This document shows positions 1-64,000 of a stretch of DNA of 64,000 bases, one piece after another. Both the position numbers and the translations under genes were made by a program. The notes under the pieces were generated by a model that was given only the letters and a program-made list of their open reading frames with translations, did no database searches and had not been told where the DNA came from. Origin of the DNA: Salinimicrobium profundisediminis (GTDB lineage: Bacteria; Bacteroidota; Bacteroidia; Flavobacteriales; Flavobacteriaceae); the NCBI RefSeq assembly GCF_026241755.1, contig NZ_JAPJDA010000007.1, positions 62,001 to 126,000 of the forward strand. The letters run 5' to 3'. Each line of letters starts with the position of its first letter. The first letter of the stretch is position 1.

Positions 1-444
1 AGCGCTGTGGAGATGTACAATGCTGCTACAGATCATTTTTCTGAAGTAGATATTGCCATTGCATCGGCTGCAGTGTCTGACTATCGCCCGAAGATTTCGG
101 CTTCTCAAAAGATCAAAAAGTCGGCAGAGACTATGGAACTTCAGCTGGTAAAGAACCCTGATATATTAGCCTCTCTTGGAGAATTTAAAAAGCATCAGCT
201 ACTGGTCGGGTTTGCTTTGGAAACTGAAAATGAAGAGGAAAATGCAAGCGGGAAGTTAAAGAGGAAGAACCTCGATTTTATTGTTCTCAATTCCCTGAAC
301 GATTCGGGTGCAGGCTTTAAGTCTGAAACCAATAAAGTAAAGATCCTCTTTAAGGATGAGAAAGTAAAAGCTTTTCCGCTGAAGTCAAAAAGAGAAGTGG
401 CTCAGGATATCCTGAATGAAATAATCCTGTTATTAGATGAATAG
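1..444 (+). CDS. coaBC: CoaBC C-terminal part: phosphopantothenate-cysteine ligase domain (5' truncated by window)
   Basis: This is the CoaB half of the bifunctional enzyme that joins cysteine to 4'-phosphopantothenate and decarboxylates the product in coenzyme A synthesis. The open frame runs in from base 1, so the flavoprotein CoaC half lies outside the window. Visible CoaB motifs are the SAAVSDYRP strand, KNPDIL, VGFALET and KNLDFIVLN, in the expected order. The stop overlaps the next start by 8 bp, so the two genes are co-transcribed. coaE of the same pathway lies 7 kb downstream. Family assignment is secure. Confidence 0.92.
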   Translation, partial: SAVEMYNAATDHFSEVDIAIASAAVSDYRPKISASQKIKKSAETMELQLVKNPDILASLGEFKKHQLLVGFALETENEEENASGKLKRKNLDFIVLNSLNDSGAGFKSETNKVKILFKDEKVKAFPLKSKREVAQDILNEIILLLDE

Positions 445-1327
445 AATAATTCTTTTCTTGTGTGTCTTTTGTTTCAGCCTTGCCGTAGGGGCGCAGGAGC
501 TAAATTGCCAGGTAGTGGTGAATTCTGAACAAACTGGCCAGGCAAATGCATCGGTATTTAAGACCCTGCAAAACGCCATTAGTGAGTTTGTGAATCAAAC
601 GCGCTGGACAGACAGGGAATTTCTTCCGCAGGAGCGTATCAACTGCAGCATGTTCATCAACATCAGCAGCTATGACGGCAATAAATTTTCAGGAAGCATT
701 CAGGTGCAGTCGTCCCGTCCTGTTTTTGGCTCTACAATGATCACGCCTGTATTCAACTTTAACGATGAGCAGCTGGCTTTTAATTATTCCGAATATGAGC
801 CGCTTGAATTTAGTCCCAATCAATTTGATTCAAACCTGGTTTCGGTAATTGGTTTCTATGTGTATACCATTCTGGGGCTTGATGCCGATACCTTTAGTAA
901 ACAGGGAGGAACACCTTATTTTCAAACTGCCAACCAGGTTGTAGGTACTGCACAGCAGAGCTCTTATAGTGGCTGGAAAGGCACAGACGGCAATAGGTCC
1001 CGTTACCAGCTCAACGCCAATTTACTGTCAAATACATATTCCGGCTATCGCGATGCGCTTTACACCTATCACCGCAATGGCTTAGATGTAATGCACATGT
1101 CTCCTCAAGAAGGGAAGGAAGCCGTGGCCGGGGCAATAATGGATTTGCAGCGAATGAATAGCCGTCGCCCCAACTCACTTTTACTCCGTACTTTTTTTGA
1201 TGCCAAGGCCGACGAAGTGGAACAAATCTTTAGTGGTGGCCCTCAGGTAAACACCCGGGAGGTGGTAGAAGCCCTCAACAATCTCGCCCCTACTTTTTCT
1301 GAAAGGTGGTCTAATATTATATATTAA
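437..1327 (+). CDS. porD: PorD-like type IX secretion protein (DUF4835 family)
   Basis: A 296-residue secreted protein with a signal peptide of about 19 residues ending LAVGAQ. The motif ELNCQVVVN just after cleavage, and the NQTRWTDREF and INCSMFINI segments, are typical of DUF4835 proteins. These are known in Bacteroidetes as PorD, linked to the type IX secretion system, and commonly sit between coaBC and recN. It overlaps coaBC by 8 bp. Here recN is pushed 1.5 kb away by an inserted toxin-antitoxin cassette. The molecular role of PorD is not defined by the sequence. The large T9SS cargo at 10524 shows the system is relevant here. Confidence 0.85.
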   Translation: MNRIILFLCVFCFSLAVGAQELNCQVVVNSEQTGQANASVFKTLQNAISEFVNQTRWTDREFLPQERINCSMFINISSYDGNKFSGSIQVQSSRPVFGSTMITPVFNFNDEQLAFNYSEYEPLEFSPNQFDSNLVSVIGFYVYTILGLDADTFSKQGGTPYFQTANQVVGTAQQSSYSGWKGTDGNRSRYQLNANLLSNTYSGYRDALYTYHRNGLDVMHMSPQEGKEAVAGAIMDLQRMNSRRPNSLLLRTFFDAKADEVEQIFSGGPQVNTREVVEALNNLAPTFSERWSNIIY

Positions 1328-1473
1328 TAGTTTCGGCACGGATTACAAATCCGCGCCAACTGATTGTTGTTCCTTTTAAATTTATATGATCAGTCAGGTC
1401 GAGCGGAGTCGAGACCTCTATTTTTGGTTAAAGGTTCGGTACAGATTACAAATCCGCGCCAACATAGCTGCAA

Positions 1474-1495
1474 AAATTGCCATTTTTGAGAGGAT
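1474..1495. repeat. 22-bp direct repeat, copy 1 (left of TA cassette)
   Basis: Identical over 22 bases to 2670-2691; the shared word starts AAATTGCCATTTTTGAGAGG. The two copies bracket the toxin-antitoxin genes. The left copy overlaps an imperfect form of the AAAAATGNCATTTTT palindrome family (1471-1488). Confidence 0.85.
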
Positions 1496-1624
1496 CTTTA
1501 AAGTTTTAGCTATAACATAGAAGTTAGAGTTTTTAAACTGTAGCTTTCGCTATTCGAGTCGTTAGCAATAATCTATAAAAGAGTGGTTTAGTATAACTTT
1601 AGAATCGAAATGGATATAATATCG

Positions 1625-1632
1625 TATTTTTG
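1625..1632 (+). promoter_or_regulatory. -7 element of the TA operon promoter
   Basis: TATTTTTG matches the Bacteroidetes -7 consensus TAnnTTTG. It lies 26 bp before the start at 1659, predicting a leader of about 20 nt. No clear -33 TTTG is seen. Confidence 0.5.
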
Positions 1633-1658
1633 TATAAATTTAGATTACACCAGTAACA

Positions 1659-2111
1659 ATGTATTTATCAATTGATATAGAACAAATGGCTCGTCCTGTT
1701 GTTAAAAACGCAGGTAGAACCTCTCTTATATCAAGATTTTTGCACTTTTTTTTAAACAGAAGTTTAAAGAGCTTTTGTCAGGAATTAGATTCCTTTATTC
1801 TCTCTTTAGAAGGTTCTTTAAAACATATAGAGAACCTTGATGAAGATGGAGCTATGAAACTCTTACAATCTACAAAAAAGACGATTTCAAAAATGGATGA
1901 AATTGGTGAAGAGCTTCAGAAGGTTAGCTATTTCGAAAATCAGAATGTAAAGGAAAAATATATCTACATGCAAAATATCCTTTACAAAATTGAAGGTCGT
2001 TTACATCGGATTACTTTTCAAAACAAGAAAAAATTTTCTTCGGAAGATTCTTTAAAGAGGGGAGTGATTAAAATGAATTCGAAATACACCGAAACACTTC
2101 TCGTAAAATAA
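1659..2111 (+). CDS. Hypothetical protein, putative antitoxin of the adjacent MazF/PemK-like toxin
   Basis: 150 residues, not recognised as a named family. It is mostly helical in character and charged, with a hydrophobic patch SRFLHFFLN near residue 30 and heptad-like stretches (LDSFILSLEGSLKHIENL, TISKMDEIGEEL). No ribbon-helix-helix, AbrB or HTH motif of the usual MazE/PemI antitoxins is visible. Its stop codon is immediately followed, without spacing, by the start of a MazF/PemK-type toxin, the arrangement expected of an antitoxin-toxin pair. The antitoxin role is inferred only from position. Codon use is more AT-rich than the flanking housekeeping genes, which suggests acquisition. Confidence 0.5.
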   Translation: MYLSIDIEQMARPVVKNAGRTSLISRFLHFFLNRSLKSFCQELDSFILSLEGSLKHIENLDEDGAMKLLQSTKKTISKMDEIGEELQKVSYFENQNVKEKYIYMQNILYKIEGRLHRITFQNKKKFSSEDSLKRGVIKMNSKYTETLLVK

Positions 2112-2471
2112 ATGGCAGTTTTTAAACGAGGAGACATCATAGAAGTTTTTTTTGATCTTCCTTACAGTAAAGAAACAAAAACCCACCCCGCTATTATTAT
2201 TTCCAACGAAGATGTATACGACGCTGACGAAATTTATATATGCGTTATGATGACGTCATCATCCGAAGAGGATCTTTTTACTTTTGAAATTAAACAGGAG
2301 ATGTTGCAACGGCAAAACAACAAAATCTATAGTCAGGCAAGGTGTCATTTAATTACGTATGTTATGGAAAAGCATATCGTGGGTAATTATGCCAAGAACT
2401 CATTAAAGCCTGCTGCTGTGAACAGGCTTATTGCCCGAATTAATGAAGTCTCATTAGAAGATTTTTCATGA
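2112..2471 (+). CDS. PemK/MazF-like type II toxin (putative mRNA interferase)
   Basis: 119 residues. The N-terminus has the family pattern: KRGDIIEVFFDLP, then HPAIIISN, then VMMTSSS, matching the RGD-I, RPAIIIS and ITS blocks of MazF/PemK endoribonucleases. Relatives cleave mRNA and inhibit growth until neutralised. The gene abuts the upstream putative antitoxin with zero spacing (stop 2109-2111, ATG 2112), so translation is probably coupled. The pair lies between porD and recN and is flanked by a 22-bp direct repeat. Family call is good; activity is not shown. Confidence 0.75.
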   Translation: MAVFKRGDIIEVFFDLPYSKETKTHPAIIISNEDVYDADEIYICVMMTSSSEEDLFTFEIKQEMLQRQNNKIYSQARCHLITYVMEKHIVGNYAKNSLKPAAVNRLIARINEVSLEDFS

Positions 2472-2856
2472 GGCCAGGTGCAAGAATGGCTATCCAAAAA
2501 TGGCTTTTTTGAGAACTATTTTTTCGGGTATTCATTTCTATAAAGAAACAGGCAGTTATAATGATATTGTATTTTTTAAACGCCACTTTTACTTGATCGC
2601 AGATGAGAAAAATATTCATCTTTTTTTTAAGATATTTTTTTCACAAAGCTTCAGGAGTTTTTTCTCATTAAATTGCCATTTTTGAGAGGATTGGATTCTT
2701 TCAGAAGAAATTCCTTCTTTGTCGGGATGATTTTTTTCTTCGGAAATTAATCTGCCAAATTTGGTGCCTGCCATTTGATTCTTTTAAATTTGCTCCCTGT
2801 TAATTGCTTACTGCCCATAGAATTTTGCCTTATCTTTAACCAAAATTTTCATTCTC
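2472..2856. other. Non-coding stretch between toxin gene and recN
   Basis: 385 AT-rich bases with no convincing gene. It contains two imperfect members of the AAAAATGNCATTTTT palindrome family (2494-2511 and 2664-2686) and the right 22-bp direct repeat (2670-2691). A TATCTTTA sequence about 20 bp before recN resembles the -7 promoter element. Confidence 0.6.
2670..2691. repeat. 22-bp direct repeat, copy 2 (right of TA cassette)
   Basis: Exact copy of 1474-1495 in the same orientation, 1196 bp away. It sits inside the imperfect inverted repeat CTCA...TGAG at 2664-2686. Confidence 0.85.
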
Positions 2857-4509
2857 TTGCTTACAAGCCTTTCTATAAAAAATTACGCTCTAATTGAAGA
2901 TATCCAAATGGATCTTCAAAGTGGTTTTACAATAATTACAGGAGAAACCGGGGCGGGTAAATCTATTATGCTCGGGGCTCTTTCCCTTCTTTTGGGTAAG
3001 CGTGCCGACTACAGTGCAATAAGGGACAAAGAAAAGAAATGTGTTATTGAAGGAAGCTTCAACATTTCTTCCTATGACCTAAAAGCTCTTTTTGCTGAAG
3101 AAGACCTCGACTTTGAAACACAAACTATTATAAGGAGGGAAATTCTTCCTTCTGGCAAGAGCAGGGCATTTATAAACGATACTCCTGCAAATCTTTCTTC
3201 TCTCCAGGTGCTTGGGGAAAGACTGCTCGATATTCACAGTCAGCACGAGACTTTGAGCCTGGGTGATAACGATTACCAGTTCCTGGTCATCGATTCCCTG
3301 GCGGCAAATGCTTCCAGGCTCAAGCAGTATCAGGCCGAAATGCAGCAGCTCAGGGTGCTTCAAAAACAGCTACAGCAGTTGCGGGAAGAACAGGCGCAGG
3401 CTACCAAAGAATACGATTACAACCTTTTTCTGCTTACCGAACTGCAGCAGGCAAAGCTGGTAACAGGAATGCAGGAAGAACTTGAAGAGCGCTATGAAGA
3501 GCTGAGTAATGTAGAACAACTTACCGATCAACTTGGGAGTGCTGTAAATCACATTCAGCAGGAAGAGATTGGTGCCGCCGCCGCTTTAAGGGAAGCAAAG
3601 AACAATTTGCAGCGCATTTCGGGTATTTCAGGTAATTACCAGCAGCTTTTTGAGCGGCTGCAAAGTCTGAATATAGAATTAGACGATATAGCTACCGAAC
3701 TCGAATCGGCTTTAGATAAGGTGGAGGCTAATCCGGCAGAGCTGGAGCAGGTGAATGCAAGGCTTCAGGTGTTGTATAACCTTCAGAAGAAGCACGCAGT
3801 TGCAACTGTAGATGAACTAAAACAAATCGAGGAAGAACTCGTAAAGAAAGTAGCAGTTTCAGAAAATGCCGAAGAAGAAATAGCACATTCAGAAAAAGCC
3901 ATTTCAGAAAAGAAAGAAGATCTGCATAAAATAGCAACAGATCTGCACGCTGCCCGAAAAAGTGTGATCCCGAAATTTGTAAAGGAAATCGAGACCATAC
4001 TTGCCGATCTTGGAATGCCCAACGCTACACTAAAAATTGAGCTGGAGCAGCAAAAAGACTTTTTTCACAACGGGCAGGATAAACTTAACTGGTTGCTGGC
4101 GGCCAACAAAGGCGGGAGCTACAATGAAATTAAAAAGGCTGCTTCGGGCGGGGAATTGTCGCGAATCATGCTGGCAGTGAAAAGTATACTCGCCACTTAC
4201 AGCAAGTTGCCTACCATTATATTTGATGAGATAGATACAGGGGTTTCGGGCGATATTGCTCAAAAAATGGCCGGTATTCTTCAAAAAATGGGGAAAAACA
4301 TGCAGGTTATTGCAATTACACACCTTCCGCAAATTGCCGGAAAAGGGGACAGGCACTTCAAAATTTATAAAGAAGATGCCGTTAACAGCACCATTACCAA
4401 CATTAAGGAACTCAGGGGAGAAGAGCGGGTTGAAGAGCTGGCCATGATGCTTGGAGGCAAAAACATTAGCGATTCTGCCGTCGCCCATGCGAAAGCGCTT
4501 CTGAATTAA
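2857..4509 (+). CDS. recN: DNA repair protein RecN
   Basis: 550 residues, normal for RecN, an SMC-like cytoplasmic ATPase acting in double-strand break repair. The N-terminal block has ISIKNYALI-type residues and Walker A GETGAGKS near residue 30. A long coiled coil fills about residues 160-370. The C-terminal ATPase lobe carries the signature ASGGELSRIMLA and Walker B IIFDEIDTGVSG. The start is a TTG at 2857; no in-frame ATG gives the conserved N-terminus. fabI follows 49 bp later. Assignment is secure; the start codon is likely. Confidence 0.96.
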   Translation: MLTSLSIKNYALIEDIQMDLQSGFTIITGETGAGKSIMLGALSLLLGKRADYSAIRDKEKKCVIEGSFNISSYDLKALFAEEDLDFETQTIIRREILPSGKSRAFINDTPANLSSLQVLGERLLDIHSQHETLSLGDNDYQFLVIDSLAANASRLKQYQAEMQQLRVLQKQLQQLREEQAQATKEYDYNLFLLTELQQAKLVTGMQEELEERYEELSNVEQLTDQLGSAVNHIQQEEIGAAAALREAKNNLQRISGISGNYQQLFERLQSLNIELDDIATELESALDKVEANPAELEQVNARLQVLYNLQKKHAVATVDELKQIEEELVKKVAVSENAEEEIAHSEKAISEKKEDLHKIATDLHAARKSVIPKFVKEIETILADLGMPNATLKIELEQQKDFFHNGQDKLNWLLAANKGGSYNEIKKAASGGELSRIMLAVKSILATYSKLPTIIFDEIDTGVSGDIAQKMAGILQKMGKNMQVIAITHLPQIAGKGDRHFKIYKEDAVNSTITNIKELRGEERVEELAMMLGGKNISDSAVAHAKALLN

Positions 4510-4558
4510 AAGATGTTTATTATATTTACCCGCTTAATAAAAACTATAAAACCAAACC

Positions 4559-5383
4559 ATGTCATATAATCTACTTAAAGGAAAGAAAGGGATCATCTTT
4601 GGAGCCTTAGACGAAAACTCTATTGCCTGGAAAACCGCTTTGCGTGTACATGAAGAAGGAGGAGAATTTGTACTTACCAACGCGCCTATTGCCATGCGAA
4701 TGGGAAATATTAAAGATCTTGCCGACAAGACAAATTCGCAAATCATCCCTGCAGATGCTACCAGTGTAGAAGACCTGGACAATCTTGTAGATAAAGCCAT
4801 GGAAATTCTTGGGGGAAAACTCGATTTTGTACTGCATTCTATTGGAATGTCGGTCAATGTTAGAAAAGGGAACCATTACACCGATATGAATTACGATTTC
4901 ACCACTAAAGGTTGGGATGTATCGGCTGTATCTTTCCATAAAACCATGCAGAGCCTTTATAAAAAGAATGCCATGAACGAGTGGGGAAGCATTATGGCGC
5001 TTTCTTATATCGCTGCCCAAAAAGTATTCCCAGATTATAACGATATGGCCGATAATAAGGCATATCTTGAATCTATTGCCCGTAGTTTTGGGTATTTCTT
5101 CGGAAAAGAGAAAAAAGTAAGGGTGAACACCATTTCCCAGTCGCCCACGCCTACTACTGCAGGTACCGGCGTGAAAGGTTTTGACGGATTTATCGCTTAT
5201 GCCGATGAAATGTCGCCGCTTGGAAACGCAACAGGAATGGATTGTGCAAATTATATTGTGACCCTGTTTTCAGACCTTACAAAAAGAGTTACCCTGCAAA
5301 ATCTTTTCAACGACGGTGGTTTCTCCAATATGGGAGTGAGCCAGCAGGTGATGGAAGCTTTTGTAAAGGGAAAAGGAGAGTAA
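4559..5383 (+). CDS. fabI: Enoyl-[acyl-carrier-protein] reductase (NADH) FabI
   Basis: 274 residues. Catalyses the last reductive step of fatty acid elongation, reducing trans-2-enoyl-ACP. An N-terminal Rossmann segment GIIFGALDENSIAW replaces the classical SDR GxxxGxG, as in FabI. The active-site region reads SYIAAQKVFPDYNDMADNKAY, giving the Tyr-x6-Lys arrangement. TATATTTA at 4521-4528 resembles a -7 promoter element. A hairpin terminator follows at 5404. Confidence 0.96.
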   Translation: MSYNLLKGKKGIIFGALDENSIAWKTALRVHEEGGEFVLTNAPIAMRMGNIKDLADKTNSQIIPADATSVEDLDNLVDKAMEILGGKLDFVLHSIGMSVNVRKGNHYTDMNYDFTTKGWDVSAVSFHKTMQSLYKKNAMNEWGSIMALSYIAAQKVFPDYNDMADNKAYLESIARSFGYFFGKEKKVRVNTISQSPTPTTAGTGVKGFDGFIAYADEMSPLGNATGMDCANYIVTLFSDLTKRVTLQNLFNDGGFSNMGVSQQVMEAFVKGKGE

Positions 5384-5403
5384 GCTAGTTCAAATATCGA
5401 TAG

Positions 5404-5446
5404 TAAGAGGTCTTAAAAATGTCATTTTGAGGCCTCTTATTTTTTG
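5404..5446 (+). terminator. fabI terminator enclosing a palindrome-family core
   Basis: Arms TAAGAGG (5404-5410) and CCTCTTA (5433-5439) are followed by a T-run. Between the arms lies TTAAAAATGTCATTTTGA, a weak copy of the dispersed palindrome. Confidence 0.8.
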
Positions 5447-5476
5447 GTGCCTGTCCCACTTTCTTTAATACATTTG
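5443..5476 (+). promoter_or_regulatory. Promoter of the glycosyltransferase-ybbR-coaE operon
   Basis: TTTG (5443-5446), a 22-bp spacer, then TACATTTG (5469-5476), matching the Bacteroidetes -33/-7 pattern. The -33 box lies in the T-run of the fabI terminator. The ATG at 5481 is only 4 bp beyond the -7 box, so the mRNA would be leaderless. Confidence 0.55.
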
Positions 5477-5480
5477 TGCT

Positions 5481-6491
5481 ATGAAGCTGTCCTTCTCATT
5501 TATTGTTCCCGTTTACAATCGCCCGGCCGAGATCAGGGAGCTGCTGCAAAGCTTGTGTGAACTCGACTACGGCAAAGCCTTTGAAGTGGTGATCGTAGAA
5601 GACGGTTCTACAATCTCTTCGGAAGAAGTGGTGCAGCAATATGCCGGAATGCTGAAGATCAGCTACTTTAAAAAGCCGAATTCAGGTCCCGGTGATTCCC
5701 GTAACTACGGAATGGCCCGGGCTGCCGGGAACTACTTTTTGATCCTGGATTCTGATGTACTTTTGCCGCCGCATTATCTTACTGAAGTTGAAAAAGAGCT
5801 GCAGCAGGATTTTGCTCACTGTTTTGGTGGCCCCGATGCTGCTCATGAAGGTTTTAGTGACCTGCAGAAGGCGATAAATTATACCATGACCTCTTTTTTT
5901 ACTACCGGCGGAATTAGAGGAGGAAAGAAGATGCTGGGAAAATTTGAACCCCGCAGCTTTAATATGGGATTGTCAAAAGAGGCGTTTCTTGCTAGTGGTG
6001 GCTTCGGAAGAATTCACCCCGGCGAAGATCCCGACCTGGCACTTAGGCTCCAAAAAGGGCATTTTTCAAGCCGGTTATTTCCGGAAGCTTTCGTGTACCA
6101 CAAGCGGCGTATAGACTGGGAGAAGTTTTACCGGCAGGTGAATAAATTTGGGATGGTAAGGCCAATTTTGAATAAGTGGCACCCAGAGTCGGCTAAGATC
6201 ACGTACTGGTTTCCGACTTTATTTAGTTTTGGGCTTGTGGTAGCTGTGATTTTTGCCTTTTTTGGATGGTATTTGCCTATGTGGGTGTATGTGGTGTATC
6301 TGTTGGTTCTGTTTTTCCATTCTTTGGTGCGTAACGGCAGTATTAAAATTGCAGGTTTTTCTATTGTAGCTGCTCTCGTACAATTTCTGGGTTATGGGTT
6401 TGGTTTCTGCAAGTCAACCTGCTATCTTAGGATGTTCAACATGGATCCGGAAGAGAGGTTTCCAAAGCTATTTTTTAAACATGCTCAATAG
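5481..6491 (+). CDS. Family 2 glycosyltransferase, membrane-anchored
   Basis: 336 residues. The N-terminal GT-A domain shows SFIVPVYNRP, VEDGS (nucleotide-binding Asp) and the LDSDV metal-binding motif at about residue 92, with a GEDPDLALRLQ acceptor-side motif near residue 175. Two or three hydrophobic segments follow between residues 240 and 320, so it acts at the inner membrane. The sugar donor and acceptor cannot be read from sequence. It overlaps the YbbR-like gene by 11 bp and heads an operon with it and coaE. Confidence 0.88.
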   Translation: MKLSFSFIVPVYNRPAEIRELLQSLCELDYGKAFEVVIVEDGSTISSEEVVQQYAGMLKISYFKKPNSGPGDSRNYGMARAAGNYFLILDSDVLLPPHYLTEVEKELQQDFAHCFGGPDAAHEGFSDLQKAINYTMTSFFTTGGIRGGKKMLGKFEPRSFNMGLSKEAFLASGGFGRIHPGEDPDLALRLQKGHFSSRLFPEAFVYHKRRIDWEKFYRQVNKFGMVRPILNKWHPESAKITYWFPTLFSFGLVVAVIFAFFGWYLPMWVYVVYLLVLFFHSLVRNGSIKIAGFSIVAALVQFLGYGFGFCKSTCYLRMFNMDPEERFPKLFFKHAQ

Positions 6492-7437
6492 GTTTAAAAC
6501 GGTTACAAAGGCGCGGTTTAAAAAAACCGACTTCAATTCATTTTTGTTCTTTCTGTTCTTTGCGATCGTGATCTGGATCTTTGTGCAGTTTTCAAAGCAG
6601 TATAGTGAAGTGATAGAAATTCCTGTGGAGTATGTGAACGTGCCGCCAGATAAACTGCTGCTCAACAATCCTGAAAGCCTTCAGTTAAGGGTAGAGGAGA
6701 ATGGTTTTACCGTTGCCTGGTTCTCACTTTTTGCACCCACCATAACTATAGACCTTGCACAGGCCCATGTAGCTGACGGTAACCTGGTGTACGATCTTAT
6801 TGAAAACAGGGCTCAGCTTCAGTCTCAACTGGAGCTCGATATGGATGATAACCAATTCCTGAAGGAGGTGCTCACCGTGAATTTTGAACAGAAACAGGAA
6901 AAAAAGCTGCCGGTGATCTTCCGAAGTAATATTGAGTACGCCGCCGGATATTCGGCTGTAAGTGATCTTCAGTTTACACCCGACTCCATTATGGTGAGCG
7001 GCCCAGATAACGTTTTAGATACCCTTTCGAGGCTTCTTACCGAGCCGCTTAGCCTTGCAAAAGTAAAGAACGATAGAGAAGGGGCAGTGTATCTTGATAC
7101 CACTGCACTTCCAAATGTCACTTTTTACAACAATAAAGTGGAGTATAGCCTGGATGTTGAAAAGTTTACTGAAGGAAAGGTGCAGGTGCCTATTGAAATT
7201 ATGAATGTGCCGCGAGGGCTTAATGTGGTGATATTTCCGAAGGAAGTGGTTTTGTTCTACCAGGTCAACCTGAAGGAGTTTAATAAAGTAACAGCTTCAG
7301 ATTTTAGAGTGGTGGTAGATTTCAACGAGGTAAGGGGCGAGCAGGATTTCCTTATTCCCCAGGTGATCAAAAAGCCCGACTTCACCTCAAACCTTCGGCT
7401 TAATGAGAAGAGAATTCAGTTTATTATTAAAAAATGA
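6481..7437 (+). CDS. YbbR-like domain protein
   Basis: 318 residues from the ATG at 6481. An earlier in-frame start would run deep into the glycosyltransferase gene and lacks the expected N-terminus. A single membrane segment (FLFFLFFAIVIWIFVQF) near residues 20-36 is followed by an extracytoplasmic region with repeated beta-rich YbbR domains (EIPVEYVNVPPDKLLL and similar). In other bacteria YbbR (CdaR) regulates the c-di-AMP cyclase. No cyclase gene is seen here, so the role stays open. It overlaps coaE by 4 bp. Confidence 0.75.
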   Translation: MLNRFKTVTKARFKKTDFNSFLFFLFFAIVIWIFVQFSKQYSEVIEIPVEYVNVPPDKLLLNNPESLQLRVEENGFTVAWFSLFAPTITIDLAQAHVADGNLVYDLIENRAQLQSQLELDMDDNQFLKEVLTVNFEQKQEKKLPVIFRSNIEYAAGYSAVSDLQFTPDSIMVSGPDNVLDTLSRLLTEPLSLAKVKNDREGAVYLDTTALPNVTFYNNKVEYSLDVEKFTEGKVQVPIEIMNVPRGLNVVIFPKEVVLFYQVNLKEFNKVTASDFRVVVDFNEVRGEQDFLIPQVIKKPDFTSNLRLNEKRIQFIIKK

Positions 7438-8009
7438 AAGTAGTAGGACTTACGGGAGGTATTGGAAGCGGAAAAACTACTGTTGCGGGTTTCTTTAAAG
7501 AACTTGGTATTCCGGTTTTTATCGCCGATGATGAAGCTAAACTATTAATGGTTAGCAACAGTGAGGTAAAATCGGCCGTACAAGCACTTTTTGGAGAACA
7601 CAGCTATAAAAATGGGCTGCCCGAAAGAAAATATATTGCTTCAAAAGTCTTTGGAGACCGCGAGAAACTTGAACAATTAAATGCTATTATACACCCTGCT
7701 GTGGCCCGGCATTTTGAATCCTGGAAAGAAGAGCAGGTGGCGCCCTATGTGATCTATGAAGCAGCCATTCTGTTTGAATCCGGGGGATATAAAAAGTGCG
7801 ATTTCAATCTCCTTGTCACGGCCCCTTTAGATCGAAGGATTGAAAGGCTCAAAAAACGCGACAAATCTACCCTCGAAGAAATCGAAGCCAGAATGAACAA
7901 CCAGTGGAGTGATGAAGAAAAGGCGAAACTGGCCGACTTTATCATCGAAAATAAGGAGCTCTCCAGCACCCGTAAAGCAGTGCACGAACTACATGAAACC
8001 CTCGTCTAG
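7434..8009 (+). CDS. coaE: Dephospho-CoA kinase
   Basis: 191 residues. Phosphorylates the 3'-OH of dephospho-CoA, the last step of coenzyme A synthesis. The P-loop GLTGGIGSGKTT is at residues 5-16. The FIADDEAK, IHPAV and RRIERLKKRD segments are family hallmarks. The ATGA overlap with the YbbR-like gene indicates one transcript. Assignment is secure. Confidence 0.96.
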   Translation: MKVVGLTGGIGSGKTTVAGFFKELGIPVFIADDEAKLLMVSNSEVKSAVQALFGEHSYKNGLPERKYIASKVFGDREKLEQLNAIIHPAVARHFESWKEEQVAPYVIYEAAILFESGGYKKCDFNLLVTAPLDRRIERLKKRDKSTLEEIEARMNNQWSDEEKAKLADFIIENKELSSTRKAVHELHETLV

Positions 8010-8057
8010 AGCGCGTAAATACTGGATTTCTTTTGTTAACTTTTGGTTAAAGGGTAT

Positions 8058-8086
8058 TTTGGCTAAATGTTAAAATCATACTTTTG
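8058..8086 (+). promoter_or_regulatory. Promoter of the two-component operon
   Basis: TTTG (8058-8061), a 17-bp spacer and TACTTTTG (8079-8086) fit the Bacteroidetes consensus. The ATG at 8092 is 5 bp after the -7 box, which predicts a leaderless kinase mRNA. Confidence 0.6.
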
Positions 8087-8091
8087 AAGAT

Positions 8092-9660
8092 ATGAACAAA
8101 AAGATATTTTTTCTTTTGGTGGTTCTCATGAGCCTCTCTCTTATAGGAATTATATTTGTTCAGGGATTTTGGATAAAAAATACAGTTGAGAGCAAAGAAG
8201 AGCAGTTCTCTTTTAATGCTAAACAGATACTGCGAAGAGTAGCTAATGAGGTAGAGAATAACGAGCTGGAGAACTACTATTTCGCGATGCAGGAATTGGT
8301 AGACAGTTTGGGGGCGCAGGCAGACAGCGCTATTATAAACGAAATATTTGAAGAACAGCAAGAATTCTCAGATGATGTTTACCTATCTTCACAGGGAAGT
8401 TTAGAGGAAGATTTTAAGCTTTCTACCGCTTTTCTGGATGCATCTGTTGATACCGTTCAGTTTAAAAAATTGATTAACCGGAAGGTGTCAAAGCTGGTGG
8501 AGAACGACAGTATGAATGAGAATATGCTTTCTACCACTGGCAGGATCAACCGCATCTTTAGGATGAAAGATGTAGAGAAGGAATTTATCCGTTCTACTGT
8601 GAGCGAATATACGAGCAGGAAACCTCTGCATGAGCGGGTTTCCAGGTCATACCTTGAAGATTTGATCCAGACGGAGCTAAGCAACAGGGGGATGAATACC
8701 TCCTTTGAATACGGAATTTACGGTAATGGTTTGGCTACCAAGGTACAGTCAGAGAATTTTGAACTGGATGCCAGGACCACTTACAGGGTGCCTATTTTTA
8801 CTTCGGGGAATAGCAGTAACAATTACCAATTGTTCGTAAATTTCACTGAAAAGAAACAGGTTGTATTGTCTTCCATTACTTTGATGGCGGCTTTATCAAT
8901 TATTTTTACGCTTATTATTGTGATAGCTTATTCCAGTGCGCTCTCTCAGTTGATAAGGCAAAGACAGATATCCGAGATAAAAACGGATTTTATTAATAAC
9001 ATGACGCATGAGTTCAAAACCCCTATTGCGACAATAAATTTGGCGCTTGATGCTATTAAGAATCCGAAGGTGATGAACAACCCCGAAAAGGTGGCGCATT
9101 ATCACCGCATGATAAGGGATGAGAATAAAAGAATGCACGCCCAGGTAGAGAACGTATTGCGAATTTCCAGGCTCGAAAAGAACGAACTGGACCTTAAAAA
9201 AGAAAGACTTGATTTACATGAGTTGATTGAAGAAGCTATAACCCATGTAGAGTTAATTGTAGAAGACAAACAAGGGTATGTACAAACACATTTTGGGGCT
9301 TTAAGGGCTTCCATTCTGGCAAACCCGACCCATTTTACCAATGTAATTGTGAACCTTTTGGACAATGCAGTAAAATATTCTCCAGATACCCCAAAGATTG
9401 ATATCTACACCGAGAATGTAAAGAACTACATTGTAATGAAGGTACGTGACCAGGGGAGCGGAATGACGAAACCTGTGCAGAAAAAAATATTTGAGAAGTT
9501 TTATCGTGAGCATACGGGAGATATCCATAATGTGAAAGGCCACGGCCTGGGTCTTGCCTATGCAAAGCGTATCCTTGATGATCACCACGGACAAATTAGC
9601 GTGGAAAGTGAAAAAGGAAAAGGAAGTACATTTATAATTAAACTACCACTAATATCTTAA
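8092..9660 (+). CDS. Sensor histidine kinase
   Basis: 522 residues. Transmembrane helices lie at about residues 5-24 and 258-281, enclosing a periplasmic sensor of about 230 residues with no recognised domain. The dimerisation box has phospho-acceptor His306 in NNMTHEFKTPI. The ATPase has the N box NLLDNAVKYS (421-430), G1 DQGSGM (453-458) and G2 GHGLGLAY (483-490). The partner regulator starts 3 bp after the stop. The organisation resembles the Bacteroidetes RprX/RprY pair, but the signal is unknown. Confidence 0.93.
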   Translation: MNKKIFFLLVVLMSLSLIGIIFVQGFWIKNTVESKEEQFSFNAKQILRRVANEVENNELENYYFAMQELVDSLGAQADSAIINEIFEEQQEFSDDVYLSSQGSLEEDFKLSTAFLDASVDTVQFKKLINRKVSKLVENDSMNENMLSTTGRINRIFRMKDVEKEFIRSTVSEYTSRKPLHERVSRSYLEDLIQTELSNRGMNTSFEYGIYGNGLATKVQSENFELDARTTYRVPIFTSGNSSNNYQLFVNFTEKKQVVLSSITLMAALSIIFTLIIVIAYSSALSQLIRQRQISEIKTDFINNMTHEFKTPIATINLALDAIKNPKVMNNPEKVAHYHRMIRDENKRMHAQVENVLRISRLEKNELDLKKERLDLHELIEEAITHVELIVEDKQGYVQTHFGALRASILANPTHFTNVIVNLLDNAVKYSPDTPKIDIYTENVKNYIVMKVRDQGSGMTKPVQKKIFEKFYREHTGDIHNVKGHGLGLAYAKRILDDHHGQISVESEKGKGSTFIIKLPLIS

Positions 9661-9663
9661 TTT

Positions 9664-10386
9664 ATGGAAACTGAAAATAAGAAGATTTTACTAGTTGAAG
9701 ACGATCCAAACTTTGGAACGGTATTAAAAGATTACCTGGCCATGAACGATTATGAGGTCACTCATGCCAAGAATGGAATGGAAGGATTTGAAAAGTTTAA
9801 AAAAGATGATTTTGATCTTTGCATTCTTGATGTAATGATGCCTTATAAAGATGGTTTTACCCTGGCCAAAGAAATACGGGAAAAGAACGAAGAAGTGCCA
9901 ATTATCTTTTTAACTGCGAAAGCAATGAAAGAAGATGTGTTGAAAGGTTACAAAGTAGGGGCAGATGATTACCTCAACAAGCCTTTTGACAGTGAGGTAC
10001 TGCTTATGAAGATCAAAGCCATTATGCAGCGTAAAGCTACAGATAGTGTGGCCGATAGTAAGCAGTTTGAATTCCAGATTGGTGATTTCCACCTCAATTC
10101 AAAGCTCCGCTTCCTTACCTTTAGGGATGAAGAGCCTTCAAAACTTTCTCCAAAAGAAAATGAATTGCTGCGCCTGCTCGCCTTACATGAGAACGATCTT
10201 ATGCCAAGAGAGCTTGCTCTAACAAAGATTTGGAGAGATGACAACTATTTTACATCCCGAAGTATGGATGTTTATATTGCCAAGCTGCGTAAATACCTTA
10301 AAAAGGATGAGAACGTTGAGATCCTTAACATTCATGGGGAAGGATTCAGGCTTGTTATAAGAAATAAAGAAGAAGCACAGAGTTAA
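9664..10386 (+). CDS. OmpR-family response regulator
   Basis: 240 residues. The receiver domain has acidic VEDD (residues 11-14), phospho-acceptor Asp56 in LDVMMP, and conserved Thr and Lys in FLTAKA and LNKPFD. A winged-helix DNA-binding domain occupies residues 130-235, with the LSPKENELLRLL and RSMDVYIAKLRKYL helices. It is co-transcribed with the kinase. Targets cannot be deduced from this window. Confidence 0.94.
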   Translation: METENKKILLVEDDPNFGTVLKDYLAMNDYEVTHAKNGMEGFEKFKKDDFDLCILDVMMPYKDGFTLAKEIREKNEEVPIIFLTAKAMKEDVLKGYKVGADDYLNKPFDSEVLLMKIKAIMQRKATDSVADSKQFEFQIGDFHLNSKLRFLTFRDEEPSKLSPKENELLRLLALHENDLMPRELALTKIWRDDNYFTSRSMDVYIAKLRKYLKKDENVEILNIHGEGFRLVIRNKEEAQS

Positions 10387-10419
10387 CATATTAGATTTCA
10401 GTTTCTAAGTATTTGGGCC

Positions 10420-10442
10420 TTGCTGCAGTTAAGCTGCAGCAA
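10420..10442 (+). terminator. Hairpin after the response regulator
   Basis: Perfect 9-bp arms TTGCTGCAG (10420-10428) and CTGCAGCAA (10434-10442) with loop TTAAG, 34 bp after the stop. No T-run follows, so it may be a processing or stability hairpin rather than an intrinsic terminator. Confidence 0.5.
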
Positions 10443-10498
10443 CGTCCTCATATTTACATGTTAACATTTTCCTGCCCGGGGGTCTTCGTTTACTTACT

Positions 10499-10506
10499 TA
10501 TATTTG
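10499..10506 (+). promoter_or_regulatory. -7 element before the HYR protein gene
   Basis: TATATTTG matches TAnnTTTG, 18 bp before the ATG at 10524. It supports transcription starting near 10511. Confidence 0.5.
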
Positions 10507-10523
10507 CGTGTAACCTGCACTAA

Positions 10524-13500
10524 ATGAGGAGACTTCATGCCATCCAAAAATGTCATTCTACTGCCGTACTCCTGCGGCATTTTTTTGGTTGTGGCCAAAA
10601 TACAAGAGGGCTCAAAAATGCCATTTTTGAAAGGTTATTTCTTCTTTTTTTTCTTCTGAATTGTGGTGGTCTTTCTTTATTGGGACAGAATCCTGCTGAT
10701 ATAGTTCCGGTTTATGATCATATTGATCAGAAAGATTTGGGAACAGCAGGGCAAAATTCTACTGGTAATTTGGTAATTTCAATTGATACTGATTCTCAAG
10801 GATTCGTATACATTTTAACCTTTGGAAACGGAGTTTTTAAGTATAATCCGGAAGATAAAAGCTTGACTAATATAATTAGTGATGTTCCCGGGGAAAACGG
10901 AAGATTAAATGGTCCTTTAGATTTAGTGATAGACAATAATGACATCATTTATATTGCAGATAGTGGTTCAAAATTGATCAAAAAATTTAACACCTCGGGA
11001 AATTCTGTAGGTAATATCGGCTCAGGATCAGGAGGAGATGGGAAAAATGAATTTTGGGAACCAACTGGTTTAGCAATTGATGGCGATAACAACCTGTATA
11101 TAGTTGATTCGTATAGGGGGAGTGACTCGCAAGTTACTGAACGGTATTTTTTAAAAATTTATTATTCAAACGGGAATTTCACGAGTTTTCAAGGAACTCC
11201 AGGTCATCCGCTTGATAATCCATTTCGCGTAGCCGCTAATGAAAATTATATTCTTATCAGCCATGCAGAAAATGATGGTAAAGTTTTAGTTTTTAGCAAA
11301 AATCTTGACTATGTAAAGACATTAAGTCAAATTGGATCACCCGGAAGTATCGAGATTGATAATTTTGGATATATTCATATAATAGATTATTCAGATGAGT
11401 TAGATTTTAATCTCATTTTAAATTATGAAACTTTAGGTCTCCTTCAATATTTTTTATTGTACAATAATATTAGTTCAGGTATTGATCAACAGAAATTTGC
11501 TATTCAAATTTATGATTCAACTCTAAATCATACTGGAACACTTAATGATCCAGGAAATCCAGCTGAAGAAGATGATCATCTTCAGCTTCCTTTAGATCTT
11601 GCATTCAATAATTGCTCGAAATTATTTATAAATGATGGAAATTTAGATGGTCTCACAATTAATTTTGATCTTGAAATTTATGAGAGATCTCCTTCTACAG
11701 ACTTAACTCCTCCCGTAGCTAATTGCGTTTCTCCATTTACTGTGGTTTTACAAAATGGAACAGCCTCAATAACTGCAGAGCAGGTTGATAATAATTCTTC
11801 CGATAACTGCGCCATTGTTACTAAGAGCCTTTCACAATATAATTTTACTACTGTAGATGTTGGTACTGTACCTGTTACTCTGACTGTAACAGATTCTTCA
11901 GGCTTAACAGATACTTGTACTGTTAATGTAACAGTTGAAAATCCTGAAGGTCCAGATCCACCAGAGGCAATTTGTAATAGCTTTTCCGTTTCTTTGGATG
12001 GAGATGGAATGGCTCAGATTACGGCCGAACAGGTTTACAGCGGGAATGAAGCAGGGTTAACTTTAGAAATTAATACAACATCCTTTGACTGCTTTAATTT
12101 AGGGGATAATGTTGTTGTTTTAATCGTTACGGACCCAGCTACTGGATTAAGTGATTCCTGTCCTGCTACAATAACAGTAAAAGACGAAATCCTTCCCACA
12201 ATGACCTGTCCTACAGTTCAACCTGTAACAGTGCCGTTCGGAGAGACAGGAAAGGTAATTAATTACACTGCACCAATCCCGGAGGATAATTGTTCCGTAG
12301 CAGATTTTGACCAAATAGCGGGACTTCCACCAGGAAGTAAATTTCGTCTCGGCGATACCGAGAATACTTTTAGGGTTATTGACACTTCTGGCAATGAATT
12401 TACTTGCAGCTTCACTGTGACTATTAACCAAGCAGAGGATGAGACACCACCCGTTATAGATTGTCCTGTCCAGCCAATCGTAAAATCATCTACTCTAGGT
12501 GATTGCTTTGCAGTTGTGGAATATGAAATACCAACAGCCACCGACAATTCTGGTCCTCAAGCCGTCTCAAGGATTAGTGGTCCGGAGTCTGGGGATCAAT
12601 TAGCTCCTGGGGATTATGAAGTTTTGTTCGAAGCAAAAGATGATGCGGGAAATTTTACAAGGTGTACTTTGGATATAACGGTAATAGATGAAGAAGCCCC
12701 TGTCTTCACCACCTGCCCATCAGGTAGTGAGAGAACTATTACCGCTGTAAACGGACAATTTTTGGTGCCCGATCTTACAGGAGAATTTCAGGCCGAGGAT
12801 AATTGTACCAATGATGCAGCCATTACCTACACTCAGGTGCCCGATGTTGGGGAGGAAATATTTTCAAATACTACATTAAAGATTTATGCTTCCGATGAAT
12901 ATAATAATCAATCTGTTGCGTGTGAGATCCAACTGATTGTAGATGTGAATGAGGATGAACTGGAAATTTTCTGTCCGCCAAACAGCACTCCGTCCTTTGG
13001 AGACAATTGTGCCTTTGAGCTTCCAGATTACACCAGTTCAGCGACTGTGAATTCATCCACAGCTCAAATAACTCAGGATCCTCCTGCAGGCACCCTGATT
13101 TATGGCAGAACAGAAATCACTTTGACTGCGACTGAAGGCGGCGAGACTGCCGAATGTTCCTTTATGGTTGATCCGGTTGATGAAGAAGCCCCGGTCTTCA
13201 CCATCTGCCCATCAGGTAGTGAGAGAACTATTACCGCTGTAAACGGGCAATTTTTGGTGCCCGATCTTGCAGGAGAATTTCAGGCCGAGGATAATTGTAC
13301 CAATGATGCAGCCATTACCTACACTCAGGTGCCCGATGTTGGGGAGGAAATATTTTCAAATACTACATTAAAGATTTATGCTTCCGATGAATATAATAAT
13401 CAATCTGTTGCGTGTGAGATCCAACTGATTGTAGATGTGAATGAGGATGAACTGGAAATTTTCTGTCCGCCAAACAGCACTCCGTCCTTTGGAGACAATT

Positions 13501-15380
13501 GTGCCTTTGAGCTTCCAGATTACACCAGTTCAGCGACTGTGAATTCATCCACAGCTCAAATAACTCAGGATCCTCCTGAAGGTACTCTAATTTACGGCAG
13601 AACAGAAATTACACTTACTGCGACTGAAGGCGGCGAGACTGCCGAATGTTCCTTTATGATTGATCCTGTTGATGACGTCAAACCCATCATTAATTGCCGC
13701 GACGACCTGGAAATTCACCTGAACGAAGATGGCTTCGGGGTAATTCCGCCCGAAATATTGTTATCCACTATAGAAGATAATTGCGGAATAGACAATGTTA
13801 GCCTGAGCAAAAGCCGCTTTGAAACTTCAGATGTGGGAGAGAATGATATTTTGGTAACCGTAGAAGATGTGAATGGGAATGTGGAAACCTGTGAGGCTAC
13901 CGTGAATGTGGTGCCTTATGATCCTCTTAAAGATATTCGTTGTACAGAGTCAGGTGAATTAGAACTTGATCAGGATGGATATGCAGAACTTACTCTCACC
14001 TATACCGGGGAAGATGAAGACATTCAGCTCGAATTGAGTAAAAAGGATTTTACCTGTGATGATATAGGTCTGCCTCAAATGATCACTGCTACGTATAACG
14101 GCCAATACACCGGAAGCTGCGAAGTAGAAGTGACCGTTGTTGATAAATTGGCGCCAAGGGTAAATTGTATTTCCAAAATTGATCTTGTACTGGATGAAAA
14201 TGGTCAGGGACAGTTATCTGTTGAGGATGTGGACCTCAATTCTACCGATAATTGTAAGATTGAAGATATGTCTTTGAGCAAAAGCAATTTTACCACCGAA
14301 GATGTGGGCACTCAGACCGTGCGGTTTACAGTAACCGATGCTTCGGGAAACTCAGATTTCTGTGAGGTTGTCGTAAATGTGAGACCATTTATGGGCACGG
14401 GCGGTGATCTCAATTGTGTTGAGGAAGTCATTCTTCAATTAAACAACGACGGAAATGCCATTTTAAAGGCCAAAGATTTGTTTGACGGTGATCCTTCGGG
14501 TATTGATTTCTATGGGGAAACCACTTATACCTGTGAAGATTTGGGTACCAATTATATTACATTTTCCAAAATAGATGACCCCTCTCAAACCTGCGAAATA
14601 AGGGTAGAGGTAGAGGATAATATAGGTCCTGTTGCTCATTGTAAGGCAGACTATGTGTTGACTCTTGGTGCAAATGGGACTGCAACACTTTCTCCTGAAG
14701 ACTTTGGTGCTGGCTCTACAGATAACTGCGGAATTACTTCAATGAGCCTAAACCGTACCTCTTTTACCACCGCCGATTTAGGGCAGCAGCAGCTGGTGCT
14801 TACCGTGACAGATAATTCCGGAAATGTGGATATCTGCGAGACACCTATTCTGGTGCAGCCATATGAAGAAAATCCTTCGGGTATTGAGTGCAAAGCCCTT
14901 TTTGTACTTGCTTTAAATGAGGATGGAAGTGCCCAGCTACAGCCGCAGGACTTGTTTACAGGAGGTATGAGCGGCACTTATAATGTGAGCCAATCTATTT
15001 TTACCTGTGAAGATCTGGGAGAGAACGAAGTAATACTTTCATATTCTACCGTGAATGGAAGTGGTACCTGTACTGTAAAGGTGATGGTTGAAGATCCGCA
15101 GATTGTTTGTGATTCGTCTCCGGCACCAGAGCGCGATTCTTTGATCATGTATCCCAATCCCGGAGATGGATTGATAAGTTTCGAACTTTCTCCCGGGCTG
15201 CAAATAAACAGGATTGAAATATTCGATTTTAGAGGCCGGTTCCTTCGCGAGCAGCAATACGACAACAGTCAGCCCATTCCAGAGTATCAGCTTGATTTAA
15301 GCGCTTACCAGGCAGGAGTATATCCGCTTGTGATCTACACCAATGGCAGAGAGTACTTAAAAAGGGCAATTATAAAGTAA
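10524..15380 (+). CDS. Large secreted NHL/HYR-repeat protein with T9SS C-terminal sorting domain
   Basis: 1618 residues. After a hydrophobic export segment (FLLFFLLNCGGLSLLGQ, about residues 38-54), residues 60-390 have NHL/beta-propeller-like repeats (GPLDLVIDNNDIIYIADS, EPTGLAIDGDNNLYIVDS). Then come many HYR-type Ig-like repeats with the pattern NC...L..G...DNC...DVG...TVTD.SGN...C. The last 80 residues begin YPNPGDG and form a type A T9SS sorting domain, so the protein is exported across the outer membrane and probably surface-attached. Residues about 722-1049 are a near-identical tandem duplication. The start is uncertain: the ATG at 10524 gives about 35 residues before the hydrophobic core, and a palindrome-family element lies inside that extension. 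Confidence 0.85.
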   Translation: MRRLHAIQKCHSTAVLLRHFFGCGQNTRGLKNAIFERLFLLFFLLNCGGLSLLGQNPADIVPVYDHIDQKDLGTAGQNSTGNLVISIDTDSQGFVYILTFGNGVFKYNPEDKSLTNIISDVPGENGRLNGPLDLVIDNNDIIYIADSGSKLIKKFNTSGNSVGNIGSGSGGDGKNEFWEPTGLAIDGDNNLYIVDSYRGSDSQVTERYFLKIYYSNGNFTSFQGTPGHPLDNPFRVAANENYILISHAENDGKVLVFSKNLDYVKTLSQIGSPGSIEIDNFGYIHIIDYSDELDFNLILNYETLGLLQYFLLYNNISSGIDQQKFAIQIYDSTLNHTGTLNDPGNPAEEDDHLQLPLDLAFNNCSKLFINDGNLDGLTINFDLEIYERSPSTDLTPPVANCVSPFTVVLQNGTASITAEQVDNNSSDNCAIVTKSLSQYNFTTVDVGTVPVTLTVTDSSGLTDTCTVNVTVENPEGPDPPEAICNSFSVSLDGDGMAQITAEQVYSGNEAGLTLEINTTSFDCFNLGDNVVVLIVTDPATGLSDSCPATITVKDEILPTMTCPTVQPVTVPFGETGKVINYTAPIPEDNCSVADFDQIAGLPPGSKFRLGDTENTFRVIDTSGNEFTCSFTVTINQAEDETPPVIDCPVQPIVKSSTLGDCFAVVEYEIPTATDNSGPQAVSRISGPESGDQLAPGDYEVLFEAKDDAGNFTRCTLDITVIDEEAPVFTTCPSGSERTITAVNGQFLVPDLTGEFQAEDNCTNDAAITYTQVPDVGEEIFSNTTLKIYASDEYNNQSVACEIQLIVDVNEDELEIFCPPNSTPSFGDNCAFELPDYTSSATVNSSTAQITQDPPAGTLIYGRTEITLTATEGGETAECSFMVDPVDEEAPVFTICPSGSERTITAVNGQFLVPDLAGEFQAEDNCTNDAAITYTQVPDVGEEIFSNTTLKIYASDEYNNQSVACEIQLIVDVNEDELEIFCPPNSTPSFGDNCAFELPDYTSSATVNSSTAQITQDPPEGTLIYGRTEITLTATEGGETAECSFMIDPVDDVKPIINCRDDLEIHLNEDGFGVIPPEILLSTIEDNCGIDNVSLSKSRFETSDVGENDILVTVEDVNGNVETCEATVNVVPYDPLKDIRCTESGELELDQDGYAELTLTYTGEDEDIQLELSKKDFTCDDIGLPQMITATYNGQYTGSCEVEVTVVDKLAPRVNCISKIDLVLDENGQGQLSVEDVDLNSTDNCKIEDMSLSKSNFTTEDVGTQTVRFTVTDASGNSDFCEVVVNVRPFMGTGGDLNCVEEVILQLNNDGNAILKAKDLFDGDPSGIDFYGETTYTCEDLGTNYITFSKIDDPSQTCEIRVEVEDNIGPVAHCKADYVLTLGANGTATLSPEDFGAGSTDNCGITSMSLNRTSFTTADLGQQQLVLTVTDNSGNVDICETPILVQPYEENPSGIECKALFVLALNEDGSAQLQPQDLFTGGMSGTYNVSQSIFTCEDLGENEVILSYSTVNGSGTCTVKVMVEDPQIVCDSSPAPERDSLIMYPNPGDGLISFELSPGLQINRIEIFDFRGRFLREQQYDNSQPIPEYQLDLSAYQAGVYPLVIYTNGREYLKRAIIK
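10612..10630. repeat. Palindrome-family element, perfect 19 bp
   Basis: TCAAAAATGCCATTTTTGA, arms of 9 bp around a central C. It lies between the promoter and the signal peptide of the HYR protein gene. Confidence 0.9.
12687..13670 (+). repeat. Two tandem 492-bp units within the HYR protein gene
   Basis: Unit 1 is 12687-13178 and unit 2 is 13179-13670, each 164 codons and starting DEEAPVFT. The first 400 bp differ at only a few bases, while the last 60-70 bp have diverged at third positions. The length keeps the reading frame. Confidence 0.95.
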
Positions 15381-16281
15381 TTTTTTTCTGAATAGCAGTG
15401 ATGATCTCTTTGACCGGGGTTTCGGCATCAAACCAGTTGATCGCTTCATTTTTCCTAAACCAGGTGAGTTGTCGTTTCGCAAACCTTCTGGTGTTCTTTT
15501 TTATTTCACTTACCGCAGTGTCAAGATCCCACTGTGCATCGAGGTATTTAAAAACTTCTTTATATCCTACCGTATTCAGGGCGTTGCGCTCACGCTTGTC
15601 CTTAAGGCCTTTTACCTCTTCCAAAAGACCATGTTGCATCATGATATCAACCCTGCGGTTAATACGGCCATAAATAATTTCGCGTTCCGCTGAAACTCCC
15701 ACATATAAGGTGTCAAAAAAGCGATTTTTAGAACTCTTTTTTCTGAAGTCTGAATAAGGTTTCCCTGTGCCCCTGCAAATTTCCAATGCCCTGATCACCC
15801 GCTGCGGATTCTGTAGATCTACTTCGGAATAATACTCCAGATCAAGGGTTTTGAGTTCCTCCTGAAGGGTTTCCAGTCCTTTTTGCTCCAATTCCTCCTT
15901 CAAATTGAGCCTAATTTGTGGATCTACTTCCGGAAATTCATCAAGACCTTTTACTACCGCATCAATATAAAGTCCGCTGCCGCCTACCATCACCACCACG
16001 TCGTGTTTCAGAAATAACTCCTGAAGACGTTGCAGGGCATCGCGCTCAAAATCTCCTACAGAATAGTCATTTTCAACAGAAATATGCTGAATAAAATGAT
16101 GTTTGGCAGCTTTTAGCTCTGCTTCAGAAGGTACCGCAGTGCCTATTTGCATCTCCTTGTAGAATTGCCTTGAATCGGCCGAGATAATTTCAGTATTAAA
16201 ATGCCGGGCAAGCTCAATTCCCAGCGCTGTTTTTCCAATGGCAGTAGGGCCTACAACGGCAATGAGATATTTCTTATTCAT
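15370..16281 (-). CDS. miaA: tRNA dimethylallyltransferase
   Basis: 303 residues. Transfers a dimethylallyl group to A37 of tRNAs reading UNN codons. The P-loop GPTAIGKTAL is at residues 11-20, with ISADSRQFYKEMQIGTA and the VGGSGLYIDAV motif following. The 3' end overlaps the convergent HYR gene by 11 bp. Its start overlaps the stop of the ion channel gene by 8 bp, so the two form an operon. Assignment is secure. Confidence 0.96.
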   Translation of the reverse strand: MNKKYLIAVVGPTAIGKTALGIELARHFNTEIISADSRQFYKEMQIGTAVPSEAELKAAKHHFIQHISVENDYSVGDFERDALQRLQELFLKHDVVVMVGGSGLYIDAVVKGLDEFPEVDPQIRLNLKEELEQKGLETLQEELKTLDLEYYSEVDLQNPQRVIRALEICRGTGKPYSDFRKKSSKNRFFDTLYVGVSAEREIIYGRINRRVDIMMQHGLLEEVKGLKDKRERNALNTVGYKEVFKYLDAQWDLDTAVSEIKKNTRRFAKRQLTWFRKNEAINWFDAETPVKEIITAIQKKITL

Positions 16282-17101
16282 TTAGGGGATTTCCGCAGTT
16301 ATGACAGTATTCTGCCTTATCGAGGTGTTTGGTTTCATTACAATATGGGCAAACCTGCGTGTTCACAGGAATTTCATTGGCCGAGGCACGGCTAAATTCC
16401 GAAGTCACAATTCCGGTGGGAACAGCAATGATACCATAACCGGTAATCATGATCACAGAGGCTATGAACTGCCCCAGGGGAGTCACGGGGTGAATGTCAC
16501 CAAAACCTACTGTGGTAAGGGTCACTATGCACCAGTAAATGCCTGTAGGGATGCTGGTGTAACCATTTTCGGGCCCTTCTACCAGGTACATTACCGTACC
16601 CATAATGACACATAAAATAACCACTGCATACAGGAAAACCAGGATCTTTGCGCGGCTGTTACGCAATGCAAGCAAGAGCCGGTTTGACTCTCCTATATAT
16701 CTCGTGATTTTTAAGATCCTGAAGATCCGCAGTAATCGTAAAGCCCGCACTGCGAATAACAGGTTATGCCCGCCTCCAAGGATTGCCAGATAGGTTGGCA
16801 GGGTAGAAAGAAGGTCTACAATTCCGTAAAAGCTAAAAATATAGCGGGTTGGCCGGTTAATTACAATAATCCGCAGCATGTATTCTATAGAAAATATGAT
16901 GGTGATGATCCATTCGGCCGTATAAAACTGCCAGTAGTACTTGTCACTCATTCCGGGAATGCTCTCCAGCATAACCAGTACAATACTCAGTACAATTACC
17001 AGGAGCAAACCAATATCAAAAGCTTTTCCCGCAGGCGTATCGGCTTCATAAATAATTTCATGAAGTTTACTTTTCCAGGAAGGTATGTTTGTTTGGGCCA
17101 C
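16274..17101 (-). CDS. Voltage-gated potassium channel with C-terminal zinc ribbon
   Basis: 275 residues, a six-helix Kv-type ion channel of the inner membrane. The S4 segment RALRLLRIFRILKITR (119-134) has basic residues every third position. The selectivity filter TVGFGD is at 197-202, between S5 and S6. The C-terminus carries four cysteines (251, 254, 266, 269; CPYC and CHNC), a likely zinc ribbon. Channel identity is secure from filter and S4; gating and the role of the ribbon are inference. Confidence 0.93.
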   Translation of the reverse strand: MAQTNIPSWKSKLHEIIYEADTPAGKAFDIGLLLVIVLSIVLVMLESIPGMSDKYYWQFYTAEWIITIIFSIEYMLRIIVINRPTRYIFSFYGIVDLLSTLPTYLAILGGGHNLLFAVRALRLLRIFRILKITRYIGESNRLLLALRNSRAKILVFLYAVVILCVIMGTVMYLVEGPENGYTSIPTGIYWCIVTLTTVGFGDIHPVTPLGQFIASVIMITGYGIIAVPTGIVTSEFSRASANEIPVNTQVCPYCNETKHLDKAEYCHNCGNPLNE

Positions 17102-17210
17102 GCAAATTGAATTACAGCCTAAAAATAGGATTTTTCAGGAGAACCTATTTATTTGGAAGGGGAATTGTTTTATAATTAAAGCTTTACAGCTAAAAAAACT
17201 TAAGGTTTTT

Positions 17211-19172
17211 TTACACTTTTTCCCTTACCAGAATTATTGAATGTTCCTGTATGTTAAGTAGTTCAGAGAAAAACTTCTGAAAATAAGGATAGAACCCAGC
17301 GCTATAAACAGATTGAGGGAATGATACTCTACAGTGTATAATTGCAGAATGATCATTTACCTTTTGGGTCAGGAATTGTAATGAGCCACCTTTTTCAGGA
17401 AGACTTATTCGCCTGTTCTCGGGAAATTCAACGAATTCGTGTGTCTCGGGTATAACAAGGCTGATATTGTAGGTGTAAACATCTTTATACCCAAAATCAA
17501 TGGGATAGGTTCTCTCCTTTAGCTTAAAGGGATTTTCTTTAAAAAACTTAAAACTGAAAGGATTCATATAGATCAGGTCGTTGATCTTCTGGCTGGAGTT
17601 ATGAAGATTGAAAGTGATTTTTACCTTGTCCTCTATCTTTTCAGGAACTGCCACAAGACTTCTGGTATGGGAATTTGCATTTGTGAGGGACTGAAAGATC
17701 TCTTCGGGTTGGATCTCGTCCAACTTATTCCTGACTGCAAGTGCGTGGTAGCCGGAAAAATTATGAATTGAATTTCCGGTTGTGGTTCCATTACTGTTTA
17801 GCTTTATAGAATCCTGAATAGTAATAGTGGAGTAGACTTCTGGTTCTATGTCTACCCAACTGCTACCATTCTCAAAATCCAGTAGTCTTCCATACTTGTT
17901 TAGAGTACGAAAAGGAATAACACCAAAGTCTATATTTTTCTCGGTAGCATCCAGTAGGAAAGTCTTTCCGTCAATATCAAGCTGCACCATGAGGTAGTTA
18001 AATTCAGAAAGTACCGGGTATAATTTAGTGGGCATTCCATTTTGTCGGGTAGAGCTTAATAGGGGAAGAACATTGAATCCTTCTTCGACATAAAGATTAT
18101 GTAGCAGGATGTTTATAGCCGAAACATTGCCAGTCTTATCTTCAAGAAGTTCTTTAATACTTACATTTCTGTAAATATTGTATTCCCCGTTCCACTTATA
18201 ATTACTTTTTACAAACTCGAAGATCTCCCGCGCTTTTTCAAGATTATTTGCTTTACTACTTAAACTTTCCGGAAGAACCTCGCGTACCCATTTGGTCTTT
18301 CTAAGCTGTTTTCCCAGGTCATTATCATTTTTGAGCTCGCGATCAACATCCTTCCAGGATTTTGTGAATTTTTTCACCCGGCCGTCAGGGTAAAGAATCT
18401 CCTCAAGCTCATATTCTATACGGGAAATAAAATTGAATTTGGAAGTAAGATATTCCTCTTCTTTAAAGGCAGGAATATTTTTCATCACGTATTCAGACCG
18501 GCTACAGTCGGCCTGCCCCGGAATTCCTTCTATAGAAAAACAGTCTCTTTTAATCTCATTGTTCTCCACATCAAGCGGCTGCTCTCCTATTTTTTTTATG
18601 TGATACCTGTAATTCCCCGGAATATCGGCCAGGTAGCGACTATATATTTTAGGAATGCTTTCCTGAAACCACCAGGTTTCGAAATTGAAATAATAAGGAG
18701 ATTCTTTTTGATATGAATATACCAGAACTGCTCCCGGTTGCACCGAGGGGAAAGTAAACTTTACAATATGGTATTCAGGATTTTCTTCAGTATAAATGAG
18801 AGCAGGGTCGAGGTGGCGAACCTGTTGCTTCCCGTTTTCCAGGTAATAGGTGGTAGCTTTAAGGTCGTGTAACTCTTCCTCTCCATTATTTCCCTTAAAA
18901 AGCTTTATCTGCACACTGGCATGAGGAAAACCTTCTTTGTTGAGGATCTTGATCTTTGCTTTATAGTCGGTAAGAAGGTTGTAATCTCCTGAAGACTGGA
19001 AGCGGCTGTAGCCATCTTCATAGATGTAAAAGGCATTTGCAGTAGAGTCTTTACTGTAGACTGTTGCCTTAAGTTCGTTAAAAATTACATCTGGGTTCTG
19101 AGTGTTGAAAAGATCCTGGGCAGAAAGTGCTGCTGTAAATAAAATAATTGGGAGCAGTAGATATTTATTCAT
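17211..19172 (-). CDS. Secreted DUF3857 / transglutaminase-like protein
   Basis: 653 residues with a signal peptide ending ALSAQ at about residue 19. The N-terminal part is of DUF3857 type (IYEDGYSRFQSSGDYNLLTDYKAKIKILNKEG). A transglutaminase-like fold is expected around residues 310-420 (ENLEKAREIFEFVKSNYKWNGEY, then LLHNLYVEEGF). The usual catalytic Cys position is not obvious, as this stretch reads GNVSAINILLHNL. Such proteins are common in Bacteroidetes and their substrate is unknown. The start overlaps the upstream exonuclease gene by 8 bp. Confidence 0.78.
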   Translation of the reverse strand: MNKYLLLPIILFTAALSAQDLFNTQNPDVIFNELKATVYSKDSTANAFYIYEDGYSRFQSSGDYNLLTDYKAKIKILNKEGFPHASVQIKLFKGNNGEEELHDLKATTYYLENGKQQVRHLDPALIYTEENPEYHIVKFTFPSVQPGAVLVYSYQKESPYYFNFETWWFQESIPKIYSRYLADIPGNYRYHIKKIGEQPLDVENNEIKRDCFSIEGIPGQADCSRSEYVMKNIPAFKEEEYLTSKFNFISRIEYELEEILYPDGRVKKFTKSWKDVDRELKNDNDLGKQLRKTKWVREVLPESLSSKANNLEKAREIFEFVKSNYKWNGEYNIYRNVSIKELLEDKTGNVSAINILLHNLYVEEGFNVLPLLSSTRQNGMPTKLYPVLSEFNYLMVQLDIDGKTFLLDATEKNIDFGVIPFRTLNKYGRLLDFENGSSWVDIEPEVYSTITIQDSIKLNSNGTTTGNSIHNFSGYHALAVRNKLDEIQPEEIFQSLTNANSHTRSLVAVPEKIEDKVKITFNLHNSSQKINDLIYMNPFSFKFFKENPFKLKERTYPIDFGYKDVYTYNISLVIPETHEFVEFPENRRISLPEKGGSLQFLTQKVNDHSAIIHCRVSFPQSVYSAGFYPYFQKFFSELLNIQEHSIILVREKV

Positions 19173-20538
19173 GCGGATGAAGATGGATGATTTTTAAACG
19201 ATTGTTCTTCCTCAAATAATTCTGAATGATTTGCTGGGCATCCCGGTCATTTTTCATGGGTGTAATGATCGATTTTATGATCTCCAGATTGTTCAACTGA
19301 TAGTTGAGGTTAAAGTACCCAATCCCTTTAAATTCACCTTCTTCGACTAATAATGCACTCTTTTCATCAATATCCCTTCCACGGTCAATCACCAGCATAT
19401 TTTTCTTTTCATAGCTGTAGGCCTCAAGTACCTTTCTTACCCGCTCATTATATTCTGAAGCGCCTTCTTCTCCCGCACAGGCCCCGCGGCATTCTTTCAT
19501 GTTGTGGTTGAAGCAGCTGCCGGCGCCTTCATAAAAGCCGGTAAAGCTTTGGCACAACTCGTACTCCTTAAGGATCTTTTCTAAAGTAGATTTTGCCTGT
19601 TGCAGGTTGGTAAAAGCCGTAATATATTTCTTGCGCCCATCAATTTTACCAATCCTTAAATGAATATAACCTTCATTGTCTTTGGCCTGGTAAAGGGCAT
19701 GAGAAAAAAGGGAGCGTTTTGTAGATCTATTGTATTTGGGCTTATTGCGCTTTACTTCCTCATTTTCTTTGAGCAAAGCATTTAGTTCATTTCCTGTGGC
19801 TTCATAGCTTACAGAAGCAACTTCTTTCTGAATTTCCCGCGATTTCTTGTTATCACTGGTGAAGTGCTGGTTTACCCTTTTCTTGATATTCTTGCTTTTT
19901 CCAATAAAGATGATGTCTCCATCTTCATTGTGCAGGTAGTAAACCCCGGTAATTGAAGGTAGTTCATCCAGCAGCTGTACCAGTTTGGTGTTCATCTTCA
20001 GCTTTGGCGCATTGCGAACCGAACTCTTTAAAATCTCTTTTTCTGAATCTTTGGCAAGCAGCATCTTGAAGAGCTTGACCGTGGCCTGGGCATCGCCGGT
20101 AGCCCGATGCCTGTCACTTAAGGGAATACCCAACGATCTCACCAGTTTTCCGAGGCTGTATGACGGTAAGCCGGGGATAAGCTTTTGGGAAAGCTCTACA
20201 GTACAAAGACTTTGCCTCTCATAATCGAAACCCAACCTGCGGAACTCGGTGCGCAGAATTCGATAATCGAACTTGGCGTTATGTGCTACCAAAATAGCCC
20301 CCTCTGTAATTTCTACAATGCGCTTTGCGACTTCAAAAAATTTTGGGGCATTCCTGAGCATGTCATTATTAATGCCGGTAAGGCCAACAACGAATGGCTG
20401 AATGGGTATTTCAGGATTAACTAAGCTAATGAATTGATCAACGATTTGATGACCGTCAAATTTATAGACAGCAATTTCAGTTATTCCCTCTTCATTATAT
20501 TTCCCACCGGTAGTCTCTATGTCTAAAACTGCGTACAA
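19165..20538 (-). CDS. DEDDh exonuclease fused to a UvrC-type GIY-YIG domain
   Basis: 457 residues. Residues 1-165 form a DnaQ/Pol III epsilon-like 3'-5' exonuclease: LDIETTG (Asp, Glu), AHNAKFDYRIL, and HRATGDA (His, Asp). Residues 195-275 carry a GIY-YIG nuclease core (GVYYLH, then FIGKSKNIKKRVNQHF) like the N-terminal half of UvrC. The remaining 180 residues have a Cys cluster (CFNHNMKECRGAC). Related proteins include Cho-like endonucleases. Function in repair is inferred; it lies 13 bp after yggS in a minus-strand operon. Confidence 0.85.
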   Translation of the reverse strand: MYAVLDIETTGGKYNEEGITEIAVYKFDGHQIVDQFISLVNPEIPIQPFVVGLTGINNDMLRNAPKFFEVAKRIVEITEGAILVAHNAKFDYRILRTEFRRLGFDYERQSLCTVELSQKLIPGLPSYSLGKLVRSLGIPLSDRHRATGDAQATVKLFKMLLAKDSEKEILKSSVRNAPKLKMNTKLVQLLDELPSITGVYYLHNEDGDIIFIGKSKNIKKRVNQHFTSDNKKSREIQKEVASVSYEATGNELNALLKENEEVKRNKPKYNRSTKRSLFSHALYQAKDNEGYIHLRIGKIDGRKKYITAFTNLQQAKSTLEKILKEYELCQSFTGFYEGAGSCFNHNMKECRGACAGEEGASEYNERVRKVLEAYSYEKKNMLVIDRGRDIDEKSALLVEEGEFKGIGYFNLNYQLNNLEIIKSIITPMKNDRDAQQIIQNYLRKNNRLKIIHLHPHE

Positions 20539-20551
20539 ATGCTATTTCCTC

Positions 20552-21211
20552 TTAATTGTAATTTCTTTCGCCAAAAATGGCGCTTCCCACCCTTATCATC
20601 GTACTTCCACATTCAATTGCGATCTTATAATCGCCGCTCATGCCCATTGATAAAGTATGCAGGGAGTTATACCTTGACTTAAAGTTATCAAAAGTAGTCT
20701 TTAAATAACTAAATTCCTTTTTAATCTTCTCTTCTTTTTCAGTGAGAGTAGCCATTCCCATTAATCCAACCACCTTAACGTGAGTCATCTCGCGGTAGGC
20801 TTGTGACTGTAATATGCTGTCTGCTTCATCAACATCTATTCCATATTTAGTGTCTTCTTCGGCAATCTTTATTTGCAGAAGACACTCTATGGTTCGGTCG
20901 TACTTTTTTGCCTGCTTCTCAATTTCCTTCAGCAATTTCAGGGAATCTACGGCGTGAATAAGGTTCACATATTCTGCCATATATTTTACCTTGTTGCGCT
21001 GCACGTGGCCCAGCATGTGCCATTTGATATCTTTAGGCAGGTTTTCCCATTTTTCGGTCATTTCCTGGATCTTATTTTCACCAAAGATCCTTTGTCCGGC
21101 GTTATAGGCTTCTAAAATGTCACTTTCGGGTTTTGTTTTGGAAACAGCAACAAGAGTGACTTCTTCAGGAATTTCTGCTTTAAATGATTTGATGTTCTCT
21201 GCAATGTTCAT
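20552..21211 (-). CDS. YggS-family pyridoxal phosphate homeostasis protein
   Basis: 219 residues from the ATG at 21211, which leaves a 4-bp gap to the upstream stop; an ATG 15 bp earlier would overlap it. YggS/PLPBP proteins bind pyridoxal phosphate and buffer vitamin B6 and amino acid pools. The Lys in TLVAVSKTKP is the PLP Schiff-base site. IFGENKIQEM, WHMLGHVQRNK, LSMGMSGDYKIAI and GSTMIRVGSAIFG are all hallmarks. Assignment is secure. Confidence 0.94.
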   Translation of the reverse strand: MNIAENIKSFKAEIPEEVTLVAVSKTKPESDILEAYNAGQRIFGENKIQEMTEKWENLPKDIKWHMLGHVQRNKVKYMAEYVNLIHAVDSLKLLKEIEKQAKKYDRTIECLLQIKIAEEDTKYGIDVDEADSILQSQAYREMTHVKVVGLMGMATLTEKEEKIKKEFSYLKTTFDNFKSRYNSLHTLSMGMSGDYKIAIECGSTMIRVGSAIFGERNYN

Positions 21212-21215
21212 AGCT

Positions 21216-22451
21216 CTAAAATTCATACACGGTAAGACCGCTTCTTAGTTTTGGCTCAATACAGGTGCTTTTTGGAGGCATGGTTAACCCGGCATCTGCA
21301 ATTTGCTTTATTTCTTCAATAGTTAATGGCAACATCCCAAAGCCAACGGCAAATTCGCCTTCATCTACAGCCTTTTTCACGTCAAAAGTTTCATTTCTTC
21401 CGGGAAGATATGATATTCTATTGTCGTTTTTGAGGTCTGTAATATTCAAAATAGGTCTAAGCACCTTTATAAACAGGATGTAAGGATCGAGGCTGCTTAG
21501 AGAATCTGTAAACTCATAGTTTGTTCTTCGCAGGTAAAGCGAATAATATTCTCCATCCAAATACATCGAAAAATGATGTTTTTTGGAAGGTTTATAAAAT
21601 TGCGTGCCCCTGTTTTCTATGCGAAACCACTCGTCTAGCTCAATTAAGAATTCCTCTTTCCCAAGTCCGTTAAGGTCGCGAACCAGTCTGTTGAACTCAT
21701 ATAGCTGCAGGTTGCTTTCGGCTATCATATAGCTCAAAAAGAAATTATAAGGTTCTTCTCCGGTATGATTGGGGTTCTTTTCTCGCGACTCTTTTGCCAA
21801 CAGCCATGACGAGGCACTGCGGTGGTGGCCATCGGCGATATAAACCGCTTCCATGCGCTCAAATTCCTTTCTAATTTGTTCCGTTTTATCAGGATCATCT
21901 ACAATCCACATGTAATGTACATCACGGTTCAAAGAAGAAAACTCATATTCGGGCCGCTCCTGCATTACCGCTGTAGTGATCTCGTTTATCACCGGGCTGT
22001 CAGGATAAGTGAGCAACACTGGTTCAGTATTGAAGCCCACCGTCTTCAGGTAATCTTTAAAAAGTTGTTCCCGCTGAGAAATTGTATCCTCGTGCTTTTT
22101 GATCACATTATTTTCATAATCCAGTGCACTTGTGGCCGCGATAATTCCGCAGTAAGCCTGGTGCCGGGAAATAGTTTTATAAATATAATATGCCGGCTTT
22201 TCATCCTGAATAAAAACTTCTTCTTCTTTAAATTCAAGGTAGCGGTTCTTTACAAGCTGAAACCGCTCACTTCCCGATATTTCCTTCTGAAATTTATATC
22301 CCGGATTAATAATATGCAGAAAAGAAAATGGATTGTGCTCCAGCTGAAACCTCACTTCTTCCACCGAATATTCCTGATATGGTCTCGAGGCCACAAGGCC
22401 CACCTTATCCCGGGAAGGCCGTACAGCCCTGAAAGGAATTATTTTTGCCAA
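21216..22451 (-). CDS. DUF1015 family protein
   Basis: 411 residues. The start IIPFRAVRP, followed by SRPYQEYS and later VYIADGHHRSASSWLL, is characteristic of DUF1015 proteins, widespread and without an established biochemical role. The cluster GHHR with flanking Asp hints at a ligand or metal site, but this is inference. It is co-directional with yggS (4-bp gap) and sits 36 bp after the dehydrogenase gene. Confidence 0.85.
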   Translation of the reverse strand: MAKIIPFRAVRPSRDKVGLVASRPYQEYSVEEVRFQLEHNPFSFLHIINPGYKFQKEISGSERFQLVKNRYLEFKEEEVFIQDEKPAYYIYKTISRHQAYCGIIAATSALDYENNVIKKHEDTISQREQLFKDYLKTVGFNTEPVLLTYPDSPVINEITTAVMQERPEYEFSSLNRDVHYMWIVDDPDKTEQIRKEFERMEAVYIADGHHRSASSWLLAKESREKNPNHTGEEPYNFFLSYMIAESNLQLYEFNRLVRDLNGLGKEEFLIELDEWFRIENRGTQFYKPSKKHHFSMYLDGEYYSLYLRRTNYEFTDSLSSLDPYILFIKVLRPILNITDLKNDNRISYLPGRNETFDVKKAVDEGEFAVGFGMLPLTIEEIKQIADAGLTMPPKSTCIEPKLRSGLTVYEF

Positions 22452-22473
22452 ATGCTGCTGATTAAATAGGTTC

Positions 22474-22490
22474 TAAAAATGCCATTTTTA
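22474..22490. repeat. Palindrome-family element, perfect 17 bp
   Basis: TAAAAATGCCATTTTTA. On the minus strand it begins at the stop codon of the 3-hydroxyacyl-CoA dehydrogenase gene and lies just before DUF1015. Confidence 0.9.
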
Positions 22491-23378
22491 AGAGGTAAAC
22501 TGGCCAGAGACTTTTTCGGCTTTCCTGCTTTCAGAATAGTCATAAAAACCTTCTCCCGATTTCACGCCAAGTTTTCCTGCCTGCACCATATTTACCAGGA
22601 GAGGGCAGGGAGCGTATTTTGGATTCTTAAAGCCGCTGTACATCACCTCGAGAATAGAGAGACAAACATCAAGCCCAATAAAATCGGCAAGTTGTAGCGG
22701 ACCCATAGGATGCGCCATGCCCAGTTTCATCACCGTATCAATTTCCTGAACCCCGGCCACCCTGTTGTAAAGGGTTTCAATAGATTCGTTGATCATTGGC
22801 ATAAGAATGCGGTTGGCCACAAACCCCGGATAATCATTTACTTCAACAGGATCTTTTTTCAGCTTTTTTGAAAGCTCCATGATGTTTGAAGTCACCTCAT
22901 CACTGGTGTTGTAGCCTCGAATGATCTCCACCAGCTTCATCACCGGTACCGGGTTCATAAAATGCATTCCAATTACCCTTTCCGGGTTTGAGACTACCGA
23001 GGCAATTTTTGTAATTGAAATTGAAGAAGTGTTTGACGCAAGTACAGTTTCTGAAGCGCAGATTTCATCCAGCTGTTTGAAAATTTTCAGTTTAAGATCA
23101 ACATTTTCTGTTGCGGCCTCCACTACCAGATCCACATTTTTTACACCTTCTGAAATCTGGGTAAAAGTGGTGATGTTGTTGAGGGTATTTGTTTTATCTT
23201 CTTCAGATATCTTTTCTTTGGAAACCATGCGGTCAAGATTGCCTGAGATGGTTTTCATCCCTTTCTCCAGGCTTTCTTCTGAAATATCTATAAGATTTGT
23301 TTTATAACCAAATTGGGCAAAAGTATGGGCAATTCCGTTCCCCATTGTTCCTGCACCAATAACTGCAATATTTTTCAT
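22488..23378 (-). CDS. 3-hydroxybutyryl-CoA dehydrogenase (3-hydroxyacyl-CoA dehydrogenase family)
   Basis: 296 residues, the usual length. NAD-dependent oxidation of 3-hydroxyacyl-CoA. The Rossmann motif GAGTMGNGIA is at residues 8-17, the catalytic His lies in GMHFMNPVPVM, and the C-terminal domain begins YPGFVANRILMPMINE. It lies 8 bp after the Gfo/Idh/MocA gene. Whether it serves butyrate, PHB or phenylacetate metabolism cannot be told from context. Confidence 0.92.
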   Translation of the reverse strand: MKNIAVIGAGTMGNGIAHTFAQFGYKTNLIDISEESLEKGMKTISGNLDRMVSKEKISEEDKTNTLNNITTFTQISEGVKNVDLVVEAATENVDLKLKIFKQLDEICASETVLASNTSSISITKIASVVSNPERVIGMHFMNPVPVMKLVEIIRGYNTSDEVTSNIMELSKKLKKDPVEVNDYPGFVANRILMPMINESIETLYNRVAGVQEIDTVMKLGMAHPMGPLQLADFIGLDVCLSILEVMYSGFKNPKYAPCPLLVNMVQAGKLGVKSGEGFYDYSESRKAEKVSGQFTS

Positions 23379-23386
23379 AAAAGAGA

Positions 23387-24349
23387 TTAGTTAAATGAGT
23401 TAATAATTTGTTTTGCCACACGCAGTGCCTGTGTTCCCTGTTCAAGGCTCACAATTGGCGTAGTGTTGTTCTCAATGGCGGCGGCAAACGAATTTAGTTC
23501 TTCTAAAATGGCATTATTCGGGTTCACTTCCGGATTGTCAAAATAGATCTGTTTTTTAAGACCTTCGGCATTTTGAAGTATCATATCAAAATCTCCGGGA
23601 ACTTCAGGAGCATCTTTCATTTTTACGACCTCGCATTTCTTTTCGAGAAAATCCACAGAAATATAGGCGTCACGCTGAAAGAAGCGCGATTTGCGCATGT
23701 TTTTCAGGGAGATCCTGCTGGCAGTTAAATTGGCAACACAACCGTTCTCAAAAAGAATCCGTGCATTGGCAATATCGGGAGTGTCACTTATAACTGAAAC
23801 CCCACTGGCCTGTATCTCCTTAACTTCAGATTTTACCACGCTTAAAATAGCATCTATGTCATGGATCATAAGGTCGAGTACCACCGGCACATCTGTTCCG
23901 CGCGGATTAAATTCCGCCAGGCGATGGGCCTCAATGAACATAGGGTTCTCAAACTTATCTGCAACCGCCTGGAAAGCGGGATTAAATCTTTCTACATGAC
24001 CTACCTGGCCTTTAACATTGTATTCTTTAGCCAGTTTAACCAGCTGTTCGGCCTCTTCAACCGTGTTGGTAATAGGCTTTTCTATGAATAAATGTTTTCC
24101 TGCTTTAATGGTCTTTTGGCCCACTTCAAAGTGAGAAAGGGTAGGAGTGACCACATCAACCACGTCTACGGCGGCTATGAGATCGTCTAAATTGTTGAAA
24201 TATTTATATCCAAACTCTTCCTGAACCTTGCGGCCACTGTTCTCATCTATGTCGTAAAAGCCCACAAGATCATATTTTTCAGATTCCTGGAGCAAACGCA
24301 GATGGATTTTTCCTAAGTGTCCTGCACCCAGGACGCCGGCTTTGAGCAT
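23387..24349 (-). CDS. Gfo/Idh/MocA family oxidoreductase
   Basis: 320 residues. The N-terminal Rossmann domain has GVLGAGHLGKIHLRLL, and EKPITNTVEEAE is the classical EKP motif with catalytic Lys. The C-terminal domain begins about residue 125 (GHVERFNPAF). These enzymes oxidise or reduce sugars or related compounds with NAD(P). The substrate is not evident. It is the first gene of the minus-strand run, divergent from pcm. Confidence 0.88.
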   Translation of the reverse strand: MLKAGVLGAGHLGKIHLRLLQESEKYDLVGFYDIDENSGRKVQEEFGYKYFNNLDDLIAAVDVVDVVTPTLSHFEVGQKTIKAGKHLFIEKPITNTVEEAEQLVKLAKEYNVKGQVGHVERFNPAFQAVADKFENPMFIEAHRLAEFNPRGTDVPVVLDLMIHDIDAILSVVKSEVKEIQASGVSVISDTPDIANARILFENGCVANLTASRISLKNMRKSRFFQRDAYISVDFLEKKCEVVKMKDAPEVPGDFDMILQNAEGLKKQIYFDNPEVNPNNAILEELNSFAAAIENNTTPIVSLEQGTQALRVAKQIINSFN

Positions 24350-24460
24350 AATAAATGGTTTTCAACAAAAATAACATTTCTTGGACTAAAGCCAATGCCA
24401 ATTAGGAGTGAATAAAAGCGGCAAATCCCAAATTTTCTTTAACCTGAGGTAATCTTTATG

Positions 24461-24468
24461 TAATTTTG
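24461..24468 (+). promoter_or_regulatory. -7 element of pcm
   Basis: TAATTTTG matches TAnnTTTG. It lies 18 bp before the GTG start at 24487, giving a leader of roughly 13 nt. Confidence 0.5.
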
Positions 24469-24486
24469 GCCTTCAAAACTTAAAAG

Positions 24487-25131
24487 GTGCGAAAGGATAC
24501 GCTCAAACATCAGGGAAAGAGGTTACAACTGGCAAAAGTCGTGGAAGATAAAGGGATCAGGGATGAAAAGGTTCTTGATGCCATTAAAAAAATTCCCCGG
24601 CATTTGTTCATGGATAGCAGTTTCGAAGATCATGCGTACCAGGATAAGGCTTTTCCCATTGCTGCCGATCAAACAATTTCCCAGCCTTATACTGTTGCTT
24701 TTCAAACTGAAGTACTGCAGGTAAAAAAAGGGGATATGGTGTTGGAAATTGGTACAGGGAGTGGTTACCAAACTGCCGTTCTCTGTGAGTTGGGTGCAAA
24801 AGTTTACAGCATTGAGCGACAACTTGAATTGTTTAAGCGCACCAAGCTATTTCTTTCAAAAATAGGATACCGCCCAAGATACCTGGCCTTTGGTGACGGT
24901 TATAAAGGGCTGCCCGATTATGCCCCTTTTGACAGGATCATTGTAACTGCTGGTGCACCTTTTGTACCGAATCCTTTACTGAGTCAGTTAAAAATTGGCG
25001 GCAGAATGGTTATTCCTGTGGGGAAAGACACTCAAATAATGACACTTTTGGAAAGAAAATCTGAAACAGAATTTGAAAAAACCGAATTCGGAAATTTCAG
25101 GTTTGTACCGTTGCTGGAAGACAGGAATTAG
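24487..25131 (+). CDS. pcm: Protein-L-isoaspartate O-methyltransferase
   Basis: 214 residues, starting at a GTG placed 18 bp after a -7 promoter box. Methylates L-isoaspartyl residues in aged proteins to start their repair. SAM-binding motif I is VLEIGTGSGYQTAVL (about residues 84-98). The FPIAADQTISQPYTVAFQ segment before it and GGRMVIPVG after it are family-specific. Assignment is secure. Confidence 0.95.
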   Translation: MRKDTLKHQGKRLQLAKVVEDKGIRDEKVLDAIKKIPRHLFMDSSFEDHAYQDKAFPIAADQTISQPYTVAFQTEVLQVKKGDMVLEIGTGSGYQTAVLCELGAKVYSIERQLELFKRTKLFLSKIGYRPRYLAFGDGYKGLPDYAPFDRIIVTAGAPFVPNPLLSQLKIGGRMVIPVGKDTQIMTLLERKSETEFEKTEFGNFRFVPLLEDRN

Positions 25132-25381
25132 TATTCAGTATTTAGTGATCAGTTGGCAGTTTGTAAGAACCAGGAGCCAAGAATCAAGAATCAAGACTTT
25201 TGAATCTGCGGGATCTGCGGGAAATAAAAATTTAGTAGGCAGTGCCCAGTATTCAGTAGGTAGTAGCTTTAGAAAATAACTTGAATCTTAAATCTATTTG
25301 GATTTTGGTGCTTGGAATTTGGTGCTTAGAGCTTGGAATTTCAAACTCATAACTTTGAACTCCTAACTCTTAACTTCACCC
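25132..25381. repeat. Degenerate short-repeat tract between pcm and smpB
   Basis: The 250-bp convergent junction consists of short repeated words: AGTATTCAGTA (twice), GAATCAA (twice), ATCTGCGGGA (tandem), TTGGTGCTTGGAATTTGGTG, and AACTCCTAACTCTTAACTTC. No hairpin with a T-run and no gene is visible. Confidence 0.6.
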
Positions 25382-25837
25382 CTACTTATACTCCTTCTTG
25401 ATCCTGTCCAGTTTACGTTTGCTTTCGCGCTCCTTGATCACCTCTCGTTTATCGTAAAGTTTTTTACCCTTGGCAAGTGCGATCTGCATTTTTGCGAGTC
25501 CGCGGTCATTGATGAAGAGACGGAGGGGAACAATGGTCAATCCGGAATTTTTCACTTCTTTTTCCAGCTTTCTTAACTCCTTGCGGTTAAGCAGAAGTTT
25601 ACGGGCGTGTTTGGGATCGTGGTTGAAGTAGGTGGCGTGGGAATACTCCTGCACCGTCATGTTAATGACAAATAATTCACTGTTGGAGAACTCACAAAAA
25701 CTCTCGGCTATAGAGGCTTTTCCCTCTCTTATAGCTTTTATCTCGGTACCGGCCAGTTTTATTCCTGCAATATATTTGTCAAGTATTTCGTATTCAAACT
25801 TGGCTTTACGGTTTTTAATGTTGATGTCGTTCTTCAT
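25382..25837 (-). CDS. smpB: SsrA-binding protein SmpB
   Basis: 151 residues. Binds tmRNA and brings it to stalled ribosomes. Conserved segments are NRKAKFEYEIL, GTEIKAIREGKASI, FVINMTVQEYSHATYFNHDP, RKLLLNRKEL and LAKGKKLYDKREVIKERE, ending in the basic tail. A TATTTTTG -7 box (25843-25850, minus strand) lies 5 bp before the ATG, predicting a leaderless mRNA. Assignment is secure. Confidence 0.96.
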   Translation of the reverse strand: MKNDINIKNRKAKFEYEILDKYIAGIKLAGTEIKAIREGKASIAESFCEFSNSELFVINMTVQEYSHATYFNHDPKHARKLLLNRKELRKLEKEVKNSGLTIVPLRLFINDRGLAKMQIALAKGKKLYDKREVIKERESKRKLDRIKKEYK

Positions 25838-25842
25838 ATCAA

Positions 25843-25850
25843 CAAAAATA
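25843..25850 (-). promoter_or_regulatory. -7 element of smpB
   Basis: On the minus strand TATTTTTG, ending 5 bp before the smpB ATG. Confidence 0.5.
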
Positions 25851-25931
25851 ACAAGCTTTGGCGAATTACCCGTGTTTTTAGGGAAATCTTAAAAGGCGGA
25901 GTTTTAATTTCAGTTTGAGCCCCAGATTCGG

Positions 25932-25939
25932 TATTTTTG
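25932..25939 (+). promoter_or_regulatory. -7 element of the lipoprotein gene at 25960
   Basis: TATTTTTG, 20 bp before the ATG at 25960. It lies downstream of a possible earlier TTG start (25915), which argues against that start. Confidence 0.55.
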
Positions 25940-25959
25940 TTTCTTTACAATCCCCCGTC

Positions 25960-26706
25960 ATGAAAAAATATTTGGTACTCCTGTTTGTTCTGTCCCTGGC
26001 TTCCTGTAATGAACAAGCTCCTCAATCTAAAGCCGATAAGATCATAGCAAAAGCTGTTGAAAACGCCGGTGGGGAGAAGTATGAAAAAGCAAATATTGAA
26101 TTCCGGTTCCGGAAAAATATCTACACCAGTACCCGCAATGACGGAAAGTTTGAACTCACCCGAAGAATTACCGATTCTACGAACACTACCTACGATGACA
26201 TCTTGAATAACGAAGGTTTTAGGCGCTTTCAGGGAGAGGAACAGCTTAAATTATCTGATTCTCTTTCCGAAGCTTATGCCGAAAGTGTCAATGCGGTACA
26301 TTATTTCGTACAACTACCTTTTCGGCTGAATGACGATGCGGTAATTAAAGAACTTGTGGGGCAGGATACCATCAACGACAAAGTATACCACGAGATCAAA
26401 GTCACTTTTGAGCAGCAGGGTGGAGGAGTAGACCATGAAGATATTTACATGTACTGGATCGAAAAAGATGATTTCACCATAGATTACCTGGCCTATCGTT
26501 TCTTTGTGAATGACGGCGGAATTAGATTTAGAAAAGCCGTAAACCCACGGATGGTAAACGGAATCCGGTTTGTGGATTACGAAAATTATAAAACCGATGC
26601 GCTATCTACTCCCTTAGAAGAGCTTGATGATATGTTCGAAAAAGGGGAATTAACCAGGGTTTCTAAGATTGAAAATGAGATTCTGAAGGTTGAAATTCAG
26701 GATTAA
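25960..26706 (+). CDS. Lipoprotein of the DUF6503 type
   Basis: 248 residues from the ATG at 25960; an upstream in-frame TTG falls before the promoter box and is rejected. The lipoprotein signal ends LSLASC with Cys16 as the lipid site. The mature part is beta-rich with a deamidase-like ISDTTYDDILNNEGF/DYLAYRFFVNDGGIRFR pattern seen in flavobacterial DUF6503 proteins. No catalytic function is known. It ends 3 bp from the convergent membrane protein gene, with no terminator between. Confidence 0.7.
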   Translation: MKKYLVLLFVLSLASCNEQAPQSKADKIIAKAVENAGGEKYEKANIEFRFRKNIYTSTRNDGKFELTRRITDSTNTTYDDILNNEGFRRFQGEEQLKLSDSLSEAYAESVNAVHYFVQLPFRLNDDAVIKELVGQDTINDKVYHEIKVTFEQQGGGVDHEDIYMYWIEKDDFTIDYLAYRFFVNDGGIRFRKAVNPRMVNGIRFVDYENYKTDALSTPLEELDDMFEKGELTRVSKIENEILKVEIQD

Positions 26707-26709
26707 TTT

Positions 26710-27252
26710 TTAGACCATCCGAGATTGCTCCTGAAATTTTCGCAATAATCTTTTGTAGCGGGGCCTGTTGTAGCGCTGCACTATAATAGGGTAAAGATTC
26801 AGCAGTACATTGAGCACGATGAGCCATAGCGCTTCCCTCCAAGTATTTGCTACTATAAATGTTACCAGCATTACGATAAGAAATATTATCGCGTGTCCGG
26901 CTTCAGAACTGCGGGATCCCTGTTCAGCACGCTTTAAAGCTTCTTCCTTTTTGATGATCTTGAGGTCTTTGCGGCTTATCTTTTCCCAACCCGTCCAGAC
27001 GAGTAGTTTTCTGTACAGATGTACTCCAAAGAACCTGTAGATGCGTCCGTTTTCCTCAAATTGCAGGGTATTAAAATAAACCGAAATATATTTCCACTTA
27101 AAAATAGAATCCAAGTAGGTGTACCAGGCCATCAGGACAAAATTTAGCACCCAGGCAAAAGTAAAATCCGTGAAACTGGTTAAAATACCTGTGAGGTAAC
27201 AGAACCCAATAGAGACTGAAGTTGCTAAAAATGCTTTAATTCCGTTTAGCAT
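26710..27252 (-). CDS. Membrane protein, resembles CrtO-type glycosyl-diaponeurosporenoate acyltransferase
   Basis: 180 residues with about four hydrophobic segments (residues 5-25, 30-48, 118-136, 140-158). The pattern EKISRKDLKIIKK followed by a final membrane segment and NLYPIIVQRYNRPRYKRLL closely resembles the CrtO acyltransferase family. No carotenoid genes adjoin it, so the acceptor is unknown. Family assignment comes from memory of the motif. Confidence 0.5.
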   Translation of the reverse strand: MLNGIKAFLATSVSIGFCYLTGILTSFTDFTFAWVLNFVLMAWYTYLDSIFKWKYISVYFNTLQFEENGRIYRFFGVHLYRKLLVWTGWEKISRKDLKIIKKEEALKRAEQGSRSSEAGHAIIFLIVMLVTFIVANTWREALWLIVLNVLLNLYPIIVQRYNRPRYKRLLRKFQEQSRMV

Positions 27253-27267
27253 TCAGAAACAACTTTA

Positions 27268-27282
27268 AAAAATGCCATTTTT
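27268..27282. repeat. Palindrome-family element
   Basis: AAAAATGCCATTTTT in the 36-bp gap between two minus-strand genes, 6 bp after the stop of the phosphatase gene. Confidence 0.9.
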
Positions 27283-27288
27283 GACACC

Positions 27289-27810
27289 TTAGTTGATAAA
27301 AAGTACCTGGGAAGTCTTTTCGCCATCCGGCGAGACGGTAACAATAAATAAGCTGCCGTACTCTGTTTCATCAAGATCCTGATATTTATTTTCTCCCAGC
27401 AGCAGGTTTACAAATGCCGGATTGGTATTGCTGTGCCCCACGACGAGTACCGTTTTTCCTTTTGTCTTCTTCTGAAATTCGGGATCGTTTAATTTTTTGG
27501 GATCGTAAATGTCTACCTGCTTCTGCTGCTTATCGGCCACCGCCCTGGCGGTATTCATGGTGCGATGGTAATTGCTGGAATAGATAAGGTCAAACTCAAC
27601 TTCTTCAAATACTTCAGCCCATTTAGCTGTCCGTTTTATCCCGGCTTCTGAGAGCTGCGGATTCCGGTCTTGAGGATCGGTCATTTCCTTTTCGGCATGA
27701 CGAATGAAATAATATTGCGTTGTAGCTTCCTGCACCGGTGGTTTTATAGGATTTTCAGAAGTTTCTCCTAAAGATAGAATAGAAATCAAAAAGATGAAAA
27801 AAGTACGCAT
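27289..27810 (-). CDS. Secreted histidine phosphatase family protein (SixA/PGAM-like)
   Basis: 173 residues with an N-terminal export signal. The RHG-type motif is YFIRHAEK with His38 as the nucleophile. A second His appears in LVVGHSNTNPAF, and the Arg in SSNYHRTMNTAR matches the phosphate pocket. Substrate unknown. Being exported, it may be an acid phosphatase; the neighbouring phytase-like lipoprotein (3-bp gap, same strand) supports phosphate scavenging, as inference. Confidence 0.82.
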   Translation of the reverse strand: MRTFFIFLISILSLGETSENPIKPPVQEATTQYYFIRHAEKEMTDPQDRNPQLSEAGIKRTAKWAEVFEEVEFDLIYSSNYHRTMNTARAVADKQQKQVDIYDPKKLNDPEFQKKTKGKTVLVVGHSNTNPAFVNLLLGENKYQDLDETEYGSLFIVTVSPDGEKTSQVLFIN

Positions 27811-27813
27811 AGA

Positions 27814-28914
27814 TTACCTTTTTGGAACAAATTCCATGAGAATGACCTGGTTGAGTTGCTGCCCCATGGAGTTGAAGTTATTATCAGAAATAAGGATAAG
27901 GCTTTGATTGCCGTTAGGCAGGGTAGGGCCAAAGGTGATGCCCTCAATGTTATCAATGATCTCCTGGCTCAGGTAATTTTTTGCCCATTTAAAATCGTAA
28001 AGCAGGGTTTTCTTTGCAGGGTTATTAAAGGAAACCCTAAGATTATTAATGTCTAAAGTATTTGTAGCCAGGCTGGCATCTACATCAAATATTCGCACGG
28101 TATTGCCATTTTGACCATGACCGGCTGCAAAACCTCTTTCCAGGATAAGAAATTTGTTGGGGGCGTACTCTAAAAGGTCGGTAACACCATTTACTGCAAA
28201 ATAGAGCCAGGGTATTTTTGCTATTCTTTCTAAACGGTAAGGGAATTGCTTTACAGGTTCTCCGGTTTTTTTGTCGAAATAGGTGATGCGTACCGGCGAT
28301 TTTGTGGGATAAAGCTTAGGTTTTGGTCCATCAGTGACCAAAGGAAGTTCCATGGCCGCCCATATTCCTTTTTGATCAAAAGAAGCGGCAAGTCCTTCAA
28401 GCGTTCCGTTATTTCTGGGCTTCTTGATACTTTCAGCTAAAAGATTTTCGGGTACAGCAAAAGAGTCGACGTAATTTCCCTTTTTTGACACCCTAAAGAG
28501 CATAGGATCTTTTTTATTATTGATATTTCCTTCGCTGGAAAGTACAAAATTGTCTTCTTCAGCCTGGAAGAGAATACTTTCTAGATCCAGATGTTGCCCC
28601 TTGAGGCTTTCATGTTCTTTATTTAGAAGAATTACATCAGAAATAACTATAGTATCGATCTTTTCTTCGGAAATAGCCATGTTAGCCACATAAATCCGCG
28701 GCATAGAAGGCTGGTCGCTCACCATATAAAATTTCCCTTCCTGGTAATCGATGCCCGAAAGACCGCCAACCTCTGTACCTTTTACAGTGAGGTTGTCGGT
28801 AATATTATAATCGTCTAAAAACTTTACCTGTACGTTTGAAGTACTACCTATTCGGGAACTTTTGCAGCTAAGGAAGGCTGTGGCTATAAGAACTAAGAAG
28901 AATGCTTTTTTCAT
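27814..28914 (-). CDS. Phytase-like / esterase-like domain lipoprotein
   Basis: 366 residues. The signal peptide ends TAFLSC with Cys17 as lipid site. The mature part matches the phytase-like (PF13449) family: GGLSGIDYQEGKFYMVSDQ near the start, LDLESILF, NNGTLEGLA, EYAPNKFLILERGF and NIEGITFGP, in the order of that predicted beta-propeller. It is probably surface- or periplasm-anchored. It is the first gene of a two-gene unit with the histidine phosphatase. Confidence 0.8.
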   Translation of the reverse strand: MKKAFFLVLIATAFLSCKSSRIGSTSNVQVKFLDDYNITDNLTVKGTEVGGLSGIDYQEGKFYMVSDQPSMPRIYVANMAISEEKIDTIVISDVILLNKEHESLKGQHLDLESILFQAEEDNFVLSSEGNINNKKDPMLFRVSKKGNYVDSFAVPENLLAESIKKPRNNGTLEGLAASFDQKGIWAAMELPLVTDGPKPKLYPTKSPVRITYFDKKTGEPVKQFPYRLERIAKIPWLYFAVNGVTDLLEYAPNKFLILERGFAAGHGQNGNTVRIFDVDASLATNTLDINNLRVSFNNPAKKTLLYDFKWAKNYLSQEIIDNIEGITFGPTLPNGNQSLILISDNNFNSMGQQLNQVILMEFVPKR

Positions 28915-29016
28915 GCCGATAAAAATAACAAATTCTTAAGAGCAAAATAGGACTTTTTTAGCGGCAGGCGAACCCTTGTTTAGCTACTTTCGATAAGAAC
29001 CATTAAAACTTAAGTT

Positions 29017-29202
29017 ATGAATGATGACCAAATTGAAGGAAAGTGGAAACAGATCAAAGGACAGTTTAAGCAAAAGTACGGAGATCTTACCGATGATGAT
29101 GTAACCTATCGTGAGGGTAGATTTGATGAAATGCTTGGGCGCCTACAGGAAAAGACCGGCCGCAGCAAGGAAGAATTGAAGAAGGAAATTGACAGATGGT
29201 AG
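29017..29202 (+). CDS. CsbD-like stress protein
   Basis: 61 residues. MNDDQIEGKWKQIKGQFKQ is the standard CsbD opening, and LGRLQEKTGRSKEELKKEID completes the family pattern. CsbD proteins are small, charged and induced by general stress in other bacteria; their role is unknown. TACTTTCG at 28985-28992 is one base off the -7 consensus. The gene shares a hairpin terminator with convergent clpB. Confidence 0.88.
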   Translation: MNDDQIEGKWKQIKGQFKQKYGDLTDDDVTYREGRFDEMLGRLQEKTGRSKEELKKEIDRW

Positions 29203-29220
29203 GATTTTCCTGGAATAAAA

Positions 29221-29250
29221 AAATGGCCCCGATTAATTGGGGCCATTTCT
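29221..29250. terminator. Bidirectional terminator between csbD and clpB
   Basis: Arms AAATGGCCCC (29221-29230) and GGGGCCATTT (29239-29248) around an 8-nt loop, with A-rich and T-rich flanks. It sits between convergent stops. Confidence 0.88.
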
Positions 29251-29251
29251 A

Positions 29252-31852
29252 TTATTGGGCGATCTCTTCCTGGTTTCTAAAGACCAGTTCGTCGTCAAAG
29301 CAATCGAGCAGCACAATACTATCGGTATGTATTTTACCGCTTAAGATCTCTTTGGAAAGTTTATTAAGTACTTCTTTTTGCAGCGTTCTTTTTACCGGTC
29401 TTGCCCCGTATTGAGGATCAAAACCTTTGTTTGCCAGGTTTGCAATGGCTTCTTCGGTTGCATCAAGAGTAATACCTTGTTTCGCAAGCATTTTGGTTAC
29501 GCCTTTCATTTGGAGACCTACAATTTGCTTGATATCTTTCCTGGTAAGCGGTGCAAACATCACGATATCATCAATCCTGTTTATAAATTCTGGCCGGACG
29601 CTCTGTTTTAGCAGGGCCAGCAATTCAACTTTGGCGCTTTCCATCGCAGTTTCAGTATCTTTTATCGTGTCAAATTTTTCCTGGATAATGTGAGAACCCA
29701 TATTTGATGTCATAATAATTATGGTGTTCTTAAAATCGGCCAGGCGTCCTTTGTTATCAGTAAGCCTTCCTTCATCAAGCACCTGCAAGAGGATATTAAA
29801 AGTGTCGGGGTGGGCTTTTTCTATCTCATCAAGCAGGATCACCGAATAAGGTTTTCTCCTTACAGCCTCGGTAAGCTGCCCACCTTCATCGTAACCTACA
29901 TATCCCGGAGGCGCCCCAACAAGCCTGCTCACGGCGTGGCGTTCCTGGTACTCACTCATATCAATACGGGTCATCGCACTCTCGTCGTTAAAGAGATAAT
30001 CGGCAAGAGCTTTGGCCAATTCGGTTTTACCAACTCCGGTAGTACCCAAAAACAGGAAGGAGCCTATAGGTTTCTTTTGGTCCTGTAACCCTGCTCGGCT
30101 TCTGCGCACGGCGTCACTTACGGCCTCTATGGCCTCGTCTTGCCCTACCACTCTTTTATGAAGCTCGTCTTCCAGTTTAAGAAGTTTCTCCCGTTCGGTC
30201 TGTAACATCTTGGTAACCGGAATGCCGGTCCATTTAGCTACAACTTCAGCAATATCTTCGTTGGTGACTTCTTCTTTAATTAAAGATTTTCCCTGCTGAT
30301 TCTCTTCCAGTTGCTTCTGAAGTTCGGCCAGCCTTTCCTGTTCTTCCTTGATCTTACCATAGCGCAGTTCGGCTACTTTTCCGTAGTTGCCCTCTCTTTC
30401 TGCACGCTCGGCTTCCAGCTTATAATTCTCTATGCTCGATTTTGCCGTTTGGATGTTGTCTACAACGTCTTTTTCATTCTTCCACTGGGCATGGAGTTCG
30501 TTGCGTTCATCTTTATAATTGGCAAGATCGGCTCTCAAAGCTTTTAGCTTATTCTCATCATTTTCCCGCTTAATGGCCTCCATTTCTATCTCGAGCTGCA
30601 TGATCTTTCTGTCGAGCACATCGAGTTCTTCAGGTTTGGAGTTGATCTCCATTCTTAACCTGGAGGCTGCTTCGTCCATTAGGTCTATGGCCTTATCGGG
30701 TAAGAACCTGTTGGTGATGTAACGCTGCGACAGCTCAACGGCCGAGATAATCGCCTCATCTTTGATGCGTACTTTATGGTGAGTTTCATACTTTTCTTTG
30801 ATTCCGCGTAAGATAGATATGGCACTCTCTGTATCGGGCTCATCTACCATTACCTTTTGAAAACGTCTTTCAAGGGCTTTGTCCTTCTCAAAATACTTTT
30901 GATACTCATCTAAAGTGGTTGCTCCAATAGCGCGCAATTCCCCTCTTGCCAGGGCAGGTTTTAGAATGTTGGCTGCATCCATGGCGCCCTGGCCACCGCC
31001 GGCACCCACAAGGGTGTGAATCTCGTCAATGAACAGCACGATGTTTCCTTCGCTGGAAGTTACTTCTTTAATGACGGCCTTTAGCCTTTCTTCAAATTCC
31101 CCTTTATATTTTGCACCGGCAATTAAAGCTCCCATATCAAGGGAATAGATTTGTTTATCCTTGAGGTTTTCGGGAATATCACCTGCAACGATACGATGGG
31201 CAAGACCTTCGGCAATGGCGGTTTTACCCACACCGGGTTCTCCCACTAACATTGGGTTGTTCTTGGTTCTTCGAGACAGGATTTGCAATACTCTGCGTAT
31301 CTCTTCATCGCGCCCAATTACAGGATCAAGCTTTCCTTCTTCGGCCAGTTTATTGAGGTTATTGGCGTATTTATTCAGGGAGTTATAGGTTTCTTCGGCA
31401 CTTTGAGAAGTGACTTTTTCTCCTTTTCTAAGTTCTTCAATTGCAGCTTTTAAACCTTTTTCGGTGGCGCCCTGGTCTTTCATGATCTGGGCTACTTTAC
31501 TTGAAGATCCAAAAATGGCTAAAATAAGGTGCTCTACTGAAACGTATTCATCTCCCATTTTCTTAGCTACGGAAGATGCATCAGTAAGTGTTTTGGATGC
31601 TTCACGCGAGAGCATAATATCTCCGCCGCTCACCTTCGGAAAATTTTGAAGTGTCTTGTCCAGGATCTGCTGAAAGAGACTCACATTAATATTGAGCTTC
31701 TTCAGAAGAAAAGGAGTAACATTCTCATCTACTAAGGTAATTGCTTTGAATATATGTTCGTTCTCTATTTGCTGATGCCCTAACTCCTGCGCCAGTTGCT
31801 GGGCCTGCTGAATGGCCTCCTGACTTTTTATTGTAAAATTATTTAAGTTCAT
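29252..31852 (-). CDS. clpB: ATP-dependent chaperone ClpB
   Basis: 866 residues, normal for ClpB, the Hsp100 disaggregase working with DnaK. The N-terminal repeat domain is residues 1-145. AAA1 has Walker A GEPGVGKT and Walker B IVLFIDEIH. The coiled-coil M domain spans about residues 405-525. AAA2 has GTTGVGKTELAKA and VILLDEIEKAHPD. A small inverted repeat TGTAC-CA-GTACA at 31885-31896 lies upstream, but no known heat-shock operator is recognised. Assignment is secure. Confidence 0.97.
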   Translation of the reverse strand: MNLNNFTIKSQEAIQQAQQLAQELGHQQIENEHIFKAITLVDENVTPFLLKKLNINVSLFQQILDKTLQNFPKVSGGDIMLSREASKTLTDASSVAKKMGDEYVSVEHLILAIFGSSSKVAQIMKDQGATEKGLKAAIEELRKGEKVTSQSAEETYNSLNKYANNLNKLAEEGKLDPVIGRDEEIRRVLQILSRRTKNNPMLVGEPGVGKTAIAEGLAHRIVAGDIPENLKDKQIYSLDMGALIAGAKYKGEFEERLKAVIKEVTSSEGNIVLFIDEIHTLVGAGGGQGAMDAANILKPALARGELRAIGATTLDEYQKYFEKDKALERRFQKVMVDEPDTESAISILRGIKEKYETHHKVRIKDEAIISAVELSQRYITNRFLPDKAIDLMDEAASRLRMEINSKPEELDVLDRKIMQLEIEMEAIKRENDENKLKALRADLANYKDERNELHAQWKNEKDVVDNIQTAKSSIENYKLEAERAEREGNYGKVAELRYGKIKEEQERLAELQKQLEENQQGKSLIKEEVTNEDIAEVVAKWTGIPVTKMLQTEREKLLKLEDELHKRVVGQDEAIEAVSDAVRRSRAGLQDQKKPIGSFLFLGTTGVGKTELAKALADYLFNDESAMTRIDMSEYQERHAVSRLVGAPPGYVGYDEGGQLTEAVRRKPYSVILLDEIEKAHPDTFNILLQVLDEGRLTDNKGRLADFKNTIIIMTSNMGSHIIQEKFDTIKDTETAMESAKVELLALLKQSVRPEFINRIDDIVMFAPLTRKDIKQIVGLQMKGVTKMLAKQGITLDATEEAIANLANKGFDPQYGARPVKRTLQKEVLNKLSKEILSGKIHTDSIVLLDCFDDELVFRNQEEIAQ

Positions 31853-32045
31853 AGTTGTTCTTTTTCTTTAGTTTTAGCAAAGCATGTACCAGTACAATAA
31901 TGCCGACAAAATGGCTGATATTCTGCAGAATCTAATGACTTTTTGTCTCTTATAGAGATGCTAAAGTTCAGGCCCTGTAACCGAATTATCAGATGATTTT
32001 ACTATTTTACAGAGTTCAATAAACGTGTAACTAAAGCCTTCAAAA

Positions 32046-32444
32046 ATGGGATTATTTGATAAAGTTTTTAAAAGTGAAAGAGATATCGTGAAGAAAGAGA
32101 TTGTGGAGGTGCCGTGGCACGCTCTTACTGGAGAGAAGCAACTTGAAGAGATCGAAAAAGAATCTGATTCACAACCTGTAGTGATTTTCAAACATTCTAC
32201 CCGCTGCGGAATCAGCCGAATGGTATTAAACAATTTTGAGCGAAGTTATGATCTGCCAAAAGATGAAGAAGTAAAACTTTACTTTCTTGATCTCTTAGCC
32301 AATCGCGACATTTCTAACGCAGTGGCCAGCCGCTTCGGGGTGAGACATGAAAGTCCGCAAATGATTATCCTTAAGAATAGGGAAGTAGTTCATCATTCCT
32401 CACATCAATCTATTGAAGTTCAGAATATAAAAGATCAACTGTAG
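32046..32444 (+). CDS. YtxJ-type bacilliredoxin
   Basis: 132 residues. A thioredoxin-fold protein with a single-Cys site in KHSTRCGISRM, the YtxJ signature. Known relatives act as monothiol bacilliredoxins that remove bacillithiol from proteins, so the organism probably makes bacillithiol. The C-terminal half keeps the cis-Pro loop (RHESPQMIIL). It is divergent from clpB. Confidence 0.88.
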   Translation: MGLFDKVFKSERDIVKKEIVEVPWHALTGEKQLEEIEKESDSQPVVIFKHSTRCGISRMVLNNFERSYDLPKDEEVKLYFLDLLANRDISNAVASRFGVRHESPQMIILKNREVVHHSSHQSIEVQNIKDQL

Positions 32445-32504
32445 GTTAATTTTTTCTCAATTATGATCAATGGTAAAATACGGTTAAATATTTTATAATC
32501 AATA

Positions 32505-32541
32505 TTTTAAGAGGTGATTTCTAATTATATTTAGAGGTGTT
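32505..32541 (+). promoter_or_regulatory. Possible operator or promoter motif, repeated
   Basis: TTTTAAGAGGTGAT (32505-32518) and a variant TTTAGAGGTGTT (32530-32541) lie upstream of the small charged protein. TTTAAGAGGTGAT recurs at 43847-43859 before the DUF4136 lipoprotein. Function is inferred only from recurrence. Confidence 0.3.
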
Positions 32542-32568
32542 AATCTAAGAACCTTAAAAATTGTAATT

Positions 32569-32769
32569 ATGGAAGAGAGAAGAGGAGATCGCAACCGCGA
32601 TCACAATGAAGAGCAAAGGCGTCACCAACAGGAAGAAGAAAGAAGGAACCCGGCGCAACAGGCCGCAGGTGACCGTGACAAGCAAAAGCAGGAAGATGCC
32701 GAGAGGGAAAGAGACATGAAACGCGATAAAAAACGAGAAGATCGCAATAATAGAGAAGAGCTTATTTAG
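32569..32769 (+). CDS. Small highly charged hypothetical protein
   Basis: 66 residues, almost entirely Arg, Lys, Glu, Asp, Gln and Asn, with no hydrophobic core. Likely intrinsically disordered or a single charged helix. It has its own strong terminator 10 bp downstream, which supports it being expressed. It is not a recognised family. Position beside csbD, clpB and ytxJ suggests a stress link, as inference. Confidence 0.6.
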   Translation: MEERRGDRNRDHNEEQRRHQQEEERRNPAQQAAGDRDKQKQEDAERERDMKRDKKREDRNNREELI

Positions 32770-32778
32770 GATCCTTTT

Positions 32779-32829
32779 CCAATAAAAAAGAGCCGTAAAA
32801 TATCAAATTTTACGGCTCTTTTTTATTGG
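32779..32829. terminator. Bidirectional terminator, 23-bp perfect stem
   Basis: Arms 32779-32801 and 32807-32829 are fully complementary around a 5-nt loop. The GC core is GAGCCGTAAAAT and the outer part AATAAAAAA gives T-runs on both strands. It serves the small charged protein gene and convergent fahA. Confidence 0.93.
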
Positions 32830-32840
32830 TTGTTGTAGAC

Positions 32841-34130
32841 TTACTTCTTCTTAGGCTCAAAAACAGGAAGCAGCTTTGTGCTTACCTCCCCAAATCCTAT
32901 CCTGTAGTTGTCTTTTTGGCAAAAACCACGCATAATAACAGTATCGTTATCTTCAATAAAAGTACGGGTGCTGCCGTCAGAAAGTTTTACAGGTTTTTCA
33001 CCTTTCCATGAAAGTTCAAGCATAGATCCGTATGAGTCGGGAGTGGGGCCTGAAATTGTTCCCGATCCCATCATGTCTCCAGAAAGTACAGGGCAACCGT
33101 TCACGGTGTGATGAGCGAGCTGCTGGCTCATGTTCCAGTACATGTGTCTAAAATTGGATTTAGAGACCCGTGTTTCTTCAGCATTCTCGGGCTTTATGAA
33201 TACTTCAAGTTCTATATCAAAACTCCTTTTACCTGTAGATTGAAGGTAAGGCAATAGTTTCTTTTCAGGTTTTGGGCTTTTCACCCTAAAAGGTTCAAGC
33301 GCATCTAAAGTGACGATCCACGGGGAAATGGCAGAAGCAAAATTCTTGGCAAGAAAAGGTCCTAAAGGCACATATTCCCAGGTTTGAATATCGCGTGCAC
33401 TCCAGTCATTAAAAAGTACAAGTCCAAAAATGTAATCTTCGGCTTCATCTATTGGTATGGGTTCCCCAAGGTGGTTGGCATCGGTAGTGATAAAAGCCAT
33501 TTCCAGTTCAAAATCCACTCTTTTTGAGGGCCCGAATACAGGCTCATCGGCATCCTTAGGTTTGGTTTGTCCTTGTGGGCGGTGAATAGGAATGCCACTG
33601 GGAACTATAGAAGAACTTCTCCCATGGTAACCTACCGGAATGTGAAGCCAGTTGGGCAGCAATGCATTATCTGGATCACGAAACATGGTACCCACATTGG
33701 TAGCGTGCTCTTTACTGGAATAAAAATCGGTATAATCGCCTACCTGTACAGGCATTTGCATTTCAATCTCATCCAGGGTAAAGAGAACAACCTGCCGGTG
33801 TTCTTCATTATCGCGAAGGCTTTCATTGCTGGTGTCAAAAATTTCAGCAATACGATTCCTTACAAGTCTCCAGGTTTTTTTTCCGTCAGAAATGAAATCG
33901 TTCAGGGTATCCTGTAGAAAAATATCGTCAGTAAGGGGGATACCTTCAAAATAACCCAACTGGTGCAGGGCACCCAGGTCTATTGCGGTATCTCCTATAC
34001 GAGTTCCTATGGTGATGATATCATCTCTTGTAAGAAAAACTCCAAAGGGGATGTTTTGTATGGGAAAATCAGAGTTTTCGGGTACTTCCAGCCAGGTTTT
34101 TCGTGTAGGGTCGTTAGCTGTAATGGACAT
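32841..34130 (-). CDS. fahA: Fumarylacetoacetase
   Basis: 429 residues from the ATG at 34130. A longer frame starting at 34169 would begin inside the promoter box (34167-34174), so the shorter start is chosen; it also matches family N-termini (SWLEVPENSDFPIQN). Cleaves fumarylacetoacetate to fumarate and acetoacetate, the last step of tyrosine breakdown. Metal and substrate motifs include YTDFYSSKEHATNVG, GYHGRSSSIVPSG and FELEMAF. No other tyrosine genes are near. Confidence 0.94.
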   Translation of the reverse strand: MSITANDPTRKTWLEVPENSDFPIQNIPFGVFLTRDDIITIGTRIGDTAIDLGALHQLGYFEGIPLTDDIFLQDTLNDFISDGKKTWRLVRNRIAEIFDTSNESLRDNEEHRQVVLFTLDEIEMQMPVQVGDYTDFYSSKEHATNVGTMFRDPDNALLPNWLHIPVGYHGRSSSIVPSGIPIHRPQGQTKPKDADEPVFGPSKRVDFELEMAFITTDANHLGEPIPIDEAEDYIFGLVLFNDWSARDIQTWEYVPLGPFLAKNFASAISPWIVTLDALEPFRVKSPKPEKKLLPYLQSTGKRSFDIELEVFIKPENAEETRVSKSNFRHMYWNMSQQLAHHTVNGCPVLSGDMMGSGTISGPTPDSYGSMLELSWKGEKPVKLSDGSTRTFIEDNDTVIMRGFCQKDNYRIGFGEVSTKLLPVFEPKKK

Positions 34131-34166
34131 AATAAATGTTGGTATTTTGTTAAAATCAATTCGAAC

Positions 34167-34174
34167 CAAATATA
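34167..34174 (-). promoter_or_regulatory. -7 element of fahA
   Basis: TATATTTG on the minus strand, about 37 bp before the fahA ATG at 34130. Confidence 0.5.
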
Positions 34175-34206
34175 TTATTTTCTTACTAAGAACCGAATGT
34201 ATTTGC

Positions 34207-34214
34207 TATTTTTG
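34207..34214 (+). promoter_or_regulatory. -7 element of glyA
   Basis: TATTTTTG, 20 bp before the glyA start; divergent from the fahA element. Confidence 0.5.
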
Positions 34215-34234
34215 AGTATTATTTAACGTAAAAA

Positions 34235-35515
34235 ATGCATATGCAACGGGATAACGAATTATTTGATTTAATTGACGCAGAAAAGGAGAGGCAACTTAAT
34301 GGTTTAGAGTTAATTGCCAGTGAAAATTTTGTAAGTGAACAGGTACTCGAAGCTGCCGGTTCTGTACTTACCAATAAATACGCCGAAGGTTACCCGGGTA
34401 AAAGGTATTACGGTGGGTGTGATGTGGTAGATGAGGTTGAAAATTTGGCGATCGATAGATTAAAAGAACTTTTTAATGCCGAATATGCGAACGTGCAGCC
34501 GCATTCTGGATCTCAGGCTAATACTGCTGTTTTTCACGCCTGTATGAAACCCGGTGATAAATTCCTTGGTTTTGACCTTTCCCACGGCGGACATTTAACT
34601 CACGGTTCTCCCGTAAATTTCTCCGGAAAACTTTACAACCCTGTATTTTATGGTGTAGATAAAGAAACCGGGCTTATAGATTATGATGAAGTTCAAAAAA
34701 TAGCTGAAAAAGAGCAACCCAAAATGATCATTGCCGGTGCCTCGGCATATTCAAGGGAAATCGACTACAAGCGCTTTAGAGAGATTGCCGACAGTGTGGG
34801 TGCCATACTTTTTGCAGATATCGCACACCCGGCAGGTCTCATTGCTAAAGGTTTGCTCAGCGACCCAATTCCTCATTGCCACATCGTTTCCTCAACCACT
34901 CATAAAACTTTGCGCGGGCCTCGCGGCGGAATTATTATGATGGGGAAAGATTTTGACAATCCTTTTGGCGAAACTCTTAAGAACGGAAGCCCTAAAAAAA
35001 TGTCTATGCTGCTTAACAGCGGTGTATTCCCCGGAAACCAGGGTGGGCCTTTAGAGCATATCATTGCAGCAAAGGCTGTGGCTTTTGGTGAGGCCCTTAC
35101 CGATGAATTCCTTCATTATACAGTACAGGTGAAGAAAAATGCCAAACGTATGGCTGAAGCATTTATGAAAAAAGATTACCAGGTGATCTCGGGTGGGACA
35201 GACAATCACATGATGCTTATAGACCTGCGCAATAAAGATATCTCAGGAAAAGAAGCCGAAGAAGCTCTTGGAAAAGCCGATATCACCGTGAACAAAAACA
35301 TGGTGCCTTTTGACGATAAATCCCCTTTTGTAACTTCAGGAATACGTATTGGTACCCCGGCGGTAACCACCCGCGGACTCAAAGAAGCCGATATGGATAC
35401 TATTGTTGACCTTATTGATCGCGTGATCACTAATTATCAGGATGACGAGAAGCTTGAAGCGGTGAGACAGGACGTGATTAACCTTATGCAGGGAAGACCT
35501 CTCTTTCAAATGTAA
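34235..35515 (+). CDS. glyA: Serine hydroxymethyltransferase
   Basis: 426 residues. Interconverts serine and glycine with tetrahydrofolate and pyridoxal phosphate. The PLP Lys is K224 in [39 protein letters not shown] and [14 protein letters not shown] are standard motifs. A second in-frame ATG at 34241 gives the commonest family N-terminus ([10 protein letters not shown]), so either start is possible. A strong terminator follows. Confidence 0.97.
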
Positions 35516-35538
35516 GAGTAAGCTATCAAATTAAATAT

Positions 35539-35587
35539 AACGCTGCCTTAGGTCTCAAAAATGGGATTTTTAGGCAGCGTTTTTTAT
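35539..35587 (+). terminator. glyA terminator with palindrome-family-like centre
   Basis: Outer arms AACGCTGCCT (35539-35548) and AGGCAGCGTT (35572-35581) followed by TTTTTAT. The loop contains TCTCAAAAATGGGATTTTTA, a degenerate form of the dispersed core. Confidence 0.9.
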
Positions 35588-35691
35588 TTCTGAAGTTTTA
35601 TTAATTCTGCGGAAGTGTAGGTTGGGGATAGATAAATATCAGGGCCTCATTTGCTTCCGAAGGTGTCGTGAAAAGCTGAAATTTGAGTGTT

Positions 35692-36102
35692 TTATTCTCT
35701 TTTATGGAAAACGTTACGTAGTTCTTCGGTGATTTTGGTGGGTTTTTTCGAATGGGCGTCCAGCAGGCACCACATAGATTTTGCCGCAACTAAAACGTCA
35801 CCGTTTTTGGCACTTTTGATGTTTACAAACCTTTCAGAAGTGACAAAAGTGGTCTCTCCCACATAGGTTTCTATAATAAGGTCATCTCCCAAAAATGCCT
35901 GTTTTTTGTAGTCTATTTCGTGGCGAATCACCACCCAGATAAAGTTTTCTTTAAGCTCATCTGTAGCTCTAACTTCCCAGTGCTCTTTTGCGATATCCTG
36001 TATCCACTGCACGTAACGTACATTGTTCACGTGGTTGAGGTCATCCAAATCTTCTTCGGAAACCGTTCTTTTATGTGTGTATGTTTCTGCAGGTACTACC
36101 AT
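35692..36102 (-). CDS. Acyl-CoA thioesterase, 4HBT hotdog family
   Basis: 136 residues. A single hotdog domain with DLNHVNNVRYVQWIQD, the active-site region of the 4HBT/FatA-like thioesterases. Cleaves an acyl-CoA or acyl-ACP thioester; chain length is unknown. Its start overlaps the stop of the upstream cyclotransferase gene by one base (TAATG), so translation is coupled. Confidence 0.85.
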   Translation of the reverse strand: MVVPAETYTHKRTVSEEDLDDLNHVNNVRYVQWIQDIAKEHWEVRATDELKENFIWVVIRHEIDYKKQAFLGDDLIIETYVGETTFVTSERFVNIKSAKNGDVLVAAKSMWCLLDAHSKKPTKITEELRNVFHKRE

Positions 36103-37163
36103 TAGTTCTCAATTATTTTTACTTCAAAAAGTGTATCCCAGTCTTTTCCGGTAACGTAAAGTTTCTTGCTCCCGGGGTCATATGCAATGCCGTTGAGCAC
36201 ATCATTTACCGGGTCAAGATCGGCAGTGTTGCCCAGTTGGTCGCGTAAACCAGAGAAGTTGATCACTCCTTCTATAGCGCCATTCTTCGGATTAATTATT
36301 GCAACCCCATCTTTTTGATAGGTGTTGGCATAGATCTTTCCATCTACCCATTCCAGCTCATTGAGTTGCGTGGCAATGGTGCGATTGGTTACCGTTTGAA
36401 TATAATCTGTCTCTGGTAGGGAAGGAGAAGCGGGGTCTAAAAACCATATTTTCTCGGTACCATCACTTTTATATAGTATGCTACCGTCATTTGCAAGTCC
36501 CCAACCTTCTTTACTTTTTTCATAATTAAACTCTCCGGTCTTCTTGAAAGTCTCTACGTCATAAATAAAACCGACTCCTTCTTTCCAGGTGAGTTGATAG
36601 ATCTTACTATTAAGTATGGTAATGCCTTCAGCAAAATATTGAGAAGGAATGTTAATTTTTCTTTGAACTTCACCCGTCGTGAGATCTACCAGCCTTAGAG
36701 AAGAACTTCCATAGTGGCCGGTACTTTCATAGAGTTTATTTTCAAAGAATTCCAGTCCCTGGGTGTAAGCATCGGCCTGGTGCGGATATTTATTGATGAT
36801 CTCGTAAGTATAGGTAACAGGGGCAGCGTCATTAAAAAGGGTAATTTCCTGTTGCTTTTCAACCACTTCACCATTATTATATATACGAGCATTTAGCTGC
36901 CACTTGCCCAGTTTTTCTCCATCAAAAGTGTGGTTAAGGGATTCTCCCCCTACAGTTTTTGCTAATCTTTGTTCTCCCAGAAAGTAAATCACAGAATCTT
37001 TTTCTCCGTTTACCTGCGCCTGCAGGCTTTCGCCAAGCTTAAATTCCTTCTTGTTTTCTTCTATTTTTAAAGAATAATTATTTTCTGATTCATTGGAGTC
37101 ACTTCCGCAGGAATGCAAGATTACACCCAATGCCATCAAAAAGAGAGGATTATATACCTTCAT
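36102..37163 (-). CDS. Glutaminyl-peptide cyclotransferase-like lipoprotein
   Basis: 353 residues. The lipoprotein signal ends VILHSC with Cys19. Residues 30-115 form a small beta-domain of unknown role. Residues 120-350 match the glutamine cyclotransferase family: YPHQADAYTQGLEFFENKLYES, YFAEGITILNSKIYQLTW, LNELEWVDGKIYANTY and NDVLNGIAYD. Such enzymes form N-terminal pyroglutamate. Coupled to the thioesterase gene. Confidence 0.87.
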   Translation of the reverse strand: MKVYNPLFLMALGVILHSCGSDSNESENNYSLKIEENKKEFKLGESLQAQVNGEKDSVIYFLGEQRLAKTVGGESLNHTFDGEKLGKWQLNARIYNNGEVVEKQQEITLFNDAAPVTYTYEIINKYPHQADAYTQGLEFFENKLYESTGHYGSSSLRLVDLTTGEVQRKINIPSQYFAEGITILNSKIYQLTWKEGVGFIYDVETFKKTGEFNYEKSKEGWGLANDGSILYKSDGTEKIWFLDPASPSLPETDYIQTVTNRTIATQLNELEWVDGKIYANTYQKDGVAIINPKNGAIEGVINFSGLRDQLGNTADLDPVNDVLNGIAYDPGSKKLYVTGKDWDTLFEVKIIEN

Positions 37164-37217
37164 GTTTCACAGTAATTTTTATGGAAGCTAATTTAAAGAA
37201 TTCAGCTTAAAAATTAC

Positions 37218-37247
37218 TTGCAAAAAACATGAAAGGTTGTATATTTG
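37218..37247 (+). promoter_or_regulatory. SRP RNA promoter
   Basis: TTG (37218-37220), 19-bp spacer, then TATATTTG (37240-37247). The predicted transcription start, about 5 bp later, coincides with the first base of the SRP RNA stem at 37252. Confidence 0.7.
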
Positions 37248-37251
37248 CCCC

Positions 37252-37345
37252 GGCAAGTCCCACACAACCAGCTCCTGCTGAATCCCCCAGGGCGGGAACG
37301 CAGCAAGGGTAAGCGGTCGTAGCGGTGTGATGTGGGTAGCTTGCC
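37252..37345 (+). ncRNA. ffs: Signal recognition particle RNA, small bacterial (4.5S-like) type
   Basis: About 94 nt that fold into one long hairpin. Terminal stem GGCAAG/CTTGCC, then CCCACAC pairing with GTGTGATGTGGG. The apical domain contains CCCAGGGCGGGAACGCAGCA, the conserved Ffh-binding loop of SRP RNA. A promoter ends 5 bp upstream and a T-run (TTTTTT) follows at 37347. It directs Ffh and nascent membrane proteins to FtsY. Confidence 0.9.
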
Positions 37346-37388
37346 ATTTTTTGTTTCCAATAGTCTCGATTTATTGCATCTTTGCAGC

Positions 37389-38201
37389 ATGACAGAAACA
37401 GCTTCAAAAGTGGTGCTCGTAACAGGAGCATCTTCAGGAATTGGAAAAGCCATTGCCAATTTTCTTCAATCAAAGAATTATATCGTTTTTGGAACCAGCC
37501 GTAATCCGTCGGGGCGGGATTCTGCCTTTCCTCTGGTCGCGCTCGATGTTACCAAACCCGAAACCATTATCGCTGCCGTGGCTGAAGTTATTGCTTCCGC
37601 AGGAAAAATTGATGTACTTATCAATAATGCCGGGGTTGGTATTACCGGCCCCATTGAAGAAACACCCGATGAGGAAATAAAAAAGGCTTTTGATACCAAT
37701 TATTTTGGGCCTATTAATGTCATTAAGGCCGTACTGCCTCAAATGCGGAAAAATAATTCGGGACTTATAATAAATGTAACTTCCATCGCCGGATATATGG
37801 GGTTGCCTTACCGCGGAATATATTCGGCTTCAAAAGGAGCGCTGGAGATCACTACCGAAGCTTTTAGAATGGAGCTGAAGGATTCAAATATCAAAATGAC
37901 CAATATAGCCCCGGGAGATTTTGCCACTAACATTGCGGCGGGAAGGTATCATGCGCCGGTAATAGCAGGATCTCCTTATGAAAAGCCTTACGGGAACACG
38001 CTTAAGATCATGAATGAGCATGTAGACCAGGGTAAAGATCCCAATATGATGGCCAAAGTGATCTACAGCATACTTCAGGAAAAAGATCCAAAAATACATT
38101 ACAAGGTAGGGGAGCCGCTGCAAAAGTTCTCTATTGCTTTAAAGCGCATACTGCCCGATAAATTGTATGAGCGCCTACTCTTAAAACATTATAAGTTGTA
38201 G
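37389..38201 (+). CDS. Short-chain dehydrogenase/reductase
   Basis: 270 residues from the ATG at 37389. A longer frame from 37332 would run into the SRP RNA and is rejected. The cofactor motif TGASSGIG is at residues 12-19, NNAG follows, and the catalytic Tyr and Lys are in YSASK. The substrate is unknown. A perfect palindrome-family element lies 14 bp after the stop. Confidence 0.9.
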   Translation: MTETASKVVLVTGASSGIGKAIANFLQSKNYIVFGTSRNPSGRDSAFPLVALDVTKPETIIAAVAEVIASAGKIDVLINNAGVGITGPIEETPDEEIKKAFDTNYFGPINVIKAVLPQMRKNNSGLIINVTSIAGYMGLPYRGIYSASKGALEITTEAFRMELKDSNIKMTNIAPGDFATNIAAGRYHAPVIAGSPYEKPYGNTLKIMNEHVDQGKDPNMMAKVIYSILQEKDPKIHYKVGEPLQKFSIALKRILPDKLYERLLLKHYKL

Positions 38202-38214
38202 TTTTGCAGAAGGT

Positions 38215-38233
38215 TGAAAAATGGCATTTTTCA
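38215..38233. repeat. Palindrome-family element, perfect 19 bp
   Basis: TGAAAAATGGCATTTTTCA. The outer bases are TG/CA rather than the TC/GA seen at 10612, so flanks differ but stay complementary. Confidence 0.9.
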
Positions 38234-38263
38234 GCAGTATTTAATCATTTATAACAACACACT

Positions 38264-38917
38264 ATGAAATTTTTTATCGACACAGCAAACCTTGACCAGA
38301 TAAGGGAAGCCCAGGACCTTGGGGTCCTTGACGGAGTGACTACTAACCCTTCTCTTATGGCTAAAGAAGGTATCACCGGGAAAGACAACATCATTGCCCA
38401 TTACAAGAAAATTTGTGAGATCACTACCGGAGATGTTAGTGCCGAAGTGATTGCGACCGATTTTGAGAATATTGTAAAAGAAGGAGAGGAACTTGCCGCT
38501 TTGCACGATCAAATTATTGTGAAAGTGCCTATGATCAAAGACGGTATTAAAGCCATCAAATACTTTAGCGATAAAGGAATAAAAACAAACTGTACTTTGG
38601 TATTTTCGGCAGGTCAGGCGCTTTTGGCAGCCAAAGCCGGGGCAACTTATGTTTCGCCTTTTATCGGGAGACTTGATGATATCTCAACAGATGGTTTGAA
38701 CCTTATCATGGAGATCCGCCAAATATATGATAACTACGGGTTTGAAACCGAAATTCTTGCAGCTTCGGTGAGGCACACCATGCACGTAATTGATTGCGCT
38801 AAAATAGGTGCCGATGTAATGACCGGGCCACTTTCGGCGATCACAGGTTTATTAAACCACCCACTTACTGATATTGGTCTTGAGAAATTCCTTGCCGATC
38901 ATAAAAAAGGGAACTAA
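38264..38917 (+). CDS. Fructose-6-phosphate aldolase / small transaldolase
   Basis: 217 residues, the length of the small TalC/FSA subfamily. A TIM-barrel enzyme with Schiff-base Lys87 in QIIVKVPM. The opening [13 protein letters not shown] and the [13 protein letters not shown] block are diagnostic. Transaldolase versus fructose-6-phosphate aldolase activity cannot be settled from sequence alone. A palindrome core and a hairpin terminator follow the stop. Confidence 0.92.
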
Positions 38918-38923
38918 GGTTCC

Positions 38924-38938
38924 AAAAATGACATTTTT
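38924..38938. repeat. Palindrome-family element
   Basis: AAAAATGACATTTTT, 7 bp after the transaldolase stop and directly before its terminator hairpin. Confidence 0.9.
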
Positions 38939-38939
38939 T

Positions 38940-38972
38940 AAAGCCTTTTTTCTTCGGAAGAAAGGCTTTTTA
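38940..38972 (+). terminator. Transaldolase gene terminator
   Basis: Arms AAAGCCTTT (38940-38948) and AAAGGCTTT (38961-38969) with CTTCGG in the loop, then Ts. Confidence 0.85.
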
Positions 38973-38983
38973 ATGGAGAGCAT

Positions 38984-39105
38984 TTTGAGGAGCCAGGATT
39001 AAAATTTGGATGAAGATAGATTGTTATTTTACGTTTTTACTACTGAAGCATCTATTAAAAAAAAATCTTTAAGCACATATTGCTGAAGGATTTTGAGAGA
39101 ATACT
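38984..39105 (-). pseudogene. Decayed copy of the 3' end of the adjacent thioredoxin-fold lipoprotein gene
   Basis: Read on the minus strand this stretch gives QQYVLKDFFLIDASVVKT, then stops and NNNLSSSKF, which aligns with FQYFLTKMLFVNDASVVEVGDVYLSSPEF at the C-terminus of the gene at 39173. The DNA shares blocks such as TACTACTGAAGCAT. In-frame stops show it is not functional. It looks like the remnant of a tandem paralog. Confidence 0.55.
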
Positions 39106-39129
39106 AACGGGTTGGGAAAATTCAGGTTC

Positions 39130-39146
39130 CAAAAATGGCATTTTTG
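39130..39146. repeat. Palindrome-family element, perfect 17 bp
   Basis: CAAAAATGGCATTTTTG, 27 bp downstream of the stop of the minus-strand lipoprotein gene. The left flank GGTTC also precedes the copy at 38924. Confidence 0.9.
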
Positions 39147-39172
39147 ACAACTTCTTCTTCGGAAAAATTTTT

Positions 39173-40615
39173 TTAGTTGAGGAAGGCCAGAAGCCTAGAT
39201 TCAAATTCGGGTGAAGAGAGGTACACGTCGCCCACTTCTACTACTGAAGCATCGTTCACAAATAACATTTTAGTGAGGAAATACTGAAAAGCTTCCTTGT
39301 GGATCCTGGCGGGCGCCAGCTGAAATTCGGTTGCCGGGTCGTAGCCATTTTGTCTTACAGCAACTCTCCAGGCGGGTTCTTCAGAAAGATCGAGATTGAT
39401 GCCTATAAAATCTACTTCGGGATATTTTTTTCGGTAAAGATCTATTACCTGGTGTTCATTCTGGTAACTTTCATCATAAACAGACCAAAGAAATATCACG
39501 GTGGGCCTTCTAATGATATCCTGTGTAGTGACGAGCTCCCCCTCCATATTGAGCAGGGGGACTGCTGCCAGTGAGGTGCCGGGAAGGTAGGCCAGTTGTA
39601 CCGTGGCCAGGTTTTCCAGTTTTTCAAGATTTTCATCAGGGAAGTTAAGGGCCTCAAGTTCGTCGAGAATCGAAACTATATTCTCCTTGTTTTCTGCCAT
39701 GATGATACCTCTTACGGCAATTTTTTCCAGTAGCTGTTCCCTTATCTTTGGCACCCTAATAAGTTCGCCGGCTTTGCGAAGGCGGGCTTTTACATTGGCA
39801 ACATCGGTAAGGTTGTAACAATCGGCCCCGTCTAAATTACTATCGGCACACCAGGCCAGGGAATAGTTAATAAGATAGTTCTCCAGTAGCCTTTTATAAC
39901 CGGGGCTGCACTGAATATTAACACAGTTAAAATCGATTTCTTCTCTGTAATCGTGAAAATTGGCTGGGAATTGTCGGGAGTAGTCACGATAGTATTTGTT
40001 TACGAGATAAGTGTAACGCTCCCTGAGATCATAATTCTCATAATTGATGATCTCCCTTGCCAGCTGGTTGAATTCTTCTGAAAAATTTTTCTTTTCGGAA
40101 ATTGCGGCCAGGTAATTTATTCGATCCTGCCTTATAGAATCGGCTTTTTCAAGAAAAACAGGGGGGGTGTACTTATGAAAGTTGAGCAGGAGTTGGGAGT
40201 TGTTCTCGTCTTTTAAGAACATTTCAGCCATAAAATTGTTCTTCGCATTGCCTTTTCCGCTGAAGTGGAGGGATTCATCAAAGGCTAAAGTATTGGCTCT
40301 TAGCAGCAGGCTGTCTCCCCGAGAAATATAAATATTCTGAGTTTCGGGCTTATGTTGAAGTATATACAGGCCTTCCTTTGCATTCTCGATTTTGTAGTTA
40401 AATCTATTATTTTCATCGAGCGTAACCGTATCAAGAACTTCCCCCTGGTGTTTAACGACCACATATTCTAAGGTAGGATTAATAATCTCACCTCCAATAT
40501 AAGCATATGAAGGACTGGAAGTTAAATTGTTACAGCTGGAAATAAAAAAGCTGAGGCCCAGTAAAACCAGTGCTGGTAAGGCATCATGTAAAATATGTAA
40601 ACTATTGCTTTTCAA
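39173..40615 (-). CDS. Thioredoxin-fold lipoprotein lacking the CxxC motif
   Basis: 480 residues from a TTG at 40615. A longer frame to 40645 would start inside the -7 box TACATTTG (40643-40650). From 40615 the signal peptide ends FFISSC with Cys28 as lipid site. Residues 40-130 resemble the DUF4369-like beta domain of Bacteroidetes TlpA proteins. The C-terminal 140 residues resemble a TlpA/AhpC fold (RRPTVIFLWSVYDESYQNEHQVI), but where WCxxC is expected it reads WSVYDES, so the redox site is lost. A degraded partial copy lies just downstream. Confidence 0.7.
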   Translation of the reverse strand: MKSNSLHILHDALPALVLLGLSFFISSCNNLTSSPSYAYIGGEIINPTLEYVVVKHQGEVLDTVTLDENNRFNYKIENAKEGLYILQHKPETQNIYISRGDSLLLRANTLAFDESLHFSGKGNAKNNFMAEMFLKDENNSQLLLNFHKYTPPVFLEKADSIRQDRINYLAAISEKKNFSEEFNQLAREIINYENYDLRERYTYLVNKYYRDYSRQFPANFHDYREEIDFNCVNIQCSPGYKRLLENYLINYSLAWCADSNLDGADCYNLTDVANVKARLRKAGELIRVPKIREQLLEKIAVRGIIMAENKENIVSILDELEALNFPDENLEKLENLATVQLAYLPGTSLAAVPLLNMEGELVTTQDIIRRPTVIFLWSVYDESYQNEHQVIDLYRKKYPEVDFIGINLDLSEEPAWRVAVRQNGYDPATEFQLAPARIHKEAFQYFLTKMLFVNDASVVEVGDVYLSSPEFESRLLAFLN

Positions 40616-40642
40616 AATTTTTGGGGGACAAATAGCGGATAG

Positions 40643-40650
40643 CAAATGTA
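40643..40650 (-). promoter_or_regulatory. -7 element of the thioredoxin-fold lipoprotein gene
   Basis: TACATTTG on the minus strand, 27 bp before the TTG start at 40615. Confidence 0.5.
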
Positions 40651-40734
40651 GACCCGAAGCAACAACAGCGATGTTAACTCCTCGTTAAATAGAGAATTAT
40701 AAAAGTTAATGTTTTAAGGGATAAGCTTAAATAG

Positions 40735-42390
<1,656 letters not shown>

Positions 42391-42404
42391 TATAAAAAAT
42401 AAGA

Positions 42405-42510
42405 GGCTGTCTAAAAAAGCTTTACATCTATGTGATGCTATTCTAAATTGCATCACCCTGCTTAATGAGAAGTAGGATAAATGGTGTGAATTTTTAGACA
42501 GTCTTTTTTT
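42405..42510. repeat. AGGCTGTCTAAAA-arm element, copy 1
   Basis: Terminal inverted repeats GGCTGTCTAAAAA (42405-42417) and TTTTTAGACAGTC (42491-42503), one mismatch. An inner hairpin GTGATGC/GCATCAC lies between them. It fills the junction between the ABC-F gene and a convergent small gene, whose stop codon lies in its T-run. Same design as 56163-56240. Confidence 0.8.
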
Positions 42511-42703
42511 ATGCTTCTTTGTCTTTCCAGAAGAACTTGTACAGGTCAAAACCTCCAAGAACAATAAAGCCTATGGCAATGATTATCCTGAAGGTGGTAT
42601 ACTCTGCACCTGTAAGAAAGGTGTATATGCGGTAGCCTCCATAGCCCAGGAAAGCAAGACCCACAACCAGGTTGAAATAATTTTTTCGGGGAGCAGCAGT
42701 CAT
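42509..42703 (-). CDS. Small membrane protein
   Basis: 64 residues with two hydrophobic segments (about 10-30 and 38-57: FNLVVGLAFLGYGGYRIY and FRIIIAIGFIVLGGFDLY). Not a named family. It lies 4 bp after the DUF2007 gene, same strand, so the two are co-expressed. Confidence 0.7.
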   Translation of the reverse strand: MTAAPRKNYFNLVVGLAFLGYGGYRIYTFLTGAEYTTFRIIIAIGFIVLGGFDLYKFFWKDKEA

Positions 42704-42707
42704 TTAA

Positions 42708-42950
42708 TTAATCACTATCAGGAAAGGTTTCATTAGTGATGCGCAGGGCCTTTTCATAATCCTTTGATCTGGCGAAGAGCAAAACCTGTCCGGGTAAACC
42801 ACCACCAAAGCCGGCTCTTAATCCGGAATCAAAATCATTTCGTACCCGGGTAGCGATCCCTTCTTCTTCAAGTAAGTTCTGCAGGTGTTGCACATTTACT
42901 TCACTCCCGGTATAAACTCTTTTGTATTCTTGTTGTTCTTCGTCGCTCAT
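42708..42950 (-). CDS. DUF2007-type putative signal transducing protein
   Basis: 80 residues. VYTGSEVNVQHLQNLLEEEGIATRV and the GQVLLFARSKDYEKALRI end match the DUF2007 pattern (a short alpha/beta domain). The biochemical role of the family is unknown. Operon with the small membrane protein. Confidence 0.78.
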   Translation of the reverse strand: MSDEEQQEYKRVYTGSEVNVQHLQNLLEEEGIATRVRNDFDSGLRAGFGGGLPGQVLLFARSKDYEKALRITNETFPDSD

Positions 42951-43025
42951 ATAATGTTATTTTCCTATAAATTTAAGAATAGGCAAATGACTTCAGGAGT
43001 ATTTAATTTGAGTTTAACATTTGTA

Positions 43026-43751
43026 TCAGGCATTATAGAATTTGCTGTTCCAGTTTCCCGAACTAAAATTTTTTCCGAGGCTAATTCCGTAGAAAAATAT
43101 CAGCGCAACCATAGATTTAAAACAGTACATGTAAATAATAAGGAATTGCGAAGTCTCCCTGAACTGAGAGAAGAAAAGTTCCCTGACTCCAAAAGAGAGC
43201 AAAAAGCTGGAGAGGAAACAAAAGATCAACAGGTTTTCAAGATTTTTAAGCGGCCACATCAATAGTTTTCTCAAAGGGTGCATATCGGTACCCCATTTGT
43301 GGAGAAGATAGTAGTACCCGTTGCCTAATGGCGCAAAGAGCATAGGATCATCGGCATTTTCAAGCCTGAAATATTTGGCAGGGGCAACTATTTTAAAACC
43401 TTGCAGAGAAATTCTGTGTTTCTTTTCCACTTCCTTAACTGCGCTTACCGCTTCAGCAGGTAGATCTCCTTTAAAAAATTTGGTGTCGAGAAAGCGGAGC
43501 CTAAAATCTACACAGATCTTTTTAATCTGGTTTTCATGAAAGATCTTTTCAGTTTGCAGTAAATCGAATACCAATGGGTTTGAAATTGATTCTTCGGCGC
43601 TCCCTTCAGCAATTTTACGCAGGATCTCTTCTTCTGAATTTTCCTCTCTTTTCAGGATCTTCTTTACTTCCTCCAGCACTTCCTGTTCTTTCATCTCCTT
43701 CCGGCGCAGCAGCTCCATCTCCCTCTGAAGGTTTGTTCTCTCTAGCAGCAT
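43026..43751 (-). CDS. Hypothetical membrane protein with N-terminal coiled coil
   Basis: 241 residues. Residues 1-60 are charged and helical (LLRRKEMKEQEVLEEVKKIL). A mixed domain covers 75-165. Two or three hydrophobic segments lie in 168-225 (NLLIFCFLSSFLLSFGV and YCFKSMVALIFFYGISL). I do not recognise the family. It is divergent from the DUF4136 lipoprotein gene. Confidence 0.65.
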   Translation of the reverse strand: MLLERTNLQREMELLRRKEMKEQEVLEEVKKILKREENSEEEILRKIAEGSAEESISNPLVFDLLQTEKIFHENQIKKICVDFRLRFLDTKFFKGDLPAEAVSAVKEVEKKHRISLQGFKIVAPAKYFRLENADDPMLFAPLGNGYYYLLHKWGTDMHPLRKLLMWPLKNLENLLIFCFLSSFLLSFGVRELFFSQFRETSQFLIIYMYCFKSMVALIFFYGISLGKNFSSGNWNSKFYNA

Positions 43752-43791
43752 TTTCTTTTCCGTTTAGCAGCTAAAAATAGCGAATAACAGC

Positions 43792-43827
43792 AAAACATGC
43801 AAAAAATCGCATTTTTGGCTATGTTTT
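43792..43827. repeat. Palindrome-family element with outer stem
   Basis: Outer arms AAAACAT (43792-43798) and ATGTTTT (43821-43827) enclose an imperfect core, CAAAAAATCGCATTTTTGG. It lies between two divergent genes. Confidence 0.6.
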
Positions 43828-43846
43828 AAGGAATCCTACTGTTAAA

Positions 43847-43859
43847 TTTAAGAGGTGAT
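43847..43859 (+). promoter_or_regulatory. Shared upstream motif TTTAAGAGGTGAT
   Basis: Identical 13-mer to 32506-32518. It lies 90 bp before the DUF4136 lipoprotein start. Confidence 0.3.
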
Positions 43860-43949
43860 GGTTAAATTCATTTTAAACCTGCAGTTCTATTTATCCATTA
43901 GTAATAGATGCGCTAAATTGAGGATAACGAACTTTAAAACCCTCAAAAA

Positions 43950-44537
43950 ATGAAAATTTTTAGACACTTTTTAAGCCTGAGTATCCTGGCAGGAATCCTC
44001 CTGGTTGGTTGCGGGCCCAAAGTAGATACCAACAAAAGAACGGCAAAGAGCTTAAACAGTTATGAGAGCTATGCCTTCTTACCCAACCAGGATACTATAC
44101 AAACTTCTGTTTATGACAATGCGCAGGTGAATGAAATAGTTATAGATGAAATTCGGCAGAATATGCAGGACCTAAATTACAGGCTAGATCGCAATCAACC
44201 CGATCTCCTGGTGTATTATCACCTAATGTTAGACGAAGAAATGGCGGTGAATGCAAATCCTGTTTACACCAACTACAGTTATTACCGTCCCGGATTTTAC
44301 GTAGGGCCATACTATAGAAATTATGCTTATAATAACTATTTCACCGTTCCCAGAATTGCAGGAAATAGTGTACAGCAAGTACCATATAAAGAAGGTACCA
44401 TAGTGATTGACCTTATTGACCGTCGTACCAATGAGATTGTATGGAGAGGAAAAGCCGAAGATGTTGTTTCTCCCGCCAATCTTAGTGAAGAATTAAGGAC
44501 TTACGTAAATGCCATTTTTGACAGGTTACCAAAGTAA
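43950..44537 (+). CDS. DUF4136 domain lipoprotein
   Basis: 195 residues. The lipoprotein signal ends LLVGC with Cys21. SYESYAFLPNQD, then DLLVYYHL, a Tyr/Asn-rich loop, and GTIVIDLIDRRTNEIVWRGKAED fit DUF4136, a beta-sandwich family of unknown role in cell envelopes of Bacteroidetes and Proteobacteria. A shared bidirectional terminator follows. Confidence 0.85.
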   Translation: MKIFRHFLSLSILAGILLVGCGPKVDTNKRTAKSLNSYESYAFLPNQDTIQTSVYDNAQVNEIVIDEIRQNMQDLNYRLDRNQPDLLVYYHLMLDEEMAVNANPVYTNYSYYRPGFYVGPYYRNYAYNNYFTVPRIAGNSVQQVPYKEGTIVIDLIDRRTNEIVWRGKAEDVVSPANLSEELRTYVNAIFDRLPK

Positions 44538-44590
44538 ACCTTGAGTAAACCTGAATGCTGATTGGAAACAGTATTTAAAAAATTGCAAAG

Positions 44591-44619
44591 AAAAAGGCTG
44601 TTCCCCGAACAGCCTTTTT
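44591..44619. terminator. Bidirectional terminator between DUF4136 gene and pheT
   Basis: Perfect 13-bp arms (44591-44603, AAAAAGGCTGTTC; 44607-44619) with loop CCC and T-runs on both strands. Confidence 0.93.
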
Positions 44620-44645
44620 TCTTTATCTGGGCTAAAGCCCTGCTT

Positions 44646-47072
44646 TTATCTAAGCTCTGCACCCAATTGCTTTTCAAGGTTTTGTTGCAGCTTGCCCATT
44701 ATTTTATCAATTTGTTTATCGGTAAGGGTTTTTCTTTCATCCTGCAGGATAAAACTCACTGCATAACTCTTCTTTCCTTCCGGAAGGTTAGCCCCTTCGT
44801 ACACGTCAAAAAGATTTACTTCCTTAAGAAGGTCTTTTTCAGTTTTAAAGGCTATGTCGTAGATCTGTTCAAATTTCACAGCGTCATCAAGCAAGAGGGC
44901 AAAATCTCTTCTCACCGCCTGAAACTTGGAAATATCCCTGAATTTGTTCTGTTGGTCTTTAGAAGTTTCTACCACCATATCCCAGTTGAAATCGGCATAA
45001 AGCACTTCCTGGTTTATGTCGAAATTTTTGAGGATCTTTCTTTTGATCACTCCAAATTCTACCAGTCTCACATTATTAAAGCTGAAAGAAATTCCTTCAG
45101 AAAAAACGTCATTTTTGACAGGTGAGGTTTTAAGGTCTCTTATACCCAGTCTTTCCAAAACTGAAGTCACTATTCCTTTAAGGTAGAAAAATTCCCCTTT
45201 TTGAACAGCATTGGTCCAGGTTTCTCTGTTCCTGTTACCCGAAATGAAGATAGAAAGGTGTTTCTTTTCTTCCCGGCCGCTGTTGTAGTTGTGATAGGTC
45301 TTTCCGAATTCAAAGAACTTAAGATCGGCTCTTTTGCGGTTCAGGTTGTAGCTCACTGCCTCAAGGCCCGAGAACAATAACGACTGCCGCAGCACAGAAA
45401 GATCCTGGCTAAGCGGGTTAAGCATTTTTACCACATGTTCTTCCTTCAACTGCTCACTAAGGCCCAGGTGGGAAGGAGTAGTAAGTGAATTGGCCATGGT
45501 TTCAAAGAATCCCTGCCCTACAAGCTGTCCGGCAATTAAATTCTGAAGTTTATAATCTTCAAACCTCGTGGAATTGGCGACAGAGGCATTGATCTTATCT
45601 CCAAATTCAATATTGTTGTAACCATAAACCCTTAGGATCTCTTCAATAACATCGGCCTCTCGTTTTACGTCTACACGGTATGGCGGTATGGTAAGGCCCA
45701 TTCCGGTTTCGGTAACGTTGTTCACTCGTATTTCGAGCGAAGCAAGAATAGATTTGATGGTTTCTTTAGACAGGTTTTGCCCAACAAGAGAATTGATCTT
45801 TTCAAAAGTGAGGAAAACAGGGAAGTCTTCAACCTTTTTTGGGTAGTAGTCGTCAATATCACTTGAAACACTTCCTCCGGCCAGCTCCTGAATGAGCAAT
45901 ACTGCACGTTTAAGAGCATATTCGGTTATGTTGGGATCAATACCTCTTTCATATCTAAAGGAAGCATCGGTATTTAAACCATGGCGTTTGGCTGTTTTTC
46001 GAACAGTTACAGGATTGAAATAGGCACTCTCAATAAAGAGATTGTTGGTTCCCGATGTTACCCCACTGCTAATTCCGCCAAACACACCGGCTATAGCCAG
46101 TGGCTTTTCGGCATCACATATCATAAGGTCTTCTTCATGCAGCTCTCTTTCAACTTCATCTAGCGTAGTGAATTTTGTTCCTGCCTCTAATGTCTGCACA
46201 ATGATCTCATTTCCTGAGATCCTGTCGGCATCAAAAGCGTGCAGGGGCTGGCCTAGCTCATGCATCACGTAATTGGTCACATCTACAACATTGTTCTTTG
46301 GAGCGATTCCAATTGCTTTAAGCCTGTTTTGCAACCATTTTGGGGATTCTGATATTTCTACCCCTGTAATGGTCACTCCGCAATAACGGGGTGCCAGTTC
46401 GGGCTTGACAATTTTCACCGGAATCCTTCGGCTGCGGCTGTCAATATGAAAACTACTTACCGAAGGGGTAATTAGCTCCTGGGGTTCTCCCTGTTGTTGT
46501 AGCCCCGCTTTAAGATCGCGCGCTACTCCCCAGTGGCTCATAGCGTCGGCACGGTTTGGAGTTAAACCTATTTCGAACACATGGTCGTCTTCAACTTCAA
46601 AAAGACTGGCTGCCGGGGTGCCCACTTCAATACTGGAATCGAGTACCATTATGCCGTCATGGCTTTGTCCCAGACCCAGTTCATCTTCGGCACAAATCAT
46701 CCCGTGACTGCTTTCGCCTCTTATTTTACTTTTCTTGATTTCCCAGGGAGAACCTTTTTCATCGTAAAGGGTAGTGCCTACTGTTGCCACCGGTACTTTT
46801 TGTCCTGCTGCTACATTAGGTGCCCCACAAACAATTTGAACCGGTTCGCCATTACCCAAATCTACAGTGGTAACTTTAAGCCTGTCGGCGTTGGGATGGG
46901 GTTCGCAGGTAAGTACTTCTCCTACCACTATGCCCCTAAGGCTCCCTTTTACACTTTGAAATTCATGAATACCTTCTACTTCAAGGCCCAGATCTGTGAG
47001 CAGTTCTCCTGTTTCTTCAGGATTACGATTAACTTTTATGAATTGTCTAAGCCAGTTATATGAAATCTTCAT
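44646..47072 (-). CDS. pheT: Phenylalanine-tRNA ligase beta subunit
   Basis: 808 residues, full length. Forms the alpha2-beta2 enzyme with PheS, whose gene is not in this window. The N-terminal tRNA-binding EMAP-like domain spans about residues 40-150 (GEVLTCEPHPNADRLKVTTVDLG). B3/B4 and B5 domains lie in the middle, and the ferredoxin-fold anticodon-binding domain is at the C-terminus (FRDISKFQAVRRDFALLLDD). A TATCTTTG -7 box on the minus strand is at 47093-47100, about 21 bp before the ATG. Assignment is secure. Confidence 0.97.
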   Translation of the reverse strand: MKISYNWLRQFIKVNRNPEETGELLTDLGLEVEGIHEFQSVKGSLRGIVVGEVLTCEPHPNADRLKVTTVDLGNGEPVQIVCGAPNVAAGQKVPVATVGTTLYDEKGSPWEIKKSKIRGESSHGMICAEDELGLGQSHDGIMVLDSSIEVGTPAASLFEVEDDHVFEIGLTPNRADAMSHWGVARDLKAGLQQQGEPQELITPSVSSFHIDSRSRRIPVKIVKPELAPRYCGVTITGVEISESPKWLQNRLKAIGIAPKNNVVDVTNYVMHELGQPLHAFDADRISGNEIIVQTLEAGTKFTTLDEVERELHEEDLMICDAEKPLAIAGVFGGISSGVTSGTNNLFIESAYFNPVTVRKTAKRHGLNTDASFRYERGIDPNITEYALKRAVLLIQELAGGSVSSDIDDYYPKKVEDFPVFLTFEKINSLVGQNLSKETIKSILASLEIRVNNVTETGMGLTIPPYRVDVKREADVIEEILRVYGYNNIEFGDKINASVANSTRFEDYKLQNLIAGQLVGQGFFETMANSLTTPSHLGLSEQLKEEHVVKMLNPLSQDLSVLRQSLLFSGLEAVSYNLNRKRADLKFFEFGKTYHNYNSGREEKKHLSIFISGNRNRETWTNAVQKGEFFYLKGIVTSVLERLGIRDLKTSPVKNDVFSEGISFSFNNVRLVEFGVIKRKILKNFDINQEVLYADFNWDMVVETSKDQQNKFRDISKFQAVRRDFALLLDDAVKFEQIYDIAFKTEKDLLKEVNLFDVYEGANLPEGKKSYAVSFILQDERKTLTDKQIDKIMGKLQQNLEKQLGAELR

Positions 47073-47092
47073 TGAACAAATTTTTCGAGCTG

Positions 47093-47100
47093 CAAAGATA
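47093..47100 (-). promoter_or_regulatory. -7 element of pheT
   Basis: TATCTTTG on the minus strand, 20 bp before the pheT start; no clear -33 box. Confidence 0.5.
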
Positions 47101-47240
47101 GTATTACCATTGATTTTGACATAATAAAAAAGGGAAGAGCAGCAATGTCAACTATAAAAGACTAATTTCTGAAAAACAAAGCTGTTTCAGGATTGCTGTA
47201 ACGCCCTGAAGTATTCATCTAAAAGAAGATAAATTTATGT

Positions 47241-49346
47241 TTAACTGATGTAATTCCAGATATTCTTCTCCTTTATAAGCTGAGAGTAGGTGTAATTAAC
47301 GATCTTATTCTTCTCAAGTTCCAGGCCTGGATCTTCTTTTAGAAGTTGCAATGCGTAATGCCGGGCAGTTTTGAGGATATCATTATCCTTTACAATATCT
47401 GCGATCTTTAAGTTGAGCACACCACTTTGCTGGGTTCCCATAAGATCGCCCGGGCCGCGGAGTTTGAGATCTACTTCAGCAATTTCAAATCCGTCGGCAG
47501 TGCGTACCATGGTTTCAAGGCGGGTCTTGCTGTCGTTAGAAAGTTTATGACCGGTCATAAGGATACAAAAACTCTGTTCGGCACCACGGCCCACGCGGCC
47601 TCTTAGCTGGTGTAGCTGGGAAAGTCCAAACCGCTCTGCACTTTCTATGATCATCACACTGGCATTGGGCACATTTACACCCACTTCAATTACTGTAGTG
47701 GCTACCATGATCTGCGTTTCGCCTTTTACAAACCTGTCCATTTCATAATCTTTATCGGCAGGTTTCATTTGCCCGTGTAAAATGGAGATCTGGAACTCGG
47801 GCATGGGAAATTCGCGGGCTATACTTTCATAACCGTCCATAAGATCTTTGTAATCCATGGTTTCCGATTCCTGGATGAGCGGATACACAATATAAATTTG
47901 TCTTCCTTTTCTAATTTCATCCCGAATAAAAGCAAAAACCTTCAGCCTGTTGCTGTCATAGCGGTGTACAGTCTTGATTACTTTCCTGCCTGGGGGCAAT
48001 TCGTCAATTACAGAAATATCAAGGTCTCCATAGAGGCTCATCGCGAGCGTTCGCGGTATTGGGGTGGCGGTCATTACCAGCACGTGGGGCGGCAGGTGGT
48101 TCTTTTTCCAGAGCCTTGCTCTTTGTGCAACACCAAACCTATGCTGCTCATCAATAATGGCCAGGCCTAGATTTTGAAATTGAACTTTTTCCTCGAGCAG
48201 CGCATGGGTGCCAATAAGTAGATGTAATTCTCCACTTTCTAAAGCGGCATGGATTTCTTTTCTTTCTGAAGTCTTTGTTGAACCGGTGAGTAGTTTAACC
48301 TTGATCCCCAGATTAGTAACAAGTTCTGATATCCCGTTAAAATGCTGGGTAGCCAGAATTTCGGTGGGGGCCATTAAGCAGGCCTGGAATCCATTATCCA
48401 GTGCCAGCAGCACGCTCATCAAAGCGACAATTGTTTTTCCCGATCCCACATCTCCCTGCAGCAAACGGTTCATTTGGGCACCGGTGCCCAGGTCTTTTCG
48501 AATCTCTTTGATTACTCTTTTTTGTGCGTTGGTGAGTTCAAAAGGAAGGTGCTTTTCATAAAACTCGCTGAAATGGGAACCCACTTCTTCAAAAGGAAAA
48601 CCTTTGATCTTTTTCTTCCTTATCAGGTTCTTGATCAACAGCTGAATTTGTATGTAAAAAAGCTCTTCAAACTTTAAACGGAACTGTGCCTTTGCCAGTA
48701 ATTCCTGGCTCTTCGGAAAATGAGCATTAAAAAGTGCCTCGGCTTTGGGTAATAAATGAAGTTCCTCTATAATGTCCTGCGGAAGTGGATCAACAAATTT
48801 ATTGCCGCTCTCCAAAAAAAGTTGCTGTACGCAGCGGCTAAAAACCCTGTTGGTAATGCCCGATTTTCCTAATCTTTCTGTAGAAGGGTACACAGGTTGC
48901 ATGGCGGTGCGCAGGTTCTTTTTATAATCTTCAACCAGCTCCATCTCGGGGTGTGGCATGCTAAAAAGGCCATTGTACCAGGAAGTTTTTCCAAAGATCA
49001 CATAGGGAGTGTTGAGCTTCAGGTTTTCACGAATCCATTTTTGACCGCGAAACCATACCAGCTCCATCTTTCCGCTGTCATCAACAAAATCGGCTACCAG
49101 GCGTTTTCCTTTCTTTTGTTCCACTGTTCGCAGGTGTACGATTTTTCCCACGATTTGCACTTCCGAAGAATTCCTTTCCAGCTGGGCAATTTTGTAAAAT
49201 CGGGTTTTATCGAGGTAGCGGTTTGGAAAAAAGTTAAGCAAGTCACCATAAGTGTTCACCCCAATCTCCTTCCGCAGAATTTCGGCCCGGTTTGGGCCTA
49301 TGCCTTTTAGATAGTCAATGGGAGTATGCAGCAGTGGTGGATTCAT
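47241..49346 (-). CDS. recG: ATP-dependent DNA helicase RecG
   Basis: 701 residues. Remodels stalled forks and Holliday junctions. The N-terminal wedge domain is residues 1-250, Walker A GDVGSGKT follows at about 300, then motif II DEQH in LAIIDEQHRFG. Later helicase motifs include VMTATPIPRTLAMS, QIMVATTVIEVGVNVPNAS and QLRGRVGRG. Divergent from the M1 peptidase gene. Assignment is secure. Confidence 0.97.
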   Translation of the reverse strand: MNPPLLHTPIDYLKGIGPNRAEILRKEIGVNTYGDLLNFFPNRYLDKTRFYKIAQLERNSSEVQIVGKIVHLRTVEQKKGKRLVADFVDDSGKMELVWFRGQKWIRENLKLNTPYVIFGKTSWYNGLFSMPHPEMELVEDYKKNLRTAMQPVYPSTERLGKSGITNRVFSRCVQQLFLESGNKFVDPLPQDIIEELHLLPKAEALFNAHFPKSQELLAKAQFRLKFEELFYIQIQLLIKNLIRKKKIKGFPFEEVGSHFSEFYEKHLPFELTNAQKRVIKEIRKDLGTGAQMNRLLQGDVGSGKTIVALMSVLLALDNGFQACLMAPTEILATQHFNGISELVTNLGIKVKLLTGSTKTSERKEIHAALESGELHLLIGTHALLEEKVQFQNLGLAIIDEQHRFGVAQRARLWKKNHLPPHVLVMTATPIPRTLAMSLYGDLDISVIDELPPGRKVIKTVHRYDSNRLKVFAFIRDEIRKGRQIYIVYPLIQESETMDYKDLMDGYESIAREFPMPEFQISILHGQMKPADKDYEMDRFVKGETQIMVATTVIEVGVNVPNASVMIIESAERFGLSQLHQLRGRVGRGAEQSFCILMTGHKLSNDSKTRLETMVRTADGFEIAEVDLKLRGPGDLMGTQQSGVLNLKIADIVKDNDILKTARHYALQLLKEDPGLELEKNKIVNYTYSQLIKEKNIWNYIS

Positions 49347-49409
49347 GGAAACGAAGATAAAAAAAAGCCTTTTAGGAAGGTAAGTTTTTACAGGTTTGAG
49401 CAGGTAGTG

Positions 49410-49417
49410 TATATTTG
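49410..49417 (+). promoter_or_regulatory. -7 element of the M1 peptidase gene
   Basis: TATATTTG, ending 4 bp before the ATG at 49422, which would make the mRNA leaderless. Confidence 0.5.
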
Positions 49418-49421
49418 AACA

Positions 49422-51446
49422 ATGAAAAGCTCCTTTTTACTTGTTCTGGCGATATTAATTAGCACTGCGACCTGCGCACAGCATTCGGCGGCAGTAGATT
49501 TCAAAAAACTCAATGCCGAAATAAGTATTTACCCCTCAAAAAAGGCAGTTTCGGGAAAAATTATGTTCAAATTTGACATTTTAGAGGCTGTAGATTCGAT
49601 CTTTATTGATGCCCGAAAAATGGCATTTTCGGATGTGCTTCTGAATGGTAAAAAAGTTAACTTCGGAAGTGATCAAAATAAATTCTGGATCACCGGAAAT
49701 TTTTCTCCCGCACAAGATCAGCAACTTCAGCTGAAGTATTCGGCTACACCCGGTCAAACCCTTTATTTTATTTCGAAGAAACCCGAAGCAGCAGGGCAGC
49801 AGGATTACCAGGTATGGACGCAGGGCCAGGGAAAATACACTTCTAACTGGCTACCAAGCTTTGATGATACTTCAGAAAAACTGGAATTTGACCTCACGTA
49901 CATCTATCCTTCCGGGAAAATGCTGATCTCTAATGGAAGTTTAGTGGCTTCAGAAAAGATCAATGACACGCTTACGCGCTGGGAATTTGATATGATGAAC
50001 CCAATGAGCAGCTATCTTGTTGCGATGGCAGCTGGAGATTTTAAAGAGGTGAGGCATATTGAAAATGATATTCCCATGATCTTTTATTATCCCGAAGGCA
50101 TGGAAGAGAGGGTGGAGCCCACCTACAGGCATACCGGTTTTATGATGGATTTTTTTCAGAAGGAAACCGGCGTGGCATATCCATGGCAGAATTACAAACA
50201 GATTCCTGTCCGTGATTTTTTATACTCCGGAATGGAGAACACCGGTACAACCATTTTTTCAGACATTTTTCTTGTAGATTCTATAGGCTATCACGACCAG
50301 AATTATGTGAATGTGAATGCTCATGAGCTGGCCCATCAATGGTTTGGAAATCTTGTAACGGCTGCTTTTCATGAAGATCACTGGCTGCAGGAAGGTTTTG
50401 CGACCTATTATGCTTTACTTGCCGAAAAGGAAATTTTTGGGGAAGACTACTATTACCGGAAACTCTTTAAAACCGCTGAAGAGCTAAAGGAATTAAGTGA
50501 CAGGGGCAAGGGGGAAGCCGTAGCTGCCAAAAATGGCAGTTCTCTTACATATTACCAGAAAGGGGCGTGGGCTTTGCACATTTTGAACGAGAAAATAGGA
50601 AAGACTGCTTTTGACACGGGGGTAAAGAATTTTCTTGAAAAGCATAAATATTCAACCGCCACCACTCAAGATCTCATAGATGAAATGGAAGCTGCCAGTG
50701 GGCAGGACCTTTCGGGTTTTGTAAATGACTGGCTGAAGCAATCGGCTTTCCAGGGAACACAGGCGCTGGAATCTTTGAGAAAATCTCCTTTTATTCAGAA
50801 GTACCTTGCATTGGCTGCGGTCAAACCACTACCTGTTTCAGAAAAAAGGAATTTGTTACTGCAGGTACTCAGTTTTCCGGTAAACGATTATCTGGGGCAG
50901 GAAGCGGTACTGCAGCTGGCTCTGGAAGATACTACGCTGGTAAGTGACCTTTATAAAAAGGCATTTTCAAGCGGAAATCTTTATACCAGGCAGGCCATAG
51001 CTTTTACATTACAAAACGTGCCACAGCAACTAAAACCGGAATATGAATCTCTGCTGAATGATGCGTCTTACCTCACCCAGGAAATGACGCTCTACAACCT
51101 GTGGATGTCTTTTCCCGAAGACAGAGCGGCTTACCTGCGAAAAATGGCAAATACAGAAGGCTTTCTTGACAAGAACATCAGGACCCTTTGGCTAACGCTG
51201 GCCCTCGCTACTCCGGGATTTGAAATGGCTTCTAAAAACAAATATATTGAAGAACTGAGAAGTTATACGGCTCCTCATTCCCGTTTCCAGGTGCGGGAAA
51301 GAGCGTTTGGTTTCCTGTACCAGTTAAATGCTTTTGATGAGCAGAGTTTAGCCAACCTCAAAGATGCCACCACTCACCCAAACTACAGGTTCAGGGAATT
51401 TGCCAAAGAGCTGCTCAAAACTTTACAGGAAGCAGAAGGTCTGTAG
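49422..51446 (+). CDS. Secreted M1 family aminopeptidase
   Basis: 674 residues with a signal peptide ending TATCAQ. The exopeptidase motif GMENTG (270-275) and zinc motif HELAH (301-305) with Glu324 (WLQEGFATYY) define the M1 family. The C-terminal 230 residues form helical repeats. It acts in periplasm or outside, trimming N-terminal residues from peptides. Its stop codon lies in a 14-bp tandem repeat. Confidence 0.93.
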   Translation: MKSSFLLVLAILISTATCAQHSAAVDFKKLNAEISIYPSKKAVSGKIMFKFDILEAVDSIFIDARKMAFSDVLLNGKKVNFGSDQNKFWITGNFSPAQDQQLQLKYSATPGQTLYFISKKPEAAGQQDYQVWTQGQGKYTSNWLPSFDDTSEKLEFDLTYIYPSGKMLISNGSLVASEKINDTLTRWEFDMMNPMSSYLVAMAAGDFKEVRHIENDIPMIFYYPEGMEERVEPTYRHTGFMMDFFQKETGVAYPWQNYKQIPVRDFLYSGMENTGTTIFSDIFLVDSIGYHDQNYVNVNAHELAHQWFGNLVTAAFHEDHWLQEGFATYYALLAEKEIFGEDYYYRKLFKTAEELKELSDRGKGEAVAAKNGSSLTYYQKGAWALHILNEKIGKTAFDTGVKNFLEKHKYSTATTQDLIDEMEAASGQDLSGFVNDWLKQSAFQGTQALESLRKSPFIQKYLALAAVKPLPVSEKRNLLLQVLSFPVNDYLGQEAVLQLALEDTTLVSDLYKKAFSSGNLYTRQAIAFTLQNVPQQLKPEYESLLNDASYLTQEMTLYNLWMSFPEDRAAYLRKMANTEGFLDKNIRTLWLTLALATPGFEMASKNKYIEELRSYTAPHSRFQVRERAFGFLYQLNAFDEQSLANLKDATTHPNYRFREFAKELLKTLQEAEGL

Positions 51447-51530
51447 TTTATAGTCTGTAGTTTATAGTCTGTAGTTGGTATTCTGTAGACCTTAAACCTT
51501 AAACCTTAAACCTTGAACTTTGAACCTTGA
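51440..51530. repeat. Two adjacent short tandem repeats at a convergent junction
   Basis: A 14-bp unit TCTGTAGTTTATAG in about 2.9 copies (51440-51480) is followed by six 7-bp units ACCTTAA/ACCTTGA/ACTTTGA (51489-51530). They lie between the M1 peptidase and a convergent gene, where a terminator would be expected. Confidence 0.85.
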
Positions 51531-51531
51531 A

Positions 51532-52119
51532 CTAATTTTTTGGCGGAGTGATCATGATATGAGCGCGATGGGTACCGGGATCCATGATCCAGGGCATACC
51601 CGGGGCGAATGGTTTTTCGGGTAGTCCTGTAGATTCGGCTGTGGCATAGGGAATATAGATCACATACCTGAAGTGCCCGTCGGTGAGCTCTCCGGTTGCC
51701 GCATTGTAGTTTTCTTCACTACCGGTAAGGATCGTGGTCATTGCCGGGGAATCGGTTAAAGACAGGGAACCGGCTTCAGCTTCTCTTTTTCTTGTTTCCC
51801 GCTTTTCCATTTCCCCTGTTCCCTGGGCAGCAAGTTCCCTGCCGCGGGCCATAAATGGTTCCAGTTTGTTGGAATAACAAGACACATTAATTCCATTTTG
51901 AGCTGGGTCATCGGCCAGGCATACCAGGTGATTTGTGCCCTCACGTAAAACGATCATTTCTCCCTGTTCATTAAAGCCATAGACCATTGCACCGTCACGA
52001 AGTTCTTCGGGTGCTGCAAGCGTTGCAGTCTTTATCTGGATCTCTGCCGGCAGCACTTTTGTCTGCGCATTTAAAATGGATGTGAAAAGCAGGGATAGAA
52101 TGAACAGGAAAGATTTCAT
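51532..52119 (-). CDS. Secreted hypothetical protein
   Basis: 195 residues with a signal peptide ending TSILNAQ. Notable segments are RDGAMVYGFNEQGEMIVLREGTNHLVCLADDP, a Met/Arg/Glu-rich middle, and FRYVIYIPYATAESTGLP near the end. I do not recognise the family. The C-terminal RAHIMITPP may be a beta strand of the core fold. No T9SS sorting domain. Confidence 0.65.
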   Translation of the reverse strand: MKSFLFILSLLFTSILNAQTKVLPAEIQIKTATLAAPEELRDGAMVYGFNEQGEMIVLREGTNHLVCLADDPAQNGINVSCYSNKLEPFMARGRELAAQGTGEMEKRETRKREAEAGSLSLTDSPAMTTILTGSEENYNAATGELTDGHFRYVIYIPYATAESTGLPEKPFAPGMPWIMDPGTHRAHIMITPPKN

Positions 52120-52317
52120 AACTCATGTTTTGAAAATGAAGAACTTAAAGATAACAAAAAGAAGTAAAGCCCCCTGCCAACTTTCGGGAAAAGAGGAATA
52201 AGTTACAGTCTTAAAATGCTGTAATAAATAGATTTTTAGTAATCAGGGTATCCTATGAATGAAGATTTCAAAAAAAAATAGATAGTTAAGAAGCAGTTAA
52301 GAAAAACTGCTTTAAAA

Positions 52318-52476
52318 TTATTCAAAGAAGTTTTGATAATCTCTGGAGCCAGTCTGGAGATTGTTAATTTCTTTAATATTTTTTCTAATCTTCAATCGCT
52401 GCTTTCGGTTATTTATCAGTAGGAGGATAAGTAATAAAATAACTATTCCGGCAATACCAGTAAGAAAGTATTCCAT
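52318..52476 (-). CDS. Small single-pass membrane protein
   Basis: 52 residues: MEYFLTGIAGIVILLLILLL then a basic, helical tail (NRKQRLKIRKNIKEINNLQ). One membrane segment (about 4-22) with a cytoplasmic positive tail. The rest of 52120-52564 holds nothing else I can support. Not a named family; coding is inferred from an ATG, hydrophobic/basic layout and an otherwise empty gap. Confidence 0.5.
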   Translation of the reverse strand: MEYFLTGIAGIVILLLILLLINNRKQRLKIRKNIKEINNLQTGSRDYQNFFE

Positions 52477-52564
52477 AATTGTTTCTAAGTTATGACTGTA
52501 AAGCTAACTTAAAAAATGCATAAAGCCTTCATGGAAATTCTTAAAATATTGTTATTCAGCCCTA

Positions 52565-53539
52565 TTAATTCCAGTCCAGCAATCTTTGCTCGCCATCAAT
52601 TTTTTTAATATCGGTGATATCCTGAGACATTTCAATAACCCCTCGATATGTTTTTTGAGCGTCACGTACCGCAAAGTACCTAATGTAAATTAGCCTGCCT
52701 TTAAAGTTTATCCAGAAGGAGGCTTCATTTTTATTCCCTTTTTTAAACTCTTCCAGAATTTTTAATACCGTACCTACACTTTTTGGAGGGTGGCAAAATT
52801 TTACTTCCCTGCCTATAATTCCGGCGCTTCGCGGAAATACACGTTCTTCACCACGATTATAAAAGATCACTTTATCATTTTCATCAACATAAGTAAGATC
52901 GAGAGGCATGGTCTTTAACAGCAGGTTCACCTGGTCTACGGTCATATAGCCCTCGTCATAATGGGAGGCGTTTTCAGTATCAAAAGAAAGTTCCCTTTTG
53001 GTATGGTCCTGTGAGGGGTGAATGTATTCCTCTTCCTCTGTTTCAGGATATTTTGGAGGATGGGAGGGAAGCATCCATCCAATTTCTTCTTCACCTTTCC
53101 GCACGTTTTTCCAGTCTTCTTCGGTAAGTAAGCTGAGAGCGTTCGGGAAAAGCACATTTTCTTCAACCAGCAGGAGCCTGAAAATACTGCTTACCAGATA
53201 CTGCGCATCCCGGGAAACTTCAGCAAATTCCCTGGCTTCAATCTTTTTTCTAAGCAGCCGGAATTGCTCTCGAATAGTGTCGTGAAAAGACCACATATTT
53301 TTGGAAGGCCCTGTCCAGCCTTTTTGTTCAAGTACCGGGAAAAGCTGATTCTCTTTCCGCTCAAAACGCCGCTTTATCTGCTGAAGCTGATTAAAGATGT
53401 TGTAGAATTTCTGACCTTCGGCTTCGGAACTTGTGTCCATTAGCTCCTGACCTAACTTCTGTATCAATTCTTTTTCTTCGGAATATATAGTAACGGGATG
53501 CCCCTTTGGTAATGCTGAAATTTCTGTGCTTGCGCTCAT
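52565..53539 (-). CDS. Hemerythrin-like and PAS domain protein (DUF438-associated type)
   Basis: 324 residues. Residues 13-140 form a hemerythrin-like four-helix bundle (ERKENQLFPVLEQKG, WSFHDTIREQF, EENVLFPNALSLL). Residues 200-315 form a PAS domain (DLTYVDENDKVIFYN, IIGREVKFCHPP). Relatives usually start with a DUF438 domain, which is absent here. Family positions that normally hold iron-binding His (GHPxH and HYxRKE) read GHPVT and RFERKE, so metal binding is doubtful. Likely a cytoplasmic sensor; the partner is unknown. Confidence 0.8.
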   Translation of the reverse strand: MSASTEISALPKGHPVTIYSEEKELIQKLGQELMDTSSEAEGQKFYNIFNQLQQIKRRFERKENQLFPVLEQKGWTGPSKNMWSFHDTIREQFRLLRKKIEAREFAEVSRDAQYLVSSIFRLLLVEENVLFPNALSLLTEEDWKNVRKGEEEIGWMLPSHPPKYPETEEEEYIHPSQDHTKRELSFDTENASHYDEGYMTVDQVNLLLKTMPLDLTYVDENDKVIFYNRGEERVFPRSAGIIGREVKFCHPPKSVGTVLKILEEFKKGNKNEASFWINFKGRLIYIRYFAVRDAQKTYRGVIEMSQDITDIKKIDGEQRLLDWN

Positions 53540-53659
53540 GATCCATCAATTTTCAGCAAAGAAAACGGATAAAATTGTCCTGATTTATGACCCAGGTCAC
53601 ATGAAGAATTTATTCCGAAGATTTCGTCATGAAGTTTCATGATTTTAATGAGTCAGGTA

Positions 53660-53704
53660 AACACAAGAGGCGTCAAAAATGCCATTTTTGACGCCTCTTG
53701 TGTT
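53660..53704. repeat. 45-bp perfect palindrome with palindrome-family core
   Basis: 22-bp arms 53660-53681 and 53683-53704 are exact complements around one central C (53682). The centre is the family core AAAAATGCCATTTTT; the outer arm AACACAAGAGGCG is unique here. It lies 51 bp downstream of the gpx stop, without a T-run. Confidence 0.95.
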
Positions 53705-53754
53705 CTGATCTTACCTGGATCTTGGTTTAAAACTCTAAAAAGCCAAGGCTGAGA

Positions 53755-54230
53755 TTAGAGCAATTTCTTGATGTCTTTTTCCAGGCTCGAGGGTTTTGTG
53801 GTGGGCGCAAATCTTTTGACAGGTTTGCCGTCGCGATCAATCAGGAATTTTGTGAAGTTCCATTTGATCTTGCTGCCCAAGATGCTTCCGAGTTCTTTCT
53901 TGAGGTACTTGAAAAGAGGATGTGCATTGTCGCCGTTCACATCTATTTTAGAGAACATTGGGAAAGTGACCCCGTAATTCACCACACAGCCTTCAGCAAT
54001 CGATTTTCGTCGCCCGGTTCCTGTTTTCCGAATTGATTGCAGGGAAAGCCAAGAATTTCGAGCCCTTGATCCCGGTAATTCTTATAGAACGCTTCAAGAC
54101 CTTCAAATTGCGGGGTAAGGCCGCATTCTGAGGCAGTATTTACTATCAGTACCACTTTTCCTTTATACTGTTCCATGAAAACATCATTAGCCTGTAAATC
54201 TTTTGCGGTGAAATTGTAAAACTGACTCAT
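53755..54230 (-). pseudogene. Glutathione peroxidase family gene, frameshifted
   Basis: Two overlapping frames together give a full-length peroxidase of about 158 residues. The first (53979-54230) has [11 protein letters not shown] with Cys36 and [13 protein letters not shown]; the second (53755-53985) begins [10 protein letters not shown] and has the conserved Trp in KIKWNFTKFL. Adding one A to the A-run at 54004-54007 would join them as DEKSIAEGC. So either a real 1-bp deletion or a sequencing error. The family reduces peroxides with Cys or Sec; here Cys. Confidence 0.85.
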
Positions 54231-54682
54231 AAAAATACCTTTTTGTAAAGGTAAGAGATTTAGCCTTAGCTAAAAAAGACTGTGAAACCCTTTCGTATAA
54301 AGATCAACATGTTGTGAATGCGTAAAGCAACAAATCAGGGCATTCTTTAGTAGATTTTGGCAGGAACCTATTGAGTAGAGTAGAAATGATTATAAAAAAC
54401 GAAACCCGATAGTTTGAATTTCTTCAGGGACAATCGGGAATAAGATAATACAAATATAATCTATATTGTTTTTAACAATTAGGTTATAGTCTCTCCAACA
54501 ACGCTTCCTATTGATTTAATAGGCAATCAGGTATGCCCGTTCAACTATTTTATGAGATATTATTTCTCCCCGGAATAAGATGACCAGAATCATATTTTCT
54601 TTTCAAAAATGACATTTTCTTTGCCACATAATTCTGCCGGGTGGAACAATCTGCTGCGGCTACTATTTATTGGAGAAAGCTC
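54231..54682. other. Non-coding stretch between gpx and the U32 gene
   Basis: 452 AT-rich bases between divergent genes. It has a long-loop hairpin CCCGAT/ATCGGG (54405-54438) and a weak palindrome-family copy CAAAAATGACATTTTCTTTG (54604-54623). No convincing promoter or small gene is seen. Confidence 0.55.
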
Positions 54683-55927
54683 ATGAACAAGAATTCAGGA
54701 AAAATGGAATTAATGGCACCTGCGGGAAATTTTGAATCCCTTCAGGCTGCTTTAGATAACGGTGCAGATGCTATTTATTTTGGCGTAGATCAACTCAACA
54801 TGAGGGCCAGGGCTTCTATAAATTTCACCATGGACGATCTACCCGAGATCGTGAAAAGATGTGAAGAGAAAGGCGTGCGCAGCTATCTTACCTTAAATAC
54901 CATTGTTTATGATCATGACCTTTCCCTGATTAAAAACCTGCTTTCCGCAGCAAAATCGGCGGGAATTACGGCCGTGATTGCCAGTGACCAGGCAGTGATC
55001 TCTTCGGCTCGAAGTATGGGTATTGATGTGCATATTTCAACGCAACTCAATATTACTAATATTGAAACCGTAAAGTTTTACAGTCTTTTTGCTGAAACTA
55101 TGGTGCTTTCGCGGGAACTGAGTTTGAGACAGGTTAAGAAGATCACCGAAGAGATCCAAAAAGAGCAAATTAAAGGCCCTTCCGGGGAACTCGTAAAGGT
55201 GGAGATCTTTGGGCATGGTGCATTATGTATGGCTGTTTCGGGGAAGTGTTATTTGAGCCTGCATTCGCATAACTCTTCAGCCAATCGCGGCGCTTGTAAG
55301 CAAAACTGCCGGAAGAAATACACGGTTATTGATCAGGAATCTGGTTTTGAAATTGAGATCGATAATGAATATATGATGTCTCCAAAAGACTTGTGTACTA
55401 TCAACTTTTTGGATGAAGTGAAAGATTCTGGGGTGCAGATTCTTAAGATTGAAGGCCGGGGCCGGGCTCCGGAATATGTGGCTACAGTAACAAAAGCTTA
55501 TCGTGAAGCCATAGATTCGTTGAATGACGATACTTTTTCCGAAGAAAAGGTGGCAGATTGGATGGAGCGGCTAAGTACCGTTTACAACCGCGGATTTTGG
55601 AGCGGGTATTACCTGGGCCAAAAAATGGGGGAATGGAGCAAAACTTCAGGTTCACAGGCTACACAAAAGAAAGTGTATGTGGGCAAGGGAGTACATTACT
55701 TTCCAAAAGCCGGAATTGCCGAGTTCAAAATTGAAGCTTACGACATTAAAAAAGGAGACAAAATACTGGTTACGGGACCCAGTACCGGTGCACAGGAATT
55801 TGAGCTGGAAGAAATGTTTGTGAACGATCTGCTTTCAGAAAAAGCCGGAAAAGGTGACAGCTGTACTATTAAAGTTCCATTTAGGGTGAGGCTTTCAGAT
55901 AAGCTCTATAAAATGGTAGAGGCTTAA
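54683..55927 (+). CDS. U32 family protein (TrhP/YegQ-like)
   Basis: 414 residues from the ATG at 54683, which follows GGAGAAAG, an unusually good Shine-Dalgarno for this genome. A GTG 42 bp upstream is less likely. MELMAPAGNFESLQAALDNGADAIYFG is the U32 signature start. A four-Cys cluster (HGALCMAVSGKC, then RGACKQNC) at about 200-225 probably binds an iron-sulfur cluster. YegQ-like U32 proteins hydroxylate tRNA U34. The stop overlaps the ferredoxin start, so the two are translated together. Confidence 0.88.
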   Translation: MNKNSGKMELMAPAGNFESLQAALDNGADAIYFGVDQLNMRARASINFTMDDLPEIVKRCEEKGVRSYLTLNTIVYDHDLSLIKNLLSAAKSAGITAVIASDQAVISSARSMGIDVHISTQLNITNIETVKFYSLFAETMVLSRELSLRQVKKITEEIQKEQIKGPSGELVKVEIFGHGALCMAVSGKCYLSLHSHNSSANRGACKQNCRKKYTVIDQESGFEIEIDNEYMMSPKDLCTINFLDEVKDSGVQILKIEGRGRAPEYVATVTKAYREAIDSLNDDTFSEEKVADWMERLSTVYNRGFWSGYYLGQKMGEWSKTSGSQATQKKVYVGKGVHYFPKAGIAEFKIEAYDIKKGDKILVTGPSTGAQEFELEEMFVNDLLSEKAGKGDSCTIKVPFRVRLSDKLYKMVEA

Positions 55928-56157
55928 TGGTTATAGTCACACTGCAACGGAATAAGTGCATTGGCTGCAATTACTGTGTAGAACTTGCGCCGGGGCAATT
56001 CCAGATGTCCAAAAAAGATGGAAAAAGCGTCCTGCTGAAGTCGAATGACCGCAAAGGTTTCCATACACTGAAATCTGCAGATCATTCTATTCAGGAACCT
56101 TGCGAGGCAGCTGCAAAAGCCTGCCCAGTAAAGATTATTTCAGTAAAAGAGAGATAA
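55927..56157 (+). CDS. Single-cluster [4Fe-4S] ferredoxin
   Basis: 76 residues. CIGCNYC near the N-terminus and CEAAAKACP at the C-terminus provide ligands for one 4Fe-4S cluster; the intervening part is a ferredoxin-like loop. It overlaps the U32 gene by one base (TAATG). It may supply electrons to that protein, by position. Confidence 0.85.
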   Translation: MVIVTLQRNKCIGCNYCVELAPGQFQMSKKDGKSVLLKSNDRKGFHTLKSADHSIQEPCEAAAKACPVKIISVKER

Positions 56158-56162
56158 GAAAA

Positions 56163-56240
56163 AAGGCTGTCTAAAAAGTCATTTTACGCTACCCTGATAT
56201 TATTTAGGGATAAGGTTCAATAACTTTAGAGACAGCCTTA
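56163..56240. repeat. AGGCTGTCTAAAA-arm element, copy 2
   Basis: Terminal arms AAGGCTGTCT (56163-56172) and AGACAGCCTT (56230-56239) are perfect, with an inner CCCT/AGGG hairpin. It lies between the convergent ferredoxin and ppc genes and probably ends both transcripts. Confidence 0.82.
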
Positions 56241-56275
56241 TATGCTTCTTCAGAAGTAAATTACTTCAGAATAAA

Positions 56276-58963
56276 TCAACCGGTATTTTTTAGTCCGCTG
56301 GCAAGTGCAGTGGTAATCTGTAACAGATGCGTTACCAGTTTATCATCTTTTGTGCTTCCTTTTGTTTTTCTCCATTCCTCTAGGTTCTTTATTTGCAGGC
56401 GGTGAAGGGAAATTAAAGCATCATTACGACGGTTAAGGTTGTCTAAGAGACTTTGCCTTCTTTGTTGCCTGCTTCGGTCAAACATGGCTTCAATCTCCTG
56501 CAGGCCATTAGTGTGTTCAGCCTTAATTGTATCGGTGAGCTCGGTTCTTACGCGCTCATCTTTTACAAGAGAGGCATAAGCTTCCATTACTTCGGGTTCG
56601 GCGTTCATAATGTTAGTTTCTACCTGTATCAATATGTACCTCAGGAAAGGCCATTCCTGTGAAACTTCTCTTAGCTGCCGGTAGTAATCTGGATTATCAG
56701 ATTTCAATTTTTGTAAAGCATAGCCTATTCCAAACCAGCCGGTAATGTTGAACCTGGACTGGTTCCAGCTAAACACCCACGGGATTGCCCGTAAGTCATT
56801 GAGCGTTCTTGTACCGGTACGTCTTGCAGGACGGGAACCAATTTTGCTCAATTCCAGTACATCTATTGGAGTAGCCTCCCCATAGAAATTGAGGAATGCC
56901 GGGTGGGCGATAAGCTCCTGATATCTCTCTTTGGAATATTCGGCCAGCTGCCTCAAAGCATCAATTGGATAGTTCTTCTTTTTGGCCGGGTACATCCTGT
57001 TGCCTGTTTGCAGCGCAGATCCAGACAACAACATTTCAAGGTTGTAGGTGGCTGTAAGCAAATTGGCGAACTGCTGTGCGATGGTCTCTCCCTGTACAGT
57101 AAGTTTCATTTCACCGCTCATACTTCCTGAGGGCATACTTTCAAGGAAACGGTGGTATTTACCGCCCCCCCTGCTTATTGTCCCTCCAATACCATGGAAG
57201 AACCGTAGTTCTTTACCAAGCCTGTCTGCTGTTTCGGTGAGGGTTTTCTCGGCACGATAAATATTCCATCGGCTGGCAATGATACCTCCGTCTTTGTTAC
57301 TGTCACTGTACCCCAGCATTACTTCCTGTGGACTTTCACTGTGGTTGGAATAAGCCGGATGGGTGAGGAAGCTTTCCAAAATTTCTCCGGAAGCTTTTAG
57401 GTCATCTATGGTCTCAAATAACGGAACCACCTGAAAGGTCTTCCTGTCAATACCAACTTCCCTAAAGAATAGGTAAACTACCAGAAGGTCGCTCAATTGC
57501 CGTGTCATACTTACAATAAAGGAGCCCACTCCGTGCGGCCCATATTTATCGGTATGTTTTTTAACCACTTTATAGCTGTCCAGCACCTGGTCTGCTTCTG
57601 GTCCAAAAGACCGTCCTGTAATAGCAAACGGCCGCTCATGCTGTAGTTCTTCAGAAATGAATTTTATACGTTCTTCTTCAGTCCAGCTGCGGTAATCGGT
57701 AAGATCAGGAAATGCCACTCGCAGTATCTGTTCCATTGCCTTGTCGTGAAATTCGCTGTTTTGTCTTATGTCAAGTCTTGCGAGGTGAAAACCAAAGCAT
57801 TCTACCATGCGCTGCACGGGGAATAGCAAATCATCAACAATACGTTTTGCACCAATTTCCAGGAGGCTGTCTTTAAGCAGTGCCAGGTCTTTCATAAGAT
57901 CTTCGGGGCGCCTGTAGCTGTTTTGAAGGTCATCATCTATCCTGGTGTGCTCCAGCTTGAGGGCAATAAGGCTCACAAATTGTCGCCATGGCTCGTGCGG
58001 ATTACGTTCAAGGGCTTTGGTGCCTTCTTCTGCCAGGCTTTGAGCCATTTCTTCAATGGCCTGCTGTAAAGGTTTGGAAGCTTTATTGGTGATCCCTGAG
58101 AAGCTCATGCCTGCGGCGAGATGCTCCAGTTGCTCGTGCACCAGAAGAAGAGCCGATTTACGGTGTTCTGTCAGGGTAGATTTTGTAACAGAGGCGGTCA
58201 CATAAGGATGGCCATCACGGTCTCCACCTACCCAGGTTCCAAATTGCAGGCCGGGAAAGCGAAGCGTTTCAGGATTAAAGCCCATGTTGCTCCAGCTTTG
58301 CTTAAGCTGAATATCACTCTTTTTTAATACCTGTGGAAAAACTTTGCTGAAGTAGTGCATTACATTACTTCTTTCCATTTCTACAGTGGGCTTTTTGAGG
58401 TACACCTCGCCGGTGCGCCACCATCTTTCCAGAAGGGTTTTAATATCCTGGGCTATAATGCTCCTTTCGGTAAAAGAATAGGAAGTGTTTTCCAGTTTTA
58501 TGAGGTTGAGGTATATTTCCCTGTGCAGCTCAAGAATGGAAATCCTTTTAGTTTCTGTAGGATGTGCCGTAAGAACCGGAATTAATTTCACCTTGGTGAT
58601 GATCTCCTGCATTTGATGTTCACTAAGGCCCTGGGACTTCCAGCGTTGAAAGGTCTCGCTCCAGGAACCGCGAATAGATTCCATCCCGTTGCTGTCGGTT
58701 AGTTTTCGGCGGTATTGTACTGCGGCATTTTCTTCTACCAGGTTCATGAGTTGGAGATAGATGCTAAGCACCTGGATCTGCTTTTCTTCGAGCGCAAGAT
58801 TACTGGAAAAAGCATCCTTGAGATCCTCATGTCTGGTCAATAAGCTGGCAAGTTCATGCTCTCCCAGATCCTTGAGGACCTGCTGGAAGCAATCTGTAAG
58901 AAATTGCATGTCCTGCTCAATTTTAGTAAATACTTTCGTATTAGGGGTATTGTTCATTTTCAT
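56276..58963 (-). CDS. ppc: Phosphoenolpyruvate carboxylase
   Basis: 895 residues. Carboxylates PEP to oxaloacetate to refill the TCA cycle. Active-site His lies in VLTAHPTETKR, and FHGIGGTISRGGG is the glycine-rich loop. The protein ends NTG, the invariant C-terminus of this family. Inhibitor-site and allosteric details are not read. Assignment is secure. Confidence 0.97.
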   Translation of the reverse strand: MKMNNTPNTKVFTKIEQDMQFLTDCFQQVLKDLGEHELASLLTRHEDLKDAFSSNLALEEKQIQVLSIYLQLMNLVEENAAVQYRRKLTDSNGMESIRGSWSETFQRWKSQGLSEHQMQEIITKVKLIPVLTAHPTETKRISILELHREIYLNLIKLENTSYSFTERSIIAQDIKTLLERWWRTGEVYLKKPTVEMERSNVMHYFSKVFPQVLKKSDIQLKQSWSNMGFNPETLRFPGLQFGTWVGGDRDGHPYVTASVTKSTLTEHRKSALLLVHEQLEHLAAGMSFSGITNKASKPLQQAIEEMAQSLAEEGTKALERNPHEPWRQFVSLIALKLEHTRIDDDLQNSYRRPEDLMKDLALLKDSLLEIGAKRIVDDLLFPVQRMVECFGFHLARLDIRQNSEFHDKAMEQILRVAFPDLTDYRSWTEEERIKFISEELQHERPFAITGRSFGPEADQVLDSYKVVKKHTDKYGPHGVGSFIVSMTRQLSDLLVVYLFFREVGIDRKTFQVVPLFETIDDLKASGEILESFLTHPAYSNHSESPQEVMLGYSDSNKDGGIIASRWNIYRAEKTLTETADRLGKELRFFHGIGGTISRGGGKYHRFLESMPSGSMSGEMKLTVQGETIAQQFANLLTATYNLEMLLSGSALQTGNRMYPAKKKNYPIDALRQLAEYSKERYQELIAHPAFLNFYGEATPIDVLELSKIGSRPARRTGTRTLNDLRAIPWVFSWNQSRFNITGWFGIGYALQKLKSDNPDYYRQLREVSQEWPFLRYILIQVETNIMNAEPEVMEAYASLVKDERVRTELTDTIKAEHTNGLQEIEAMFDRSRQQRRQSLLDNLNRRNDALISLHRLQIKNLEEWRKTKGSTKDDKLVTHLLQITTALASGLKNTG

Positions 58964-59161
58964 AGGGTTTTTGAGTACTCTATTTGAACTCCCAATTTAG
59001 GAAATTGTTAACGATTTTTGGCCTTTTTGGTCGACAAAAATTTCCTTTGCTGCCTTTATTTACAGGCTTTTTCGGAATAATGGCAGTGACCACAATTGCG
59101 AAAACGTTATAGGTGTTTCCGTTAATTTTGTTACCTTTTAAATAGATAAAAAAGACTTTCT

Positions 59162-59668
59162 ATGAAGACCGAAACATATCATTTTAAAGATGACGGATCA
59201 ATTCCGAATAATAAATTTCCTGTCATTATATATAAAGGTGTTTTTTCAGCAAGAGGAGATGAAGCAGCACAGTGGCTTGAAAAGAAATTTGCTGAAAACA
59301 ACTGGAAAAATTCGTGGAGAAACGGAGTTTTCGATTATCACCATTACCACAGTAACACTCATGAAGTCCTGGGAGTGTATTCGGGAAAAGCTTTGCTGCA
59401 ACTGGGGGGCGAAAAAGGGCAAAAACTGAAGGTGTTTGCCGGAGATGTGATTATAATTCCTGCCGGGGTAGCTCATAAGAATCTTGGAAGCAATGATTTT
59501 TCAGTAGTGGGTGCCTATCCCGAAGGAAGGTCGCACGACATGAACGTAGGGAAACAAGAGGAACGCCCACAGGCAGATGAAAATATTGCAAAAGTGCCAA
59601 TTCCGAAGTTTGACCCCATAGAAGGAAGGGAAGGTGCATTAATAAAAATTTGGGACACACCTAAATAA
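59162..59668 (+). CDS. Cupin domain protein
   Basis: 168 residues. A single cupin barrel: motif 1 HYHSNTHEVLGVYSG (metal ligands His, His, Glu) and motif 2 AGDVIIIPAGVAHKNL. Possibly a metal-dependent enzyme or sugar-binding protein; the substrate is unknown. Confidence 0.82.
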   Translation: MKTETYHFKDDGSIPNNKFPVIIYKGVFSARGDEAAQWLEKKFAENNWKNSWRNGVFDYHHYHSNTHEVLGVYSGKALLQLGGEKGQKLKVFAGDVIIIPAGVAHKNLGSNDFSVVGAYPEGRSHDMNVGKQEERPQADENIAKVPIPKFDPIEGREGALIKIWDTPK

Positions 59669-59818
59669 TTCTTTTTTATTGATTCTGAGATGAATATGAC
59701 GTGCTTTAGAATTCATTTTGCCGCATCACACGAAATAATTACGACTAAAACGATTGAAGCAACAATTTTTTAATACTAATTTAACCTTTTGATATGCTGA
59801 TACTTAGGGTTTAAGATT

Positions 59819-59826
59819 TACTTTCG
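59819..59826 (+). promoter_or_regulatory. Probable -7 element of glgA
   Basis: TACTTTCG, one mismatch to TAnnTTTG, 38 bp before the ATG. Confidence 0.35.
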
Positions 59827-59864
59827 TTCAGATCAAATTACGTAAGTATTTAAGAGCGCTATAT

Positions 59865-61424
59865 ATGAATAATTTTCTTTTTGTTGCTTCAGAGAATGAT
59901 GCCATTGCCAACTGTAAAGTAGGAGGGGTAGGAGATGTTATTCGCGACGTTCCAAAACAGATTTCAGAGCGTGGAGATCGGGTGCACGTTGTGGTTCCAT
60001 CTTATTCCAGGCTCCACGAAAGTGGAACTTTTAAGGCCTCACTTCAGCTAAATTTACGCGGAATATCTTATACCGCACAACTCTATGAGGTGCCGGCCAA
60101 AGAAGAAGATAAGAACATTAGCCACTATGTAATTCACCACCCCGAAATAGAAATGGGAAACCTTGGGGGCATTTACCATCATGATCCCTTTGAGCCCTTT
60201 TACAGTGACGTTATTAAATATACCATCTTTTGTACAGCGGTTGCCGAAGCAATTAAACAAAAGCACTTCGGAAAGCTTGATATTGTGCACTTGCACGACT
60301 GGCATTCCAGTTTATTGTTGTTCCTAAAAAATTATCATCCGCAGTATTCCTGTCTTAAGAAGAACAGGTTTGTTTACTGTATACACAACCTGGCATTACA
60401 GGGAATTCGGCCGTTTGAAAATAATTATTCTTCCCTGCAAAACTGGTTTCCGCAACTCGAAATAGATCGTGAAGCTTTGAAAGATCCAAGGTATGCCGAT
60501 TGTTTTAACCTTATGGCTATTGGAATAAGATATGCCGATGCTGTACATACCGTTTCACCTTCCTACAAGCAGGATGTGCTTTTGCCCAGCGCTGCTCCCG
60601 AATTTATTGGTGGTGAAGGCTTAGAAAATGATTTAAGACAGGCCGACCGCGAAGGTCGTTTTCACGGTATTCTCAATGGATCAGATTATCGTCCTGAAAC
60701 CCTGGTGAAAAAAAACCGGTTGTTCCCCAATATTGCTACTGCCATCTTTAAACAACTTCAGAAGGAACAGGACAGGGAAAAAGCAGCTTTTTTGGCACAT
60801 ACAGGAGAGAAGATCGTTCCTTTTCTGAAGAAAAAACCAAACTTTATAAGTGCCAGTGTGGCGAGGCTTACTGAACAAAAGTTCTATTTCTTTAAGCGCT
60901 CTCCCGAAGCTCTTTTGGAAATTCTTGACAGGCTGGAAGAAGTCAATGGTATTTATGTACTTCTTGGTACCGGAGCGGCCGATTATGAGCAGCTGTTGCG
61001 GGATATAAGTTATAAAAGAAAGAATTTCATTTTTATCAATGCCCAGTGCGAGCAGGTGGTGAATTCTATCTATAGAGATTCTGACCTTTATTTTATGCCA
61101 AGCCTTTTTGAACCTTGCGGGATTAGCCAAATGCTTGCCATGAGAAATGGGCAGCCCTGCCTGGTGCACCATACCGGCGGACTTAAAGATACGGTACAGC
61201 ACGTGCACACAGGTTTCGCCTTTGATGGCAAAACCTACGATGAAAAAGTCTATAACATGGTAGAAAGTTTTAAAGAAGCTCTTTACTTCTTTGAAAATGA
61301 TAAGACTGTGTGGAAACAGATAGGCCTCAACGCCCGTAGAATGCGATTTACCTGGAAGAAATCTGTAGATGAATACTATAAACTTCTTTACACATTCAAT
61401 CCTGCCGACGTAAGGGTAGCCTGA
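59865..61424 (+). CDS. glgA: Glycogen/starch synthase, GT5 family
   Basis: 519 residues. Transfers glucose from ADP- or UDP-glucose to the growing glucan. The N-terminal KVGGVGDVIRDVPK is the GT5 donor-binding motif, and the C-terminal SLFEPCGISQMLAMRNG holds the catalytic Glu. No glgB or glgC is next to it. Assignment is secure as a glycogen synthase family enzyme. Confidence 0.93.
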   Translation: MNNFLFVASENDAIANCKVGGVGDVIRDVPKQISERGDRVHVVVPSYSRLHESGTFKASLQLNLRGISYTAQLYEVPAKEEDKNISHYVIHHPEIEMGNLGGIYHHDPFEPFYSDVIKYTIFCTAVAEAIKQKHFGKLDIVHLHDWHSSLLLFLKNYHPQYSCLKKNRFVYCIHNLALQGIRPFENNYSSLQNWFPQLEIDREALKDPRYADCFNLMAIGIRYADAVHTVSPSYKQDVLLPSAAPEFIGGEGLENDLRQADREGRFHGILNGSDYRPETLVKKNRLFPNIATAIFKQLQKEQDREKAAFLAHTGEKIVPFLKKKPNFISASVARLTEQKFYFFKRSPEALLEILDRLEEVNGIYVLLGTGAADYEQLLRDISYKRKNFIFINAQCEQVVNSIYRDSDLYFMPSLFEPCGISQMLAMRNGQPCLVHHTGGLKDTVQHVHTGFAFDGKTYDEKVYNMVESFKEALYFFENDKTVWKQIGLNARRMRFTWKKSVDEYYKLLYTFNPADVRVA

Positions 61425-61568
61425 TGAAAATTTTGGGCTAAAAACCTTTTCAGTTTAGGGTTTTATAATTTTTCCTGATAATTTCAGAAAAGCAGTTTTC
61501 TTTTCCTGAGTTTATCAGGAATTTTTTATTGCTGTGGAGCAAATTTCAGGTTTTAAAAAAGGATTGTG

Positions 61569-61581
61569 AAAATGCCATTTT
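61569..61581. repeat. Palindrome-family element, short form
   Basis: AAAATGCCATTTT, followed by GGAACCTT. The reverse complement of this flank matches the AAGGTTCC before the copy at 38924. Confidence 0.6.
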
Positions 61582-61729
61582 TGGAACCTTAGCATAATTC
61601 AGCTTAAATTTTAGGAACTGGTTTTCAGTAGATTTCACTAAAACATGAACTCATATTTTATATTTAGTATTTTTTCTTCCTCCGAAAACCTTATAGGTAT
61701 TTTAATGCCTCAATCTTTTTCTATTAATT

Positions 61730-61759
61730 TTTGTTAGTACCCAGAAAAGTATATTTTTG
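61730..61759 (+). promoter_or_regulatory. SulP transporter promoter
   Basis: TTTG (61730-61733), 18-bp spacer, TATTTTTG (61752-61759). The long leader to 61896 is unusual for this window. Confidence 0.6.
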
Positions 61760-61895
61760 CCGCCTCTTATGACGAGCACAAAACAAATATCCGTTTCACC
61801 GGTTACTCCGCCCTGAGATAATTTTCCTTCTCACTTTCCTCCCTTTTTGACATGGGGAGTCCTTTTCTATTATTAATTTTTTTGACAACATTTAG

Positions 61896-63434
61896 ATGAA
61901 AAAGATCTTCAACCTGTTTGATTTTTCACAAAAAGTAGATTACAAAATTGAAATTCTTGCGGGTCTCACTGTAGCACTCGCGCTTATCCCCGAAGCTGTT
62001 GCTTTTGCGATGATAGCCGGACTTTCTCCTTTAACAGGGCTTTACGCAGCTTTTGTTATGGGGCTGGTAACTTCTATTTTGGGTGGTCGCCCCGGAATGA
62101 TCTCTGGTGCCACAGGAGCAGTTGCCGTTGTAATTGCTGCTCTGGCCGTATCGCACGGGGTAGAATATGTTTTTGCTACCGTAGTTTTAGCCGGAATTCT
62201 GCAAATTCTGGCAGGAGTTCTAAAGCTTGGAAAACTAATCAGGATGGTGCCGCATTCGGTGATATTCGGGTTTGTGAATGGCCTGGCCATTATCATCTTC
62301 ACCTCTCAGTTAGACCAGTTCAAGACAGTTAACGAAGCAGGAGAACTTGTTTGGATGACTGGCGAAAGTTTGTACATCTTGCTGGCACTTGTACTACTTA
62401 CCATGGTTATCATCTGGGGATTACCAAAGCTTACAAAGGTATTTCCATCTTCGCTTGCCGCAATTCTGGCAATTTTTGGCATTGTGGCACTTCTGGGAAT
62501 TGACACCAAAACCGTGGGAGATATCGCATCGATAAAAGGAGGGTTCCCACCGTTTCACATTCCAATGGTGCCGTTTACATGGGAGGCTATCGTTCTTATC
62601 TTTCCTTATGCAGCAATAATGGCTGGGGTAGGACTTATTGAAAGCCTGTTGACTCTTAACATTGTTGATGAGATCACCGAAACCCGCGGCAGTGGAAATA
62701 AAGAGTGTGTGGCTCAGGGTACTGCCAATATTTTATCGGGCTTCTTTTCTGGAATGGGAGGTTGCGCCATGATTGGTCAAAGCCTTATCAACGTTTCTTC
62801 GGGTGCAAGAGCACGACTTTCAGGAATTATTGCAGCGGTAATGCTACTTGTCTTTGTGATGTTTGCCGCAGATGTTATTGAGCTTCTTCCTATGGCAGCG
62901 CTTACCGGCGTAATGATCATGGTTTCGATAGGTACTTTTGAGTGGGCAAGTTTGAGAACTTTCCGTAGAATGCCCAAAAGTGATGTGCTGGTAATGGTGC
63001 TGGTAACTTTTGTGACGGTAGTACTTCACAATCTCGCACTGGCAGTGCTGGTGGGAGTAATTATTTCGGCCCTGGTCTTTGCCTGGGACAATGCTAAGAG
63101 AATCCGTGCCCGTAAATATATGGACGATAAAGGCGTGAAACACTACGAGATTTACGGACCGCTTTTCTTCGGAAGTGTGGCTGCTTTCAATGAGAAGTTT
63201 GATGTGCTTGGAGATCCTGAGGAAGTGATTATCGATTTTTCTGAAAGCCGGGTGGTAGATATGTCGGGGATTGAAGCTTTAAACAAGCTTACCGAACGTT
63301 ACCTGAAACAGGGTAAAAAACTGCATCTTAGGTATTTGAGTCGGGACTGCCGGCAACTTCTAAGAAATGCCGATGAGATCATAGAGGTAAATATTCTTGA
63401 AGATCCCACCTATAAAGTGGCTGTAGAAAGGTAA
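61896..63434 (+). CDS. SulP/SLC26 family anion transporter with STAS domain
   Basis: 512 residues. About 12-14 membrane segments in residues 15-400. The opening LAGLTVALALIPEAVAFAMIAGLSPLTGLYAAF is the SulP signature, and the SGATGAVAVVIAAL segment is the substrate-site repeat. The STAS domain follows (EVIIDFSESRVVDMSGIEAL). Substrate may be sulfate, bicarbonate or another anion; bicarbonate transport would fit the nearby ppc, as inference. Confidence 0.92.
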   Translation: MKKIFNLFDFSQKVDYKIEILAGLTVALALIPEAVAFAMIAGLSPLTGLYAAFVMGLVTSILGGRPGMISGATGAVAVVIAALAVSHGVEYVFATVVLAGILQILAGVLKLGKLIRMVPHSVIFGFVNGLAIIIFTSQLDQFKTVNEAGELVWMTGESLYILLALVLLTMVIIWGLPKLTKVFPSSLAAILAIFGIVALLGIDTKTVGDIASIKGGFPPFHIPMVPFTWEAIVLIFPYAAIMAGVGLIESLLTLNIVDEITETRGSGNKECVAQGTANILSGFFSGMGGCAMIGQSLINVSSGARARLSGIIAAVMLLVFVMFAADVIELLPMAALTGVMIMVSIGTFEWASLRTFRRMPKSDVLVMVLVTFVTVVLHNLALAVLVGVIISALVFAWDNAKRIRARKYMDDKGVKHYEIYGPLFFGSVAAFNEKFDVLGDPEEVIIDFSESRVVDMSGIEALNKLTERYLKQGKKLHLRYLSRDCRQLLRNADEIIEVNILEDPTYKVAVER

Positions 63435-63444
63435 AATATTTTCA

Positions 63445-63496
<52 letters not shown>

Positions 63497-63576
63497 AATA
63501 TAGAGGCGCTTTCATCATTCAATTCAGAAAGTTAACAAGCGCAATTTTATACAAGTTTAGAAGCAGGATAGCAGTG

Positions 63577-63628
63577 TTTATCATACTAATTCCTCTGAGG
63601 CTAGCCTCAGAGGAATTAGTATGATAAA
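63577..63628. repeat. 52-bp perfect palindrome without loop
   Basis: 26-bp arms meet between 63602 and 63603 with no spacer. The centre is CCTCTGAGGCTAGCCTCAGA, itself containing nested small inverted repeats; the outer parts run into TTTAT and ATAAA. Confidence 0.97.
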
Positions 63629-63802
63629 GTTCAATTTACAATCCCATATAAAAATCCACTCTTTCATTAATCCAAACTTGATTTCAGGTTTAATCAAATT
63701 TTGAAAATAGACTAATGCTTCCAAAAATTCGTATGATCTAAAGGAGTAAATAATTTAAGCGTGACCTTATTTTAGGTTCTAAAATGCTTCTTTATTTTAC
63801 TC

Positions 63803-64000
63803 TTAGTTGCTCATTTCAGGATTCAGTTTATAGATATAGGACCATCTTTGCTTAATCGTATCAAACCATAAATTCCATAATTCACGTGCTTTTTCTTCTC
63901 CTACCGCATCTGTGTAAATTTTTGCCGGACTATCTTTTTTGATGTCAATGTCAGCGTATCCCATATAAGGTTCAACCACCATGAAATTTGGTGTATCGGG
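63803..64000 (-). CDS. Hypothetical protein, C-terminal part (5' end beyond window)
   Basis: 65 residues are visible, ending NPEMSN. The segment reads VVEPYMGYADIDIKKDSPAKIY, then a helical EEKARELWNLWFDTIKQRW. I do not recognise the family. The frame is open to the window edge and has coding-like character, so it is likely a real gene. Confidence 0.65.
   Translation of the reverse strand, partial: PDTPNFMVVEPYMGYADIDIKKDSPAKIYTDAVGEEKARELWNLWFDTIKQRWSYIYKLNPEMSN

What the first reader, a model, noticed from the sequence alone, without database searches (positions are those of the whole stretch)
1471..61583. Dispersed intergenic palindrome family with core AAAAATG-N-CATTTTT and complementary variable flanks
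Seen directly: the exact 15-mer core occurs at 10614, 22475, 27268, 38217, 38924, 39131 and 53675, and weaker or interrupted forms at 1471, 2494, 2664, 5413, 35556, 43800, 54604 and 61569. By base composition far fewer than one exact copy is expected in 64 kb. None of the seven lies in a secure coding region, although most of the window is coding; the copy at 10612 is in a doubtful N-terminal extension. Most lie 7-30 bp after a stop codon, sometimes in or beside a hairpin terminator (5404, 35539, 38924). Flanking pairs differ between copies (TC/GA, TG/CA, CC/GG-like) yet stay complementary, as expected for a selected RNA hairpin or a dyad protein site. I cannot name a described family that matches. 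Roles to weigh: transcript-end stabiliser, bidirectional terminator, dyad binding site, or a spreading non-autonomous element.
Basis: partly seen in the sequence, partly recalled or inferred. Interest (0 to 1): 0.7.

Follow-up and report, generated by a model that had tools for sequence, protein, structure and literature searches.

The report
Genome-wide palindromic DNA signal, function unproven
One bacterial genus near Gillisia and Salegentibacter carries a 15-letter palindrome at hundreds of exact places in its genome, inside genes as well as between them, and keeps it at the level of the DNA itself, somewhat like the self-recognition tags of some transformable bacteria; what reads it is unknown.

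Summary
The exact core occurs 7 times in the window and 296 times in the 4.04 Mb genome, against 1 for the reversed control. It is confined to one genus: 391 other genomes of the phylum hold at most 3 copies each. A profile finds 302 sites in 823 kb of this genome (control 12 per 305), roughly 1,500 genome-wide. Of these, 197 of 302 lie inside called genes, so "intergenic" is wrong. The one-base centre is strict. Long complementary arms are rare: 9 of 302. Sites turn over mainly by point mutation. Inside genes, 233 of 251 third codon positions are kept in a sister species against 184.2 expected for the same codons; eight decoy palindromes give z of 0 to 2. I read it as a dyad double-stranded DNA signal recognised by a symmetric protein. 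An uptake-sequence-type self-DNA tag fits best, a nucleoid-organising site is close behind; neither is demonstrated. A minority sit at terminator apices, and attC-like repeats of integron-like arrays in congeners carry it too.

The parts
10614..10628 (.). exact core, tandem gap; also in sister species G009, no such core in the four other congeners aligned
22475..22489 (.). exact core overlapping the stop end of gene 22488-23378(-); intact or degraded at the same place in five congeners
27268..27282 (.). exact core, 6 bases beyond the stop of gene 27289-27810(-)
38217..38231 (.). exact core between two genes, ending 32 bases before the start of a transaldolase-like gene (38264-38917) and just after TAGTTTTG; A5/T5 stem kept in 9 of 10 congeners read, loop variable
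   Evidence: gene and promoter-element names from recall
38924..38938 (.). exact core 6 bases after the stop of the same gene, in front of a hairpin with CTTCGG
39131..39145 (.). exact core in a convergent gap
53675..53689 (.). exact core at the apex of an inverted repeat with 15 further complementary pairs
1473..1487 (.). one-mismatch copy
2496..2510 (.). one-mismatch copy
2669..2683 (.). two-mismatch copy
5415..5429 (.). one-mismatch copy inside a terminator hairpin; kept in the congeners visible in the cut output
6052..6066 (.). one-mismatch copy inside gene 5481-6491(+)
35557..35571 (.). one-mismatch copy in the loop of a terminator hairpin kept in five congeners
43802..43816 (.). one-mismatch copy in a divergent gap; poorly kept in congeners
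44505..44519 (.). two-mismatch copy inside gene 43950-44537(+)
45102..45116 (.). one-mismatch copy inside gene 44646-47072(-)
49538..51154 (.). seven weaker profile sites inside one M1-peptidase gene (49422-51446): 49538, 49569, 49616, 50424, 50529, 50954, 51140
54605..54619 (.). one-mismatch copy in a divergent gap
61568..61582 (.). one-mismatch copy in a tandem gap

Best explanation
It is a dyad-symmetric signal in double-stranded DNA, half-site N-CATTTTT-GA, read base by base by a symmetric (probably homodimeric) protein wherever it lies. Shown: over-representation, strict geometry, genus limits, spread over the chromosome, turnover mainly by point mutation, and DNA-level conservation inside genes. 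Inferred: the reader protein and the role. The role I commit to is a self-DNA signal of the uptake-sequence type. A DNA-import or recombination machinery of this genus would prefer DNA carrying the palindrome, so copies that arise by mutation are favoured in transmission and build up to about 1,500 places, limited by harm to genes and promoters. Secondary uses follow: some copies became apices of terminators, and gene cassettes in the genus carry one in their attC-like repeats. I put about 0.8 on 'protein-read dyad DNA signal' and about 0.4 on the uptake-type role.
For: 296 exact copies against 1 control; at most 3 in 391 other genomes of the phylum. Centre fixed at one base. Own-to-sister third codon positions 233/251 kept, 184.2 expected, z 7.2; with the looser rule used for the decoys (up to 3 mismatches) 392/461, 332.8 expected, z 6.35; eight decoys -0.0 to 2.0. 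Noncoding core identity 0.947 against 0.836 in far flanks, centre base 0.71, 31 sites. 38 of 41 own sites are recognisable in G009 and 32 of 35 the other way. On single-contig G009, 40 samples show no origin-terminus trend by eye. Traits stated for uptake sequences in PMC7811141 (passages read), namely evolution by point mutation, under-representation in coding, constrained and newly acquired DNA, and overlapping pairs serving as terminators at gene ends, have counterparts here: 197/292 in genes against 0.90 of positions; density 5.38, 1.91, 1.33 per 10 kb from least to most conserved genes; lower density in low-GC genes and windows; terminator apices. Self-DNA preference without an identified signal is reported for naturally competent Riemerella columbina (PMC7965970, passages read). 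A ComEC-type competence gene is present and holds four sites. 13 of 14 attC-like cassette repeats carry the core.
Against: No uptake or binding assay exists here. Known uptake sequences, as I recall them, are not palindromic. The genus is not shown to be competent; ComEC is widespread (recalled). PMC7811141 calls USS relatively evenly spaced, but here spacing is more uneven than random (CV 1.23 against 1.03 +- 0.06 with arrays removed). Multi-site genes show no clear bias to genome maintenance: 3 of 27 scanned. The low-GC cassette arrays are rich in sites, unlike other low-GC DNA. Two complete congeners, G002 and G003, hold it only thinly (34 and 19 inner cores against 2 and 4 in control). At the 38217 leader the loop letters vary between species while the A5/T5 stem stays.
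Confidence: 0.4

Rival explanations
1. Binding site of an abundant nucleoid-organising or global regulatory protein. A homodimer binds the 7-1-7 dyad at about one place per 2.7 kb to shape or insulate the chromosome.
For: Palindromic strict dyad with A and T tracts centred 10 bases apart; spread over the sampled chromosome; kept site by site; depleted from divergent promoter gaps.
Against: Some 1,500 individually kept sites, most inside ordinary genes, are hard to explain by individual benefit. No regular spacing. Two congeners hold few sites. Cassette repeats carry it one by one.
Confidence: 0.3
2. By-product of a DNA-modification or repair bias, as proposed for HIP1 in cyanobacteria: methylation-linked mismatch repair creates and keeps the sequence without a function of its own.
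For: HIP1 is a highly repeated palindrome for which a repair-bias model is proposed (PMC4390886, abstract and passages).
Against: A 14-letter gapped core is much longer than the methyltransferase sites named there (GATC, CGATCG). Methyltransferases were not searched for here.
Confidence: 0.1
3. RNA (or single-strand) hairpin: terminator, 3'-end stabiliser or loop-recognised structure as the main function.
For: 9 of 105 noncoding sites have 6 or more perfect arm pairs, shuffles 1.24 +- 1.05. In the 38217 leader one foot pair reads T-A in this genome and four congeners and C-G in three, with a variable loop. In the own sample 17 of 32 double changes of a core pair are complementary, above the roughly one third expected. 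Convergent gaps are enriched.
Against: 197 of 302 sites lie inside genes, and there the arms are unpaired. Core changes are mostly one-sided, 191 against 17 in the own sample and 175 against 12 in G009, where only 12 of 42 double changes are complementary. The bare core offers almost only A-U pairs.
Confidence: 0.1
4. Mobile palindromic element (REP or Rickettsia-type) that inserts into genes and gaps.
For: Large copy-number differences between congeners. Site 10614 and one coding gap look like presence/absence. Copies occur in a tandem array. Y1 transposases exist in the genus.
Against: One clean gap among 76 own/G009 comparisons, some loci counted both ways. The in-gene sites examined differ from orthologues by point changes. 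G004 has 108 exact copies but no Y1 transposase match.
Confidence: 0.05
5. Chance product of codon or start-codon preferences.
For: In genes the frame K-N-x-I-F dominates (113 of 197), and AAAAATG suits start sites of this phylum (recalled).
Against: Reversed control 1 against 296. Only 7 of 302 sites hold the called start codon. Codon-matched test z 7.2. About a third are noncoding.
Confidence: 0.01

Closest known systems
DNA uptake sequences (DUS of Neisseriaceae, USS of Pasteurellaceae)
   Same: Very many copies, clade-restricted, also in genes, evolving by point mutation, rarer in constrained and recent DNA, some at gene ends as terminators (PMC7811141 and PMC3630211, passages)
   Different: Palindromic (contrast recalled), 15 bp with free centre, in Bacteroidota, spacing uneven, no uptake data
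HIP1, highly iterated palindrome of cyanobacteria
   Same: Highly repeated palindrome of debated function, variable between relatives (PMC4390886, abstract and passages)
   Different: Different, longer, gapped and AT-rich sequence; lower density (about 1 per 2.7 kb against about 1 per kb stated there); methylation link not tested
REP/BIME repeats
   Same: Palindromes, often at gene ends, rare in divergent gaps (REP side recalled)
   Different: Mostly inside genes, hardly any insertion, not tied to a Y1 transposase in G004
Binding sites of chromosome-organising proteins (MatP, Noc, SlmA type; recalled)
   Same: Palindromic protein-type site spread over coding and noncoding DNA
   Different: Many more sites (recalled comparison), no regional bias seen, protein unknown

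Membership tests
DNA uptake sequence | over-represented by orders of magnitude in one clade | tested here: met
DNA uptake sequence | arises and is lost by point mutation in aligned homologous DNA | tested here: met
   six in-gene sites; 76 comparisons, one clean gap
DNA uptake sequence | under-represented in coding, constrained and newly acquired DNA | tested here: met
   'newly acquired' only with GC as a proxy, and the low-GC cassette arrays are an exception
DNA uptake sequence | relatively even spacing | tested here: not met
   CV 1.23 against 1.03 +- 0.06
DNA uptake sequence | promotes uptake or transformation through a specific receptor | not testable with these tools
   needs experiment
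HIP1 | sequence GCGATCGC in cyanobacteria | tested here: not met
   core read; other sequence and lineage
HIP1 | solitary methyltransferase for an inner sequence | not tested
   no search made
REP/BIME | extragenic | tested here: not met
   197 of 302 sites in genes
REP/BIME | dispersed by insertion | tested here: not met
   one clean gap among 76 comparisons; 10614 undecided
REP/BIME | companion RAYT (Y1 transposase) | tested here: inconclusive
   above cut-off in 8 of 12 genomes, no match in G004 with 108 exact copies
Intrinsic terminator | G+C-rich stem and U tract at transcript ends | tested here: not met
   9 of 302 sites have long arms, all noncoding
Integron attC site | complementary outer boxes around the core | tested here: not met
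   0 attC-like repeats in 823 kb of the own genome by one simple pattern; met only by cassette copies in congeners

The most novel reading that the evidence does not exclude
A palindromic self-DNA (uptake-type) signal in Bacteroidota, built up by biased transmission in one Flavobacteriaceae genus and hitch-hiked by the genus's integron-like gene cassettes, which carry a copy in their attC-like repeats, so that cassettes are tagged for import.
Probability: 0.3. Interest if true: 0.88.

Novelty: new variant of a known kind. Interest (0 to 1): 0.72.

Why it matters
Dispersed signals of this size and abundance are known in few lineages (recalled), and most have helped explain how chromosomes or gene exchange work. 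This one can be tested cheaply: bind it, tag DNA with it, measure uptake. Self-DNA preference has been reported in competent Riemerella without an identified signal, so a candidate signal in the family makes an open question testable. It also gives a clean case of selection or drive acting on third codon positions, and links such a signal to integron-like cassettes.

Tried and rejected
Rejected or weakened: mobile insertion; general hairpin or terminator role; start-codon context (7 of 302; the count of 0 printed used a wrong offset and is void); promoter element (TAnnTTTG not enriched near sites); xenogeneic silencer (density rises with GC, r 0.56 over 37 windows). The excess of short gaps became insignificant once tandem arrays were removed (52 gaps under 500 against 46.0 +- 5.5, p 0.14). 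Helical phasing of short gaps: nothing convincing. Other dialects: in samples of 40-60 kb, G002, G003 and six other genera showed no gapped 6+6 palindrome of comparable enrichment (a few AT-rich ones with 3-4 copies in G024, one with 3 in G002), while the same scan found the family in samples of G000, G004, G005, G006 and G009. Function of multi-site genes: no theme; 27 of 28 such genes were scanned, one spanned two loci and was left out. Naming the genus: the fetched named loci are of other genera, closest 72-75% DNA identity (Gillisia, Salegentibacter, Christiangramia); the tool may omit near records. Papers: none holds the literal core; listings showed no description and searches returned nothing. 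The third-position test without codon matching was replaced because one decoy also scored high.
Full report
WHAT IS THERE. The exact core AAAAATGNCATTTTT occurs 7 times in the window where shuffled sequence gives none. With up to two mismatches there are 32 matches against 2.23 expected. In the whole genome it occurs 296 times; the same pattern read backwards occurs once. The 13-base inner core occurs 460 times against 3.

WHERE ELSE. Of 60 genomes searched, one is the own; of the 59 relatives, 10 of 11 genus-mates hold the core (4 to 246 copies; the eleventh, G001, is 74% complete and has none), while 25 genomes of other genera of the family and 23 of the order hold 0 to 2 each (kinship as the tool assigns it). 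In a draw of 392 genomes of the phylum, the own genome included and no other member of the genus, none of the other 391 has more than 3. Samples of 40-60 kb from six other genera and from the congeners G002 and G003 show no comparable gapped palindrome of another sequence.

ANATOMY. I read 823 kb of the own genome (and the window) and trained a symmetric profile. In the last round 302 separate sites were found, with 305 raw hits against 12 in one third-order Markov control; this scales to about 1,500 per genome (inference). The half-site is free centre, then C, A, T, T, T, T, T, then G, A, any but T, A, two strong bases (CC or GG), T. Only one spacing is used: AAAATG-1-CATTTT 103 times, any other spacing from 0 to 12 at most twice. 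Among 6+6 palindromes with gaps of 1-7 this family is by far the most enriched in the sample; TTCTTC-1-GAAGAA follows with 16 copies against 0.9 expected.

PLACEMENT. Of 302 sites, 197 are in called genes, 59 in tandem gaps, 28 in convergent gaps, 8 in divergent gaps and 10 at edges. Genes make up 88.6% of the sequence, so gaps are about threefold enriched for profile sites and about fivefold for exact copies (35 of 63 outside genes). Among gaps, convergent ones have more (28 of 95, p about 4e-4) and divergent ones fewer (8 of 95, p about 5e-4) than their length predicts. In genes one frame dominates (113 of 197, peptide K-N-x-I-F). On the single-contig genome G009, 40 evenly placed 20-kb samples hold 293 sites with no origin-terminus trend by eye; a few windows are nearly empty. 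Site density falls from 5.38 to 1.33 per 10 kb from the least to the most conserved third of 185 genes (31, 12 and 8 sites), and it is lower in low-GC genes.

IS IT A HAIRPIN? Mostly not. Six or more perfect arm pairs occur in 9 of 105 noncoding sites and 0 of 197 coding sites. When a core position deviates, it does so mostly on one side: over pairs +-3 to +-7, 191 one-sided, 17 compensatory and 15 other double changes in the own sample, and 175, 12 and 30 in G009. The share of compensatory changes among double changes is above the chance third in the own sample and not in G009, so a weak pairing effect is not excluded. Copies with long arms look like terminators with the dyad at the apex; 35557 keeps that form in five congeners, and 5415 in those visible. 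At 38217, in the leader of a transaldolase-like gene (name recalled), the A5/T5 stem is kept in 9 of 10 congeners while the loop varies, and one foot pair is T-A in this genome and four congeners and C-G in three: one place where hairpin conservation is credible.

IS IT MOBILE? The evidence is against it. Six in-gene sites were aligned to congeners: in the alignments that cover them the core region differs by point changes, though some distant or flank-only alignments, mainly at C5 49220 and C3 34977, contain gaps. Of 41 own sites with up to one mismatch aligned to G009, 38 are recognisable there (up to two mismatches); of 35 G009 sites, 32 are recognisable in the own genome; one of these 76 comparisons is a clean gap, and some loci count in both directions. 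Window site 10614 is shared only with G009 among five congeners, in a region too diverged to tell insertion from replacement. A 124-bp tandem array behind an engB-like gene (name recalled) carries profile sites in most units, 13 over the array and its flank, 5 by a stricter pattern, so copies can also be amplified locally.

IS IT KEPT FOR ITS OWN SAKE? Yes, at the DNA level. Own and G009 are 85.5% identical over 201 kb aligned. In 31 noncoding sites the core is 94.7% identical, the centre 71% and the far flanks 83.6%. In genes, taking each codon's own conservation as expectation, 233 of 251 third positions inside cores are kept against 184.2 expected (z 7.2); flanks give z 2.2. Under the looser rule applied to the decoys the core gives 392 of 461 against 332.8 (z 6.35), and eight decoy palindromes of similar composition give z -0.0 to 2.0, with 90-249 codons each. 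Codon preference does not explain this. Selection and biased transmission cannot be told apart with this data.

THE CASSETTE LINK. Congener G002 holds 11 of its 34 inner cores on one 15-kb contig, an array of small genes with repeats of 112-115 bp, CGGTTAAC...TTGCGTTAACCG, and the palindrome inside. In G010 a tyrosine recombinase gene is followed by two gene-plus-repeat units. In the loci examined a simple pattern found 14 attC-like repeats, of which 13 carry the core by a loose test. The integron-integrase model matches something in all 12 genus genomes, but never above its cut-off, and it does the same in all 14 control genomes. I call this integron-like, not an integron. The chromosomal copies themselves are not attC-like (0 in 823 kb).

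HOW IT LIKELY WORKS. Shown: abundance, geometry, genus limits, mainly point-mutational turnover, DNA-level conservation. Inferred: a symmetric protein reads the double-stranded site. For the role, two readings remain close. Uptake sequences are described as evolving by point mutation, being rarer in coding, constrained and new DNA, and forming terminators where pairs overlap (PMC7811141, passages); each has a counterpart here, except that spacing is less even and that low-GC cassette arrays are site-rich. Self-DNA preference without an identified signal has been seen in Riemerella (PMC7965970, passages). The nucleoid-protein reading explains the palindrome directly but not why some 1,500 sites, mostly inside unrelated genes, are each worth keeping. 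I give 0.4 and 0.3.

NOVELTY. No paper in the library holds the literal core. Searches on palindromic motifs, uptake sequences, extragenic palindromes and nucleoid proteins in this group returned nothing or listings without a description of it (listings only). Subscription papers are mostly missing from that library, so this is not proof. As a kind it belongs with highly iterated genomic signals; as a palindrome of this length in Bacteroidota I know of no counterpart (recall).

Noticed in passing
L397 (G010:C21:1-10000), L376 and L377 (G002:C15, C8), L395 (G006:C8:490001-510000): Integron-like arrays: genes followed by 109-115 bp attC-like repeats holding the palindrome; in G010 directly behind a tyrosine recombinase gene. 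In the own genome similar repeat ends (0-1 mismatch, five places) lie on contigs C39 and C40, the latter with a 298-aa recombinase frame.
   Followed up: partly
L390 (G011), L396 (G004), L393 (G007), L394 (G005), L376:2650-3000: Runs of two to three roughly 92-bp repeats, each with a copy of the palindrome; in the four congeners they lie within about 1 kb of a roughly 400-aa recombinase gene.
   Followed up: partly
L009:3761-5153 (own C3:83761-85153): 124-bp tandem array of about 11 units behind an engB-like gene (name recalled), most units with a profile site.
   Followed up: partly
window 38201-38264: Leader of the transaldolase-like gene: promoter-like TAGTTTTG followed by an A5/T5 hairpin kept in 9 of 10 congeners with changing loop and foot (names recalled).
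   Followed up: partly
window 37244-37350: Small SRP RNA, Rfam RF04183.
   Followed up: no
window 49422-51446: M1-peptidase gene with seven profile sites, the most of any gene in the sample outside tandem repeats.
   Followed up: no
own genome sample: Second enriched dyad TTCTTC-N-GAAGAA, 16 copies against 0.9 expected; possibly terminator stems with CTTCGGAAG.
   Followed up: no
window 51439-51532 and 63448-63493: Heptamer tandem repeats (GTCTGTA, ACCTTAA) and a 23-unit TC repeat.
   Followed up: no
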